64,000 bases of DNA from Parietichytrium sp. I65-24A (lineage: Eukaryota; Sar; Bigyra; Thraustochytrida; Thraustochytriidae), in NCBI GenBank assembly GCA_012862575.1, contig BLSF01000041.1, forward strand, positions 124,001 to 188,000. Reading direction: 5' to 3'. This document shows positions 1-64,000 of the stretch, piece after piece. The position numbers were made by a program, and so were the translations under genes. The stretch's first letter is position 1; every line of letters starts with the position of its first letter. The notes below the pieces were generated by a model. It saw only the letters and a program-made list of their open reading frames with translations. It was not told where the DNA came from and made no database searches.

Positions 1-518
1 CAAAAATTCAGTGGCAAGCTCATTGGTGTCATCGGGGACGAAGTGAGTTGTGCGGCGTGTGTGGTCACCGTTGTTGGTTTTAGAAGACAGATATTCGCTG
101 ACGATTCCACCTCAGGACACTGTGACCGGCTTTCTTCTCGCTGGAGTCGGGGAGCGCACAAACAAAGGAACAAACTTCATGGTCGTGACCAACGGTAAGT
201 TTGCGAGCATACGAGGTATGGGAGGACAGTGAGGTGTTCTTCATTCTGCTCAAACTGACATGTGACGCTGGCTTTGACATAATGGGAGTAGACACTCTTC
301 CCGGCGATGTGTTGAGCAAGTTTGAGGAGCTTACAAATCGCGATGATATCGGAATGATTCTCATCAACCAGCACATTGCCAACTTGATTCGCCACGCGAT
401 CAACAAGTACACCAAGCTGATCCCGACAGTGCTCGAGATTCCATCGAAAGATCACCCATACGACCCTTCAAAAGATACCGTCCTTCGCCAAGTGAACCTC
501 ATGCTCGGGGGCGAGTAA
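1..518 (+). CDS. VMA7: V-type proton ATPase subunit F (5' end outside window)
   Basis: Subunit F is part of the central rotor stalk of the V1 sector and couples ATP hydrolysis to proton pumping into vacuoles, lysosomes and Golgi. Three exons can be read: 1-42, 116-194 and 292-518. Exon 1 ends in [10 protein letters not shown] and exon 2 resumes with [13 protein letters not shown], the family's N-terminal signature; exon 3 holds [14 protein letters not shown] and [18 protein letters not shown], the family's C-terminal signature, ending at TAA 516-518. Introns are 43-115 (GTGAGT...CAG, phase 0) and 195-291 (GTAAGT...TAG, phase 1), each with a TGAC branch-like word upstream of the acceptor. Only the first few codons are missing at the window edge. 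A second V-ATPase subunit (proteolipid c) lies about 11 kb away. Assignment rests on recognised family motifs; splice sites are inferred. Confidence 0.93.
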
Positions 519-790
519 TTTGTACTTTCAGTTTATCCTAGCACTTCACTTCTCAACGCGGTGGATTTGCATATTCTACCATTTCCCGCCTTTTGCCCCG
601 CTCTTCTTCCTCGTAATCTGCTGCCATTCGCGGAATCTGCAGACAGTTTGCAAGAAAACAACAAAAACAAAATCCACAAAACAACAAGATAGGTATTTCC
701 CCATCGTTTGAGCATTCATTCATTCACCCAAAACACATTAACATTAAATCAAGCTACAGGGATTTTAAGGGCAGGGGCATATGATTCGCC

Positions 791-3700
791 TCATAAGGAG
801 TCCACAGAGTCCTTGTCGTCATCCCCACGATTCGCTTGAAAGTCCCCGGCGAGTTCGTCGTGCTCGTAGCCAGAGCGTATTTCTGGACCAATGTTCCCGT
901 CGCTGGGGTCTGACGGACCGCGGCCGATTGCGATTGGCTTTGGAGGCGGTTTAGACGGGGTTGACATTGACGAAAAGAAGGAAAATATACCACCAGAGTC
1001 GGTCGCCGCTGTTTCTCCAAACCTTGCGTCGGACAACTCCTTGGGGCTAAACTGAAGAATTGTTCCGATAACTGGGACAAGCTGGGCTCGATCCTCCTTG
1101 GTCGCCGCAAAGTACTTGATCATTACGTTCTTCAAATACTCTGTGTTCCCTGTGGGCTGCAATGTGTAACCACTGCTCTCAGAGTCTCGACGATTCGGTC
1201 GCGAAATCGGCACATCTTTGCTTCGATTTGCAGCCCGAGAGTATTCCTGCAGCGATTCCTCACGCTCCTCGAGCTCGGCCTTGGTGGCCTCGTAGAGATC
1301 TGTCTTTTCTTTCAGATTTCGCTCCAGGTCTTGTACTCTACGCTCCAATGTCTTGATCTGAGTGTCGCGCCTCGCTTGCGTTTGCGCAATTTGCACAAAC
1401 TGGTACTCTTCGCTATTTTTGGTCTTGAACTCTAGCTCTTCCTCCCTCCGCTGAATGTCATCCTGGACCTGCAGCATTTTAGCCTTGATGGTCTCGAGCT
1501 CTTTGTCTTTGTCAGCAATGAGCTGACGTGCGTTATCGTTTCGGGCCTTCACCTGTTTTCGCGCTTCCTGGAGATCTGCCTCTGCTGTCGCAAGCTGAGA
1601 ACGCAGTTTTTGCTCTGTCTCCTCAGCTTCAGCTCGCGCTTGCTGAACTTGGGCATCAAGCTCCGCCTGAAGAGCTTTTGCGCGCTCTTGCTCTGCTTTC
1701 AGATCTTGAGACAGCTCATCTACCTGTCGCAAAGCATTCTCTCCTGCAGTTGCCTCTCGAGTTTTCTCGCTCAGATCACCTGCAAGCGACAAAAGTTTTG
1801 AGCTCTTCTCCTCCAATTCTTGTTTGAGCGAATCGTACTCTTCCTGGAGCTGCTCGTGCGACGCCTTTGTTTGCTTTACCTTCAAAATTGTGCGTTGCTT
1901 ATACTCTCTCAGCTCGTTCTCCGCACGCGCGGCACGCTCCTCTGCATCCTGCAGTCTTTGTGTATGTATTCGCATCTCTTCAACCTGAATGGAATGGCTC
2001 TCCTCGGCTGCATTCTTTACCTCCTCCAGAGCGCTCGATTTGGTCGCCAGATCGTTGCGCAAACTCTCCACCATCTTGAGCTCGCTATCCAACTTCTCCT
2101 CCAGAGCCTTCACATCTTGCTGCAGTTTAGTAGCCTCGCTCTCGCTTGTCTGCTGGGCTTGCTCAAGTTTTTCGCGAAGAGAGTGACATTCCGACGCAGC
2201 TGCCTCAAGCTCGCTTGACTTCAACTCCAACGTTTTAGATAGCTGTGCTTCTGTCTCCTGCAGGGCTTCAAGAGTTTTCTCTGCCCCTTCAAGCTGACTT
2301 GCGCGATGGAGCCAGGCTTCTTTCTCGCCTTGAAGCTCCTGAACTTTGAGGGTAAGCTCTTCGATTTGCGATTTGCTTTCGGCTCGCGCGGATTCAACCT
2401 GAGCTTCCGCCTCTTCCAGCTGCTCCAGGCAAGACTCATAATCGGCCTGGTATTTTGACAACTGTTCGGAGAGCCCTTTGATCTGCTCCCGAGTTTTCTC
2501 GATAATCGCATCAAATGACTCCTTCTCTGACGTTAACGCTGCGATCTTCGCTTTCGACGCATTCATCTCTTCTTCGAATTGCTTTTGGCGTTTGATAATT
2601 AGCGCCTTTGACTTTTCAATAATGTCCTTCTTCTTGGCCTGAAACTGCTCCTCCGCTTCAGCCTGCACCCTCTCCCGGACCTTTTCGTTCTCTTCCTGTA
2701 ATGCGGAGAGAGATGTCTCGAGCCCCTCGATCTTGGCCCTGAGTATATTCAGCTCTTCATCTTTCTCTGCTAGTTTGACATCCAGGTCTGACGAGGCTTG
2801 AGCAAGGTTGGTCTCAAATTCAGATTGAAGTCCATCGAGTTGCTCCTGCATCTCCAACTTTTCGTGTTGTAATTTCTCAACTTGAGCCTTCGTCCCTGCA
2901 AGCTCCTCTGCAAGCTCCCGGGCCTCTGCACTCAACCTCTCCGAATCACTTTGGCTGCCGCGAGCCTCCTCCAGTTCACGAACCAGTCTCTCAATCTCCA
3001 AATCCTTGTCCGCTACTAAGGCGCCTTCAGACAGCGCACTCTGAAGCTCGGCACTGAGCCTTGTGTTTTCCTCTCTCAGGTCATTCATCTCAGCACACGT
3101 TCGCTCTGCTGCCTCAAGATCGCCCTTGAGTTTCTCCACTTCCGCTTTCAGCCTCTCAGAGGTTGCTGATGCCTCGCTTTCAAGCTCACTTACGTGCATG
3201 GTGTGCTGCGACACCTTGGCCTCCAACTCGTCGCGAATGCCACGCAACTCTTCGTGGGCCTCTTTTGTTGTGGCCAACTCTTCCTGAAGCAACGAAATGC
3301 TCTGGGCAAGTGAGCTTTCCGCCTGTGTGGCCCTCTCAAGTTGACCTTCCAACGCGTCCTTCTCTTGCTCAAGGGAGCCAAGCGCGATAGACTTCTCTTC
3401 GAGGAGAGCTTTAAGTTCATCAAGCGGGCCTTGAAGATCCTCAGCAACCTTTTCCTTTTCGCTCTCCAAGGTTTGCACTCGCTCCTCGACCTGGCTGAGC
3501 GCCGTCAGCGTCTTCTCAAGCTTGCTACGGCTCTCGCCCAAGAGCTGCTCGTGCTCCCTCAGCGACGCCCTTGCTTCGTCGCGCTCTGCGATCGCTGCGG
3601 CGATGGACTCTGACATTGCATGTCCTCTGCTATCAGCGCTTGCCGATAGGTCTGCAAGCTGAGATTCCTTCAACTCGAGAGTTTCCTCGACCCGAGCCAA

Positions 3701-6700
3701 CTGCTCCGACAACGCCTGGACTGTGGCTTCGAGCTTTTGCTCATTTTCAGCGGAAACCGCTCGCTGCTCCTTGCCTTCTCGGGACCTCTCCTCGCTTTCG
3801 GACAATTCTTTCCGGAGGGCTTCCACTTGTTCAGCGGCCCCGACTAGTTTGGTCTCCAATTCTCCCAAATCGGAAAGAGCTTGGTCTCTTCCAGCAATCG
3901 CCGTGGACACCTCCTCTTTCGCCCGCTTACCTTCCTCTTCGAAGAGGCTTAGCTGGCTTATCTTGTCGTCCATTTCTACTCGCATTTCGCGAATCTGCTC
4001 TAGCAAGCTGTCCTTCTCGGCGAGAGAGCTTGCAAGCTCCTGATTGAGTTCGCTAAAACGAGACTCAAAAGTCGTCTCACTCTCAGCAATTTGGCTCTGG
4101 TACATTTCGAGCGAATTGACGTGTGATGCCTCCAGCTCTTCCTTACTTGATCGAAGCAACTCAACTTGGGCTTGCTCATTTGCGAGAGACTCGCGAAGCG
4201 ACTCAAGCTCGGTATTAAGTTTGGCTTCCTTCTCGCGAAATCCGGCAAGCTCCTCTCGAGTGCGCTCAAGATCCATTGAGATGTGGTTGATTTCTGAGGA
4301 TTTTTCTTCGGCTTGATTCGCCAAAACCGACTTGGACTGCAAATCTACTTTCAGACCTTCAATTTCAATGACTGACTGGTTAAGTTGCGCAGTGATGTTC
4401 GACAGCTCCGTCTCCAGCCCGGCTCGAGATTCTAACGCCTCATTCAACTTGATCTCGAACGATTCGCACTGCTTCTCAGCTTCATTAAGCGCATCCGCTT
4501 TTGTGTTGAGCTCGGCGCGAAGGGCATCCACGGCTTCTTGGAGCCTCATTTGCTCGGCTGGAAGATCCTCCAAGCCTGTCAGCCTCGAACTCAACTCTTC
4601 CTTCTCAGCAGTGACTCTTTGCAACGTGTCTTGCAATGCCTCCGAGGAGCTCCGTGCTTCTAAAAGCTGCTCTTCTAGCTGAGTGCAGCGCGCACCTAGC
4701 TCTTCCAAGGCCGCGCCCTTTGCCTCCAGCTCCTTTGCCAATCCAGAAGAGAGCTCAGTAATCCTAGTAAGTTCTTTCTGCAGCTCTTCTTGTCCGCCAG
4801 CAGCAACTTGCAATGCCGAAATCTCGCTAGCAGCAGAAGCGAGCTTCTCCTCAGTTTCTGCAAGCGTTTTCTGAAGGCTTGTAACCACTTCTTGATCTGA
4901 ATTTTTTTCCTCGTTCATGCGACGCAATTCACCTTCGTGACTTGCGACCTGATCAAGAGCACTAGTAAGCTGCTGCTGAGCCACTGCAAGCCTCTCCTCA
5001 AAGTCATTCGTCAAGGCAGATTCCTGTTCTTTCAGTCTCGACTCGAATTCTGCGTGGGCATCAGCAGCGAGCTGATCTCCACGACCAAGCTGCTGCTGAA
5101 GAGCAGAAATTTTCTCGTTCGCGAGCTCCAGTGCTGCAGCTGTCTCCCCAGCTTTCCCCAGTTCTGCCAAAAGTTGTTCCTTTTCTTTTTCGAGGGCTTC
5201 GATTCGAGTTTGTGCCTGATCAAAGTGCTCTTTTTCCTCGGAGATCGAATCGAATTGGGACTGGAGCTCTTCGTATGCTTTGTTCAAACTCGAGTGTTCT
5301 GCATGTGACTTTTTGATACCTTCCGTCAACTGGTCCACTTCCGTTTGCAAGCGTTCAATGTGCTGGACTTTCTCCTCCTCAAAATGTGAAACTCTCGCCT
5401 CCGCTTCACAAAGCTTTTGCTTATGCTCCTCCACTTGAGCCTCCATTGCTCTCTTAAGAGTCTCGTGCTCCTCGTTCAAGGAATCGTTCTGTTGGCGAAG
5501 AGATTCAATCTCCTGCCGCAACGCTGCTTGGCCATTCTCGCTTTCTGTCTCGCGGTCCTGGCCTTCGCTCAATTTACTCTCAAGTTCTGACCGGATGTGG
5601 TTGGAGTCAGTAATTTGAGCCTCCAGTTGCTCCATTCGCTGCTTTTGGTTTTGGACAGTGAGCTGCTCTTCCGCGATGACAGCAATTAAGCGATTGGTCT
5701 CCTCTTTCAGCGCAGCATAGCTGTTCTCGAATTCTGCTTCGCGACTTTGACCTTCACTCAACCTGCTCTCGAGGTCCTGCTTCGTCTGGGAAGCTGCAGC
5801 AAGCTCTGCCGTTAGCGACTCGACTTGCTCCTTCAGAGTTGCTGCGATAGACTGCTCTTCAGCAATCTCGGCCTTTAGACGATCAGCTTCACCTTGCAGC
5901 GCCGCTTGACTGCTTTCGTTTGCAGAGTCGCGGCCGTCGCGCTCTTTCAGCTCATTTTCGAGATTCGCGCTGGATGAGACTGCCGCAGCTAATTCAGACT
6001 CTAGTTGCTCTAGACGACTCCTCAGGTCTGCGCCCCTAGCCTGTTCCTGTTGGATCTCGGAACGCAGATGGTCAGCTTCCTGGACTGCGAGCTGTAGCTT
6101 GTCTTGATACTCTTTTTCTCTTTCCGCTTGTTCCATCTGCTTCGCCAGCGAGATAGCCTCCTCGCTTGATTCTCCCTCCTCCAGCTCAGAAATTCGTTGA
6201 TGAGCATCTTCAAGTTGCTTGCGATGCTCATTCGCGGACTCTGCTCTCTCAGACTCGAGTTCCTCAATTCTAGATTCAAGTTCTTCGCGAGCTTTCGACA
6301 CCAACGTAGAAGCCTCCTCCTTCGCTTGCTCGAGTATAGTAGCAGATTCCGCCAGTTGTCTTTCCAATTGGCTCCTTTGCTCCGCCGCTACTCGTGCGCT
6401 CTCTTCGCCACTGGCTTGCAGTGCGAAGAGCTGTTCGTTCAGCTCGGCAACCTTTCCTTCAAAATGGGACGACGTTTGCTCGCGGTCTGATGCCACCTGT
6501 GACATTTCTGTTAGCCGAGTCTGCAGTGCTGACAGTTCTTTTCCCCGGGTTTCTTCAGCCCTCTCTACGGAGTCCCTCAACGCGGAGTTATCTTTCATGG
6601 CTTGCTCGAGCTCTGTGTTGATGCCCTTCTGACTCTCAGCAAGCTCCTGCACACGGGAAATCAAAGACTCGCGCTCGGCCTCCATCTCTAAGGACTTTTC

Positions 6701-7696
6701 CTGCAGCTTACGTAGCTTCTTCTGAGCCTTCTCTTTGCTCTGCAGCGCCTCTTCAAGCTGCCCTCGAAGATCCTCGGAGGAGACATCGGTCGAAGCAGCA
6801 TGAGTGCTCCGCGACATGGCCTCTTCGTTTTGAGTGTCTAATTTCTTAAGAGCTTCGCGCAGCTCCAGTTTGCGCTCTTCGAGGTCCTCCTTCATCTTAA
6901 GCCTTTCACTAACAAGCTGCTCGATATGCTCTTGAAGTGCAGCATTTTCGCTCCGGAGTTTGTCCGCGTCCTCAGGAAGTGCTTCGGTGGTTGCCTTTTC
7001 AACAGCGGCATCCCTTTCTTGTTTCAGCTGGCGGCACTTCTCAATCACGATCTGCATCTTCTCCTTCAGCACAGCCACCTGCTTGTCCTTTTCGGCGAGA
7101 CTACCGCGCAGATTATCCAGGGCGGCGGTGTCGCCCTGCTCTCCTCCATCGCCGTTGCTGCTATTAGAGGCGCCTTCTTTTGATCGCTTGAGGTCGTCGT
7201 ACTCTGTCTTCAGCTCCTTATATTTTGACAACAGCTTCACCAGCTGCTTCTTGAGAAGATCGGTGTCTTCCGGAAGGGCAGCATCGCCAGTGGAAGAACT
7301 ATTGCTATCCAGCTGAAGACCCATTTTGACGGTTCCAGTCATGGCGGCGTCTCGCTCCTTTTTATACTCTTTGCATTTCTCGAGAACAGTCTTCATCTGC
7401 TGCTTGAGCTTGGTGGACTCGGCCGCGGCTGCATCCTTCTCGGACAGATACTTTTGCTTGAGTTTCTCGAGCAGCTCCTTGTATTTTAGCGCAGCGGCCT
7501 TGGCATCGTCCATACTTTTCAGCTCAGCAATTTCCGCTTTCAGCTTTTTATTCTCCTCGTCCAGAGACGTAGCTGCGTCCGAGGCCACACTTTGCTGCTC
7601 TGATTCGGAAGCTTGTGCACCTTGGAGCGTGGAAGAAGCGGCCGAGCTCAGAGACTTTGAGGCCTCCAAGGCCGCCTTGCGGGCCTTGGCCAGCAT
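791..7696 (-). CDS. Giant GRIP-domain golgin (long coiled-coil Golgi tether)
   Basis: A single 2,301-residue frame, starting at ATG 7696 and ending at 791. Nearly all of it is E/K/Q/L-rich heptad coiled coil, as in golgin-245, golgin-97 and GCC185. Near the C-terminus, about residues 2184-2226, is a GRIP domain: TEYLKNVMIKYF followed by QLVPVIGTILQFSPKE; the Tyr of TEYLKNV (about residue 2187) matches the residue that contacts Arl1-GTP in known GRIP domains. A further ~75 residues follow, including GGIFSFFSS and an acidic end, longer than usual. The first ~35 residues are rich in Ser, Ala and Lys and could form an amphipathic helix, but this is inference. Expected role: tether at the trans-Golgi capturing endosome-derived vesicles. 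No intron interrupts 6.9 kb. The leader upstream (7790-7860) is purine-rich on the sense strand. Which golgin it corresponds to cannot be told from coiled coil alone. Confidence 0.9.
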   Translation of the reverse strand: MLAKARKAALEASKSLSSAASSTLQGAQASESEQQSVASDAATSLDEENKKLKAEIAELKSMDDAKAAALKYKELLEKLKQKYLSEKDAAAAESTKLKQQMKTVLEKCKEYKKERDAAMTGTVKMGLQLDSNSSSTGDAALPEDTDLLKKQLVKLLSKYKELKTEYDDLKRSKEGASNSSNGDGGEQGDTAALDNLRGSLAEKDKQVAVLKEKMQIVIEKCRQLKQERDAAVEKATTEALPEDADKLRSENAALQEHIEQLVSERLKMKEDLEERKLELREALKKLDTQNEEAMSRSTHAASTDVSSEDLRGQLEEALQSKEKAQKKLRKLQEKSLEMEAERESLISRVQELAESQKGINTELEQAMKDNSALRDSVERAEETRGKELSALQTRLTEMSQVASDREQTSSHFEGKVAELNEQLFALQASGEESARVAAEQRSQLERQLAESATILEQAKEEASTLVSKAREELESRIEELESERAESANEHRKQLEDAHQRISELEEGESSEEAISLAKQMEQAEREKEYQDKLQLAVQEADHLRSEIQQEQARGADLRSRLEQLESELAAAVSSSANLENELKERDGRDSANESSQAALQGEADRLKAEIAEEQSIAATLKEQVESLTAELAAASQTKQDLESRLSEGQSREAEFENSYAALKEETNRLIAVIAEEQLTVQNQKQRMEQLEAQITDSNHIRSELESKLSEGQDRETESENGQAALRQEIESLRQQNDSLNEEHETLKRAMEAQVEEHKQKLCEAEARVSHFEEEKVQHIERLQTEVDQLTEGIKKSHAEHSSLNKAYEELQSQFDSISEEKEHFDQAQTRIEALEKEKEQLLAELGKAGETAAALELANEKISALQQQLGRGDQLAADAHAEFESRLKEQESALTNDFEERLAVAQQQLTSALDQVASHEGELRRMNEEKNSDQEVVTSLQKTLAETEEKLASAASEISALQVAAGGQEELQKELTRITELSSGLAKELEAKGAALEELGARCTQLEEQLLEARSSSEALQDTLQRVTAEKEELSSRLTGLEDLPAEQMRLQEAVDALRAELNTKADALNEAEKQCESFEIKLNEALESRAGLETELSNITAQLNQSVIEIEGLKVDLQSKSVLANQAEEKSSEINHISMDLERTREELAGFREKEAKLNTELESLRESLANEQAQVELLRSSKEELEASHVNSLEMYQSQIAESETTFESRFSELNQELASSLAEKDSLLEQIREMRVEMDDKISQLSLFEEEGKRAKEEVSTAIAGRDQALSDLGELETKLVGAAEQVEALRKELSESEERSREGKEQRAVSAENEQKLEATVQALSEQLARVEETLELKESQLADLSASADSRGHAMSESIAAAIAERDEARASLREHEQLLGESRSKLEKTLTALSQVEERVQTLESEKEKVAEDLQGPLDELKALLEEKSIALGSLEQEKDALEGQLERATQAESSLAQSISLLQEELATTKEAHEELRGIRDELEAKVSQHTMHVSELESEASATSERLKAEVEKLKGDLEAAERTCAEMNDLREENTRLSAELQSALSEGALVADKDLEIERLVRELEEARGSQSDSERLSAEARELAEELAGTKAQVEKLQHEKLEMQEQLDGLQSEFETNLAQASSDLDVKLAEKDEELNILRAKIEGLETSLSALQEENEKVRERVQAEAEEQFQAKKKDIIEKSKALIIKRQKQFEEEMNASKAKIAALTSEKESFDAIIEKTREQIKGLSEQLSKYQADYESCLEQLEEAEAQVESARAESKSQIEELTLKVQELQGEKEAWLHRASQLEGAEKTLEALQETEAQLSKTLELKSSELEAAASECHSLREKLEQAQQTSESEATKLQQDVKALEEKLDSELKMVESLRNDLATKSSALEEVKNAAEESHSIQVEEMRIHTQRLQDAEERAARAENELREYKQRTILKVKQTKASHEQLQEEYDSLKQELEEKSSKLLSLAGDLSEKTREATAGENALRQVDELSQDLKAEQERAKALQAELDAQVQQARAEAEETEQKLRSQLATAEADLQEARKQVKARNDNARQLIADKDKELETIKAKMLQVQDDIQRREEELEFKTKNSEEYQFVQIAQTQARRDTQIKTLERRVQDLERNLKEKTDLYEATKAELEEREESLQEYSRAANRSKDVPISRPNRRDSESSGYTLQPTGNTEYLKNVMIKYFAATKEDRAQLVPVIGTILQFSPKELSDARFGETAATDSGGIFSFFSSMSTPSKPPPKPIAIGRGPSDPSDGNIGPEIRSGYEHDELAGDFQANRGDDDKDSVDSL

Positions 7697-7810
7697 TCTA
7701 GCACTCTAGCCAGAGCAAAAACAAGAGCAAGAAACACTCGAAAGTAGACAAGTCGGCGACCGCCTGGCCCTTGTTACAGTCGCCAAGTCCTCCCTCCTTT
7801 TCTTTCTGAG

Positions 7811-7849
7811 TTTCTACCTTTCTACCTTTCCACCTTTCTACCTTTCTGC
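7811..7849. repeat. Imperfect CTTTCTAC microsatellite
   Basis: Four to five imperfect units of about 8 bp (TTTCTACC with one CCACC variant), about 110 bp upstream of the golgin ATG. On the golgin sense strand it reads as GGTAGAAA, i.e. purine-rich. Confidence 0.8.
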
Positions 7850-8553
7850 CTTCGCCAAAACCCTGGCTCACGCTGGTGTGTTCCCCTTCCGGTCCCTCGC
7901 ACCTTGTCTCTTTTCAGCGGTGATACTCACAGTCAGGCCATGAGCGCAGACTTTCGAATACACTCTAAATCCAAAACGCATCCCCACTCACCCCTCTCAC
8001 CCCTCTCACTCACAACGCTTCCTACAGCTTCCTACGCTGACCATCGCTAATCGCTGTAATCGCTGACCGCCTGATACGCCTGATCCTGACTCCAATGATC
8101 TCCAATGTGTGGGACTCTTGCGCGTCGAAAAGGAGTCCGTGTGACGCGATTCGCGGAGATAGTCAACTATATGAGTACGATTCACTGCCAATATTCTCTA
8201 GCTCGCCAGATAGAACTAACTGTAAGTGAATAGATAGATTTGATTCGAAGACCACGTGGTGGTTCTCAATGTGTATGAACGGAATAAAAGTGGCGAAATG
8301 ATCGAATTGTAAATTTTATCCCCTTCAACTTGTCTCGTTTAGCACTTGCCGTCGACACTGCGAATTGAAAGAACCGTGGACGTGCAGAATCGAAATCCAA
8401 GCAATCAGTTAGAACCGGACACTCGAATAAGAATGGCTCAAAGATCAACAATGCGCCAGTCCACTGAACGAGAAACGGAGTGAGAGCGTTGACTTTGCCC
8501 TTTTCAAATCATCAAATCATAAACTTCGCAGCGTCGGCAGCTATCGGAAGCCC

Positions 8554-9135
8554 ATGCCGAGTCTGTGCATGGATCTCACGCCTTGCAAGAACGACTTTCA
8601 TCGCGGAACCAACTCTTACCGTCTTGTGAATCGCAACGGCAGCAACTCACTCACTCGAAGACTGTGCGTGCGAGTCAGGCTACTTTAAGAATCCTCATGG
8701 CCGTTATGTTAAGGAGTTGGACATGACCGTCAACAAAACCCCCACCCGCTTCTTCTTTATGGTTCACAATATGATTGCGCCTGCGGTGTCGGTGCGCAAA
8801 AATAAAGCTCGTCTGGTGCTTCTGAGCCGCTCGTCATCTTGGCGGCATACGAAAACCATGACGCCCTTAAATCGTATAACAAGTCTCAGGACAGAGGTCT
8901 CTTTGTAAAGCTAGCGGCGACACCAGGAAGTAATTATCGGGTCCGGCTTGCCACGCAAAGCGAGGCAATGCGAGATCTGGAAGCGGAACAGGGCTCGTGC
9001 ATGTCCGCGGCGGATCCCGTGGCATTTACGAAGGAAAGCACCCCTAGAACCGACATGTCAACGGCGCGAACGGAAACACACTTTCAGCGGTTGGATGCGA
9101 CTGACGCAACATATGATGCGGGTCCTCGTGTTTAA
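8554..9135 (+). other. Unresolved cluster of open segments, possible gene relic
   Basis: Three overlapping open segments in different frames look more protein-like than their surroundings. The first opens at ATG 8554 (MPSLCMDLTPCKNDFHRG...) and stops near 8688. The second includes CACESGYFKNPHGRYV and continues to about 8908. The third runs from about 8806 to the stop at 9135 and includes LAAYENHDALKSYN and DRGLFVKLAATPGS. They could be pieces of one decayed gene or exons of a small unrecognised gene, but no splice sites join them convincingly and I recognise no family. The Cys-rich piece faintly recalls the Cys-rich part of the Vps10 receptor encoded near 37.9 kb; the match is too short to rely on. 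Confidence 0.2.
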
Positions 9136-9778
9136 AACACTAACTGCAAAAGTTGAGGGTTGCACAGCGAGAAATAGTACCCAGTTGAAGTTGCAAAAAA
9201 ACAAACTCGACTCTACATCTCTTTCCGGATCTCACGAATCAGATCACAGAATGCTTTCCACAGTCTTTACTGTTCTTTTTATTTTAAAAAAGAATAAAAA
9301 GAATGCGTTGCGTTGAGGAATTTACACCGAGTCATGGGTTCAAGCGGACTTTAATCAGTGGCCTTGTGAGATCTTTTCGCACCAACGTATAACTCCATTC
9401 AGCAGAATCGGATTGTGAGCAGCGTGGTTTTTGGCGTCCCAATGGCCGTGTAACATTCGCTCGCGCCTTGATCGAGCACCCTTGCGTCTCGCGCGAGCTT
9501 TCAAAACTTTGTGCCCAGGAGGATCAGTAGAAGCTAGGGGCTGGTCAGGCTGCTCTATGAGGTCACGGTTCGATTTAGACTAACAACTATGAGGCTCTTT
9601 CCTCCACCATGTGATGTTTATGGATTTATTTCGAGTTGCGGAAGCAGCGACTGAAGCTGTGGCAAGTCGAGTGTCGCGAACTGCGCGGAAGGGCAGGGCT
9701 AGCGCGAGTGTTGCGGCGGATTAAGTCTTGGCAGCATTTGCACCTGGGGCGCATTTTTGTCGGGCAAAGCAGGCAAAG

Positions 9779-11050
9779 ATGTCGAACTGCACGTGCCCTC
9801 CAAAGGACGGGCTGGACTACAACGAGTTCATCGCGACGCACTTCCATGAGTGTCTGTACACTCCCAGGGAAGTGGCCTCTTTCATCGTGGGGATGTCGTC
9901 GCTAGGGTTCTGGATTGCTTGCCAGATCCCGCAGTTCGTGAAAAATTACCAGCGAAAGAATGGCGGTGCACTTAGTAAATGGTTCCTTCTGGAGTGGTTC
10001 CTTGGCGACGCTCTCAACTTGTTTGGAGCTGTTCTAACCCGGCAGCTTGCCACTCAGATCGCTACAGGAATCCTCTTTCTTATCAACGACACGCTGATGA
10101 TCTCTCAAATTACTTACTACACGTTTTACGGTGTCAAGGTCGCAAAGGATACCGATCTTGTCCGCGAAGCTAATGGAAGGAGCGAAGATGGACTCGAGCC
10201 TCTTCTGGAGAGCTCCCGAGACGACAATTCGTCCACGGGCGAAGGCGAAGGCGCTTCACAGTCCCGTAATTCTTCGGCTATGGCATTTGCAACCATTGTC
10301 GCGCCAGTCGTTGCAATCGCAGTCATGAGCAACAACAAAATGGGTGTGAACACCACGTTGCTGTCACAGCCTCTGGTGTCATTTGAAGCTTTGGAGGATC
10401 TTCCAGACTGCGAGCCACACACAGAGCTTCCGAAGGGCATTAACGATCTGGGAATGGCAATCGGCTGGATCTCCTCCATCGTTTATTTAAACAGCCGGAT
10501 CCCCCAAATCCTTAAGAATCAGCGGCGAAAGTCTGTTCAAGGCCTCTCGATCGTCATGTTTGGTTGTGCAGTGATGGGCAACACCACCTACGGACTTGGA
10601 GTCTTGCTGCGCGACTCAAGCTGGTCTGCTATCAAGAAAGCCCTTCCTTGGCTGGTTGGCTCATTAGGCACTCTTTTGTTGGATTTTACAATTCTTCTTC
10701 AATTCTGGTGCTTCGATGACAGCAGCGACGAATCAGAGCAGATTGTGGAGCCGCTTCGTACACCAGGTGGTACGCGCGTTCCAGATCGCTTCAGGGTCAT
10801 TGAGCGCGGTCAACGTAGCCCTGACATGAGTGGTCTGTATGGCATGAAAGCTTGGAACACGAGTCCATTCTTCCGCCCAATGTCCGGCTCGGCGAAGGGA
10901 ATGCCACCACTTAACTTGCGAGATACCTCGAGTCTTGGAGTTCTTCCAAGTGAGACTACTCTTACCTTGGACGGGGCGCAGCAGTCCCACGCCACGCGCC
11001 CCTCCGCAAACAGCGACTACAATGTTCGCGAGAGAAGTGGTTCTCACTAG
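9779..11050 (+). CDS. PQ-loop repeat membrane transporter (SLC66A1/Ypq-like)
   Basis: A 423-residue seven-helix protein with two PQ-loop repeats. The first carries IACQIPQFVKNYQRK (Pro-Gln at about 51-52), the second NSRIPQILKNQRRKS (about 241-242). This arrangement is that of PQLC2/SLC66A1 of animal lysosomes and Ypq1-3 of yeast vacuoles, which export cationic amino acids from the acidic lumen. Between the repeats lies a ~100-residue acidic/Ser-rich loop plus an extra hydrophobic stretch, longer than in the animal protein; the ~90-residue C-terminal tail is hydrophilic and probably cytosolic. ATG 9779 is chosen because the in-frame sequence upstream has no ATG back to the previous stop. The substrate is inferred from the family only. 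The gene converges on the V-ATPase c gene, whose proton pumping would energise such a carrier. Confidence 0.88.
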   Translation: MSNCTCPPKDGLDYNEFIATHFHECLYTPREVASFIVGMSSLGFWIACQIPQFVKNYQRKNGGALSKWFLLEWFLGDALNLFGAVLTRQLATQIATGILFLINDTLMISQITYYTFYGVKVAKDTDLVREANGRSEDGLEPLLESSRDDNSSTGEGEGASQSRNSSAMAFATIVAPVVAIAVMSNNKMGVNTTLLSQPLVSFEALEDLPDCEPHTELPKGINDLGMAIGWISSIVYLNSRIPQILKNQRRKSVQGLSIVMFGCAVMGNTTYGLGVLLRDSSWSAIKKALPWLVGSLGTLLLDFTILLQFWCFDDSSDESEQIVEPLRTPGGTRVPDRFRVIERGQRSPDMSGLYGMKAWNTSPFFRPMSGSAKGMPPLNLRDTSSLGVLPSETTLTLDGAQQSHATRPSANSDYNVRERSGSH

Positions 11051-11324
11051 AGCTCGACTCTTATTGAAACTGTGCTACATTTCTCCGCTTTCCCTCATTC
11101 TTTAGAATTTTAAGTATAAGCATCCAACTTTGATTATTCTGTCCTGGATCTATTCTGCAGAACAAGTGGCAAATTCTTGGTTCTGAATTACTTAGAAATT
11201 TAGAAACCGTGTTGCTCACAGTCGAGCAGACGTTCCTATCTACAGTTCATCAAAAACGAGCTGTAAGGGAAAAAAAAAAAAAAAACATTCTCCAAATGTA
11301 GACTGGAAATTGGCATATCATTGT

Positions 11325-12037
11325 TTATGTTGCAAAGATGAGAGATACGATAAGACCATACAGCGCCAGAGCCTCCGCAAAAATAAGCACGAGGATGACA
11401 GCCACGAAGAGCTTGGGTTGAAGACCCACAGCTTTCACACCAGCGTCTCCAACTAATCCAATCGCATAGCCCGCGCCAATTCCACTCATGCCGACGCAAA
11501 GTCCTGCAGCAAGATGCTTGAAGCCTTCGTTCCACCCATACTCGTTGATGAAGACCCCATCGCTGTTTGCTGCTGGAGGTGTGACCGCGGTGACCAAAAG
11601 AACCGCTACAATGAGTCCGTAAATGCCAATGACACCGGCCATGACTACCGGGATGATGTTTTTCATAACTGCTTCGGGGTTCATCACACCCATCGCACCG
11701 ATTCCGACCCCAGCACGAGCTGTTCCGTAGGCCGCTCCGAGGTCTGCACCCACAGAGAACGATTCAATTCCAGGAGCAGTCGCGATTAATAGAAGGCAAA
11801 AGGGGAAATTAAATCCGCAAAACCGACCGATCAGCGATTCCATCCGCCAATCCATGCATTCAGGACAAGTAAACAGAGAACACAAAACAACGGTCAGTCA
11901 CACTCACATATACAACACTCCGTCCGCCGGCCGCCCTCGACCTAGCGTTCCCTCCATCACTCACTAGCGAGAACGAGCGCAAGGGAGGACCCTGCAAACC
12001 CGAAAAACGCCGGCATGGCCGTGCCTACGTCAGTCAT
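11325..12037 (-). CDS. VMA3: V-type proton ATPase proteolipid subunit c
   Basis: The 16-kDa proteolipid that forms the proton-carrying c-ring of the Vo sector. Two exons join to a 163-residue protein, the normal family size. Exon 1 is 12037-11965 ([18 protein letters not shown]...), exon 2 is 11743-11325. The intron 11964-11744 (221 nt, GTGAGT...CAG, phase 1) is the longest in the window. After splicing, [20 protein letters not shown] is continuous, as in the family. Four membrane helices are evident; [12 protein letters not shown]-type sequence near the C-terminus ([14 protein letters not shown]) holds the conserved proton-binding Glu of helix 4. Taking only the unspliced frame, which starts near 11885, would give a false N-terminus. 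A 16-A run (11271-11285 region) lies just past the stop. The gene is convergent with the PQ-loop gene, with 274 bp between stops. Confidence 0.93.
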
Positions 12038-13331
12038 TGTGCCGACTTGCCTCCGCCTCACTGCCTGCTCTCTTCCTCACTTTCTCTCTCTCTCTCTGTC
12101 TCTCCCTCCTCTCAGCGCCAGGCGCTAATCCCCTTGGCGCGCCGCGAAACCTCGCCCTGTCGTGAGTATGCCGTGTGCAGCTTTTGCGAATCGCAAAAAT
12201 CTTTTGAGCCGTGAACACTCCTCCCTCTCAGGCATCCAGGGGTGAGGGTCGTCAGAAACGAACTGTCCTCACTGGCAAAAATGATTCCTCGATCGTATTA
12301 ATGAATACGTTTTGTATTTTCGACTACGACAAAGACGTATTTACCGGATATGAAAAGAGGGCCATCTCTTTGTTCACATTGTTCGTTGCGCCACATCACT
12401 AGCGCTCTGCATAGGGGCGCCCTTAGTAACGACAGCCGCAGAAGTGCTTAGAACTAGTACCGTACACCTTCGCTTGGCGTTCGTGGGATTGATTTTTGGG
12501 GACTCGAATTAATTTACTTATTTCGAAAGTGGAATGCCGCGCTGCTTTATGCTCCCGATCCTTACTTTCAATCTGCCTTTCACCTTGTATTGAGCTCGAG
12601 AGCCTGGCAAACTGGTCAAAGTCTGCGCTGAGAATGTTGTGAATCTGCAAAAAACGATGAGGAAACGTTGGACCATGTGATGCCTCGGACAACCCTACGG
12701 CCAGGGTTACCGCAACTCGCTATAAGTTACGTCAGAGAAAATCTCCAAACTTTCTAAACTCTATCGGCGCGCCTAATCGACGCTATAACTAGGCATTTCC
12801 TCCTCCTCTGGAAGAGCTGCTGGACTCGAAAGCCAGCTTCATTCAAGACGGCCACGTGGTTCCCGCTACAAAGTACTGCAAGACAAGCTTGACCTTTGCT
12901 CCCACACGTCTTCGCAGTCATTAGAATTTTAAATTCTGAATTCTGAATTCAGGCGCAACCAAATCAAAGTTTCGAAAGTTGTCGCGGTATGGATGACTCG
13001 GAGATATGTGAGATAACAGCCAAACTACGGCAGCCTAGTGGCCACTCAACGGAGCCACTAGCAAAGAGAACGGCCTATTGTCGAACTATGCCTCTCTATG
13101 ACCAGGTGGGCTAGGTGTTTAGGTAGGTGAGTGTATGCGGTTAGTTGGATAGGTAGTGATGGTAAGGTAGAGAAGATAGAGAGACAGAGAGACTGATTGT
13201 GAGAGACAGAGTGAAGGAGGGAGCGACAGAAGGAACGCGGGGAAGAAATCCAGAAATCCAGATTCTGTTTCGGCGAGTACCCGCAAGAGCCCCACACGAG
13301 GCCGCGCGCACACCCCACACCAACACTACTC

Positions 13332-13377
<46 letters not shown>

Positions 13378-13701
13378 GAGAGAGAANNNNNNNNNNNNNN
13401 NNNNNNNNNNNACACTACTCGTGAGACAGAGAGAGAAACAGAAAGGAAGGAAGTGGAGGAGAAGAGAAGGAGGAAAAAGCCAGCAACGCTCGCGCCGTGA
13501 GTGGTTGAGTGTTTGAGTGATTGAGTGTCGCGAGCCCGTGCGCGCCAGAGCTCTTTCTTTCTGTGTCTTGAAGCCAAGTAGCTGGGTGGCCGGGCCGTAG
13601 GGGCAGTTGGTGTGAGCGGAGACAGGAAGAGAGAGAGAGAGAGAGAGGGATATTCAGACCAAGGCGTGTTTGTGTGGAGACAGACTGGTGCGTTTCTCGA
13701 G
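12038..13701. other. Divergent intergenic region between V-ATPase c and delta-COP
   Basis: About 1.7 kb without a supported gene. A CT-rich run at 12075-12115 is the purine-rich leader of the V-ATPase c gene on its sense strand. An AATTCTG direct duplication occurs near 12935. A GA microsatellite with an assembly gap and a long GA-rich tract (13420-13650) precede the delta-COP ATG. Open frames through the GA tract are low-complexity artefacts. Confidence 0.6.
13334..13411. repeat. GA microsatellite ending in an assembly gap
   Basis: An uninterrupted AG/GA run at 13334-13376, then CGAGAGAGAA, then 25 N at 13387-13411. The word ACACTACTCG occurs just before the run (13323-13332) and again just after the gap (13412-13421), so the gap may hide a longer or duplicated repeat. 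Confidence 0.95.
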
Positions 13702-15345
13702 ATGGCGGTGTTGTCCATCGCGGTGCTGAGCAAGTCCGGCAAGGTGCTGCTGGCCAGGCAGTATGTGGACATGGGGCGGATTAGGATCGAAGGCATCCTG
13801 GCAGCTTTTCCAAAGCTGATTGAGTCCGGGGCAGACGGCAGCACGAGGCAACACACTTATGTGGAAACTGGAAGCATTCGCTACGTGTACCAGCCCATGG
13901 ACGCACTTTACCTCCTGCTGGTTACCACACGCGGAAGCAACATCGTGCAGGATTTGGACACGCTGCGATTGCTCGCCAAGGTTGTGCCAGAGTACGCTCA
14001 GCCCACTGAAGAAGATGTTTCGCGCAACGTGTTTGATCTGATCTTTGCCTTCGACGAGGTGATTACTCTGGGCTACAAAGAAAATATCACCTTGGAAGGA
14101 ATCCGCACCAATCTTGAAATGGACAGTCACAACGAAAAGCTATTTCTTATGGTTCAGCAAAGCAAGGTCAACGACGCCCGAGAGGAAGGCAAGCGTCGCG
14201 AAAAGCTTATTCAGGCGTCCAAGGCGAAAAACCCTATGCAGGGTATTGGACCTTCCTCCCTCCAGGGTATGGGCGGCTCTTCTGGTTTTGGCAACGACAG
14301 CATGAGCGGTTTCGGCAGTGGGTCCGGAATGGGCTCCTCGGGTTTGGACGCCCCTTCTACCTCTTCTACATCGCCGCTTCCGGACTCTGGATCCCGCTAC
14401 GGTTCCAGCGCCGAGTCTTCCGTGCCTAGTTCCTCTGGTCTCAAGCTGGGCGGAAAGGGGCTCAAGCTCGGGAACAAAGGAGGAAAGGGCATCTCTGCGC
14501 TTCAGCAAATTGCAAAAGAAGAAGGTATCGATGCCACCGCTCTCCTCTCACAAAAGTCGTCAAAGGCGGATGTTGCCGCTCCTGGTGCCGTGGTCAGACA
14601 CGATCCGATTGAGGTGTCCGTTGCTGAGCAAATCACTGTTCTCTACGACAGAGAGTCAGCTGTTGATAAGATCGAGGTGAAGGGAACCGTAACATTAGTG
14701 TGCCACGAAGAAGGCGCTCGGGTGCGCTTGCGCTTGGAGAATCACGGAGATACTTCGGCCTTCCAGTTCACCCCACATCCAAACATTTCCAAACCGGATT
14801 TCACCTCCTCCAACATCTTGCAGGTCAAAGACGTCAACAAGCCATTTCCGAAAGACAAGCCGCTGGGCATTCTCAAGTGGAGGTATGCAGCGAAGGAGGA
14901 CGAGTCCATGGTGCCGCTCAAAGTTGTATTTTGGCCGGAGGTTAACGGCGATGGCACTGTCAATGTTAGCATAGAGCTTGAGCTTTTAGCAAAGCACCTC
15001 ACTTTGCGTGACGTGGTGATCTCCATCCCACTAAGCTCTTCAGAGGAGCCCGAAGTAACCTCAATTGACGGAGGCATGCATCGGCACAACGCAAAGAAGC
15101 ACCTGTTGGAATGGGAGCTTGGTACGATGGACTCCAGCAACGAGACTGCGAATATGGAGTTTATCGCGCACTCGAATAGCGAGGAGGACTTTTTCCCTGT
15201 CAGCATCTCGTTCTATTCCCAACAAACCATCTGTCCGTTCAGCGTTGTGTCAGTGGAGAACATCGAGACGGAGGAGCCTGCAAAGTTTGGTCTCGATCGC
15301 AAGCTTCAGACCGCTCGGTACGAAGTCGTTGCGGAGACCAATTGA
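13702..15345 (+). CDS. ARCN1/RET2: Coatomer subunit delta (delta-COP)
   Basis: A 547-residue component of the COPI coat F-subcomplex, which drives retrograde Golgi-to-ER transport. Residues 1 to ~140 are the longin/clathrin-adaptor small-chain-like domain (MAVLSIAVLSKSGKVLLARQ, YVYQPMDALYLLLVT, RNVFDLIFAFDEV). A helix follows (REEGKRREKLIQASKAK), then a Gly/Ser-rich linker of ~90 residues, the typical KGLKLG...KGGKG motif, and a C-terminal mu-homology domain from ~300 (ITVLYDRESAVDKIEVKGTV). Length is close to the usual ~510-550. ATG 13702 matches the family N-terminus exactly; the open frame upstream is GA-repeat-encoded. The leader is an extended sense-strand GA tract. Intron-free. Confidence 0.96.
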   Translation: MAVLSIAVLSKSGKVLLARQYVDMGRIRIEGILAAFPKLIESGADGSTRQHTYVETGSIRYVYQPMDALYLLLVTTRGSNIVQDLDTLRLLAKVVPEYAQPTEEDVSRNVFDLIFAFDEVITLGYKENITLEGIRTNLEMDSHNEKLFLMVQQSKVNDAREEGKRREKLIQASKAKNPMQGIGPSSLQGMGGSSGFGNDSMSGFGSGSGMGSSGLDAPSTSSTSPLPDSGSRYGSSAESSVPSSSGLKLGGKGLKLGNKGGKGISALQQIAKEEGIDATALLSQKSSKADVAAPGAVVRHDPIEVSVAEQITVLYDRESAVDKIEVKGTVTLVCHEEGARVRLRLENHGDTSAFQFTPHPNISKPDFTSSNILQVKDVNKPFPKDKPLGILKWRYAAKEDESMVPLKVVFWPEVNGDGTVNVSIELELLAKHLTLRDVVISIPLSSSEEPEVTSIDGGMHRHNAKKHLLEWELGTMDSSNETANMEFIAHSNSEEDFFPVSISFYSQQTICPFSVVSVENIETEEPAKFGLDRKLQTARYEVVAETN

Positions 15346-15904
15346 GCCCTTGTCCTTTTCTTTCTTTTCTTTTGCCACTTGGGATACTGCTCGCTTCAGT
15401 CAGCCTGTCTCGCTTTCTCACCACGAAATACCTCGATATTCGTAAGAAAACTGTTGGGCTTCCTTTTCGTCTCTTTTCAGATTTTTAAATTTACTTTTTT
15501 AAACCAAGACTTTGAAAAGGAATTCTTCACATATCTTGATTGGATGAACTTTAAAACGTAAATGCCAAGATGGTACACAGTACGGCGCGGCCATGAGAAT
15601 TGGACTGTGCTTTCCCGTTTTACCGAAAATAACACCGTTGTACAGGCATTGTCAAAATTTTGGGATTCAGGGGGACGAGGGAAGACCTATTTCCTTCTCG
15701 CGTTGGCGGCCGGATGACGTGGTTTCTCGATGTATCCGGAATTCAGGATTCAAAAGCTCTAGAGCTAGATAAATACGAATCAAAGTTATTATAAAACACG
15801 CTTCCCTCCACCAGCTAGTCCGGCAGAAACAGACATGGAGCAATAACTCCACACAAATGATCATATATAGTGTTCAAGGGTCGTAAGTTGTGCCGATGTC
15901 CTTC
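15346..15904. other. Convergent intergenic region (delta-COP / F-box-LRR)
   Basis: About 560 bp shared by the 3' ends of two convergent genes. T-rich after the delta-COP stop; no gene, repeat or RNA recognised. Confidence 0.6.
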
Positions 15905-17890
15905 TCAGGCACTTGATATTGACATCCAAGATTGGACAGATGTAGCCTGCAACACCATCGCGATTCCCAGAGACTCGCCAACAAACAATTGCGCCAGCAT
16001 CATTTTGGCACGTTGAACATTGGCCCCTTCTGACGCTCTACTTTGGAATCTATCATATCCAAAGAACAAAACTAAGTCCGGGCGGGAGTCACTGATCAAC
16101 TCAGCGCCGCTCGAAGTCACCAGTTCGCAACCTGATAGACACAACAACTGGAGAGACGGCATATCGTTTACCAGTTGAACCGCGTCCGCATCAGTGATTC
16201 GCGAACAGTTACCGAGATTCAGAGCCCTAAGACTCTCACAATTTCGTGCAAGCGCTGTCAGGGTCTCATGGGATATATTGCATCCCACCAGCTCAATGTG
16301 ACGGAGTTCACGACAATTTTGTGAAAGTCTGATCAAAGAACTATCTGTAACCTGTGTAGCACCAAGAACGGCAACTCTTAGTTTGGCAAGCGAAGGGGAA
16401 ATGAGATCCAATGCTTCATCGGTGAGGTGGCATCCTGAGAAGTCGAGGAAAACAAGGCTAAGAGACCTAGGCAAATGCTCCAGGACTTCCAAATACTCGC
16501 GAAAGTCTGTCTGTCTCAGCGACAGCTTTTCCAAGTTGGTGCAACGCTGAAGGACACGAGTCGTTGTAGCCCTGGACAAGCCTCCGCAACAATCGAATGC
16601 AAGGCTTTTGATTCCCAGTGACTCCATGCCCCCAGAGGCAAGCCTCCATATCCCACGGTCGGTGATGGAGTTGCAGCCACTCGCATCAAGCAGCCTTAGA
16701 GCCCCAGGCCGAGCACCAAGCAGCGCGTCGATCGCGCTGTCATCTAAAAGTGTTTCCCTGGCACTAAACTCTTGCAATGCGCTGCATCGCTGAAATAGGT
16801 CCTGAAAGCTGCATTTGGTTATAGCATTGCAAAAATCAAGCGAGCAAATGGTTAGGCTGTTGCAATGAAAAACTCCCAAGGATCTGACTGTGGCATCTCC
16901 TGCGTTTGTGCAATTCAAGTTGATCTTTCTGAGCCTGAAGCACTCTGAGGAAAAGAAGGCACAGAGAGCACTGTCCGTTAGGTTGTAGTTTTGAGAAAAG
17001 TTGACCGTGTGCAAAAGACTCATGCGACCGTTGTATGTCAACAAGTTGAAAATTGTGATAAGATTTCGGTCACGGAGTTGCTTGGGAGGATCACCTTCGC
17101 TTTGCTGCTGTGACAAAACGACTTTGTACGGGTTCTCCGTATCGGCTTCTGGGAGGGAAGAGTCGACGTACATTTCCAGAAAGCTGCTGCCGTTAGCGCA
17201 ATTTTCATCGCATGCAGGCGCTGAAAAGCAAGGGAGAGTCTGGCAGCATTGTCTCGTGGCCTCATGCAAGCGCCAGCTGCATGCGCTGATTTGCACCAGA
17301 TCATCGAAGCTTAGCAAGAGCGCCATGTTCGTCCACACATTCTCAGGCATGCTAGCCAAGCTCATGGGCAGTCCCGGATCCGCCTCATCCTCCTCTGCGA
17401 CCTCGGACAAGTTGCCGCAACGACCGGTCTTAAGACATTTGCTAACCCCAGGTTCCTTTGCGCCGTCGCGAAGACCTTTTCGGTGCGCCCCAGAACAGTC
17501 CTCAGAAGAAGTCAAGTGGTCGCCTCGCAGCAAGTCAAACTCGTCAATGAGAAACCGAATGCCGAAAAAGGCGAAGAGATATACCATGGACAGCCAAAGC
17601 AAGAACATGGAAGTCAGGTTCGGCAACGGCTCTCGTCTCGCGGCGCTGCGAATGAGGTCAGAGAGCGACACGAGGAAGAGCAGGGACGCCAGCCAGTTTG
17701 CCGCCCAGAGCGGGCTCTCCCTCGCGCTTCTCAGAAGTGGGCCAGCCGGAGCAAATCCAAACATGACCCTGACGCTGCGTGTGCTCAGCAGGCAGGCAAT
17801 AAGGAACAGGCCGGCAACCACGCCGCTGGTCACCACCGTAGCGTACCCTGCGTACTCCAGCACCACCGCGCGGTCTGCCTGCCGGACCAT
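15905..17890 (-). CDS. F-box / leucine-rich-repeat protein with N-terminal transmembrane region
   Basis: A 661-residue protein from ATG 17890. The first ~120 residues contain three hydrophobic segments (about 18-36, 61-80 and 95-115) that look like membrane helices. After a hydrophilic, Cys/acidic linker, residues ~178-212 (LASMPENVWTNMALLLSFDD, then SACSWRLHEATRQC) resemble an F-box. From ~290 to the end are more than a dozen AMN1/FBXL-type Cys-containing LRRs, with units such as LRVAVLGATQVTDSSLIRLS and LRALNLGNCSRITDADAVQL. F-box/LRR proteins are substrate adaptors of SCF ubiquitin ligases. A multi-pass membrane N-terminus is not typical for the class. The LRR assignment is firm; the F-box call is moderate and the membrane topology inferred. 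The opposite strand has a long open frame (17001-18038), judged a shadow. Confidence 0.82.
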   Translation of the reverse strand: MVRQADRAVVLEYAGYATVVTSGVVAGLFLIACLLSTRSVRVMFGFAPAGPLLRSARESPLWAANWLASLLFLVSLSDLIRSAARREPLPNLTSMFLLWLSMVYLFAFFGIRFLIDEFDLLRGDHLTSSEDCSGAHRKGLRDGAKEPGVSKCLKTGRCGNLSEVAEEDEADPGLPMSLASMPENVWTNMALLLSFDDLVQISACSWRLHEATRQCCQTLPCFSAPACDENCANGSSFLEMYVDSSLPEADTENPYKVVLSQQQSEGDPPKQLRDRNLITIFNLLTYNGRMSLLHTVNFSQNYNLTDSALCAFFSSECFRLRKINLNCTNAGDATVRSLGVFHCNSLTICSLDFCNAITKCSFQDLFQRCSALQEFSARETLLDDSAIDALLGARPGALRLLDASGCNSITDRGIWRLASGGMESLGIKSLAFDCCGGLSRATTTRVLQRCTNLEKLSLRQTDFREYLEVLEHLPRSLSLVFLDFSGCHLTDEALDLISPSLAKLRVAVLGATQVTDSSLIRLSQNCRELRHIELVGCNISHETLTALARNCESLRALNLGNCSRITDADAVQLVNDMPSLQLLCLSGCELVTSSGAELISDSRPDLVLFFGYDRFQSRASEGANVQRAKMMLAQLFVGESLGIAMVLQATSVQSWMSISSA

Positions 17891-19443
17891 CCCCGCAGAC
17901 CGCGCCGCTCACCAGCGCCTCGCACCTATCACCCTCTATGGTCTCGCGTCTTCGTCCGCCTTCGCTCTTTCTGCAGTTGGTGCGAGCAGAGTGTCAAGAG
18001 CTCGCAAGCCCAGTTGGAAGCTCAAAGGAAGCTCGTGAGTCTCCCAGAGATTCTTCTTCGCTCGCGCCAGACTTACTGGCACGAGCATTTAGTGCTACGC
18101 AATGCCGTAGTGCGTAGTGCAAGGAAAAGGCAAGCGCAGAGTATACGAGCACTCTCAGCGTACGTGCACGTACGTGTACGCACACTACGAGCACTCTGTC
18201 CTCGCGCACTTGACGCACTTGACGCACTCACAGTCAGTGCCCGCTGGTTTATGCTGGTTTGCGCGATACATGCCTTCTACATCCTTCTACATCCTTCTAC
18301 ATCCTTCTACATCCTTCTACATCCTTCTACATCCTTCTACATCCTTCTACACCAGCACATATCGAAGAATTAGAGTGATAGATAGAGTGATACGTGGATG
18401 GTGTTTTGGAACCGTAGTAGGTCGACTGAGCTTTCCTAATGGTTCGTGAACGTTCGGAGCGCTCCCGGTGGTCCTAAGGTATCAGGTATACAGTGTGCAT
18501 AGTGGCAAGATTAGTTGGTAAGCTCACCATCTCGGGTATCATGCGAAACTGTTAATGCGGGTATGAGAAGTGCGCAGAACCCTGTAGGATAGTCCTACTC
18601 CTTCACAATAATCAAGCGAGTCATACACTATACAATGCTGAATCATCAGCATTTATCGTATCTGATCGTAGAACAGATCGCTTGGTAACGGGATCAACGG
18701 GACCAGCGACTACGGGGGGTGATAGTCAGCCTAGGACCTCAGGACTAGCCACGGTTAATAATGGCCATTACTGGCGAAGGGGTGTGACTTCCGTGAATTG
18801 TGCAAGTCGTAGGTGTACCCGCTACTGAGCACTAGCTCCGCGCACCCCCCCCAGGAAGGAGGAAGGAGGAAGGAGGCAAGGAGGCAAGGAGAAGCACACT
18901 GCGTCGAGGAGTGTGAGCTACACAAGGTGTTCATCCTTGTGTCGAGGTCTCTTGGGTCTCTCGAACTTGTAGTAGTAGTAGTTGCTTGTGTGTGGAGAGT
19001 GTGGAGAGTGTGGAGGTTTGAGAGGGCCGGCGAGTTGAGGGAGTGGGTGAAAAGTAGAAGGAAGGAAAGAAGGAAAGAAAGAAACAAAGAAAGAAGGGCA
19101 GGCGAAACACAAAGAGAGGAAGAGCGTATTGGCAGAGCGGGCGGGAAGAAAAAAGATAAGACAACGTTTTCCTTTCGGCACTTCGTGGCGTCTCAGCACT
19201 AGTCGCCGTTTTGCCCGGTGTAGAACTCAGAACACTCTGTGTGACGGTTCGGCTACTGGTGAGGAGATCCAGCACGTCTGAGGACAAACGCGAGCAGCCT
19301 TTCCCCCGGAAGCAGGCCCACAAGGCTCTGCGAACATTCGAACTGCTGGCTTTCGAGCGTTCTTGCCGGGCTGAAAGGCTAGGCGCCGCCCCATACTTTA
19401 ATAGATTGGTTAGATTGATAGAATATTGGAATTGGCGGGAGTG
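17891..19443. other. Divergent intergenic region (F-box-LRR / TFIIS-N gene)
   Basis: About 1.55 kb. It contains the 10-bp minisatellite at 18273-18350, a CGCACTTGA tandem duplication at 18205-18231, a sense-strand purine-rich tract at about 19040-19160 ahead of the TFIIS-N gene, and otherwise complex unique sequence (18380-18800) in which I recognise no coding or RNA gene. Confidence 0.6.
18273..18350. repeat. 10-bp minisatellite CCTTCTACAT
   Basis: Seven complete and one partial head-to-tail copies of CCTTCTACAT with no mismatch between units, which suggests a recent expansion. It lies about 380 bp upstream of the F-box/LRR ATG. Confidence 0.97.
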
Positions 19444-20745
19444 ATGGTGTTGCAGGAACTCCTCCAGAGAAAATCCAACCTGCTACAGATAGTCAAGGCC
19501 GAGGAGCAGGCGAGAAAGGAGCTGGTGCAATGCCTGAAAGAAATCGTGGACGAGGCGAAGGCGAATCGTGAAGACAGCTCCTTGAAAGCTGCAGCGGGCC
19601 CTATCGCCATTAAAGGCGTCAAATCCGTGCTAGACGATGTGCTCCACAAGAAGAGCGGGGCCGCAAGCTACGACAAGGACATGTTTAGTTGGTGCCAGAA
19701 AGCCGCAGCTGCGCTCGACGAGGTTTTAAGTGGCACCAATACTGATACGGACTTGGGGGCTGTGAGTTCGTCTGGGATCGTGAGCTCCACAGAAGCTACC
19801 AACAGTAGCGCTGAAGCGACTGTAGTAGAAGCGAAGGCTGACTCCGAAGACAAGCAGCCAAACCGAGTTGCTGGGAATGGAACTGGCACCTCAGCAGCGT
19901 CCAAGGAGAAGGAGAAGATTCAGGACACTCCAAAGGCAGAGCAAGCTCCCAAGCCGAAGCTACTTAAACCGAGTGCGCTTGGCCTTGCGAACTTCAAGCA
20001 GCTCATTGCATTGCTTCGGGAGAACGAAGCAGCGGATTATTCAGAAAACCTTTGCGCTCTGCTGGACCGTCTTGCTATATTAAAGCGAATCTCGAAAGAT
20101 CAGATCAAAGAAGAGAACGCCGGAAAATTGGTGGCGAAGCTTTCACGACATCGGATCTGGGAGATACAGAGTCGTGCAGAGAAAGTGAAAAATCACTGGA
20201 AAGCACTGCTGGAGAAAAGCACAGCAAAAAGTAGCAGCGAGAAAACCGGCAAAGAGGCAAAGTCCGATCGAGACAGGGACCGTTTAAAAGACAAGAAAAA
20301 TGGCGGGGATCCCAGACGCGACATCGACAAGTCAAAATCATCAAAGTCAAAAGCAAGCGAGATGCAAAAGAATCCGGAAAAGTCTTCTGGACGAAACAAC
20401 GGGCTTGCAACAGGGAAAAAACGCCCTGGAGAAGCTGTTTCGAGCAAAAAGAGGCCTTTGGAGAAGCCACTTCTCAAGAGGCGAAGTGAAGAAAAGCCCA
20501 AAAACTCCGTCTCCAAGTCTGAAAAAAGAGCAAAGATGGACAAGTATGCCAATTCTGAGAGCGAGGATGAAAATGGTGACATAGATTTTGACGCCTGGAT
20601 GAAAATGCGGCGCAAGAAGCTTTCTGGCGCGTATGAGGATTATACCAGGGAAGAAGACTTTAGTCGGAGAGTTGCAGATTTTGAAGATGAAGAAGCCTTG
20701 AAAGAGGAAATGCGGGCTAGGAAGAAGAAGATGCGCAAAGAGTAG
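19444..20745 (+). CDS. TFIIS N-terminal (LW/TND) domain nuclear protein
   Basis: A 433-residue basic protein. Residues ~180-258 match the TFIIS N-terminal domain fold seen in TFIIS, elongin A, MED26 and IWS1: CALLDRLAILKRISKDQI, a Gly-Lys-Leu-Val, then RIWEIQSRAEKVKNHWKALL with the diagnostic Trp. The preceding 170 residues hold a helical N-terminus and a Ser/Ala/Glu-rich linker. The C-terminal third is Lys/Arg/Ser-rich with probable nuclear localisation signals (KKRPGEAVSSKKRPLEK, KSEKRAKMDK) and an acidic patch SESEDENGDIDFD, ending in a basic helix. This suggests a transcription-elongation or Mediator-linked factor, but no TFIIS zinc ribbon or IWS1 core follows, so the exact family is open. 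ATG 19444 is the first Met in frame after the previous stop. Confidence 0.75.
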   Translation: MVLQELLQRKSNLLQIVKAEEQARKELVQCLKEIVDEAKANREDSSLKAAAGPIAIKGVKSVLDDVLHKKSGAASYDKDMFSWCQKAAAALDEVLSGTNTDTDLGAVSSSGIVSSTEATNSSAEATVVEAKADSEDKQPNRVAGNGTGTSAASKEKEKIQDTPKAEQAPKPKLLKPSALGLANFKQLIALLRENEAADYSENLCALLDRLAILKRISKDQIKEENAGKLVAKLSRHRIWEIQSRAEKVKNHWKALLEKSTAKSSSEKTGKEAKSDRDRDRLKDKKNGGDPRRDIDKSKSSKSKASEMQKNPEKSSGRNNGLATGKKRPGEAVSSKKRPLEKPLLKRRSEEKPKNSVSKSEKRAKMDKYANSESEDENGDIDFDAWMKMRRKKLSGAYEDYTREEDFSRRVADFEDEEALKEEMRARKKKMRKE

Positions 20746-21594
20746 AGGTGAGGCGCCGCCGAGTTTGGCTGTTCTGTTTCTTAATATTAGAGGCTCTGTT
20801 TTCTGCTTCAAGCTCTCTGGTTCTTGGGTAAAGAGAACCAAGGGTTTATATATATATAGACTAATAATACTATTTATACTAGAATAGTATTAAAACACCC
20901 TACCGTACCACCCAAGGTTCAATCAGCGCCTTCAAAAATAACTAGAAGCTAGTCTTTTCCGTTGGTACTATGTAAGTAGCTACTAGCTAGCTAGATAGCT
21001 CAGCTTAGGTGTACAATCGGCATAAAATCATCTTGCAAAACTTCGTGAAATCTGTAAGCTGGAATTTCCAAATTACCTCGCAGCGACCCTTCATCCCTCA
21101 TTCTCAATCCGATTTTTTTAATTTCCCGAACGACCGCCATCCAGAGGTTAGACGGTGGAGCCGCAGATTTTTATTGCTTTTCTGAAGCAAGAGCCTCGCA
21201 AGAGGATGTGCAGCAGAGCGAGAGGATGCGTGAGGGCAAACATAAAAAGGCAAGCGATAGGAGAGCTGCTACTCGGAGGAGCCACAGATTATCTAAGAGT
21301 CTGCTTTGGGAATTACGAAAAACAAAGGAAACAACTACTAATTCTCAAGGCTTACCGCTGCTGTAGCGGAAGTCAGTATAGTCAGTATCCACTGCGCGGG
21401 GATTCACTCGCTTATTCTCGCTTATCTCGCTCGCTCACTCACCAGATCTATCACATCTATCACACTTGGTGCTCACAAGGCCCACCAGACAGACATTCTC
21501 GCACCATCAGAGAAAGGAATCGAAAGCGAAAGCGAAGAGAGAGAGAGAGAGACGCCGCGAAGCAAGCGACAGACGTGATCACCGGACTTAGAAG
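20746..21594 (+). other. Intergenic region upstream of thiolase gene
   Basis: About 850 bp between two same-strand genes. It contains AT-rich TATATATATAGAC near 20850, CTAG-rich short repeats near 20985, several short tandem duplications (21372-21390, 21446-21465) and a GA-rich leader (about 21510-21560) directly before the thiolase ATG. No gene recognised. Confidence 0.6.
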
Positions 21595-22894
21595 ATGAGC
21601 AAAGTAGGCAAGGACGTTTTCATCGTGGCGGCCAAGCGCACTCCGTTTGGCTCGTTCGGCGGGTCGCTGAAGGACTGGTCCGCGGTCAAGCTCGGCGCGC
21701 ACGCAGCAAAGGCTGCTGTGGCTCAGCTGCCTTCTGCTGAAATCGTCGACAGCATCATCATTGGCAACGTGTCGCAGTCCACCACGGATGTTGCTTACCT
21801 CGCAAGACACGTGGGTCTCAAGGCAGGTAAGTCTTTTAGAACAGAACATGCTTTTCATTTGATGGCTTTGCGTGACGGACAATGAGTCTTGCTTACTCCA
21901 AAATTTTTTATTGATCACTTGATTAGGCTGCAAGGTGGAGGCACCAGCGCTAACTGTCAACCGCCTGTGCGGCTCTGGCTTCCAGAGTATCGTGAACGGC
22001 ACTCAGGAAATCCTCGCTGGAGATGCTGACGTTGTCCTCACCGGAGGTGCGGAGAGCATGTCTATGGCCCCTTACCTTGTACACGGGGTTCGTTTTGGCA
22101 ATGTTCCTCTTGGCGTCAACCCACAAATGGTTGACAGTCTGTGGGACACCCTCAAGGACAAGCACATCGGCGACATGCCAATGGCCATCACCGCCGAAAA
22201 CCTCGCCGAGAAATATGGAATCACAAAGGAGCAATCCGATGAGCTTGCAGGGCGTTCCCAAGCGCTCTGGGCAGAGGCCAACAAAGCAGGCATCTTCAAG
22301 GACGAAATCGCTCCAATCACTCTTAAAGACAAGAAGAAGGGCGAGTATCAGTTTGACACAGATGAGGGCCCACGCCCAGGCACCACCAAGGAGACGCTTG
22401 CGAAACTCAAGCCTTTGTTCAAGAAGGATGGAGTTGTGAGCGCCGGAAACGCGTCTGGAATCAGCGACGGAGCTGGAGCTGTCGTAATCAGCAGTGCTGA
22501 AGGCGTAAAGCGCCACGGCCTCAAGCCAATGGCTCGTGTCGTTTCTTATGCTGTGTGCGGTGTGGACCCAACCATCATGGGATGTGGCCCAATCCCTGCT
22601 ATCACAGAGGCATTGAAGCGCGCCGGGCTCTCCATGGGCGATATGGATCTTATCGAGATCAATGAGGCGTTCGCTGCGCAGTTTCTTGCTTGCCAGAAGG
22701 CTCTTGGCTTCGACATGGACAAGGCAAACTTGTGCGGTGGCGCCGTCGCGCTTGGACACCCAACAGGAGCAAGTGGAAGCCGTATCATGGGCCATCTTGC
22801 CCACCGCCTGCAGGCAACTGGCAAGAAGTATGCAGTTGGAAGCGCCTGCATTGGTGGCGGCCAAGGAATCGCGATTGTGATTGAGCGCTGCTAA
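21595..22894 (+). CDS. 3-ketoacyl-CoA thiolase, mitochondrial ACAA2 type
   Basis: Catalyses the last step of fatty-acid beta-oxidation, cleaving 3-ketoacyl-CoA with CoA to acetyl-CoA and a shortened acyl-CoA. Two exons, 21595-21826 and 21927-22894, encode 399 residues. The intron 21827-21926 (100 nt, GTAAGT...TAG, phase 1) falls inside HVGLKAG/CKVEAPALTV. The nucleophile is Cys92 in NRLCGSGFQS, the general-base His lies in ALGHPTGASGSRI, the second Cys (385) is in SACIGGGQG, and INEAFAAQ is present. Length and sequence follow animal ACAA2 closely, including the lack of an obvious cleavable presequence. The C-terminus ERC is not a canonical peroxisomal PTS1, so mitochondrial location is more likely but not shown. 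An acetoacetyl-CoA thiolase role is the main alternative. Confidence 0.95.
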
Positions 22895-23209
22895 ACAATT
22901 CTCTTTAATGTTAACACAATCAAAGGTCGACAGAAAGCTGTTGATGTGTGTTTCTCCTTCATCCTTGAATCCTCTTGATTGGCTGTGACTGTGCGTGCTA
23001 TTCGCTTATTCGAAGTGCGCCGACGCACAGTCTTTTGGGGAAGCGAAAATCACTTGCAGCCGTCCACATTTACAGAATTCACACGTGTCAGCAAATTTAA
23101 AAAATGAGAAATGATTTTCTTAATTTCAGTGATATTGCAAGATAGAATTTTAACATCTGATCGAGGGTGCCTTGCCCCTCCAGGCTGGAACCCTCCCAGT
23201 TGTCGCCCC
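22895..23209. other. Short convergent intergenic region (thiolase / Pumilio)
   Basis: 315 bp shared by two convergent 3' ends, AT-rich in the middle (about 23090-23160). Nothing else recognised. Confidence 0.6.
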
Positions 23210-26134
23210 TTATTGCTTGAGAGAAGCATTTTTTACTCGAGCAAGGTGTGATATAACATGGCGACCATGAGGGAACTGAGACAGAAGGTCAGTTCGCGAC
23301 GCTACTTCAGCATCAAGGCGCGCACGCAAGTCGGTGCTTGCTACATCATACGCGCGTTGCATGACAAAATTTGCGAATGCGTCCTTGAAGAGCTTGGTGA
23401 GCACGTTGGACGAAGTGCTTAAGATCTCTTCTACGATCACATTTGCCTGCTTCGGATTGGCAGTGACCAAGCTCTTCTCAACAAGATGTGATCCAAACTT
23501 GTGCTGGCTCAGAGCAACGGCTCGGGCAGACACGTAGTTTTGGATTCGCTCTGCTTGGTCATCTTGACCAAGCTCCAAGATATGCTGCAGAATAAAGTTT
23601 CCGTGCTGATCGTGGGCAAGGCGATCGAGTTGTCCCTCCAGCGCATCCATCATCACGGACACGCAAGGGCTACGAGACCGGTCGCAATCGCCGAGGACGC
23701 GCTGAACCAGACGGCAGGCATGCTGGTTCACAGCAAGCGACATGACGTTTTCCGCAACCACATCCTCGACGGCTTTCAACAGCTTATGACTGATTTCGGC
23801 TAAGCGAGGATCGCGGGAAGGCTCGATGCTCGGAGTCTTACCATCTTGGTGGTTCTTTCGCTGAAATCGCGCTCCGCGACCGACACGTTCTCCCAAAAGC
23901 GGGTACACATCTTTTTGAAGCACCATGACGGCCTTTTGCAGAACATGAGTTGCGTGTGCGTCTTTCGCGATATGTTCCAGGTCTACATTGCTCGATGTCT
24001 CAGAGACAATAAGCTCCTTGAGGAGCTCAGTGCGGACTTCGCCCGCTGGAATCAGCTCGAAAACTTTTTGAACAACCCGGCAGCCGTGGGGATGCATGGA
24101 CAGACTCACGATGACACCTTGCATCTTCCCTGCAATCTGCAACCTTTGCTCTGACGAGGAGTACTCCAAGAAGTTTTGAAGCACATAGTTTCCAAACAGG
24201 TCTTGAACAATGGAGAGGCAGTCGTTTTTGATCTCCTCAATCAGGGTATCACGCTCCTTGAGGGATGCGCTGCTCATGACTTCCTGTAGGTAGCGGCTTC
24301 CGTGCGAGTCCTTTGCAAACTCGAGCACATGGTTCTTCAACTCCGAAACACTTGGTTTGCGGCCCTCGTGCTTGTGCTCTGCAAGAAGTGCTGAGCAGAC
24401 TGGAACAGGAGACTGCGACCCAGCAGAAGCCCCGCTGGGTGCCCATTGCGAGGCCTCCGATCCACGCCGTGTTTGACGTTGTGCCGACTGTCCATGCTTT
24501 TGTTGTGCATGGTTCTGGCGCGGTGGGGTATTCGATTGTGGAACCTGCTGAGCTTGTGGATTGAACTGAAAGTTGGCGTTGTTACTCGTGCCAGCATTCA
24601 TGTTTGACGCTCCAGAGGATTGAGCATCAGCACTCGGGAAAGGAGCAGAACCCGGCATTCCAAACATGTTCATTGGGACCCCGTTTTGATTGGGAAAGAA
24701 CGATGCCGCAGCAGCTGCTGCTGCATTGAACTGCATCATGTTTGGGTTAAATCCACCGGCCCCGGGCATCCCGCCAAACTGAGCTTGTTGCTGAGCAAAC
24801 ATCATCTGTTGCATGTAGAACATGAACTGTTGGTGCAACAGCTGCTGTTGATCCATGTCGAAGCCATGATTAAGAGGGGGTACTCCTTGCTGTGGAGCAA
24901 GGCCCCCGACACCCATGTGCATCGCAGACTCGTCTGCTCCTTGCGGGAACACACCAAAGTTGTTCACAGGTTGTGCCTGATGCTGTGGGTACGAGGCTCG
25001 GGGGAAGAACATGTTTGGGGCATGTTGCGCATTCCCGTTGCTTTTCAAGTGGCTGGTCGCGTCATTGACAGCAGACTCAGATGCGATGTTCCCCCTCGAG
25101 TTCATTTCAACTGGGCCATGAGAGCCAGTCTGAGCTGGAGTCTGTAGCGCAGGAGAAGAAATCCGAGAGCGGCTGTACGAGTCAAGCTCACTTCCGTTCA
25201 CGGAAGAGCGCTCAGTGTCGCTTTCACCATCGTCGCTCGAGGCGCCCAGGTAATCAACGGGGCTTTGTGTTCCATCTACAGGAGAAACTCCAAGAAGAGT
25301 AAGGTCGTGGTCAAAATCCTCGTCTGCCGCTGAGGAAACGCGATCAAAAAGCATCTCCGGAAAAGCGCGGCGGACAAGCTCCGCACTATTCACTCGTCGA
25401 AGTAGAGGCTTGCGCTTTGGTGCACCAGCATCGTCGCCGAAAAGATTGTCTAACTGGCCACGCCCGGCAGTGGTGTCAGGTCCGTCTATCTCGCCTCCGC
25501 ATTCCTGTGCAGCATTGAGCAACCCCTGGGACGGTTGAAAGTCTCCCCAACTTGGCGGAGTAACATCCGCGCCAGACTCTTGCCTCATGCGCAAATGGTC
25601 CGCCCCTCCCCTGATCACGTCCCCGGAGAGCTCTCTTGGAAAGATTGAGAACGTCGCCCTGCGGATGAGCTTCTTGTGCGTCTCGGTCTCCCCGTCCATG
25701 TCATCGTCAGCATGACCATCATTGTTGCTTTGGCACGCATCTTTTGACTCACTGGGGCTGTCTAAAAGGTCGATTACGTGCGACGACATGACATCATCTT
25801 CGTGGGTCTCAGCAATGTTCAAACTGGACATGAAGTCGTGGCTCCAATTGCATTCATCCCACGTAAGCGAGGCGCTCTTGCACCTTTTCAGTCTTGGCTG
25901 TGACTGCTTGCTCTGGGAATGGAGCGGGTTGCTGTGCTGCATAAAGCCAAATTGGATGTCCTGATTATTAAGCTTATTCCCAAACGTGTTTCTGTTCTCG
26001 TCGTTATCTTCATCCTCCTCCTCACAGATGTCCTCGAAGGCCCCTGTGCTCATCATAAGACTGCTCATGTGCCTACGGAGACCCGCCATCAGCGGCTCTT
26101 CTCCACGCGTGGAGCCGCCCAGTACGTCCCTCAT
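23210..26134 (-). CDS. Pumilio-family (PUF) RNA-binding protein
   Basis: A 974-residue protein from ATG 26134. The first ~590 residues are low-complexity, with acidic, Ser-rich and Q/M/N-rich stretches, probably disordered. The last ~350 hold eight PUF repeats with readable base-contact residues: R1 SRYLQ, R2 NYVLQ, R3 CRVVQ, R4 THVLQ, R5 CRLVQ, R6 NFILQ, R7 SHLVE, R8 NFVMQ. By the established PUF code, read from R8 to R1, these predict UGUA-N-AUA, the classical Pumilio element. PUF proteins repress or localise mRNAs through 3' UTR sites. Between R4 and R5 is an insertion of ~55 residues (about 735-790, including GARFQRKNHQDGK), unusual because this spacer is normally short. The sense-strand leader is GA-rich. 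Intron-free. Confidence 0.95.
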   Translation of the reverse strand: MRDVLGGSTRGEEPLMAGLRRHMSSLMMSTGAFEDICEEEDEDNDENRNTFGNKLNNQDIQFGFMQHSNPLHSQSKQSQPRLKRCKSASLTWDECNWSHDFMSSLNIAETHEDDVMSSHVIDLLDSPSESKDACQSNNDGHADDDMDGETETHKKLIRRATFSIFPRELSGDVIRGGADHLRMRQESGADVTPPSWGDFQPSQGLLNAAQECGGEIDGPDTTAGRGQLDNLFGDDAGAPKRKPLLRRVNSAELVRRAFPEMLFDRVSSAADEDFDHDLTLLGVSPVDGTQSPVDYLGASSDDGESDTERSSVNGSELDSYSRSRISSPALQTPAQTGSHGPVEMNSRGNIASESAVNDATSHLKSNGNAQHAPNMFFPRASYPQHQAQPVNNFGVFPQGADESAMHMGVGGLAPQQGVPPLNHGFDMDQQQLLHQQFMFYMQQMMFAQQQAQFGGMPGAGGFNPNMMQFNAAAAAAASFFPNQNGVPMNMFGMPGSAPFPSADAQSSGASNMNAGTSNNANFQFNPQAQQVPQSNTPPRQNHAQQKHGQSAQRQTRRGSEASQWAPSGASAGSQSPVPVCSALLAEHKHEGRKPSVSELKNHVLEFAKDSHGSRYLQEVMSSASLKERDTLIEEIKNDCLSIVQDLFGNYVLQNFLEYSSSEQRLQIAGKMQGVIVSLSMHPHGCRVVQKVFELIPAGEVRTELLKELIVSETSSNVDLEHIAKDAHATHVLQKAVMVLQKDVYPLLGERVGRGARFQRKNHQDGKTPSIEPSRDPRLAEISHKLLKAVEDVVAENVMSLAVNQHACRLVQRVLGDCDRSRSPCVSVMMDALEGQLDRLAHDQHGNFILQHILELGQDDQAERIQNYVSARAVALSQHKFGSHLVEKSLVTANPKQANVIVEEILSTSSNVLTKLFKDAFANFVMQRAYDVASTDLRARLDAEVASRTDLLSQFPHGRHVISHLARVKNASLKQ

Positions 26135-26343
26135 CCTTCCCTGCTCTGGCCTGCCAGGACTCTTCCTTCCTACTGCTCTGACGCCGAGGCCGACCGTAAC
26201 TGACCCACTCGCGCGCTCAAGAGCTCAGGTATTCACCTATATCAAGCGCGCTCGAGTCAATTTTCCCGAGTCCTCCAGGCGTGTGAAGGACACTCGCACT
26301 GTCTACACAAGTCAACTGAGACAACCGCAGAGTGCTGTCCCTC

Positions 26344-26376
26344 GCCTGTCGCCTGTCGCCTGTCGCCTGTCGCCGG
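26344..26376. repeat. 7-bp tandem repeat GCCTGTC
   Basis: Between four and five head-to-tail GCCTGTC units with a diverged last unit, about 210 bp upstream of the Pumilio ATG. Confidence 0.9.
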
Positions 26377-26467
26377 TCACCCTGTCACGACTGGCCCAAG
26401 TGATACGGGATAGAGACACGAGACACAAGACACAAGACACGTCCCTGGCTTGCTCTGATCGTCTCCG

Positions 26468-26500
<33 letters not shown>

Positions 26501-27496
26501 GAATTTCGCTTTTCTTCCTCTCTCTCTCTCTCTCTCTCTCACCTCACTCTTCTTCTCTCAGATCTCAGGCAGACAGTCAGCTAGTGCTTAGCCCTGTTTA
26601 TCCACCGGCTAACCACACCAACCAGAGCTTTAGCTAGCTCAAGTAAGAATGGCCTAGCTCGGAGAGACCCCGATCCTGTGCTATCCCGCGCTACTGAACC
26701 TGTAGAGCCCTTTACTCCGACACCACGCGAAGGTCTCGGACGACTGATGGGAGCGGGGATCCTTCCTTTGTTCCCTAAGGAATTGGTGTAGACACCGCCT
26801 AGCGCTGGCTCCTGCTGAATCAGCCCTCGCTGTAGAACCGGCCAGTACGAAGGACTATAGCCAAGTAGTAACTAGGGAGTGAGCGTCCGAGGGCAATACT
26901 TAGTGTGTTCGGCAGAAGCGCGAGTTCAGTGCAACGGAGCTTGGAACCAAGTCAGGCAGCCACTTCGCTGGCCAAAATACACACGAGCTCCTAAATTGTA
27001 TGGGCCTGGTCTGATCTACTGTTCATTCGGCAATTAAGAAAGTCCACGATAGGAGTTAGAGAAAAAGCACTGATCCATATATGTCGAGAATGCTGCTCCG
27101 AGACGGGTTCCGCTTGGTTTGGAGTTGTGACGCCCGGGCGCGATTGTAAGTGTGCCAAGCAAACAAACGAAGCAGTCGGAACATCACAGCCGGGACTGGG
27201 GGCTCATCATGCCCGCGTCCCACTCCAATATCCGCTGGAAGACAGCGCATCGCGGACCTTCGTACATGGCGTCCTTTGGTTCCACTTACCCTCGAATTTG
27301 CTCCGAGCAAACAGCCCCACGACTCTCTCACCTCGCTGTGCGTCCAGTCAAGCAAGCGCAAATCAATGAAAGGATTAGAATTATCTGAGTTCTTTCTCAC
27401 CATGGCCACGCGTGCAACGCGAGCTCTCTTCCGCCAAAACTCTCTCCAAACCCAAAGTCCTTCAGGGCGCCAACACGCGTGACGCCGCGGTGCCCT

Positions 27497-27497
<1 letters not shown>

Positions 27498-27535
<38 letters not shown>

Positions 27536-27557
27536 NCCCCCCCCCCCCCCCCCCCCC
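27498..27557. repeat. C/G homopolymer with one N
   Basis: Sixty consecutive positions of C with a single N at 27536. True length is probably uncertain, since such runs slip in sequencing and assembly. Poly-proline or poly-glycine open frames across it are artefacts. Confidence 0.97.
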
Positions 27558-28495
27558 GCTTGCCACTCTGCACACCGAAAAGCTGCTTGCAACTTACCCC
27601 GTCAGCTGCGACCACGCGCGACTCCTCCAATTTCAATCAATAAGGGAAATGTTCGACATGCGATTCAAAACAAGCCAAGTGCTTTCGGCGCCTGGAAAAG
27701 AAACGTTACGGATCCGAATGGCTCGGTGCCAAAGGTATGGAAGACACGTAGTTCAAACACTCGTCTACATTCAACATTTTGCTCGTTGTGAAGTGGTGAT
27801 GAAGCTGAATACGACAGAGAATTACTTGTTCTGGGCAACTTTAGTATTCTTCTCTTCCTCTCAAAGAAAGGAAAAGAGCACGACACCTGAGGGGCAGGGA
27901 AAGGTGGGAAGATGGGAAGATGGCATGTGGTTTGCGAGAAGGTGTCCAATGTCACTGCACGCGAAAAGTGGTTGACTCCCTGAGAGTGTGCCCATAGCAC
28001 GGGGTGGGTGGGGTCCATTGCATCATCGCCCTGCTTGCGCCTCTGCAATGTAATTTGCCGCTAAGAGTCATTCAGGGAATACAGAATGCATGGAGACTCA
28101 AATTAACCAACCATTCAAATGACTGAAAATGGCCTTTGGGATCGAGGTAGAATCTTGCACAAGTCTCCAGTCCTATGTGTACCATGGGTCAAGGGCCATG
28201 AATTACGAACCAACATTGAAACGCTTCTGCTGCAAATTCTTTCGGAAGCAAGGATGGGTGAGGGCGAGCGAGGACGAGGATAACCTGTCCAACCCAAAAA
28301 TAATTACACCGCTTGACATGAACGCGGATGCGAAACTCTGTGCCCAAGCCGTCTCATTCGGCCGGCTCGACTCAACTTGGCACTAGTAAAGAGGAAAGCT
28401 TGTCACTTGGGAAACGGAGCTAGCTGTGGTCGAACAGCGAATTCGGCTTCACTTTAAGAGCTCTCTGACTCGACTCCGCCTGAACGTATAGACAA

Positions 28496-28505
28496 GTACC
28501 GGTAC
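28496..28505. repeat. Palindrome GTACCGGTAC, copy 1
   Basis: Perfect 10-bp palindrome in the Pumilio-USP intergenic region. Two more perfect copies lie at 28653-28662 and 60687-60696, and near-copies at 34733, 39341 and 57750. Function unknown. Confidence 0.9.
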
Positions 28506-28652
28506 GAAATGTGAGACAAACTCGCCAAGTTCAACCAAGCTCAAGTTCTTCTTTTTCTATTTTCAATCAATCAATCGTTGATGATGATCGTAATGATCAA
28601 GAAACCGCTAACGGTCAAATTGATTTCAACAATGCTATGCATTGAGGTATGT

Positions 28653-28662
28653 GTACCGGTAC
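28653..28662. repeat. Palindrome GTACCGGTAC, copy 2
   Basis: Perfect 10-bp palindrome 147 bp after copy 1, in the same intergenic region. Confidence 0.9.
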
Positions 28663-28939
28663 AGCAGCGAGACTTCACCACAAATTGTTAAGGAAGTGCA
28701 GTAGAACTACTAGAACTAATTATTTTTCGAATTTTGTCATGCATTTACAGTTAGAAAAGACATGCGCCAGAAGTCACACACTCTCGCATTGGTTTCACAT
28801 TTGCATCAAAAAGGGTAAATGAGCGAAGCAAATTTAAAGTACTTATGAAAGTCTGGCGTCCCGTTCCCGTGAGTTGCTGAGATTAGCCACCAATGGGTGG
28901 GCATTTGGAAAACGGTATGGTCTCAACGATCTCAACTTT

Positions 28940-30285
28940 TCAAATCACAGGCGTCGCAGTCTTATCTTCTTGCTCGTAAAACAACATGTATGCCGGTTGC
29001 GCAGCGACTTTCTCCCAAGAGCTGGGAAGCACACGATCATCGTTGTACTCCACCCAGCCACAAATTTCGAGATTTATAAAAACGATGTAATGCCCACTTC
29101 CTGCAGATGACCCCAAATGAACTATGACGGCTTTAAGGTGTCCAACCCAGTTGTGTGATTCCAGCACCAGTTGCTGCGCGAACACAAAGTGCGAAAGATC
29201 TTTTTTTCCAGGAGCCGTAAAGCGTTTGAGATGGACAAGCGCTATTCGAGGCATATCCTTTATCTCCGGTACCAGATCTGCGCGCACGGGTACTTTACAT
29301 CCCGAGCAGATATATGCATTCAATTTCTCCAGCCGCTGAGGCTCAACATACGCATTCAGCAGCTCCACCACCGTAGAACTCTGGCCTGAGGGTATCCCAG
29401 TTCCGACACTGAGGCCCAAAAATGCCTCCGTCCTGAGCGATTCTTCACGACAAACCGAGCACCTCGAAACCTGCAACATTTTACCCCGCAGACATTTCTC
29501 CTGGGCAAGCAGAAGTTTGAAGTGCAAAATGCGTCTACCAGTCAGAAATTACCTCGCGCCCATCAGAAAAACTCAAAATGCTCAAAACGTACAGCATCAG
29601 TTGCTTCGTCACAAATTGACGAAATGGAAGTTAGAAGGAGCGTCAAGTACTCATGTGCATCTTGCTGCTGTCTACAAAGGGTATCAAGTGGGGTCTCTTC
29701 CTCTATGCACCTTGCGAGGAGCTTGTCCGGGGCAAAGGCATGACGTTCTGTTGACATGGAAGTGATTGTTCTGCACAAAAGACAAAGCAGGCAAAACTGA
29801 AATTGCATCTCTTGCGAGTGTGAATGTGCTTTTAAGCATTCCATCAACTGCTCCACGATGGGGCGAGAATGAGCTATCACTTGAAGGACAACGTTGATGT
29901 AGCAGCTCCCCCCATGATTTACTAACCCGCAACATCTCTTCTCTGTATCGATTGCCTCCAACTGTTCAACAAGAGCAGCAATTTCCGCTCCGCCATCCCT
30001 CTCCGAGCGCACTGAGTTGGTATTCAACTCGCGCATATTGATCCCCGCCACGTCCGAAACGGGATCTACGGCACCAATACAATTCCGCTCACAATCATCT
30101 ATATTCCCCGCCTTGATGTCGCCACTGGATTTCTTAGTTTCGTACTCCTCCGCGTCCGACCTAGACGGCTTCCTTGACTGCAGTGGCCACGCACGGGGGA
30201 GGAAGGACTCCAGCAACGCAAAGATGTGGGGCAGTTTCCTCTGTTCGCGCGAGTTCACTGCGGAGCTCTCGCGCTTGCGCTTCAT
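28940..30285 (-). CDS. Ubiquitin-specific protease (USP/UCH C19 family)
   Basis: A 417-residue deubiquitinase assembled from exon 1 (30285-29593) and exon 2 (29500-28940). The intron is 29592-29501 (92 nt, GTACGT...CCCAG, phase 0), with a TTCTGAC branch-like word. Cys box: GLVNHGGSCYINVVLQ with nucleophile Cys128 and oxyanion Asn five residues before it. A QQDAHEYL box follows at ~208. Exon 2 gives a zinc-ribbon pair (RCSVC, ICSGC), then LVHLKRF, and the His box SGHYIVF (His368) with YNDDRV supplying the acidic partner. All catalytic residues are present, so it should be active. The first ~115 residues are a basic, poorly conserved leader. A 4-codon upstream ORF (30399-30385) precedes the chosen ATG in another frame. 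Substrate and USP subfamily are unknown. Confidence 0.9.
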
Positions 30286-30744
30286 GGTGCACGGGAGCCG
30301 AACACGCCTGGAGGACACTGGATGGAGACCTGGTGTCTCACATTCGTCGACAAGAGCGGCCGTCTCGCCACGTTTCCGCAGCACTCAGTTGCCCGCCATT
30401 TTTGAAGGGCTTCTCCTCAGGATGGTGCTGTTCCCTGATTATCTACTATAATAGATAGCCACTAGTAGAACTCTATTGACAGCGGATGTCGAGGACATTC
30501 GAAAGGACCCTCTCGGAGTGTCCGTCCATCGGCGTGTTCTCTTGACCCGATGGTCATAAATCTGCGATGAGACCAATGAGGCCGGTTCTCAGGGGTATAC
30601 ACGTTGAGTAAGAAAAGCGGACTACGGTTTCTCTCAAAGAAAAAAACTTTTGCAAAAAAAAAACTAACAATTGTTCTACAGTGGCGCCTTTCCGTTTTCG
30701 TGGCTTTCCTCAGGCTTTCTATGCACTCATCCAAAGCAAACTTG
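30286..30744 (-). other. Intergenic spacer between ABCG and USP genes
   Basis: About 460 bp between two minus-strand genes. A/T-rich runs at 30640-30665 may belong to the ABCG 3' UTR. No gene recognised. Confidence 0.6.
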
Positions 30745-33725
30745 TTATGTTGTTGTTGCAGTGTATACCATTCCTCCATTGTTGGCAAGCGTCGTATTTA
30801 TGCCAAGCGGCAAGACAGTGTCCATGTTGCGAACCGAGGTAGTGTGTAAATTGCGGTATTGGTCCAAAATACCAACGCGCTGAAAGCCCCGAAGTTTCCC
30901 AAATTCATCAAGAGGCCCTGTGCTCGATGAAGGACTGCGCAACTCAGAGTCACGATCTGCAGTAAAACCATCTTCGTCCTCATCGGTAAAGCCTTGAGAC
31001 ATGAGCTCGTGGTCCGTGGTCGTTGACCGATGCAAGAGGAATGTCGCGAGGAACGCGAAGAATTGCAACGCAACAGCGAAAACAACGACCACCAAAGCGA
31101 ACAGCCAGGACATCTCCCGAGATGTCAAGCTATCGTTGTATTCGACATCCGCACTTTCGGGCAAACCCTGCGCAGTGACAGCGCCTTCGAAGCCGTACCG
31201 AAAGAGATTGATGTAGTACATCCACCGAAACCACCAGCCAATGTAGTTCTTCACGAGCCAATATCCGGAGAGATTTTGCGCAATAATGTTTATCAAAACG
31301 AATACAGACTGTGCAATCTCCAGACTTGGGAAAAAGCTCGAGCACAAAAGCGCCATACTAGCCCCGCAGGCACTCATTCCCCCGAAGAAAATGCTGAACA
31401 GAAAGTAAGCTTCGGCCGACAATTTGAGTTGGGCTGCAAAGTACCCGAACAACGGGAAGAACAAACCCTTGACGAACGCCGCGAAAAACATCCGGATATA
31501 GTACGCAAAATGGTATGCCGTGGTGGAGTAGGATTTGGCGGCGTACTCGCGGAAGAACATACGCTTGTCCAAGAAAACCTGGGCGACATATGGCCCTTCG
31601 CTAAAGTAAGCTGCAGCCATAAACTGGTAAATAAGCGATGCGCGCACGAAGGAGAGTTGCTGGTTGAAATTTATTGATTCCCCGCAAGCGGTCAGTCCGG
31701 CGACGCTTTCCTCCGGATCAAAAAGAGCGAGAGAGGCGTCATCCAGCTGGCAAGCAGCTTGATTGTTCAAGTACCCCGGGAGACCTGATGAAGATACAGA
31801 CACTGGCGATTGAACATTGCTATACAATGCGCCATAGAACAGCATCATAATCGGGCCGATCACCCAGTTCCCGATCACGTACGAGGAGTTCCTCATATCG
31901 TTGACGATACTTCTTCTGCCTAACGTGAAAGATTGCTTCAAGAAACTCGAGGCGTACTTCCACTTGCTTGTCTCAACCTTCTGCCCACCAAAGACTTCGT
32001 CAATAGGAGGCGGTATGTCTGGTGCACTTCGTTTGGTAACGTGGTAGAGGTATCTGTGATGCTCGCGGCGAATTTTGCTTCTTCCATAGCTCTCACACAA
32101 TTGGTCCAAATCAAACTGTGGTAACATCGACGATGCTGCTCGTTGATTGATAGAATAGGGAGGGACTTTTGGTGAGTCGCGATCTTTTTGAAGCTCGTTC
32201 GAGACATTCTGAAGAATGCGAGAACCGGTACCATCCGTCTCCGTCTGATGTTGGCCCTCATCAACCTCCGCCAAAGATATTTCTTCCAGCGACGAGGAGG
32301 GTTTCGTTGCGTGCTCTCCGTCACTATCTTCAGGAACACTCAGCATAGGAGCTTTCAGCTCTGACTCTCCTCTCGCTTCTTTGCCAGGCGCTGACGGCAC
32401 GCTATCTTCCATGCTATCGGCCCTTGAATGCAATGGGTGTGGTACGGCCTCGATGCCGAGTTCCTGATCATCCTCAGCGAGATGTCTAAGCTCCTCCTCA
32501 TCTTTCTCATGGCGGATTTGGTCAAGCTTATCCACAAGATCCCTTTCCTCCTCCTTTTCCTCCGCAGACTTGTCCTGGGTTAGATCGACAATAAAGTCTG
32601 CGGGGTTAACATTGTAGTCAACTTGAAGCCCAAGACTCTCAAAGTATGGGAAAATCCCAGTGACCGGCCCAAAGTACATGGTCACTCCGAACTTTAAGAG
32701 TAGGAGGTTGTCGAAAAGCTGGAAGATGTCTGCTCGTGGCTGATGAATTGTACATGCGATGGTTCTTCCATTGTCGGCAAGCTTGCGAAGTACCGTCACG
32801 AGCTTCAAGGACCCGTATGAGTCAAGCCCTGATGTTGGTTCATCGAGCAAAATTAGCCCTGGACCAGTCACCAACTCAATGGCAACCTGAATATACGACA
32901 GATTTCACATCAAAACAATGAGCTATCCATCCACAAGGCGTAAAGGCTCTTTGCACTGATAAAACTTACGGTGAGGCGTCGCTTCTGACCACCACTTAGG
33001 CCTCCGCTACTTTCGCCGGCCCCAATTCGGGTGTCCGCCACGTGCATCAAATCCAGCTCCGACAGGGTTCTCGAGACGCGATTATATTTTTCGCTTGTTC
33101 TCACCGAAGATCCCAGTCGCAGCTCTGTTACGAAAAAGAGAGTCTCCCGTGGGGTTAACTGTGGATACAAAACATCGAATTGCTGCACGTATGCTGTAGC
33201 TCGTCGGACTGTGTTGGAATTTGACAAAAACTCGTATCGCCGGTCAGTAAAAACCCGAGGAATTTTGTTTCCCTAAGAAACCGGATCGTGACAGCAAAGA
33301 ACATTATACTTACAGAGTGAATCCCGGTGCTTGCCGTTGACCCTGATGTCGCCGGATATAGTTCCAAAATCCTTCTGATCTGCCAATATATCCAGTAGCG
33401 TGGATTTGCCGCACCCTGAAGGCCCCATGATTGCTGTCAATGTCCCAGGCTTAAAATAAGCGCTGACTCCTTTTAAAATGAGTTTCTCCTCATTCCCCGA
33501 AGTCGGGACGGAGTACCGCACAACCCTGAAGGTCAGAAGCACCTTTGGCGGCTCCGCAAGTGCCGATTCGGAAGATTTATCGCCTTCGTTCTCATGTTGC
33601 TCAAACAGGTCTCGTAACTGCTTGTCAAAGCACAGCCTCCAGGTCAACCATCCAAAGAAAAATAGTGGCGCTCCGATAAACACCGCTAGCACAATAATTG
33701 TGCCCAGCGCAAACCCTTCAAACAT
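30745..33725 (-). CDS. ABC transporter, ABCG half-size type
   Basis: A 930-residue protein from three exons: 33725-33314, 33208-32970 and 32886-30745. Introns are 33313-33209 (105 nt, GTAAGT...CACAG, phase 1) and 32969-32887 (83 nt, GTAAGT...TTCAG, phase 0). The first acceptor was chosen so that RVNGKHRDSL joins FRRATAYVQQFDVL, the usual ABCG context. Residues ~5-30 are a hydrophobic N-terminal helix. The nucleotide-binding domain has Walker A GPSGCGKST (101-109), signature LSGGQKRRLT (about 208), Walker B LILLDEPTSGLD and H-loop TIHQPRADIF. A long acidic linker of ~150 residues precedes a six-helix membrane domain typical of ABCG (GRRSIVNDMRNSSYVIGNW at its start). ABCG proteins export sterols, lipids or xenobiotics; the substrate here is unknown. 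The N-terminal helix before the NBD recalls the ABCG24/28-like subgroup. Confidence 0.9.
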
Positions 33726-35883
33726 GACTATTCAGGGACTTCAATGGTACTGCACGCCTGAAAGTCACCCTTAATTGCCGACCCAGCGACTGGTGAGAAA
33801 CTATCGTCCAGGCAGGCACCTGCGTAGAGGCCCTGGAAGTCGGCACTTTCACGATTCCTCTCCTTGCCGTTGCCCTCTCCTTATAGCGCCTGAACTCTTT
33901 TCTCTGTGAGACAGTGCTCGTTCTCGTCCCTAACGGGTCACAACTTGCAGACTACCTTCTCCTCCGCTGACGCCAAGCTCATTCCCGACTTGGTGCGCCG
34001 ATCAGTGCCAACCGACGCGTCTTTCTTAGCTTCCCGGTCCTTCTGCTCTCTGCTCTGACTGTGAGTTCACAGAGTTCTCTGTCACTCTCAATCTTGCAAA
34101 GCAAACACTGATCTCATCATATCAGTTACTCAGGGAACTCCTATGCCTATCCCATAATTCCTCTCTAATAGTACTATCCAAGGTAACATGGGTTGTTTAC
34201 CAAAGTCGAAACCGCCACGAGAGCTAGCCTAGCTCTAGTCTAGAACGTGACACTGTAGCCACAAGAGACGCTAGCTGCAGCCATATACGTGAGACTAGCT
34301 ACATGCTGATACTCGTAAAGCAGAATAGAGTAATACAGATGTATCTGTCTCGACCCCAAAGCATTCCACGCAGTTCCAGCGGAAGCGAATGACAGGAGCA
34401 GCACGTATTGCGGAATTTGATTATAATTGATGCACTGCAAAACCGTGTATTGCTCGGCCTAAGTAGGCACAGAGTTAATGACGCCACTAGTCTTGTGCTG
34501 ACAAATCTCAATCTCTGCGCGACTTGGGAATTGAAAGAGCTTGCGAGGTCGCATATCCGCGTCAGCGTCGTCGATTTCTATAGGTCCAGTGCCCTGAACC
34601 ACGTTGCGCAGTCTCTTGCGAGCGGAGCGACGAGGCGCGCCGATGCACATGTGAGTCTGCTTCGTTGTAGGTCTCGCTTGCAGTGGGTTCCAGCACTTAT
34701 GTAATAAGAAGAAGAAGAATTTAGAAGAAGAGGTACCGGTAATCAAGGATAAACCAGGCACCTAAGGAACGAACGACTCGTTGCTCTTTGATCCGTGAGG
34801 AAGAGTCTGACAGGAAAAAACCTGCGAAACAGCGGTGATTAGGATGTTTAATTGGCTCAGCATGGCTCAGCAGAAATGGTTGTGGTGCTTGAGGGACGAC
34901 TACCATCAACAAATAGGCTTTTGGCTATTTGGCGGATCTGCTATCCAGTATAGTAGCTCCGTGCTATTTAGGAAGCGAACGACAGCGAATGGATATGTCA
35001 TGGGCGATTATGCACAACGTCAAGAATGTCAAGACGATTCGGTGGTCAACAGATTCAACAGTCCCGGTTGTTTTTCACCAGCGCGGTCTGGCTATGAAAT
35101 TTTCAAAATGAAGACTTGTCAAATTGACCTAGCAGCATTCTCTCACGGGTCTGCTCGTTCGTTCAGATCCAAGTTGGGTACGCGTTGCTACTCAAAGACT
35201 ATACTGATACTGAAAACCCTGTTCAGAACTCGCTGTAACTTTGGAAAAGCGAAAGATAAAGTGAAGAGATTGGGATACTGGTGTGGGTACTGAGTACTAA
35301 TACCACTAAAAGCTATGCATGCTCTATGCAAACGCTTACCAGCCAGTAGGTGTGGTGCGGATGGTTGGGTAGCAGTATGTTGGTTTGGGAGAGAATAACA
35401 ACAGCTAGACTATCGTCTATGTACAGCTACATAGCACTCTGTCCCAGTCCCGGTAAGAGCTAGAATAACGACGCTACCTAGTACTCAGTGGGTAATCCTG
35501 TGTACTCCGGATACTACTTGCGTTGATTTTGGTTTCTCTTCTGACTCTTCTGACACAAGTTATTCAGAGCAGAACACCGATCAAGACACCCGCCAGCGAG
35601 AGTGCATGCCACGGTGTCATACTTGACCGATTGACCGAGCGCGGCCTGGGACTGCATAGACGAACGGGCTGGCCTGCCTCATTGCGTAGCGCTCTGCTCT
35701 AGTGCTCTGACACAGCGAGTGGAGTGGAGTGGAGTGGAGTGGAGTGAGTGGATCCGAGTGCGAGAAGGAAGAAGGGAGGGTGTCGGTGGAGGTGCAGAAA
35801 CGAAGACAGAAGGAGCCTGATCTCGAGCAGAGAGACCGGAATCAGTCTCATTTGCTTTTGCCGTGGACAGCTACTCAGAGAGA
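33726..35883. other. Divergent intergenic region (ABCG / sortilin)
   Basis: About 2.2 kb. It holds CT-rich sequence near 33860-33910 (purine-rich on the ABCG sense strand), GTACTGAGTAC at 35287-35297 with a partial copy at 35481, a GTACCGGTA word at 34733, and a GGAGT microsatellite near the sortilin start. An unremarkable 152-codon open frame at 34835-35293 shows no family features and is not called. Confidence 0.55.
35717..35748. repeat. GGAGT microsatellite
   Basis: About six GGAGT units in the 5' region of the sortilin gene, 136 bp before its ATG; part of a purine-rich sense-strand leader that continues to about 35800. Confidence 0.93.
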
Positions 35884-38637
35884 ATGCACTCGTCCCTGTT
35901 CCGAGTGATACTTTGCGCGTTGAGCGCGGCAGTGGCCTTGGCAGGGTCAATCACGACCTTCGAGTACACCTTTGCGGGAGATGTTGACGATATGCAATGG
36001 GCCGGGGTCAAGAAAAACGTTGTCATTGTCTTGACCACTGTGGGCGAGGTGCACATCTCCAGAGATGAAGGCAAACAGTTCGAAAGCACCAAGACGACCT
36101 TGGAGAAACTGATGTCGCCTTTGACTGCCAACGATGTGCTGATTAAAAAGATTTTTGTGCACGAGCTGTCGCCAGAAATTGTGTACCTTGTCTCGAGAGG
36201 GACCGTTCATTACATTTCCAACAATGGCGGCAGCTCATTCACCGCCTTTCGATCACCTGCTCCCATCGAAGACCTCACTGTCCATCCCCGATTCCACGAC
36301 ACATTTCTCGTGGGAGGGATGTCGTCAGCTTGTAACACAAAGGATGTTGGGCCGATTGAAAACGCGCTCGACGATGGCAAGGACTCTCAAGGGAGTAAGT
36401 CGTGCTATAAATCTATGTATGTATCCCGGAACGGTGGAGCAACGTTCAAACTCTTGGAGAAGTACGTGGTACAGATGGATTGGGCCGCTCAGATGCAGAA
36501 AAACGTTGTGCAAGCAGATGCTACTGCGCAAAATGGACTCGAACCCGGGTATATCTTGTACACGGCCCGGGATTCCAAGAGCGGCGATCAGCGGATCGGG
36601 TTTTGGGATGTACACGTGGATCTTAAGCGCATGAATGTGGAGGGCGGCGATACGAAGGTTCTTGTGAAAGGCGGGAATCGATTTCTATTTACAAAGGCGT
36701 TCCTCTTTGTTGCTCAGGTTGTGAATGACGGTGAAACTGAAGTGAAGCTCCAGCTAAGCTCGGACGGCCTCAATACCTTTTACAGTGGCGCGCTTCCTTT
36801 CAAGCTCACACAGCACTCGTACACTGTTCTAGACGCAAGCGAAGGCGTCGTGTTTTTGCACGTAAACCACCTTGGGGACTCCTCATCTACCGGGCACGTG
36901 TACGTGTCAGACAGCACAGGAATGAACTACACATTTTCGCTCCGAGACAACGTTCGGGATGGAAGTGGTCGATGTGACTTTACAAAGGTGCTCTCGATTG
37001 AAGGTGTTTACATTGCAAATTACATGATACTTCCTGAAGGCTATGAGCAAAAGCGTTCAGAAAAGCGCAAAATTCGCACTCCCCCACCAAAGCTTCGCTC
37101 GGTGATCTCGTTTGACCGAGGTGGCGAGTGGTCTTATCTCCGCGCGCCGCAAAAAGATTCGAACGGGAATCCCGTTTCTTGCTCAGCTGCAACCTGTGCG
37201 CTTCATTTGTTGAGCCACACGTCGGCGAACGCCCCAATGTACTCCTCACCCAATGCGATCGGACTTGTGCTTGGAGTCGGCAATATTGGGGATCATCTTG
37301 GAGCCAAGTCCGGGGACCTCAATACGTATCTGAGCCGAGATGGCGGCCTCAATTGGATGGAAATTAAGAAAGGCAGCCACAGTAAGTTGATTGGAACCCC
37401 TTCAGTTCTTTTTAATGTGTGAATTATATGTTGCTCACAGCTAGACAAAATGCGGTGGTGAGCAGTCTATGAAATCGGAGATCATGGTGGCCTAGTAGTG
37501 ATGGCGCAGGACCAACAAGAAACCAATAAACTTGTCTACTCTTGGAAGCAAGGGCTGGAGTGGACCGAAATTGCCTTCTCCAACGTCCCTATGGACGTTG
37601 ATAACATCATCATTGAGCCTTCCGCAACTAGTCGCGTATTCCATGTCTACGGCTCGCGCAACCAGCCGAGTGGAACCACTGGTGTGCTGGTGACGATCGA
37701 TTTCTCTGGTCTCCATGAGCGAGAATGCACAGGTGCCTCGATGCCAATGAGTGGTAACTCCGACTATGAAATCTGGTCACCGCGCGACACTGAAAATTCT
37801 CCTGGAGGTTTTGGCTCGGGATGTCATTTAGGACATATGACTGAATACGTCCGAAGAAAGCAGGATGCGCCGTGTTTCAATTCGAAGCGCTTTGAGGCAG
37901 CGCAGTTCATCAAAAATTGTGCATGCACAGTGCAGGACTACGAGTGCGATTTTGGGTATTTCCGGAAAACCCGAAACGGGCCTTGCATCCGCGATATGTC
38001 AGTTTCAGACAACACTTTGTCTCCGCCAGCGCACTGTCCTTCTTCTGGTTATTATACTGTGAGCAACGGTTACAGATTAGTTGGTGGCAATACTTGTGTA
38101 GGAGGTAAGGACATGGGCGCGACAGTTTTCAAATGCTCGCACGGGATACTAGGTATTTCGACTTCTGGATGGTTCGTTCTTTTCGTCGTGATGGGACTCA
38201 TCGGTGCAATGTTTCTGCACTCCAAGAAGGACAAAGAAGGGCTCGACGGATTCGGTACCCAAACGTTCGGGGAGGAGGCGGCTTCTTGCTGGGCAGCTCT
38301 AAGGAACTTGGCTCGAAATCCTGATGCGAGAGCCAAACTTTTCGAAAGTTATCGCCGATCCGGCCAAGGTTTTCCGGAAACAGCGATGGAATTCGGTGAT
38401 GATGACTTTATGGAGCATGGCGATGAATTTGAGCTCGACGTTGATGCGGATGGCGACGATGGTGGTGAAGAGGATCAAGATCACGATGAAGCTGCCCTCA
38501 TATCGGCGACTACCGCTGCACGCCCTTTGCCAGAAGGGCCTTCTTCACAAATTCCAGTTCCAAGGCTTAGTGGGCCTCCGACTTCTGCTCCTATTGACTT
38601 GTTTGGCGACGAAAGCGACGAGGGCGATGCTGTGTAG
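35884..38637 (+). CDS. Vps10-domain sorting receptor (sortilin/Vps10-like)
   Basis: An 889-residue type I membrane receptor. Exon 1 is 35884-37381, exon 2 is 37466-38637; the intron 37382-37465 (84 nt, GTAAGT...GCAG, phase 1) splits GSH/IYEIGDHGGLVVMAQ. A signal peptide (about residues 1-21) leads into the Vps10 beta-propeller with Asp-box-like blades: HISRDEGKQF, YISNNGGSSF, YVSRNGGATF and YLSRDGGLNW. The Cys-rich 10CC region follows (CACTVQDYECDFGYFR). One membrane helix (about 734-755, GWFVLFVVMGLIGAMFLH) precedes a ~135-residue acidic tail ending DLFGDESDEGDAV, which has sorting-signal character. Family role: carrying hydrolases between Golgi and endosome/vacuole. ATG 35884 is the first in-frame Met and starts the signal peptide. 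Confidence 0.94.
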
Positions 38638-40186
38638 GTTCTCTTTCCCTTAAAACTCCAAAACAACTTTAGATTACATTTGAAGTGGCAGTTGCGAATT
38701 TGCCACTGTCAAAAAAAAAAGGGTTTTCAAGGAGCAAGTGACACGTTTGGTTTGGTTTTCGGTCTTCGGTCTTCTCTTGACGAGAATTTGCAGAGAGCTC
38801 TGCGCCTGTCGGTGAGTAAATCGAGTGCCTTCAACAAGTCCAATTTCTAAATCTAGTTTTTTTATTGGATGGCCACTCGAAATCATTCGCGAATCTGTTT
38901 ACCGTTCAGGAATCAAGACACACCTTTCGCGAAATTGAGACCATCGAACGTGCAAACTGTCAGACTCTGGAAAAAAAAAGAAGAAGAAAATGTCGACCCA
39001 GCACTTATACTATTCCTTCACAGAAAAAGGTTTCAGAGTCAATAGCATGCTCCGGATCCAATGTAAGCCGGCAGAGGTCCGCTGCAAACCGTAATTTGAT
39101 GTCGCTCGCTTGCTTCCGCTGTCTCTAGCGGGAATTGCTGCCGAAAGTCTGGGTGTGCGTACATCAGCCCAAAACCAGTCAATAGTTTGTATTATTGGCG
39201 AGTACAAGTTTAGTTGTATTCCGAGATAATCTTGTCGCCAATAATTGCTATTTCACCTTTAGGTAGTAAAAAAGAAAAATACTGCAAGTATGAGTTGGGA
39301 GGTGGACTGATTGCTCTCGAGGACCGTGACATCCTCTTCCGTACCGGTATCAGGCTTTGTGTTGCATTTCGGAGCACTTTGCTTCATGAACTCTATGTTG
39401 TGTGTTCCGTAGTCCACCAACCTAATCCTTTTGGAATTTTGGAACATTGAATGCTTTTTCGGCCTGACACATGTAGAAATGATAATACTAGTTGAAATTA
39501 GCAAGGCATCACGAAAAAGTGTCAGCGGACTGGATCTCACCCCACCTTCCGATAGCTGCACTTCGTGGCTCCACTTGACTGGATCCAGTTTGTTTGAAGT
39601 TGGAGAACTCTTCGAAATTCTGCGAAACTTAAAATCTGGCCCAAATAAGCCGATTAGTCCGAGTGTCTAGCTAGCTAGCTAGGTGTTTGAGTTCGTTCCC
39701 CTGCTGGTCAGTATTCTCACTATCGTTCATTTTCTGTTAGAACTGGTGTAGGAAGTGTAGCGAGCGTACAGTAAGAATTGGGGTGAGGTAGCATGAGGTA
39801 GCATTCGAGCCACTGCTATCTCTATGTAAACCAAGTGTTGTAAGTGCTGTGTGACAAAGACGTAGAGAGGGTAGAGTGTTGATGTCACAGTTGGAGCTTC
39901 CGAGTTCGGCACCTCGGGATGTTGGTTCAAGAAACAGAGAGTTAGTGAGTTAGAGCCCTGTGAAGTCGAACACGAGTTCAGAGAGATCTTGAACGAAGCG
40001 GAATAGGTTGGCTGGATAGACTGGCTGGAATTTATAGTGGCGAGGTCGGTGCCTCTTCCTGCTTGTCTCAGCGCAGGCGGCGTTTGAACAAAAGTGCAAT
40101 AGCTACGAGCAGAGTGGTCGTGATGGTTGCCGATAGATAGGTGGTGGACGAAAGTGAGGTTCTACAAGCGTGAGGGAACCTGCGAG
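38638..40186 (+). other. Intergenic region upstream of the SFI1-like gene
   Basis: About 1.55 kb. It contains a GTACCGGTAT word (39341-39350), a miniature insertion with flanking direct repeats (39528-39585), a CTAG run (39668-39683), a 10-bp tandem duplication (39784-39805), and a 5-codon upstream ORF (40123-40140) that ends 46 bp before the SFI1-like ATG. No gene recognised. Confidence 0.6.
39528..39585. mobile_element. Miniature insertion, copy A, with 9-bp flanking repeats
   Basis: The 38-nt core at 39538-39575 reads CACCCCACCTTCCGATAG followed by CTGCACTTCGTGGCTCCACT. It is flanked by identical GACTGGATC at 39528-39536 and 39577-39585, with one extra T at each junction. The same core, with 12 extra internal bases, recurs at 57394-57443 between a different direct repeat. 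Shared core plus copy-specific flanking repeats is what target-site duplication produces. No terminal inverted repeats were found, so the class is unknown. Confidence 0.7.
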
Positions 40187-43100
40187 ATGTCAGGAAGCAG
40201 CATCAAAAAACAGTCATTTGACCAATGGGCGAACGCGCTTCCGCAATCCGCAAGTGAAGAGCATGGGGAGCTTCTTTCTACCTCTGACTTGAGAAGCGAG
40301 ACCAGGAACCTTCCAAATAATGGAGATTATAGCTGGCAAGGTTCCATTTCTTCAGAGGATACCTCGGAAAAGCCAGAGGGCAATGAGCTGCCCATGGCGG
40401 GAAAAAGCACAACGAAAGATCGCACAGGATTTCAGTCGCGCTCAAACCCACACGAGGTAGAAGAGAACGATGCAGAGAACTTTTCTTCCGGGGAAGCTTG
40501 GGGGAATGAGCTATTCTCGCTCGAAGATATATTAAATCAAACTGACATGTACTTGAGAGACACCGAGCAACAAATTAAGCAGGCTGGCCACTCTCGGTTC
40601 ACTAAAGACCTTGAAAAACTGCCGTCTACATCTGGGTCGAAGTCTCTATTATATGGGGAGAACAACACCCCAAAGAACCTTCACCCTTCAACTCCGACTG
40701 AATCAAGCGCTTCTAGGCGTGTGCTTGTGGGGCAGCGCCCTTCCAGTGCCCGCCCACATAAAGCTAGGTCACAGAGAAGAAGGAGTAACTCTGTTGAGGA
40801 GGTTGATCTGTTTCAGCATTGGAACAACCAAAACGTAAGCCGGTCTGAGAGTTTGGATGGTGCATCTCTCTCGTCAACACGGCAACAACGCCGAATTTGG
40901 GACACAGAGGAAATAACGGCTAGGGAGATGATGCTCGATCATCTCGAGCGGCCGGTAGAGTCGAGTAAGCCCACCTTCCCTGGAACGCAGCATTTACATG
41001 GGCAAGATGCCGAAGCAATCAACAGCTACCTTCGCGAACTTGAATTCATGCAAGAGGTGAACCGCCAGCTCTGGTCCCGCGCTTCCAAGCGGGTTGCATC
41101 AGCTGTAAGCCCTTCAACTTCAGATCGCTTAGAGGTCTTTGGCAATCCAGTCTCGTCGCAAACGAAAACACGAGAGACTGGAAGAGGGAGGAACAACGAT
41201 CTTGGATCAACTTACAAGTCAACCTTCGAAAGATCTGAAGATTGGTTTGGCAACGAACGAAGGGGAGTCAAGGATGAAAATTTGGAGGACTCTATTCTGG
41301 GCTCCGCTGCCTCCAGTAGACCGCAGTCGCCATCGATTGTCTCGTTAGCCTCAAACGCGTCTTCACTCCCGCCGCCTCCACCGCTTGTAGATCAATCACT
41401 TTTAATTCCCCAACCTCGCGCTTACGTGCATCTACACGCGCTGAGGGTCTGCACAAAACTCGCTCGCGCAAAGCTTTCTAGGTATTTCTACAAATGGCGC
41501 GAGAGTACTGGGCATACAATGGTTTCAAGAAGCGCTCTTTTGAGGACGCTCCTTGTACGCTCTCGTATCCGCGTCTTATCTCTCGGGTTTCGAAGGCTGT
41601 GTTTACACTCCGAGCGGATTCATACCAGCTTGCTGCAAAGCGACGTACAGCGGCATTCCGATTTGGTGCTTTACATGAGACAGCACATGTCTGACGCAGC
41701 CTCTGTTCGTAAGGGAGAGATGCGTAGACTATGCTGCTTGCTACTCGCAGGACAGCTTCGAGTCAAAATGCAAACTGCCAAGTGTAGAGCCTTTCTCCGA
41801 TGGAAACTAGACACCGAACAGAGTCGTGCCAATGATGCAATGCAGGCCAGAATTGTCGCGGAGCAGAGTCGCCGAGAGAAGCTTGCTGAGCGACTATCGG
41901 ATGCTTGCAAAGAAGTTTCAATATCAGCACAAAAGAACTTGCGCAAGATTGGTTTGCTGAGCAAATTGCTATTCCAAAAGCGAGTAAAGCTTACTTCATA
42001 CGCATTCCATCGCTTAGAAAAGAGGATGCTTGTTCAGCGGGTTGTCTTGTCTTCGGTCAAGATTGCCACGATACAGTCCTTCGCGGACATCTCGAACTAC
42101 AAAACAATGGGTAGGTCTTTTGAGCTGTGGAAGTGGACAACCCATAAAAACGCATGGAGGCGACGATCAGCCATACTCTTCCTCCGCATTTTAGACAGAG
42201 TGTCTTCCACGGAATCAGCACGCGTTTGCCAAATAGCGTTTGACAAAATTCGAGTTCACAGCGAATCAGAAGGAAGGAGACGAAGAATTTTGAGCGCTAC
42301 GGCGAGTCGGCTTTCAAGACGGAGATCGCACATGCTCGCACGAGCTTTTGGTTTGTGGCGCTCGTGTGCTTCTTGGCGTTTGCATTCGACTAAATCTGTT
42401 CGCCTCATCACTTGCTTGATTCGGTGGAGGCATCAGCGTCTGGCCCTTGGATTTAGCACTTGGGCGGACGGCATTCAAAGAATACGAGAAAAGCGCAGAG
42501 GTGCGAGAGTCGTCGCTCTGATGCTCGCAAGACTGTCAACTTCACAAGTTGATCTCCGATATGCGTTTCGGGCTTTGCAGCAGCATCGCCTCATCGAAAA
42601 TGAAGTTCGCCTCTCCCGCACGATCAACGAGCTAAGCGGGAGCCAGTCCGCAACCCTACAATTTCATATACTGAAGAAGTGGACAACAGTACGAATAAAT
42701 CGCGCATTTCAAATATGGAAACACACGGCCCTCCTAGACCAAGCAAACGTTAAAACTGGCTTGCATTTGCTTAGAACAACAATCTACCGCTGGTGTCTCC
42801 GCGCTCTCGCCAAGGCTTTCCGATCTTTAAAGTCACACGCGGAGAGCCAACGATTGAAGGTTATGGCCATCGAAAAGTGGATAACAAACACAAAATCGGC
42901 AGCATTTCAAAAGTGGTACGCCGTTTGCATATGCGAAACGCGTCGGGAAGCGCAAATGAGGAAGGTTGTCATGAGAATCGAGAAGAGAAATGTTGCGGCA
43001 GCGCTTTCATCGTGGAAAGTCTATCTGCGCCGGTGCAAGGCTGCCAGGGTACTGTTCTGTGTCTGTTCCAGGAATGGCGTTGGCAGCAAGATGAAGGCTT

Positions 43101-46100
43101 TTCATATCTGGAGGTATTCTGCGGTAATGGCTCTTCCGCAAAAGCCCACCCAATCGCTTGATACTCGGAGGGCAAGGGCCTGTTTTGATATAGCGTCGGC
43201 GTTTCAGCAATACAGAAATCGAGTGCGTAGAGATGCGTTCTCGCAATGGCGAAATACATTCATGCAACCCCAGGCGCAGACGACAGAAGACGCGAATTCC
43301 ACGGAGTTGAAAATCCTGATGCACACTGGGAGCAGCCCAACCAACTGTCATGGCGGAACACGACTCGACTTACTCTACGTGAAAATCGCGCGAAAAAGTC
43401 TGGATGTACTGTCACGCGCTTTGAAGACGCCTATGTTGAGGAGAAGATTTCGCCAGTGGAATGCACTAAATATTAAAATTCGAGCAGCTGAAAAGCTGAG
43501 AGATGTTGCCGTGGCGTTGGAATACAGGAGATGTTTGCTTACTGCCTTGTACAAGTGGAAAAGTGTCTGCTCCACAGACAAGTGGCTTCGAGCTGTCTTC
43601 ATCAGATGTTGCGGTGGAAACTTTCAGTTTGTATGTAGCTCGGCTTTTTTCAGATGGAAGTTCTGGGCATGGCGCGCAAGACAACGAGAGTCTTTATGGG
43701 TCACGCGTCTCTGCCAGATTCTGCAACGGCACCGCACAGCAGTTATTGCCCAGGTATTTTACAAGCTTGCCGATCTTGCCAGAAGCAATTCGACTACAAC
43801 CAATTCGCATGGGGCAGTAGCAGTAGACCAGCAAAGGCGTAAATTACTTGCAAGTGCCAATTTGCTCTCAGCGCTGCGGGAAACTCGGCAGAAGAGAATA
43901 TTGACTGCTTTTCAAACATGGCGAGGAAAGATGCTTCTCTTTCAGAACCACCAGCGGCAGCAACTAAGCTTGCTAAGTCGGTGCCTGTCAAGTACTTTGG
44001 TACGGCAAAACACGAGACAAACTGCTCGAGCTTTCTTCACATGGAAACTTGGCACTATGCCAAGCATCTCACAAGGAGAGATTGTTCTGCAAAGTGAGCC
44101 TAATTCTCCCAAAGTGGTTACAGATGGAGATGCGGACACCCGGGCTGGGCAGCTGGCAAAGGCTATGGCTAGGTGGCAACAGGCTCAGAGAACCGCGAGT
44201 ATGGCTGAGTGGAGGGTCAAAGTTGCCACGGCTGTGCTTCGGCGAAGAAGGGTCGCAAAGACCTTCAGAGGTTGGAGGGATCGCACAAACACCCAACGGG
44301 AGCTCAAACTCTGTATAGCGCATTTTGCTCGTCGGTTGGCCCAAAGAATTCAGCGTGAAGCTTTTGAAAAGTGGGCGTTGCAAGTTCAGAAATCGATATC
44401 GGCAGCTAGTAAGGCCAGAAGCGTGCTTTCGACCGCCGCAAAACGCTGGTTTACCTTTCAAACTCGATTATATTTTTCCAAATGGAAGTCGGTGGCCGCA
44501 AAACTGAGGCTGCAGGAGAAAGCGATAGCTTCTTGGGCAAGTAAGAGTCGTGTTTTCTTGCTGCGACAAAGCTTTGGACGTTGGAGGACACTTGTTGGCA
44601 GGGAGAATTGGAGAAGAGCAATTCTCCGGAAAGTAACCTTCAGATGGGCGCTTTGCCTTCAACGTGCTGCTTTCCAAGAGTGGCGACGATTCAAAAACCG
44701 AGCCGATAATTTAGACTTCCGCTTGCGAACAGCCATGCACTCTTTCATCACGTATCGTCAGCGCTTGCAAAGGCTTGCTCTGGACAAGCTCGCCTCGTGG
44801 GCGTCTTTTGAGCGAAGCCGGATCGCCATACTCCAGCGCACGTTGAGACAGTGGTCGAATTGGCGCTTGAAGTTGGCTTTGTCAAGATGGCGGTCACGTA
44901 TTACGTTACTTCGAAGGTTGCAAAGTGCCCTTTCTCGAACCGTTCGATGCCTTGATGGGTCGCAGAGAGCACTGGCGTTCTATAAATGGAGAAAATCTGT
45001 AAACCATTCCCGCTTGACGATGGCAACGCTGAGCTCTCTCGATCGCACTCAAAACCGACGTTTCCTAACAATAGCAATCCAGAAATGGAAAATCTTCCGT
45101 GGCAGATCAAACGGATGCAAAAGGATGCACTCGATATTTCGGCGCTTCGTTCTAGTGAAAGCCTTTCGCAGTTGGAAAATCCGATCCGGCGAAGCGTGGA
45201 GAAAAGAAGTCGCTGTTAGATTCATGACGGCTATGTTTGGCAGATGGTCTGCAAGGCGTCTCCGCAGCGCATTCGATCGGATGTTTGTCCAGCTGCAAGT
45301 CTTTCACAGCAAAAGAGAGCTCTCGTCAGTTCCTAAACCATATATTTATTTGGCAACCCAATTGAGGGCCTCAACTCGCCAACATTGGAACCGCCGAATC
45401 CAATTTGCTTTTCAGAAGTGGGCGGTGGAAACAAAAAAAGGTCGGAGTGTTAAACATGAAGAATTCCATCTAAGCGTAGTAGCTTGGGCGTTTCGGCACT
45501 GGAAGGTTGTGAGTGACACTATTATTCAGCGCAGAAAGCACCTCTCACGTGTTGCAAGCGGTGCCCGAAGGCGTGCTCTTGTGTCGCGTTCCATGCGACA
45601 ATGGAAGCATTTCGCAAAGACACAAATGTGCCGTCGCCAGTGTCTCAAGAATCTCTTCAAGAAGAAAGAGAAGAAGCTCGTGTCCAAGTCTTTTTCTGCT
45701 CTTCTACGGCAAAGGCAAATATATTCTGGAGCCAAAGCAATGGTGAAATGGTTGTATAACTCCAGGCAAAAGCTTCTAGCGTCGGCAATGCAAATCTGGA
45801 GAAATGGCACAAAATTCCACCGTTCGATTGCTAAGGTATGTGCAAACTTTGAGCGTGTGCACATGAGATCTGCGCTTCACAGACTCTTGGAAAACGCTCA
45901 GAGTGCGAAGAAGATGGAATTTTCGCTTTGCGCGCTCAGTAATCAAAGTCGTCACATCGAGATTATTGCAATGCAGATTCGTCAAGCGTTTTCAAGACTT
46001 CGTGAAAACTCAGTTGTCGGTTCGCGGAAGGTCCAAAAGTTGGCTTTGTTGACTAGATGCGTGTGTAAGTACCAGAAGAGGGCAGCTCTTCAAAGGCTGG

Positions 46101-49100
46101 CACGAAAATCTCACGAGTACCGCAGTCTCACACGGGCCAGTGACTGCGTAGCGAGATTTCAACTACGAGTTGCTTTCCGAAGCTTGTCGGCTCGCAGAGA
46201 CAGGAGTTCGGCTCAAATGGCGTTTGTGCGCTTCATCAAGCAGCGTGAATTGTCAGTGTTGCGAAAAAGCTTTTCCAAACTCACTCGACACGCGGCCTCT
46301 CATCGCTTTATGGAAGGTTGTGCCGACAAAATGTATCAGAGGAGACAGCGGAGCTTCTTACTTTGTTGCCTAACGGCATGGCGCAGAAGAACCAAGCTAC
46401 AGAGCTCACTTCGGCATGCATTTCGGATTATGGCGGAACGAAGCGAACTTGGTTTGTTGCGCGATGCATTCAATCAGCTACGAAGTAATTTTGTGCTGTG
46501 CGAGATCTCTCGGCAATTCGGTGAACGTGCGACTTTTATGAAGCTGGCGCGTGTATTCTCCGAATGGAAAGGGTACTGTGTTAATCAGAGACGATTGAAA
46601 TACGTGCTGAGAAAGCACGTCGTTGTTGCACGTCTCAAAGCCTCTTTCAATCATCTCGCACGATTACGTCTCGAGCAGAGGGTTGCGATTCTCATTTCCC
46701 CATTACAAAAATTAGCACTTCGCACAGAACTGGGCGAGAAAAGACGTTTTTTCCAAAGATGGAGGGACTGTGTGTCGAACCAGCTTCGGCAAGGAATTGC
46801 GTGCATGCGCTTAATCTCTATTTGTGAGAATGCTGAAATTGCTAGTGCGTTTTCGACCTGGAGAGCCAGGTGTCGTCACGAGGGATTGATTAGATCCGTC
46901 CTCGTAGACGCAGCACACCGGAGACGAAGTAAGATGATGCGGGCCGGCTTTCAAGCACTTCTCACCGTTCGTTGGAAAGAAGCAGTTCACGTGTTGGCTC
47001 AACGATTGGTCCAGTTGCTGGGACGAAATTCTCACCAAATGATCGGAGCGATTCTGAAGAGTCATTGCGCTGAAATTCTTGGCGTTGACGACTGTGATGT
47101 GCACGTGCACTTGGGATCTGGATTTACGATAAAGTCGTATGGCGCAGAATTCGACGTGTCTCTAGAGAATGGACCTGAGCTCTTCTTGAAGAACTGGGCT
47201 GGAAATGCCATCGGATCCTTGAAGGTAGCTCCTGGTGTTTTGAGCACTTCATCGAAAAGCAGCTTTGAAAACATGAAGGAGTACGTGAGCACCGTCGGGC
47301 CAGCAATTGGGGCACTATGGAGGAATCGAGTGTCACGCTGCGCGATGCAGCTGAAAAGATGCCTTCGAATGCAGGACGCGAAAGTTCTTCTCTTCGGTTT
47401 TAAAAGATGGAAGCGTTCTCATAAGCTGTCCTACTGCTTGGAGCGGGTGTTTCTCAGAATTGCGCCTTTGCAGCACTGCAAAGTTGCTCTCGATAGGTGG
47501 CGCCGCATTGCCTCCCATGACTCTGAGCGAGACGTGCGTCGTGAAAGCCAATCGCGTTCACTTCAAATTCTCGCACTGAGGTTGGACTTGACACGATTTC
47601 GTCTGTCCTCTGAACGAGTTAGCTTCTTTGCTTTGAGGCAACATGCTATGACAACCCGAAATCGCAGCTTGCTCTGCAAGATGTTTATCCTTTCTGCAGA
47701 GAAACTCGCGCAAATGACCCTGGGCAGCCGATTTCTATTTTGGAAGGCAGCGACAATCTCACAAGCAAAGTATGAAGAGAACCTCAGCCGGATTCTGTAC
47801 AAGCTCGAAAAGAGGAAGCTCGAGAGGCAATACTTTGAAAACTGGAAAACGAACACGACTGAAACGCGCGCAGAGAGAATCAGAGAGGCCTTACAAGCTC
47901 ACTCGAGAAAGGAGAAAGCCGCCCTTCGGCTCGTTCGCCTCGTTACTCTGTTCATCGGAAGACGAGCTCTTGAACTGGGCATGTCTGGGTTGAAGGAAAA
48001 CTGTATCACGAATCGTTTTCAAGATTTGGTTTCAGGAAAATTAAATTCCAGACGTCGGAAAGCAATGTTGCAACAGAGTTTTCAAGCTTGGCGGAACGTT
48101 TCGCATCGCTCTGCCAAAGAAAAACTGGTTTCTCTGCTGCGTATGACAAACGAGGCTTATGAACGTAGCAAGGTGTCTTTCTCGCAAGAGATGTTCAAAA
48201 GAATCTTAGCTTCGAACTTCGGAGCGTGGAGGGTGGCAGCGAGAGCTCACAAGCTGCATCGCGAGAATCGCATGCGCCGAATATTTTGTGGCTGGCGCGT
48301 ATTGTCAAAGTCGAATGAGGGCAAGGTAGCTCTTCTCCGACTATGCGAGAGGCAGCAACGAAGACATCTGCGCGAATACTTTCAAAGGTGGAAAAAATTC
48401 TTTGAATGTCAAAGGAGAAGGTATCAAGCGCTGTCTCGCGCCCTCAAGGTGTTGTACTTTACAAAGATGTTGCGCGCTTTCCAATGTTGGAGGCAGTTGT
48501 CTCTCGACTATGCATTGAAGGAAACTTACTTCGAGCGGATGTGCTCTGTGGTGCAGAACGGACAGCAGAGAATCTGCTTTCGCCGATGGAAAATGTTCGC
48601 TGAATCCAGGTCGCATGCGCATGCAAATTTCTATCGCTGCGTGTGTCGTTTGATTGAAAGAGCCGACGCCGCTCAGAGGTCGATGTTTAGTGTGTGGAAA
48701 GGCTGGGCAAAGGGCGTTGGAGATTTCGAGAGATTAGAGCACAGCCTGAGTTGTCGAATTCGTGCCTGTGCAGCACTTGATCGATTGGTGCCTGCTCAGA
48801 AGCATCCCCGCCGATTGGCAATTCGTTTTCTCCGTCATTGGAGAGCTTTCACGCGGGCGGCTCGCCTCGAAATTCTTCGAAAAACATTCTCGGAGTGGCA
48901 GAAATTTACAGAACGGCGTCAGACTCTCGTGTCGTTCAGCAATGCAAGCGTTGCTTTGCTCAAGCTTTGGCGAGATGTGCGCTTGTTGCGGCGTTGTTTC
49001 GCTTCATGGAAGTGCATGGCTGAAGAAAGACGGGCCCTGTGGAGCATCCACAAGTGCGCGCAAGCGAGAAAGGAGCATTACTGGCAGCGACGCAACTTGA

Positions 49101-50014
49101 GAGCGGTTTTTCATAGTTGGAGAAAGATGTCAGAAGCACAGAGCCGGAGTCGAGACCTTGCTCGGAAGTCTCGCCTCCGCAAATTTTTCACGCTCTGGTG
49201 GAGAAGCGCGTTGAAACTTGTTCGCCAAAGAACGGCCATCGAAGTCGTGCTTACTGGGCGGCGGCTGACCTGTAGATCGGCCTTCCGCACTTGGCGGTTC
49301 TACACTCAAGCAAGAAGCGCAGCAGAATATCGACTGGTTTCACAATCCTTAAGTGATAGATTGGCCGCTGTAGCACAGCAGAATAGGTCGGCGATTGAGC
49401 AGCTTGAAAGCTCACTAGAGCAGTTGCAGGCCACGATGAGCAAGGTGAAGCACAGAGCAAACCGGAAAATTCACTCTTTGGTCGAATCTTCGAGAGTGTT
49501 ACAGGAGGGCCTCGAATTAAAGTCTATGAGAAACGAGGAGTTGGAGACTGAAGTGCACGGGCTACGGGAGTCTTTGCTTGAGCAGAAGCGCGTCGGGGAG
49601 TGTTGCGAAATGCAACTGATCCGGTCCAAAGAAGAAAACCAGCGACTCTCTCACAGCATGCGGCTCTCTCTTGCAGATCTTGAAGGCGGTTCTCGGGTCA
49701 GTAAGGAAGACTTTACACAATTGGAGAAGTACTGCGAAAGTGTTGAGAGCAAGCTTTTTCAAACTTGTAGCGAGAAAGAGAGACTTGAGAAGAAGCTTGT
49801 GAAGGCAAGCCGTCTTATCGATAGCCTTGAAGCAGAGGTAGAGAATGGCAGATTGGAGCTGGAAAGATACATGAGTTTTGCACAGCTTGAAAAACAAAGT
49901 TTTACCGAAGCGTTAGTTTCGACGCTCGGGGAGGGGGGGTATGGTCCGGGCACCACATCCACGTCCGCATCAACTGAATTTGACGTGTTGCATCACATGA
50001 GAAGGTCTGCGTGA
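40187..50014 (+). CDS. Giant SFI1-like centrin-binding repeat protein
   Basis: An intron-free 3,275-residue protein. Residues 1 to ~430 are hydrophilic, Ser/Glu-rich and probably disordered. From ~433 to ~3040 run helical SFI1-type repeats of the pattern Phe-x-x-Trp-(Arg/Lys), such as ARAFGLWRSC, MKAFHIWRYS, RRFFQRWRDC and RRIFCGWRVL; I count about sixty clear Trp-containing units, far more than the ~20 of yeast Sfi1. A block at ~1888-2044 has related units without Trp. An island at ~2279-2381 does not fit the repeat. The last ~225 residues are coiled coil. In yeast and animals Sfi1 binds centrin along each repeat to form a filament in the spindle-pole half-bridge or centriole. ATG 40187 is the first in-frame Met; a 5-codon upstream ORF precedes it. 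Confidence 0.88.
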   Translation: MSGSSIKKQSFDQWANALPQSASEEHGELLSTSDLRSETRNLPNNGDYSWQGSISSEDTSEKPEGNELPMAGKSTTKDRTGFQSRSNPHEVEENDAENFSSGEAWGNELFSLEDILNQTDMYLRDTEQQIKQAGHSRFTKDLEKLPSTSGSKSLLYGENNTPKNLHPSTPTESSASRRVLVGQRPSSARPHKARSQRRRSNSVEEVDLFQHWNNQNVSRSESLDGASLSSTRQQRRIWDTEEITAREMMLDHLERPVESSKPTFPGTQHLHGQDAEAINSYLRELEFMQEVNRQLWSRASKRVASAVSPSTSDRLEVFGNPVSSQTKTRETGRGRNNDLGSTYKSTFERSEDWFGNERRGVKDENLEDSILGSAASSRPQSPSIVSLASNASSLPPPPPLVDQSLLIPQPRAYVHLHALRVCTKLARAKLSRYFYKWRESTGHTMVSRSALLRTLLVRSRIRVLSLGFRRLCLHSERIHTSLLQSDVQRHSDLVLYMRQHMSDAASVRKGEMRRLCCLLLAGQLRVKMQTAKCRAFLRWKLDTEQSRANDAMQARIVAEQSRREKLAERLSDACKEVSISAQKNLRKIGLLSKLLFQKRVKLTSYAFHRLEKRMLVQRVVLSSVKIATIQSFADISNYKTMGRSFELWKWTTHKNAWRRRSAILFLRILDRVSSTESARVCQIAFDKIRVHSESEGRRRRILSATASRLSRRRSHMLARAFGLWRSCASWRLHSTKSVRLITCLIRWRHQRLALGFSTWADGIQRIREKRRGARVVALMLARLSTSQVDLRYAFRALQQHRLIENEVRLSRTINELSGSQSATLQFHILKKWTTVRINRAFQIWKHTALLDQANVKTGLHLLRTTIYRWCLRALAKAFRSLKSHAESQRLKVMAIEKWITNTKSAAFQKWYAVCICETRREAQMRKVVMRIEKRNVAAALSSWKVYLRRCKAARVLFCVCSRNGVGSKMKAFHIWRYSAVMALPQKPTQSLDTRRARACFDIASAFQQYRNRVRRDAFSQWRNTFMQPQAQTTEDANSTELKILMHTGSSPTNCHGGTRLDLLYVKIARKSLDVLSRALKTPMLRRRFRQWNALNIKIRAAEKLRDVAVALEYRRCLLTALYKWKSVCSTDKWLRAVFIRCCGGNFQFVCSSAFFRWKFWAWRARQRESLWVTRLCQILQRHRTAVIAQVFYKLADLARSNSTTTNSHGAVAVDQQRRKLLASANLLSALRETRQKRILTAFQTWRGKMLLFQNHQRQQLSLLSRCLSSTLVRQNTRQTARAFFTWKLGTMPSISQGEIVLQSEPNSPKVVTDGDADTRAGQLAKAMARWQQAQRTASMAEWRVKVATAVLRRRRVAKTFRGWRDRTNTQRELKLCIAHFARRLAQRIQREAFEKWALQVQKSISAASKARSVLSTAAKRWFTFQTRLYFSKWKSVAAKLRLQEKAIASWASKSRVFLLRQSFGRWRTLVGRENWRRAILRKVTFRWALCLQRAAFQEWRRFKNRADNLDFRLRTAMHSFITYRQRLQRLALDKLASWASFERSRIAILQRTLRQWSNWRLKLALSRWRSRITLLRRLQSALSRTVRCLDGSQRALAFYKWRKSVNHSRLTMATLSSLDRTQNRRFLTIAIQKWKIFRGRSNGCKRMHSIFRRFVLVKAFRSWKIRSGEAWRKEVAVRFMTAMFGRWSARRLRSAFDRMFVQLQVFHSKRELSSVPKPYIYLATQLRASTRQHWNRRIQFAFQKWAVETKKGRSVKHEEFHLSVVAWAFRHWKVVSDTIIQRRKHLSRVASGARRRALVSRSMRQWKHFAKTQMCRRQCLKNLFKKKEKKLVSKSFSALLRQRQIYSGAKAMVKWLYNSRQKLLASAMQIWRNGTKFHRSIAKVCANFERVHMRSALHRLLENAQSAKKMEFSLCALSNQSRHIEIIAMQIRQAFSRLRENSVVGSRKVQKLALLTRCVCKYQKRAALQRLARKSHEYRSLTRASDCVARFQLRVAFRSLSARRDRSSAQMAFVRFIKQRELSVLRKSFSKLTRHAASHRFMEGCADKMYQRRQRSFLLCCLTAWRRRTKLQSSLRHAFRIMAERSELGLLRDAFNQLRSNFVLCEISRQFGERATFMKLARVFSEWKGYCVNQRRLKYVLRKHVVVARLKASFNHLARLRLEQRVAILISPLQKLALRTELGEKRRFFQRWRDCVSNQLRQGIACMRLISICENAEIASAFSTWRARCRHEGLIRSVLVDAAHRRRSKMMRAGFQALLTVRWKEAVHVLAQRLVQLLGRNSHQMIGAILKSHCAEILGVDDCDVHVHLGSGFTIKSYGAEFDVSLENGPELFLKNWAGNAIGSLKVAPGVLSTSSKSSFENMKEYVSTVGPAIGALWRNRVSRCAMQLKRCLRMQDAKVLLFGFKRWKRSHKLSYCLERVFLRIAPLQHCKVALDRWRRIASHDSERDVRRESQSRSLQILALRLDLTRFRLSSERVSFFALRQHAMTTRNRSLLCKMFILSAEKLAQMTLGSRFLFWKAATISQAKYEENLSRILYKLEKRKLERQYFENWKTNTTETRAERIREALQAHSRKEKAALRLVRLVTLFIGRRALELGMSGLKENCITNRFQDLVSGKLNSRRRKAMLQQSFQAWRNVSHRSAKEKLVSLLRMTNEAYERSKVSFSQEMFKRILASNFGAWRVAARAHKLHRENRMRRIFCGWRVLSKSNEGKVALLRLCERQQRRHLREYFQRWKKFFECQRRRYQALSRALKVLYFTKMLRAFQCWRQLSLDYALKETYFERMCSVVQNGQQRICFRRWKMFAESRSHAHANFYRCVCRLIERADAAQRSMFSVWKGWAKGVGDFERLEHSLSCRIRACAALDRLVPAQKHPRRLAIRFLRHWRAFTRAARLEILRKTFSEWQKFTERRQTLVSFSNASVALLKLWRDVRLLRRCFASWKCMAEERRALWSIHKCAQARKEHYWQRRNLRAVFHSWRKMSEAQSRSRDLARKSRLRKFFTLWWRSALKLVRQRTAIEVVLTGRRLTCRSAFRTWRFYTQARSAAEYRLVSQSLSDRLAAVAQQNRSAIEQLESSLEQLQATMSKVKHRANRKIHSLVESSRVLQEGLELKSMRNEELETEVHGLRESLLEQKRVGECCEMQLIRSKEENQRLSHSMRLSLADLEGGSRVSKEDFTQLEKYCESVESKLFQTCSEKERLEKKLVKASRLIDSLEAEVENGRLELERYMSFAQLEKQSFTEALVSTLGEGGYGPGTTSTSASTEFDVLHHMRRSA

Positions 50015-50300
50015 AATCTCGCTGCGGAACTCGGGGTGCGGCTAGCGCACCAAACTAGCGTTTCTGGCGAATGGTGAACCAAAATGTCACCCCAAGTTGT
50101 CCCCTCGCATTGCATACGTCCTCTTGTGGTGCTCGCCTTGGACCAATATGATGAGCTGCACGTATTTAATGGATTTGATAGATCGTAACTTTAAAACATG
50201 CCATCACTTGTTCTTTTACAGAGTTTTAAGATAGAGGTTTGCAAAAAGGTACAAAAGTCAGCCAGCATGGTGAAGGCAAACAGAGAGAGCTTCTCGGAGC

Positions 50301-51692
50301 TTAGTCAGAGGTGTGTCCAAATACAAAGTCACTGACGGAGTACCGAAGAGAAAGCCCAACGACTGCGCATAGGGCCTGAAAGACTAGCAAAACTACACAA
50401 AGCGTGCGCTCATGCATCGGTCCAAAAATCCGTAACGCGAGGCAAAGTAGCGTCATATTACTCCTAGAATCACCTTCGGCCACACGAGAAGGCTCAAGAA
50501 ATCCGGTCTCCAAGTTAATCTTCGGTAGTCGATGCCTCGGAATGGGAACCAAGTGAAACAATTGAGGGGCGGAGTACACAAAGTTGACCACTTGCGGAAT
50601 GATGAGGAAGAGCAGTGACTTGGAGAAGTGCCCTAAAATAGCCGCAACAGCGATCGTCATGCCACTGTAATAAGGAAACACGTCGCCTACGAACACTTTG
50701 GCGGGGTAAAAGTTAAATCGCAGGAGAGCAAGGGCAGTGGCGATGTACGGGATCATTAGCATGAGTGAAAAGAGATGGTTACGACCATCACCAGACAAGA
50801 TGTCATGAGCTGACCCACCGCGCCAGGCGAGATCCATGAGATTCATCACCGTGATGCTGCATCCGATCACAATTGACTGCCCTGTCTCGATTCCGTTGAT
50901 TCCAGCGTAAATGTTGACGGCGTTAGTGCAGAATACGACCAAGGCAGCCATGTAAACGTAATAAATCACTCCAAGCTCAACCAAATGGCCATGTGTGCCA
51001 GGTACGACCTGTACTGTCGGAAGTGATTGCAACACCTTGTAAATGATGGATGTCTCGGAATCAAGGTATGGGCTGAGTGCCTTGGGAACAAGAATGCTCG
51101 TAGTCCCTTTGTAGGACATGAGGAGGGGAAGAGACATGAACACTCCGAGAATCAGTTTGTGCTTCCACTTGATGTCTATCACGTCATCTACCAGACCAAG
51201 CAAGGTGGCAAAGCATATGGAAAGAAGAGCTGCGTTGTATTCAAGCATTTGGTCGTTTTGAGACGCGAAGAGAAATTGCAGAAACCCAACAGAGATCATC
51301 AGAACTGTAGCAGATACGATTCCAAGGGATTCGGGGATTTTTTCCCCATCGTTAGGGCCACCGAGACCCCTTTTGCCAATGTCGACGCCGCTCAGCTTTC
51401 CGATAAGTTTAGGAGCCACCAGAGGAATCATTTTCGAGGTTACAAGATAGGCGACAAAAGAGATCGCCACACAGGTACCGAGTTGCACCGCAATCCACTG
51501 ATCGAGCGCCCCGACTTTCAGGAGCATGTACGCCGTTGGCGAAAGCAGGGCCATGAGAAGGAGCTTTTCGGGAACCTTCCAGGCAGTTTGAAGGGCTTTT
51601 GTTTGCACATCGACTTTGCTTTGACCGCCACCGGCTGATTTCGCAGGCGCTGCCTTGCGCTGCCTTAAGCCTTCCGCAGTGTTCGAAGGCAT
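50301..51692 (-). CDS. DPAGT1/ALG7: UDP-GlcNAc:dolichyl-phosphate GlcNAc-1-phosphotransferase
   Basis: Makes GlcNAc-PP-dolichol from UDP-GlcNAc and dolichyl phosphate on the ER membrane, the first step of N-glycan precursor synthesis and the target of tunicamycin. About 463 residues with roughly ten membrane helices. Family motifs in order: LLGLVDDVIDIKWKHKL (Asp-Asp catalytic/Mg region), NAVNIYAGINGIETGQS, and NFYPAKVFVGDVFPYYSGMT, followed by FHLVPIPRHRLP in the large C-terminal cytosolic loop. The frame is open to 51947, but the upstream ~85 residues are proline-rich and unlike the family, so the start at MPSNTAEGLRQRK is preferred. It converges with the SFI1-like gene, 286 bp between stops. 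Confidence 0.93.
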   Translation of the reverse strand: MPSNTAEGLRQRKAAPAKSAGGGQSKVDVQTKALQTAWKVPEKLLLMALLSPTAYMLLKVGALDQWIAVQLGTCVAISFVAYLVTSKMIPLVAPKLIGKLSGVDIGKRGLGGPNDGEKIPESLGIVSATVLMISVGFLQFLFASQNDQMLEYNAALLSICFATLLGLVDDVIDIKWKHKLILGVFMSLPLLMSYKGTTSILVPKALSPYLDSETSIIYKVLQSLPTVQVVPGTHGHLVELGVIYYVYMAALVVFCTNAVNIYAGINGIETGQSIVIGCSITVMNLMDLAWRGGSAHDILSGDGRNHLFSLMLMIPYIATALALLRFNFYPAKVFVGDVFPYYSGMTIAVAAILGHFSKSLLFLIIPQVVNFVYSAPQLFHLVPIPRHRLPKINLETGFLEPSRVAEGDSRSNMTLLCLALRIFGPMHERTLCVVLLVFQALCAVVGLSLRYSVSDFVFGHTSD

Positions 51693-52158
51693 GGCGGCAA
51701 CAGGCTTTTTAAGTTCACACAAGCTCACACAGGAGGGAAGCAGTTGCTCAGCAGCACTTGGCGTGGATCCTGCTCGCGGCTGCTGCTGCAGGAGCTCGAG
51801 CAATGCGTAAGAGAGTGAGTCCCACGAAGGGCGAGGGAGATAAGAGCGACACAGTTCGAGGGGGCCGAGCCCTGGGAACAGGTCGAGGACAGCAACAGGG
51901 TCAAGATGGAACGCTGATGATGTTGGAAGAGAGGGCAGAGAATGCAAGAGCTGGAAGAGCGATGAGACGTGACGAGATACAGATGCAGCACTGGTGCTAT
52001 TGGTGGTAATAGTGAGTACTTAATGCACGTACCGTCAAAGTCATACACTGTGCCAGGCTGGGCAGTCTTGGCCGAGGAACAAACTTTTGTAGAGTGTCTC
52101 TAGTGGAAATGCTATACCAATACCCACGTCGGCTGTCGCTCCAACCAAATGGTTCAAT
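51693..52158. other. Divergent spacer between DPAGT1 and tRNA-Leu pair
   Basis: About 470 bp. The DPAGT1-proximal half is open in the DPAGT1 frame but not family-like and is probably leader. Contains GTGAGTACTT near 52012. Upstream promoter elements for the tRNA genes were not recognised; tRNA promoters are internal. Confidence 0.55.
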
Positions 52159-52258
52159 GGCACGATGCCCGAGCGGTCTAAGGGGTCACGTTAAGGTCTT
52201 CCTGAGGAAGGTTCATCCGTGATGCGAAAGCGCGCGAGTTCAAATCTCGCTCGTGTCA
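52159..52258 (+). tRNA. tRNA-Leu(AAG) with 20-nt intron, copy 1
   Basis: A full class II tRNA folds here. The acceptor stem is GGCACGA with TCGTGTC (one G-T pair), discriminator A at 52258. The anticodon stem is TCACG/CGTGA and the loop after splicing is TTAAGGC, giving anticodon AAG (52193-52195), which reads CTT and, as inosine, CTC. The long variable arm is TGCGAAAGCGC and the T arm GCGAG/CTCGC with loop TTCAAAT. The intron (52197-52216) sits between positions 37 and 38, the canonical nuclear site, and contains a CTTCC/GGAAG hairpin. Position 73 A and the long arm fit Leu. No run of four T follows before copy 2. Confidence 0.93.
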
Positions 52259-52287
52259 ATTGTCTTCGGTTTCTTCTCAATTTATCT

Positions 52288-52388
52288 GGCACGATGCCCG
52301 AGCGGTCTAAGGGGTCACGTTAAGGTCTTCCGAAAGGAGGGTTTATCCGTGATGCGAAAGCGCGCGAGTTCAAATCTCGCTCGTGTCA
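52288..52388 (+). tRNA. tRNA-Leu(AAG) with 21-nt intron, copy 2
   Basis: The mature sequence is identical to copy 1, 29 nt downstream. The intron (52326-52346) is 21 nt and differs from copy 1 in loop and in the 3' stem, with hairpin CTTCC-GAAA-GGAGG keeping pairing through a G-T pair. Anticodon AAG at 52322-52324, discriminator A at 52388. Confidence 0.93.
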
Positions 52389-52773
52389 AAATTCTTTTTC
52401 AAATTTTACATAGTTCGATAGTTCGGAGATCTGTCTTGTTTGTTTCCAGCGCGTCCAATCAGAACATATCAGAACTCACTGTCAAGTCACTTTTCTTGGA
52501 GTCGCAGTCGGGGCTGTCTGTCTCTTTATGTCTCTTTTGTCTTTCCGCAGACTCGTCCTGTATCCTGCACCGTGACCTAGCCCGGGTACTAGCTGCAGTG
52601 ATCAACTACGCATAGAGTGGCAACTTCGAAAGGTCAGGAGAGTCAGAAGAGAGTTGGGCGAGTGAGTGATGGACAGGGAGTGACACTTGCTGACTGCGAG
52701 TAAAACGACGCCGAGTTGTCAATTCATCTCGATCGAGAGGCAGCTCGTTCGGAGGTTGAAGGGCATAGCTGTG
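52389..52773 (+). other. Spacer between tRNA pair and PAAT-like gene
   Basis: About 385 bp holding the Pol III terminator and the leader of the PAAT-like gene. Nothing else recognised. Confidence 0.6.
52395..52399 (+). terminator. RNA polymerase III T5 terminator
   Basis: TTTTT seven bases after the discriminator of tRNA-Leu copy 2. It is the first run of four or more T after either tRNA gene. Confidence 0.8.
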
Positions 52774-53676
52774 ATGGAGGACGAGAAGGAAAGGCTGCTG
52801 CGACAAGCGGCTTCTCTGCAAGGGCTCTTGCAAGGTTTCGCAAATCTCGCGGGTCCAGAGTCTCGCCTTGCCAAGCCTCCGAAGCAGTTTGGACCTTCTC
52901 CAGCAAGTGTGCCTCAGGTGGGCAAACCTAGGGCTGACTCGGAAAGCCTTGGGGCCTCCGATAGCGGCGAGACAAAAGACCTTGCTGGCGCGGGCACGGA
53001 CAAGGTGCAGTTCTCGTGCACGTGGGACTTGATAGGTGGAGGGAAAGGAATGGAGAGCTTGTTCGATGAAAGCGAACAAGCCGTTGAGTTTGGCAAGCCG
53101 GACGGTTCGGAGGAACCTTGTATTTTGTCATCTGGAAGTCGTCTTTCGATCAGCTGCATCTCTTGCTGGAGCAACGCACGCTGGCTCGAAATACTGGACG
53201 GCGAGCAGTATTTAGAAACTGTTCGAGGCATCGCGGACAGTGAAAGATGCGGCGTTTTTAAATTCGACTATGCGGGGGCTGGGCAGCCGATTCAGAGCGA
53301 CCTGCGCATCCGTTTTTTGTCGCTGCCCAAAACTTCAAAGTCGCGGTGTCTCATTTACCGCTTTCACATGGATGCCAAAGTTTTGCATAGACCCTCCACA
53401 GAAGGAAAAAAATCGTTGTTACCACAAAGCACACTATCTACGTCCGGGCCATTACAAAGCGCACTACAGCAATTTGAGAAGCAAATAGAAGCACAAATGC
53501 GCTTTATACAACAAAAACTTTCAGCTCTAGAAGGTCGAGTATCGCACCTTGAAGTGGCTCAATCTCAAGTCAGTAATTTCTCTACAGGCGGATTGAGCGT
53601 CGAAGATTTGGCAAGTAGAATTCAAAGCTTGGAAGAGACTATTGTCCAGGTGAAGAGCAACATGCTGACAAAGTGA
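52774..53676 (+). CDS. PAAT/C10orf88-like protein (tentative)
   Basis: A 300-residue protein from ATG 52774. The N-terminal ~75 residues are helical then Pro/Ser-rich. The middle (about 85-210) looks like a beta-rich domain: FSCTWDLIG, SGSRLSISCISCWSNARWLE, GEQYLETVRGIAD, IRIRFL-like RIRFLSLPKTSKSRCLIYRF. The C-terminus is a coiled coil (QQFEKQIEAQMRFIQQKLSA...). This order, a strand-rich domain in which an element like RWLEILDGEQYLETVRG precedes a C-terminal coiled coil, resembles animal C10orf88 (PAAT), a protein reported to associate with mitochondrial ABC transporters. The resemblance is from memory of the family, not a computed match. Its stop lies only 45 bp from the stop of the convergent DMAP1 gene. 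Confidence 0.55.
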   Translation: MEDEKERLLRQAASLQGLLQGFANLAGPESRLAKPPKQFGPSPASVPQVGKPRADSESLGASDSGETKDLAGAGTDKVQFSCTWDLIGGGKGMESLFDESEQAVEFGKPDGSEEPCILSSGSRLSISCISCWSNARWLEILDGEQYLETVRGIADSERCGVFKFDYAGAGQPIQSDLRIRFLSLPKTSKSRCLIYRFHMDAKVLHRPSTEGKKSLLPQSTLSTSGPLQSALQQFEKQIEAQMRFIQQKLSALEGRVSHLEVAQSQVSNFSTGGLSVEDLASRIQSLEETIVQVKSNMLTK

Positions 53677-53721
53677 AGACCTTCTGCTGCAGCGCCAGAT
53701 AGAGGTGGTCACATTCTTCAA

Positions 53722-55371
53722 TCAGTTCGCTTTTGATTTTTTCCTTGCGGCGCCACCGCCGCCGGTGTTGCTTTTCCTCTTGCCAGAGTTCGCAGCCTTC
53801 CCGACGAGCGGGGCGGATGGATTGGCTTCTATGGGTGCCTCGCCTTCAGTCTTGATCTTTGTCTTGTTGGTTTGCCCACCACTTTGCTTCTTTTTGCTCG
53901 TCGAGCTGCCGGTGGACTGGGTGGGCAAAAGCGGTTGTGGGATTGCAAAATTTGGAGCAGAAGCCGAGCTGTTGGTAGTCGCTCCGGTTAGGTCGATCTC
54001 CGTTCCATCCCCGACGTAAGCTGCAGTGTTTGGAGCGTTCTGCAGCTTTTGCTTTTTATTCCGCGCTTTGGTCTGGCCGGGGCGAGAGGGAGCGGGGACC
54101 CCTTGCAATGTGCATAGCTCTGCTTTTGCGTCGAAGAGCTTGGTCTGGAGAGCGAGCAGCTTGATCGTATCCTGTCGAAGTTTATCGAATGCGTTGCACA
54201 CGGTCACAGTCGGAACAGGCCGAATTGGAAGCCCGAGCTCTGTAAAGAGACTGTTCATTTTCTGGTCAATTCGTGATCCTATGCCAATCTGGGACGGCAT
54301 AACTCGGAGCCGCGCGCTTCGAAGGTAAACGCGCGCTTGCTTGCTATTAATATCAGTCTTCAGGGTATCTGGGTTCTCCTCATTCAAAATGGCTTCCATC
54401 AATGTCGGCGGGAAGTGCTGAAGGACCGGAACACTGGTCTTCGCTTTGCTGCGTTTCGGCGCCTCTTTTTGCAATCGCCGAAGTTGCAAATCTATCCTAC
54501 GTATCTCATTTACAAGATTTGCCTCCTCTTTCTCCTCGGAAGGGGTGCGAGAGAAGAGTAATTCGAGCTGCTTGACGCGCTTTTCCTCTTGGGCTTTGTC
54601 AAAGGTATAATCTACAATGGCATTTTCCACGAGCGCCATCGCTTTAGCAGTGACCTTGGCGGTGTCTTTGATTTCTTTGCCGCTTTTGGCGGCAGGGGAA
54701 CTCGCAACCTGCGTTCCGTTCGCAGTGTCTTCAGCAGGCTGAAGCTCCGGTGCGCTCTCACCGGCTGGAGCAGCCACACTTGTTTGCCTTTGCAATGCCT
54801 TCACAGTTTTTTTGTTCTTTCTGGCAAGCAGGATGAGTTTTGCGACCGCATAATATCTTGCTCTGAGCTCCGTCACCGATCTCGCAGACTCCATAGGCCA
54901 CCTGTCGAAGATTATATACCACCTCAAATCAAATTTATCACAAAGGCGAAACAGGACGTCTGTCTCTTCCTTGGTCCATCCGGATTCTCCATCATGTTGG
55001 GTGACAAAGATGTTGTATTCCTCATCGAGGTACTGCACGACAGCAGTTTTTTTGTTGAAACGTGCAAATGCATAGTCGTTGTGTACGTTTGCTTCCCTTT
55101 GCCAATGTTCGAACTGGACTCCGTCGGCCCGCGCAGAATTTGAAAATCTTGCCCAAAGCCATCGCTGTGCTGGAGTACCCTTGCGTGACCTGAGCTCGTC
55201 TGGACTCGCGCCAGCCGGCATCATGGATGGTAGAGAGTTGGAGCCAAGCAAGGCGAAGACCTCCCGGCTCATCCCGTCCGGCTTTTTGATCCCAGAAGCC
55301 TTTCGGCCTCCTGGCATTGCGGCCTTCAGTGACCCATCGGCCAGCCCCAGGATATCAGCAACATCCCCCAT
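53722..55371 (-). CDS. DMAP1/SWC4: DMAP1/SWC4 chromatin-complex subunit
   Basis: A 549-residue subunit expected in the NuA4 acetyltransferase and SWR1 (H2A.Z-loading) complexes. The N-terminus MGDVADILGLADG, the segment QFEHWQREANVHNDYAFARFNKK and the SANT-like core WTKEETDVLFRLCDKFDLRWYI with FDRWP are diagnostic of DMAP1/Swc4. Further C-terminal, MNSLFTELGLPIRPVPTVTV is the conserved DMAP1 domain. The last ~90 residues are Ser/Lys-rich with a basic nuclear signal (GKRKSN, AARKKSKAN). ATG 55371 is chosen because it begins the conserved N-terminus; the frame upstream has no ATG. Intron-free. Tail-to-tail with the PAAT-like gene. Confidence 0.94.
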   Translation of the reverse strand: MGDVADILGLADGSLKAAMPGGRKASGIKKPDGMSREVFALLGSNSLPSMMPAGASPDELRSRKGTPAQRWLWARFSNSARADGVQFEHWQREANVHNDYAFARFNKKTAVVQYLDEEYNIFVTQHDGESGWTKEETDVLFRLCDKFDLRWYIIFDRWPMESARSVTELRARYYAVAKLILLARKNKKTVKALQRQTSVAAPAGESAPELQPAEDTANGTQVASSPAAKSGKEIKDTAKVTAKAMALVENAIVDYTFDKAQEEKRVKQLELLFSRTPSEEKEEANLVNEIRRIDLQLRRLQKEAPKRSKAKTSVPVLQHFPPTLMEAILNEENPDTLKTDINSKQARVYLRSARLRVMPSQIGIGSRIDQKMNSLFTELGLPIRPVPTVTVCNAFDKLRQDTIKLLALQTKLFDAKAELCTLQGVPAPSRPGQTKARNKKQKLQNAPNTAAYVGDGTEIDLTGATTNSSASAPNFAIPQPLLPTQSTGSSTSKKKQSGGQTNKTKIKTEGEAPIEANPSAPLVGKAANSGKRKSNTGGGGAARKKSKAN

Positions 55372-56074
55372 CTTCGGTAGCCCGGAACGACAGTTTTGCC
55401 TTGCGGAGGTCAGGACCACTTGTGTAGGAAAAAAGAAATCGGCGACACTCCCGCTCCAAGACGTCGCAACCCGCGCTTATGCTGCCGCAAAACCCTTTAT
55501 CCCCCAAGGAAGGTCAAGCAACAGAGAAGGGCTCAAAGTCTCCCTTCCCCACCTCTCTTGTGTGCTCCGCAAAACGAACACAAGAATGCTCTTCCCACAG
55601 AGATGCCTAACGCTGATCTTCTGCCAAAGAGCAAAACGAAGCTGACAGGGAAAGGGTTCGCGGCTTGACTCGCTGCGCTGCGATATTCTATAGAAAATTA
55701 TCCTTCGCACGCACGTACGTTCGCCTGCCGGTCAACAACGCCGCGCAGAGCTGCACGACCTTTTTGGACTTTTGAAGAAAATATTTTGGGAATTTTTGTT
55801 CACTATGCAAAAATTATAGCGACAGTAAGGAACGAGCGAAGGATCTCTGATTTATTCCTTGCTCTTTTCGAACGCCGGATTGTGACAAACGTCGAGGCAG
55901 ATTAGATTGTATTTGGGTCTGAATGCATTAAAAAGTGTCTAGGAAGACACAAATGTTAGGCAGGGTTTGGTTCGTTCAATTGAATTTTCATTTCACAACC
56001 GCACGCTTGCAAGAAATTTAACCTTGTTTTTGCGACAACGTAAACAATTTTCTATTTGCTTGAGACACATGAAA
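55372..56074 (-). other. Intergenic region between GDPD and DMAP1 genes
   Basis: About 700 bp between two minus-strand genes. The part near DMAP1 is C-rich on the plus strand; the part near GDPD is AT-rich and probably 3' UTR. No gene recognised. Confidence 0.6.
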
Positions 56075-56974
56075 TTATTTCGCCAAGACTAAAGCGAGAA
56101 TGATGGCAACTAAGAGCATCAGAATACCCACATACACAGCAAGGTTGGGTCTGGAGGGCCCGCCATCAGGAGCTCTCCCACCCTTCTTGTACTCTGCAAC
56201 AACATATTCCCGGGCCTCATTTGGAAAATTGGAGATGAATCCGTCAACCCCTGCCTCCATGCAGAAATGCCACTGCCATGGCATGTCGACAGTCCACACA
56301 TACACTGTTTTCCCCTTCTTGTGCACTCGGTCAACAAATTCCTTGGTGACAAACTTAATCGCAGGATTGTACGAATCGAAGCCAAGCCTAAGCGCTGGAT
56401 CGAGCCTACGCCAGGGGAACATGAGGAGATGCAAAGGAATGGACGGCTCCATTGCCCGGATTTTCAAAAGATACGACTCGAGAAAACTTTGGATAACAAC
56501 ATGCTCCTGTGCAGCATTACGTCGGATGCATTCAATCACTGCACGAGCCAGTCCTTTGTACGGCTGGAAAAACCCTCCTGTCCACTCGAAGAAAGAAAAC
56601 TTGATTTCGATCAGCAGCTTTGTTTTGCAGTCTTCTCTTGAGACGAAAAGCTCCAAGACTTGATCTAAGGTCGGGACTTTTGTGCCTTTGAACTCCTTTC
56701 CCTTGAAGCTTCCCACGTCAAGCTTTTCAAGTTCCTTGAGCGTAAAACCTTTGACGGGACCTTTTGCGTTCGAAACCCGGTCCACAGACGGATCGTGAAA
56801 GACAACCACCTCCTTGTCAGCGGTGAACTGTACATCAATCTCCACCATATCCACTCCTGCCTCGATTCCAGCTTCGATCGCCGGAAGGGTGTTTTCCGGG
56901 AACCTGCCGCTCAAGCCGCGGTGCGCGATCAAAAGCGGCATCTCGAGCTTCTTGCTCTGGCTTCCTCTCCCCAT
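56075..56974 (-). CDS. Glycerophosphodiester phosphodiesterase with C-terminal membrane helix
   Basis: A 299-residue GDPD-family TIM-barrel enzyme that hydrolyses glycerophosphodiesters (or lysophospholipids) to an alcohol and glycerol phosphate. Catalytic motifs: IAHRGLSGRFPENTLPA (His and Arg, plus Glu), VEIDVQFTADKEVVVFHD (Glu, Asp and second His), LLIEIK in the middle, and VYVWTVD near the end. A hydrophobic segment (about 277-298, YVGILMLLVAIILALVLAK) forms the extreme C-terminus, so the enzyme is probably tail-anchored with the barrel in the cytosol; this topology is inferred. ATG 56974 is chosen because the frame upstream is translated from GGATCTG repeats and has no ATG. Confidence 0.9.
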   Translation of the reverse strand: MGRGSQSKKLEMPLLIAHRGLSGRFPENTLPAIEAGIEAGVDMVEIDVQFTADKEVVVFHDPSVDRVSNAKGPVKGFTLKELEKLDVGSFKGKEFKGTKVPTLDQVLELFVSREDCKTKLLIEIKFSFFEWTGGFFQPYKGLARAVIECIRRNAAQEHVVIQSFLESYLLKIRAMEPSIPLHLLMFPWRRLDPALRLGFDSYNPAIKFVTKEFVDRVHKKGKTVYVWTVDMPWQWHFCMEAGVDGFISNFPNEAREYVVAEYKKGGRAPDGGPSRPNLAVYVGILMLLVAIILALVLAK

Positions 56975-57001
56975 GGTGCCACTGACAGGAGACCAGCGCT
57001 G

Positions 57002-57031
57002 GGATCTGGGATCTGGGATCTGGGATCTGGA
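57002..57031. repeat. 7-bp GGATCTG tandem repeat
   Basis: Four perfect units of GGATCTG/GGGATCT just upstream of the GDPD ATG, with degenerate units continuing to about 57054. Confidence 0.93.
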
Positions 57032-57383
57032 ATTTGGGACCTCGGATCTGGTTCTCACAATCAGCACCTTTCGCGCCTTCGCCCAACCCCATGCACCCAA
57101 CTGCACCCAACTGCAAACTGCACTTGTCGCCTGTCACTCAGTGTGCACAAATGGTGCGGGATGGCATATTACTATTATCGGTACAATCATGACGATAAGA
57201 TACTATAAGCAGCTCAAGCATACTGCTCTTACTACTTTTCTACTGTAACTCTCCAAACACAGCAGTGTACGTACAGTACCGACCGACCCTTGTCTCTGGA
57301 ACCGGAGTTCTGACTGTGAATTCGTGGGAGGGATTTGGAACCTGCTTGCGGACTTTATATTGCGTTTCCGAGTCTCGACCTGC

Positions 57384-57457
57384 ACAGAAGCACCACCCCA
57401 CCTTCCGATAGGGTTTGTTTACGCTGCACTTCGTGGCTCCACTCAAACAGAAGCACC
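57384..57457. mobile_element. Miniature insertion, copy B, with 11-bp flanking repeats
   Basis: Core 57394-57443 equals copy A at all 38 shared positions, with 12 extra bases (GGTTTGTTTACG, 57412-57423) between the two halves. It is bounded by ACAGAAGCACC at 57384-57394 and again at 57447-57457, with CAA between the core and the right repeat. The flanking repeat differs from that of copy A, as expected for independent insertion events. Confidence 0.7.
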
Positions 57458-58571
57458 GGTCCATCGAGGCCGCCGCTTGCCGGCAACGAATTGCGTTTTC
57501 ACACGCTCAAATCTGAATCTCTATACGATGCGAAATCACCTGTAATGGCGCGCTTGGCTAGGATGTGTAAATCTTTCGCGGGTGCTCCAAATTGTACTCG
57601 AGTACTTGCCACGCTTTCTTGATCAACGTGGGGAATTTTTCAAAAAGAACAAAGAGTATTCATGATCAAAAAGAGTTCCTCGGCCCTCCTCGTCGAACTG
57701 CGCGCCAGAAAAGACTGGCGGTCAAGTAGAACCAGAGCAATCCGTGTACTACCGGTACTTTGACCAAGACCGAAAACTCTCATGACAGTTCCGGAATAGA
57801 GGCGGTCCTCCAGCGCTTCCAGAAAGATAGGAGAGAAACTCATCTCATTTCCTTTTTAATGCTGTAGTCACTTGCTGCGTCACTTGCTGCAGCACTCCTA
57901 CTCGTACTTGTAGTCGCGGTCTCACATGGTCTCACAGTGAATCGGACTCGAAATGACTAACAGTAAATACGCTGCCATCAGTGGGGTAACTTATGTATAG
58001 CTTCGCATAGCTTCGCCATGCTTTGATAGAAAGCCTGGTTCAACATCAACACAAATTACAATTAGCCAAGTGTTAGTTATACTATACTCTCTGTAGACTG
58101 GAGCGCCAAACACCCTCATACGCTCTAGCCTAGCTACTAGATTGGAAGTTGGATGATAAAGAGTTGGAATGGCAGCTTTCAAGTTGGGAATCTAAATTTG
58201 CACAAGTGAATCTATTTCGCTCTTTTACTCATCACTGGCTGAACTCCGTGCCGCTATCGTTCCCTTTCCTGCGGCATCATCTTCCCCCTTCAACACCCCG
58301 ACATGCCTCCTCACAGAAGACGGAACTCTTGGAACCTTCAAACTTACTTTTTCATTCCGCTGTGTACCGCACTACTAGGTTCACCAACTATGTGCGCTGC
58401 AGCACCTCGGGAGGGTTGGGGTGGCGTACATAGACTGCAGGGACTTCCTCCTCACGGTTACCCGAGGACGCCGAAAGCTTTTTTTTCCGTACCTCTGGGC
58501 ACTCTGGGCTGACTGAAGAGGCGAGGCTCAGTCCAAAACTCCAAAAGTTTTTGATGTCAACATAGTATTCA

Positions 58572-58582
58572 GTACTCAGTAC
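58572..58582. repeat. GTACTGAGTAC word (minus orientation)
   Basis: One of four exact copies of this imperfect palindrome in the window; the others are at 35287-35297, 61416-61426 and 62081-62091. All are intergenic. Function unknown. Confidence 0.85.
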
Positions 58583-58947
58583 CATTCTCGAACAGAAAAT
58601 AGTTCAGTCCCTCTTCGTGGCGATAGACGTTCAGTAGAATGCTGGACCAGAGTTCTGACATTCAAGTCCTGATGATTCCCGATGGGTTTGGACCTACGAA
58701 GAGTGAACCACAACTGTCAGCAAAACAGCCAAGAGCACAGGTCTCAAAGGTGGTATGAAACAAAGTTAGTCCTATTTGTGGAGGTATGAGTGCTAGCTCA
58801 GCATGCGAAATACTGCGAAAAGAGCTGATCCCCTATTGACGGAGGGCCAAGACCAGAATCAGAACGCAGAGTCAGAGCAGAACCCAAACTCAAAACCCAG
58901 ACAGCTTTAAAAGAAATCGAACAGAAAGGAAATATTCACAGGCGAAG

Positions 58948-60162
58948 ATGATCAAGTCCACGCATGACGATCGCCCAATCATGGGATCTTATCAGCAGCA
59001 GCAGAACTTTGGTTCGCATCAGAAGCAGGACACCATGGGCAACACCGGGAACATCCATGCGAACAAGCAGCAGGATTACGATGCACAGGCAAACCCAGCT
59101 TCCTATGGCAACCAATCCCCGGCAAACACAGCAGGTTATGAAAGCACCAATGCTTATTCTGATCGCGGGTACGCAGCGGACGAAGAGCGCTCGAACGCCA
59201 TCCACGACCAGTCGTACGGAGAGGGAAAGAATGACTACATTCACGACGAAACTCGCCAATCAATGCCACAGCAGCAGCCTAAGTGGAACGGTCAGCAAAC
59301 TGATTATGACGGCTCAACATATAAGCCGCAGACCAATGGGGAGTTCCGCGGAACGGATAAACCTGGGGTGCACAACATGCCCCAGGAACACAACTATGAG
59401 GCACAAACAAATGCTCCAGTCGCTGGACCGTTGACGAAAGAGCAGGAGAAGCACGATATGCACACTGTGCCGCAGACAACTGGTGCTCCCAATGTAACTC
59501 CTCGACATCCTACTTCGAAGGAGAAATTCAATCTTACCAAACAAAAGTTGTTCCACTCCAAGACAAAGCTTCCACTCGAAGTTTTGGATGCCGAGAAACG
59601 CCTCGGAAAGATCGAGAAGCGGCTGAAAACTGCCCAGAAAGACCTCAACTCGTCCATGAGAGTCGGTAAGAAGCTTCAGAAAGCGGTCCAATCCTACCAT
59701 CGCGAAAATACGCAGAGCAGCCTTGACACGAGCCGGGCGTTGCAGAACATGCTTACTTCAATCGACAAAGCGAAAGGTGACCGGGAATACAAAGATTCTC
59801 TTCAGCGGGTCAAGGATATCGAGAGCGACATGAAAGCATTGAAGCACCATCGCACTGCGATGGACCGGTTTACTCGCAAGTGCTCCAAGCAAAGCTCGGG
59901 TGAGAAGTACAACCGGTTCCACAGGAAAAAGGAGGATTCTCGGAGTCAATACGAGGCATTTATCCACAAAATTACCAGTGACGTGGACAATGTCATGCAC
60001 ACCACTCGATTGCGTCACCAATCTGAACACGAAGTTCTTGCATCCGAGTTCCAGGTTCTTCAGGCGCTCCGCGTTGGACTTACAGATTCTCAAACAAATG
60101 AAAAGCCGAAACTCTACAAGAAGGCTTGGAAAGCATTTAGCAAGAGAATGGCGAACGTCTAA
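58948..60162 (+). CDS. Q/N-rich protein with C-terminal helical (possibly BAR-like) domain
   Basis: A 404-residue protein I do not recognise. The first ~185 residues are Gln/Asn/Tyr/Gly-rich and probably disordered, with a scatter of Tyr like a prion-like or phase-separating tail. From about 186 the sequence becomes basic and helical (SKEKFNLTKQKLFHSKTKLP, then long heptad-like helices to the end). A three-helix region with basic patches and the closing HEVLASEFQVLQALRV resembles dimeric membrane-curving BAR domains in general character only. ATG 58948 is the first in-frame Met. AATAAA at 60204-60209 is a likely polyadenylation signal 42 bp after the stop. Intron-free. Confidence 0.65.
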   Translation: MIKSTHDDRPIMGSYQQQQNFGSHQKQDTMGNTGNIHANKQQDYDAQANPASYGNQSPANTAGYESTNAYSDRGYAADEERSNAIHDQSYGEGKNDYIHDETRQSMPQQQPKWNGQQTDYDGSTYKPQTNGEFRGTDKPGVHNMPQEHNYEAQTNAPVAGPLTKEQEKHDMHTVPQTTGAPNVTPRHPTSKEKFNLTKQKLFHSKTKLPLEVLDAEKRLGKIEKRLKTAQKDLNSSMRVGKKLQKAVQSYHRENTQSSLDTSRALQNMLTSIDKAKGDREYKDSLQRVKDIESDMKALKHHRTAMDRFTRKCSKQSSGEKYNRFHRKKEDSRSQYEAFIHKITSDVDNVMHTTRLRHQSEHEVLASEFQVLQALRVGLTDSQTNEKPKLYKKAWKAFSKRMANV

Positions 60163-62640
60163 ACAATTGGGATTGTATGATTGTATGTATGGTTTTCCCG
60201 AAAAATAAAATCTGAAATAGAAATGCAAATTATTTTCTTACTTCTGCTTATTATCAAAATACTCACTTTTTGAAGAAGTCACGGACATCAGCGAGCAGTG
60301 TAATTTCTTTTCTGTTTTTTCTGTGTTGTTTCCTGTGTCTTCAGTGGTCGACGGAAGCGGCCATAATAGTAATGACCACCTTGCAAGCTCTCCTTCCTGG
60401 CAAAGTCAGGAAGAGAGAGGGAGAGGGATGAGTAGGGCTGCCGCTGTCTTCGCCGAGCAAGATCGCTTTTCTTGGCCTGCATACACATCTTCTCCAGGGT
60501 TCACCATGATGGAACTTAGTTCTAGTACCTGACCCAGAAAAAGACACTCAGTTGACCTGACACTGAGGTGCGTGTGGCATCGTGTGGCATTGTTTTGACA
60601 TGAGGAAAACGACGTTGACAGCTGAGACTGCTGAGACCCCGTATAAACTTACCTCGGTTCCACAGCACCCACGGTACTGAGTGTGAGTACCGGTACCGAC
60701 TTAACCATGACTGAGGAGTATGAGCTAGTATGGACTCCTGTACATCAGACTACATCCAACTGCAACAAAAAGCCAACGAAGGCAGAGAGGACTCGTAGAG
60801 ATGGCAATCACGCCATCAAATATGTGGAGAGTGCGATAGCTTGCCTTGTGCCGTTCCGATTCCCAATATTCCCAATATTCCCAATTGCCGAAGCGGAACA
60901 AATTTGTAGTACCATGCACTGCTATCCGGGACAGGCACCAGCTTTCAAATAACTCGGGGTTCAGCACCTGAGAGCCGAGAACAGCCTCGTCCACCTGGTC
61001 TCAAGTCTACTGCGCTAACGCACGAGCACACGCACCACAACATTTTATCGTTGGAATCGTTGGCACGAGAATTGATGTGGCGCCACCTCTCTGCTTTGAT
61101 GAAACTTCTGGAGAATCATGGAGCACCGAGGCTATGCCTAAATTGTGCTCACTATAGTGAGAGCCGTGAGAGCCGAGGCTTCTGACTCTGATCGTTCTCT
61201 AGAAGCCATATAATGTGACGGTTGCGGTCAGTCGCGATTGCAAGGCTTGCAAAGCACTGTCCCGCAACTCCCTCGTTGGCTCGATTGGGCCGGAAGCGAG
61301 ACTAGGCTACTGCTAAGAGCACTGGTGAAATTTTATCCAGACCCTCGAGTAGCCCTTTCCTGGTGCTAGTACCGGGTAATGCTGTGCGTGCTCCGTTGTT
61401 CTGAACAGTGGCTGAGTACTGAGTACCTCCGTTTGAAGTCGTAGCCAGGCTATGCCGTGCTGGTCGTTCGGCCATCTTGGTGGTGTTAGACCACGCCAAC
61501 ATGACACACTACGCATGATTGTAGAATTTAGTAAAAGATGGGCACATTTTTCTGAACAAAGATTCGCATTGATCCGGCAGCTCCAGATTGATTGCAAAAC
61601 CTTGAGCTATAGAAATTGCTATTTAATCCATAGTCACCAAAGTACCTCATTGCTCCGGTACCTTTTACCATTTTCCTCTAACCAGAAACTCGATTCGTTG
61701 GTAGATTCTGTGTTGACTCCTATTTCCAATTAGGGTTCGAAGGAACGCATACGAGCGCTAAGCTTGACTAGCCGTCGTAGCACTTTATTGCAGAGCGCCG
61801 CTGTGCTGAGAACAAAATTGCGAGCTGCTTCGGTTTCTGTTTCTGTTTCCAACAACCGATCAATCAATGACGGCGCTAGCACAGCCAACAAAGTACACAA
61901 TTACACTTTACACTTTTCGGAAAGCATTGGACCCGTTCGTGCCTTTTGGGATCGAACGAATATCTCCCGTAACTTGCAAGTCGTAGACGAATCCAAGTAA
62001 ATCAAGGCCCACGGAGCTGCAGCACAACTCAAGCGGAACAAAAATGCCTTCCAAAAGGGGCTGATCATTGCACTAGTGTAGTACTGAGTACTTTCTTGCC
62101 TCACGCGTATCCTCCACTGGCCGCACTCATCCCCTCCCTCCCTGCAACCACTCCACCTGCTGGGCAGCCCAGCAACAAACAGACCACAGACTACCGACTC
62201 AGAGCTTACAGATTGTTGATTGTTGCTTACAGGGTGCCTATCCACCCGCCTAGCTAGGAAGGTGCGTTGGAGCCGTCATCTGACAGTACCAGTAGTACCA
62301 GTACGCTTGCCTCAAGGACTTTTCCTCACTGCAAGATCTATCTGCAAAAATAATCTGAATAAGCAATTCTGATTCATCTACACTGCTGTTGGTGCTGTTG
62401 TCTGCCAGTAAGTAAAGAGTACTATTACTTGTACAGATCGACTGCGGAGGAGGTGACCCGTGCCAATTGGGAAGAGAGCAGACCCCGAACTCGAGATAAC
62501 AAAGGTGCAAGAGAGCAGCCACCTGTGGAGCGAAGCCTCTGGCCAGCCCCCGGTCAAGTCAACAAAGTCAAAGAGGGCAGAGAAGAGAAAAAAGTGAAAA
62601 GAAAGGAGACACGGAAAAAAAGGAAAGCCAAAAAAAAAAC
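60163..62640. other. Large intergenic region before the terminal coiled-coil gene
   Basis: About 2.5 kb with no supported gene. It contains the perfect GTACCGGTAC palindrome (60687-60696) fused to a GTACTGAGT half-motif (60674), two GTACTGAGTAC copies (61416, 62081), tandem duplications (60571-60591, 60860-60885), and a strongly purine-rich sense leader (62560-62638). Short open frames have no recognisable content. Confidence 0.6.
60687..60696. repeat. Palindrome GTACCGGTAC, copy 3
   Basis: Perfect 10-bp palindrome that follows a GTACTGAGT word five bases upstream, so the two over-represented words occur together here. Confidence 0.9.
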
Positions 62641-64000
62641 ATGACCACCATCGACCCAAAGCGCGTCTTTGAGGAAGAGAAGGCGCGCCAGGAGACCGTG
62701 CTGGTCTTTGAGAAGGTGAACGAAGAACTCGAGCGTCAGGCGAACCGCAAGAGCGCTGGAAAACAGATGGAGGAAGAGAGGCGTCGCCGAATGGACGAGG
62801 AGAATCTTCGCATCATGCAAGAGCACGAAGAGCGCGTGGAAAACGCTAAGCTGGTGGAGAAGCTTGTTGGAGCCGAGCGCGCCCGCCGAGAAACGCTTGG
62901 CGTCCCAACACACGAGCGATTCTTTGAAAAAGCGCAAATTGTCGCAAATGATGCTGCCCGCAGCGTTCAAAAGAGACATGTTTTGGCAGAGGAGGAGAGC
63001 GAGCGCAGCTTTCGCATCCTCGAGCGCAAAAAGAGCGATTTCTTCTCCAATTTGCAAAGAGAGTTCAACCGTCAGCGCGCGGACCGTCTCATGGAGCACG
63101 AGCGAGTGCGTCGTATTACCCAGGACCGAAAGATCGATGTTCTTAGCGACATTGAGCGTTTGAGAACCAAGAAGGAGGTCTTAGATGCAATCGAGCAAGA
63201 GCGTCTGCGTCTGGAGGAGTGTGGAATCGCAGGACCAGAGAGCGACGAGAGCACCACCAAGACTGACCTGAACGAGAAGATTCTCTCCGCGATCAATCGA
63301 CGGGAGGCCATCCGTGCAGAGAGCATCGCACGCTTGGAGCGACTTCTCGAGGGAGTGTTCCAGACCTGTGCCAGCGAAGCCAGCCGCGTCGCAAACCAAA
63401 AAATGGCGGACAAGGCAGCAGACTCCGAACGCCAAGAGCGCCTTTGGCGGATCGCTTTCACCGAAGCTGCCTCAAAGACTGCAGAAGAGGGCCGCCGAAT
63501 GGCAATCCTCGACGCTATCGAAGCAACCCGCGCGGAACTCGCCTCCCAGCAGGTGCAGACCCTCAACGCAAGAGAGTCCTGCGCAGAGCTCGCCGACATT
63601 CTCTGCGAGATCTCCCGCCGCGGAAGCCAGCGTGAGGCAAACAATCTCATGGACGAAGAGCAGGAATACAGGGTTCTCAAGAACAAGAAGGATCATGCAC
63701 TGGGTGAGCTCGGGCGCGTTGTAGCGTGGAAACACACGAAGACCCTCGTTGAAGACGAAGTTGCATACATTACCCACACTCGCCTCCAGCAGCGCGTTTT
63801 TGGCGAACTTGAGAGGAAGAACTCCTCCAAGTCCATTAGCAAACTTGTTGAAGAGAACCGTGGGTACTGGAGTGAGCTCGCCAGCTCTGACAAAGAATGT
63901 GGCCGCGAAGTAATGACCAGTATTGAGCGCCGGGGAAACCAGAAAAAAGCTCTTCAGGACTGTGATGCAGAGAAAAGTGAGCGAGTCCTGCGCGCAGTCT
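62641..64000 (+). CDS. Large repetitive coiled-coil protein (3' end outside window)
   Basis: The frame opens at ATG 62641 (MTTIDPKRVFEEEKARQ) and stays open for 453 codons to the window end. It is highly charged and helical throughout, with no Pro-rich breaks. A loosely repeated pattern, a hydrophobic pair then two residues then Ile/Leu-Glu/Asn/Ser-Arg-Arg, recurs every ~31-38 residues in the second half: ILDAIEATRAELA, ILCEISRRGSQREA, VFGELERKNSSKS, VMTSIERRGNQKKA. This unit is not one I recognise; it is not the classical heptad of myosin or the 29-residue unit of SF-assemblin as I know it. A structural cytoskeletal role is possible but unproven. The leader directly upstream is A/G-rich. Confidence 0.75.
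   Translation, partial: MTTIDPKRVFEEEKARQETVLVFEKVNEELERQANRKSAGKQMEEERRRRMDEENLRIMQEHEERVENAKLVEKLVGAERARRETLGVPTHERFFEKAQIVANDAARSVQKRHVLAEEESERSFRILERKKSDFFSNLQREFNRQRADRLMEHERVRRITQDRKIDVLSDIERLRTKKEVLDAIEQERLRLEECGIAGPESDESTTKTDLNEKILSAINRREAIRAESIARLERLLEGVFQTCASEASRVANQKMADKAADSERQERLWRIAFTEAASKTAEEGRRMAILDAIEATRAELASQQVQTLNARESCAELADILCEISRRGSQREANNLMDEEQEYRVLKNKKDHALGELGRVVAWKHTKTLVEDEVAYITHTRLQQRVFGELERKNSSKSISKLVEENRGYWSELASSDKECGREVMTSIERRGNQKKALQDCDAEKSERVLRAV

What the first reader, a model, noticed from the sequence alone, without database searches (positions are those of the whole stretch)
39528..57457. A tiny (38-50 bp) mobile insertion with target-site duplications, two copies
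A 38-nt core (CACCCCACCTTCCGATAG + CTGCACTTCGTGGCTCCACT) occurs at 39538-39575 and 57394-57443, identical except for 12 extra internal bases in the second copy. Each copy is bounded by its own direct repeat: GACTGGATC (39528, 39577) and ACAGAAGCACC (57384, 57447). Different flanking duplications around the same core are hard to explain except by insertion. The element is far shorter than known MITEs, lacks terminal inverted repeats, and has 0-3 extra bases at the junctions. It could be a new class of miniature element, an insertion made from a small RNA, or templated filler at break repair. A weak third candidate (CACTTCGTGGC, 19180-19190) is at chance level.
Basis: seen in the sequence. Interest (0 to 1): 0.8.

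Follow-up and report, generated by a model that had tools for sequence, protein, structure and literature searches.

The report
Tiny 52-bp jumping element, 440+ copies
A DNA snippet only about 52 letters long has been copied to hundreds of places in this microbe's genome, most likely as a small RNA that is reverse-transcribed into the chromosome, which would make it one of the smallest mobile elements in a cell nucleus.

Summary
Of 109 copies examined, 74 have exact flanking direct repeats of 7 bp or more; re-paired flanks predict 2.5. In a stricter test the repeat is 9 or 10 bp in 32 of 63, control about 0. Repeats fade with divergence (51/64, 15/23, 8/22). One paralogous empty site holds the 9-mer once. 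No target motif, inverted repeats or Rfam match.
One end is fixed. The other is short by 3 nt or more in 16 of 74; in full-length copies all 22 single added bases are purines. Best reading: a ~52-nt RNA (minus strand) inserted by target-primed reverse transcription; its fixed 3' end is predicted to fold into a GGAA-capped hairpin, without covariation support. LINE-like genes exist, but the LINE-related 3' ends that could be read lack this tail, so the partner is unproven. Main rival: a MULE-type DNA transposon.

The parts
39538..39576 (-). Copy 1 of the tiny element (12-nt internal deletion; RNA-sense reading is the minus strand)
39528..39536 (.). Left target-site duplication of copy 1, GACTGGATC. 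In the family's register it may be 39529-39537 (ACTGGATCT) with one later substitution and an added G on the right side (inference)
   Evidence: direct reading
39577..39585 (.). Right target-site duplication of copy 1, GACTGGATC
57394..57443 (-). Copy 2 of the tiny element (full interior, one T short at its variable end), followed by added CAA 57444-57446
57384..57394 (.). Left target-site duplication of copy 2, ACAGAAGCACC (possibly 9 bp CAGAAGCAC plus one chance base on each side; the last C is also the element's first base)
57447..57457 (.). Right target-site duplication of copy 2, ACAGAAGCACC
57394..57414 (-). Predicted 3'-terminal hairpin of the RNA-sense strand (ACCCUAUC-GGAA-GGUGGGGU, then G)
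   Evidence: folding; model fit; not supported by covariation

Best explanation
The element is the DNA copy of a discrete RNA of about 52 nt (minus strand of the window copies: 5'-AAGUGRAGCCACGAAGUG...CCCUAUCGGAAGGUGGGGUG-3'). An enzyme of a partner element nicks the target. The freed 3' end primes reverse transcription from the fixed 3' end of the RNA, which is probably presented by the terminal GGAA-loop hairpin. The cDNA runs to or near the RNA's 5' end and often gains an untemplated purine. A second cut 9 nt away gives the constant 9-bp duplication. It is thus a SINE-like, non-autonomous retroposon reduced to little more than a recognition hairpin and a short leader. Shown: interspersed copies, 9-bp duplications, one fixed and one variable end, sequence subfamilies, one empty site. 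Inferred: the RNA intermediate, recognition by the hairpin, and a LINE-type partner.
For: Flanking repeats of 7 bp or more in 74 of 109 copies, re-paired control 2.5; strict test 24 at 9 bp and 8 at 10 bp of 63, control about 0; decay with divergence. One paralogous empty site. Asymmetric ends: right end short by 3 nt or more in 16 of 74; in the 52 full-length copies the single added base is G in 13 and A in 9, never C or T. Left end in register in 17 of 21 right-core hits, a sample selected against intact left ends. RNA-sense strand folds better than shuffles (z -2.2 for type B, -1.4 for type A; antisense -0.6). LINE-like RT genes present; one LINE-related copy of three tested has an 8-bp duplication. 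Fixed-length duplications have precedent in ingi-clade non-LTR elements (12 bp; PMC3820030, passages), and 3' stem-loop recognition in stringent LINEs (PMC5135761, passages).
Against: LINE-related 3' ends that could be read (L082, L090, L023, L108) end in AAGCAANTTTTCA, unlike the element; 1,101 bases downstream of the C45 LINE copy lack the tail. A strict 9-bp duplication without target motif is more typical of DDE transposases such as MULE (recalled), and 3 MULE transposase hits are present. Two of the six single added bases in shortened copies are T. No covariation supports the hairpin. No source gene, promoter or transcript was seen. 35 of 109 copies lack an exact repeat of 7 bp or more, and 13 of those 35 show no edits. 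Two of three LINE-related copies gave no flanking repeat.
Confidence: 0.67

Rival explanations
1. A miniature DNA transposon without inverted repeats, moved as double-stranded DNA by a MULE-type (DDE) transposase, which would give a strict 9-bp duplication and no target motif.
For: Strict 9-bp duplication, no target preference, 3 MULE transposase hits with open frames of 521, 847 and 1,072 aa.
Against: Shortened right ends sit next to intact duplications (e.g. L061, L089, L070) and single added bases of full-length copies are purine in 22 of 22; a transposase normally needs a precise terminus (recalled). The termini are not inverted repeats (direct reading). In one search's listing (complete through C15, exact left cores only) the nearest copies are about 13 kb and 20 kb from the MULE hits on C4 and C9; C106 was beyond the listed rows and the MULE ends were not read.
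Confidence: 0.18
2. Retropseudogenes of a conserved cellular small RNA (not a selfish element): a 52-nt host RNA copied in by a LINE, as with mammalian tailless retropseudogenes.
For: Short discrete unit, duplications, no tail, one-sided truncation; analogue in PMC5322556 (abstract and passages).
Against: No Rfam match even in a 71-base search at E up to 5. Copies fall in several sequence subfamilies, more like an evolving element than a conserved host RNA (inference). Not excluded.
Confidence: 0.1
3. Assembly or library artefact (9-bp duplications as made by Tn5 tagmentation).
For: 9 bp and no target preference resemble Tn5 (recalled).
Against: Copies differ by 0 to 12 edits from subfamily consensus and duplications fade with divergence; copies are nested and shared between diverged segmental duplicates such as L121/L122; insertion points are depleted in ORFs.
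Confidence: 0.01
4. Filler DNA at break repair, or chance repeats.
For: Only the two window copies as first seen.
Against: 442 copies and constant 9-bp duplications.
Confidence: 0.01

Closest known systems
SINEs of stringent LINE/SINE pairs (3' stem-loop recognised by the LINE reverse transcriptase; PMC5135761 and PMC3747384, passages read)
   Same: Non-autonomous, interspersed, target-site duplications, fixed 3' end with a predicted stem-loop, truncation at the other end
   Different: About 52 nt instead of roughly 80-600 (recalled); no Rfam-recognisable tRNA, 5S or 7SL head; no 3' simple repeat or poly(A); no LINE sharing the tail found
Tailless retropseudogenes of mammals (PMC5322556: outline with abstract, and passages read)
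   Same: Short small-RNA-derived inserts, no tail, target-site duplications
   Different: Those derive from known RNAs truncated at the 3' side and inserted by L1 with duplications of variable length; here one RNA of unknown origin, fixed 3' end, 9-bp duplications
ingi/RIME and L1Tc/NARTc retroposons of trypanosomatids (PMC3820030: passages read)
   Same: Non-LTR retroposons with a size-conserved duplication (12 bp)
   Different: They have a conserved upstream target motif and are far longer (length recalled); here 9 bp and no motif
Non-TIR MULEs (recalled)
   Same: 9-bp duplications, no inverted repeats; MULE transposase hits in this genome
   Different: Variable right end with added purines; much smaller
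GC clusters of yeast mitochondria and double-hairpin elements of fungal mitochondria (recalled)
   Same: Mobile units of tens of bp with hairpins
   Different: Organellar; no 9-bp duplications

Membership tests
SINE | Short interspersed non-autonomous element with target-site duplications | tested here: met
   442 matches, 74 of 109 examined with duplications
SINE | Head derived from a Pol III RNA (tRNA, 5S, 7SL) with internal promoter | tested here: not met
   No Rfam hit at E up to 5 in four 3-kb loci or in 71 bases around one element; the promoter itself was not tested otherwise
SINE | 3' end shared with a partner LINE | tested here: inconclusive
TPRT retroposon | One fixed end, other end variably truncated, added bases at the variable side | tested here: met
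TPRT retroposon | Single-copy target at the empty site | tested here: met
   One paralogous site, L090 versus L082; only one case among 74 queries
TPRT retroposon | RNA intermediate | not testable with these tools
   No transcript data
MITE / TIR transposon | Terminal inverted repeats | tested here: not met
   Termini CACCCCACCTTCC and AAGTGRAGCCACG do not pair (direct reading)
MULE (non-TIR) | 9-bp duplication | tested here: met
MULE (non-TIR) | Precise termini shared with an autonomous MULE | tested here: inconclusive
   Right end imprecise; MULE ends were not read
Introner | Insertion in coding exons with GT..AG ends | tested here: not met
   Insertion points in frames of 150 aa or more: 13% versus 40% at random points of the same 68 loci; no GT..AG termini (direct reading)

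The most novel reading that the evidence does not exclude
A new class of minimal retroposon: a 52-nt RNA whose only working part is a GNRA-capped 3' hairpin is enough to be recognised, reverse-transcribed and inserted at arbitrary sites with a strictly 9-bp stagger. That would be among the smallest self-perpetuating units known in a nuclear genome, with no head, promoter or tail of any described SINE.
Probability: 0.4. Interest if true: 0.85.

Novelty: new variant of a known kind. Interest (0 to 1): 0.64.

Why it matters
It would set a lower bound on what a retrotransposon substrate must contain and give a natural minimal template for target-primed reverse transcription. Hundreds of copies, many near-identical and with readable insertion sites, make enzyme, stagger and template recognition testable. 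Repeat finders with length cut-offs near 80-100 bp could miss such families, so more may exist (inference).

Tried and rejected
Parent element: among 109 copies, 7 lacked a normal right part (L018, L031, L049, L070, L079, L106, L109). All look shortened, decayed or nested; no longer element was seen. The other genome copies were not read.

Known RNA: Rfam at permissive thresholds found nothing. ARAGORN (bacterial code) found no tRNA in the window.

LINE tail: whose counts are lower bounds, gave two RVT_1 hits: a telomerase reverse transcriptase (C11; Telomerase_RBD) and a LINE-like gene at the end of contig C1, the latter below Pfam's cut-off (27.5 and 28.7 bits against 29.6). Further LINE pieces lie on C45, C40, C138, C46, C143 and C35. 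Tails that could be read differ from the element. No PDB relative of the LINE protein by phmmer at E up to 1.

Other collections: the left 20-mer is absent from viral contigs and genome contigs. One 18-mer hit (L135) lacks the left half.

Covariation of the hairpin: none (94.8% of cells paired, shuffled mean 95.0, no two-sided change). The stem changes C-G to U-G and U-G to U-A keep pairing, but not more than shuffling gives. The alignment held 43 of the 102 alignable copies, picked by hand for diversity.

Literature: searches and a sequence-string search (94) showed no report of this element in their listings. The one string hit (PMC8542040) is a heart-failure paper, seen only as a listing. 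The library holds open-licence papers only.

Full report
Check of the observation. Both copies and their repeats are present at the stated coordinates. The right-hand 20-mer, with up to 3 mismatches, occurs twice in the window and in none of 100 shuffles; the left 16-mer alone is weaker (shuffle mean 0.35). The window is part of a 42,540,916-base genome in 172 contigs. The two-part core has 64 exact matches there. An A-type 41-mer with up to 3 mismatches has 124, control 0. A B-type 24-mer with up to 2 mismatches has 178, control 0. A 21-mer covering old and young left ends, with up to 3 mismatches, has 442 (202 forward, 240 reverse), control 1. Copy 1 of the window is a deletion derivative; copy 2 has the normal interior.

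Sample. I examined 109 distinct copies with a recognisable left end, those lying in the loci that I could fetch, out of 442. The loci were mostly chosen as exact or near-exact matches, so young copies are over-represented. Window copy 1 is not among the 109 because of its deletion.

Target-site duplications. 74 of 109 carry an exact direct repeat of at least 7 bp; re-pairing left and right flanks of different copies predicts 2.5. In a stricter test (repeat must end directly before CACC and start 0-3 nt after a full right end) 63 copies qualify: 24 have 9 bp, 8 have 10 bp, 3 have 8 bp, 1 has 12 bp, and 27 have 6 bp or fewer or none; the control shows none of 8 bp or more. The ten-base cases are about as frequent as a chance one-base extension of a 9-bp repeat would give (inference). 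By divergence, repeats of 7 bp or more are found in 51 of 64 copies with no edits from a subfamily consensus, 15 of 23 with 1-2 edits, and 8 of 22 with 3 or more; 13 copies without edits still lack one. Neither the duplicated bases nor the flanks show a motif: information is at most 0.12 bits per position.

Empty site. L090 holds an insertion inside a LINE-related repeat, flanked by GTTCACATC on both sides. The related sequence in L082 has GTTCACATC once and no insert; L090 has nine further bases next to the site, read as a separate indel. This is the only clear non-self case among 74 joined-flank queries; the other spanning matches were self, simple-repeat or element-to-element matches.

Anatomy. 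The GGTGGGGTG end is fixed. I fetched 20 of about 36 listed right-core hits that were missing from the near-exact lists, a selection against intact left ends. Even so, 17 of the 21 right cores in these loci have the left end in register (7 or fewer mismatches of 20; 7 of 2,000 random segments reach that). The others are a degenerate copy (L100), a rearranged nest (L109) and two without an element (L103, L108). The opposite end is full in 52 of 74 copies, short by 1 nt in 6 and by 3 or more in 16. Among the 52, the stretch added before the duplication is G in 13, A in 9, nothing in 7, AA in 4; in 4 the final T or TT overlaps the duplication; 15 have other or longer additions of 2-16 nt. No single added base of a full-length copy is C or T. 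In shortened copies six have a single added base: three G, one A, two T. The 3' terminal 21 nt fold as an 8-bp stem with a GGAA loop; the RNA-sense strand is more stable than shuffles (z -2.2 for type B, -1.4 for type A; antisense -0.6). In 41 distinct aligned sequences 94.8% of stem cells pair, but there is no two-sided compensation and no excess over shuffles. The hairpin is therefore a prediction.

Surroundings. Insertion points fall in open frames of 150 aa or more in 13% of 68 loci, against 40% for random points in the same loci. In the window both copies lie between ORFs: copy 1 between a Sortilin_C ORF and a 3,275-aa ORF, copy 2 between a GDPD-family ORF and a 404-aa ORF. It has long ORFs without introns and no chlorophyll a/b-binding family hit, so a non-photosynthetic protist such as a thraustochytrid is a guess, no more.

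Possible partners. One search, whose counts are lower bounds, gave two RVT_1 hits: a telomerase gene (C11) and a LINE-like gene cut by the end of contig C1, below Pfam's cut-off. Partial relatives of the latter lie on C45, C40, C138, C46, C143 and C35. Four 3' regions in fetched loci share an end ...AAGCAANTTTTCA, unlike the tiny element. They are called LINE-related because L082 and L090 match the sequence downstream of the C45 LINE copy at 77-82%, which is an inference. Of three tested for flanking repeats, L082 is 5'-truncated and flanked by ACATTTGC (8 bp, ninth base differing), close to the element's 9; L090 and L023 gave none. Three MULE transposase hits are present. Which enzyme moves the element is open.

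Mechanism and likelihood. A fixed 3' end, a variable 5' end with mostly purine additions, constant 9-bp duplications and no inverted repeats together fit target-primed reverse transcription of a small RNA better than transposition of DNA. The strict 9-bp stagger without a motif is the main point for a MULE. Fixed-length duplications do occur in non-LTR elements: ingi-clade retroposons have 12 bp (PMC3820030, passages). Stem-loop recognition at the 3' end is reported for stringent LINEs (PMC5135761, passages). Tailless small-RNA retropseudogenes are known in mammals (PMC5322556, outline and passages).

Novelty. In kind it is a non-autonomous retroposon. Its size, the lack of any known head or tail, and the constant 9-bp duplication set it apart from the SINEs I know of (size range of SINEs recalled). 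No report of it appeared in the searches listed under Tried and rejected, which cover open-licence papers only.

Noticed in passing
L023:1743-1800, L083 (minus, about 884-941; same place in L084), L010:2655-2713, L052:2309-2362, a 20-base part in L026: A second short repeat of about 55-60 bp (starting CAAGCCAAAGTGCGCCCGCC, with an inner CCGCC..GGCGG inverted repeat) in otherwise unrelated flanks. No clear duplications seen by eye; no Rfam hit for L023. Possibly another tiny family.
   Followed up: partly
C13:40220-40720 (L111), C12:289700-290080 (L109), C11:328 kb (L126), C4:926 kb (L083): Several element copies lie within 100-500 bp of each other; the two in L126 and in L083 have different duplications, while neighbours in L111 reuse nearly the same target (by eye). 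Insertions look clustered; not tested statistically.
   Followed up: partly
L010/L011 (C5:808/809 kb), L132/L133 (C13:533/534 kb), L121/L122 (C8:608/609 kb), L099/L101 (C8:681/722 kb): Pairs of copies with near-identical flanks; the first three pairs lie about 1 kb apart, as if the insertion had been duplicated with its surroundings.
   Followed up: no
L092:864-3635 (C11): Telomerase reverse transcriptase in one long open frame.
   Followed up: no
L093 (end of C1): LINE-like reverse transcriptase gene reaching the contig end; a single N lies between two identical 61-base stretches, probably an assembly join.
   Followed up: partly
window 40187-50014: 3,275-aa ORF without introns and without any Pfam match at E up to 0.001.
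   Followed up: no
window 19162-19196: Marginal third element-like match, 14.9 bits, E 0.0096; could be a decayed copy or chance.
   Followed up: partly
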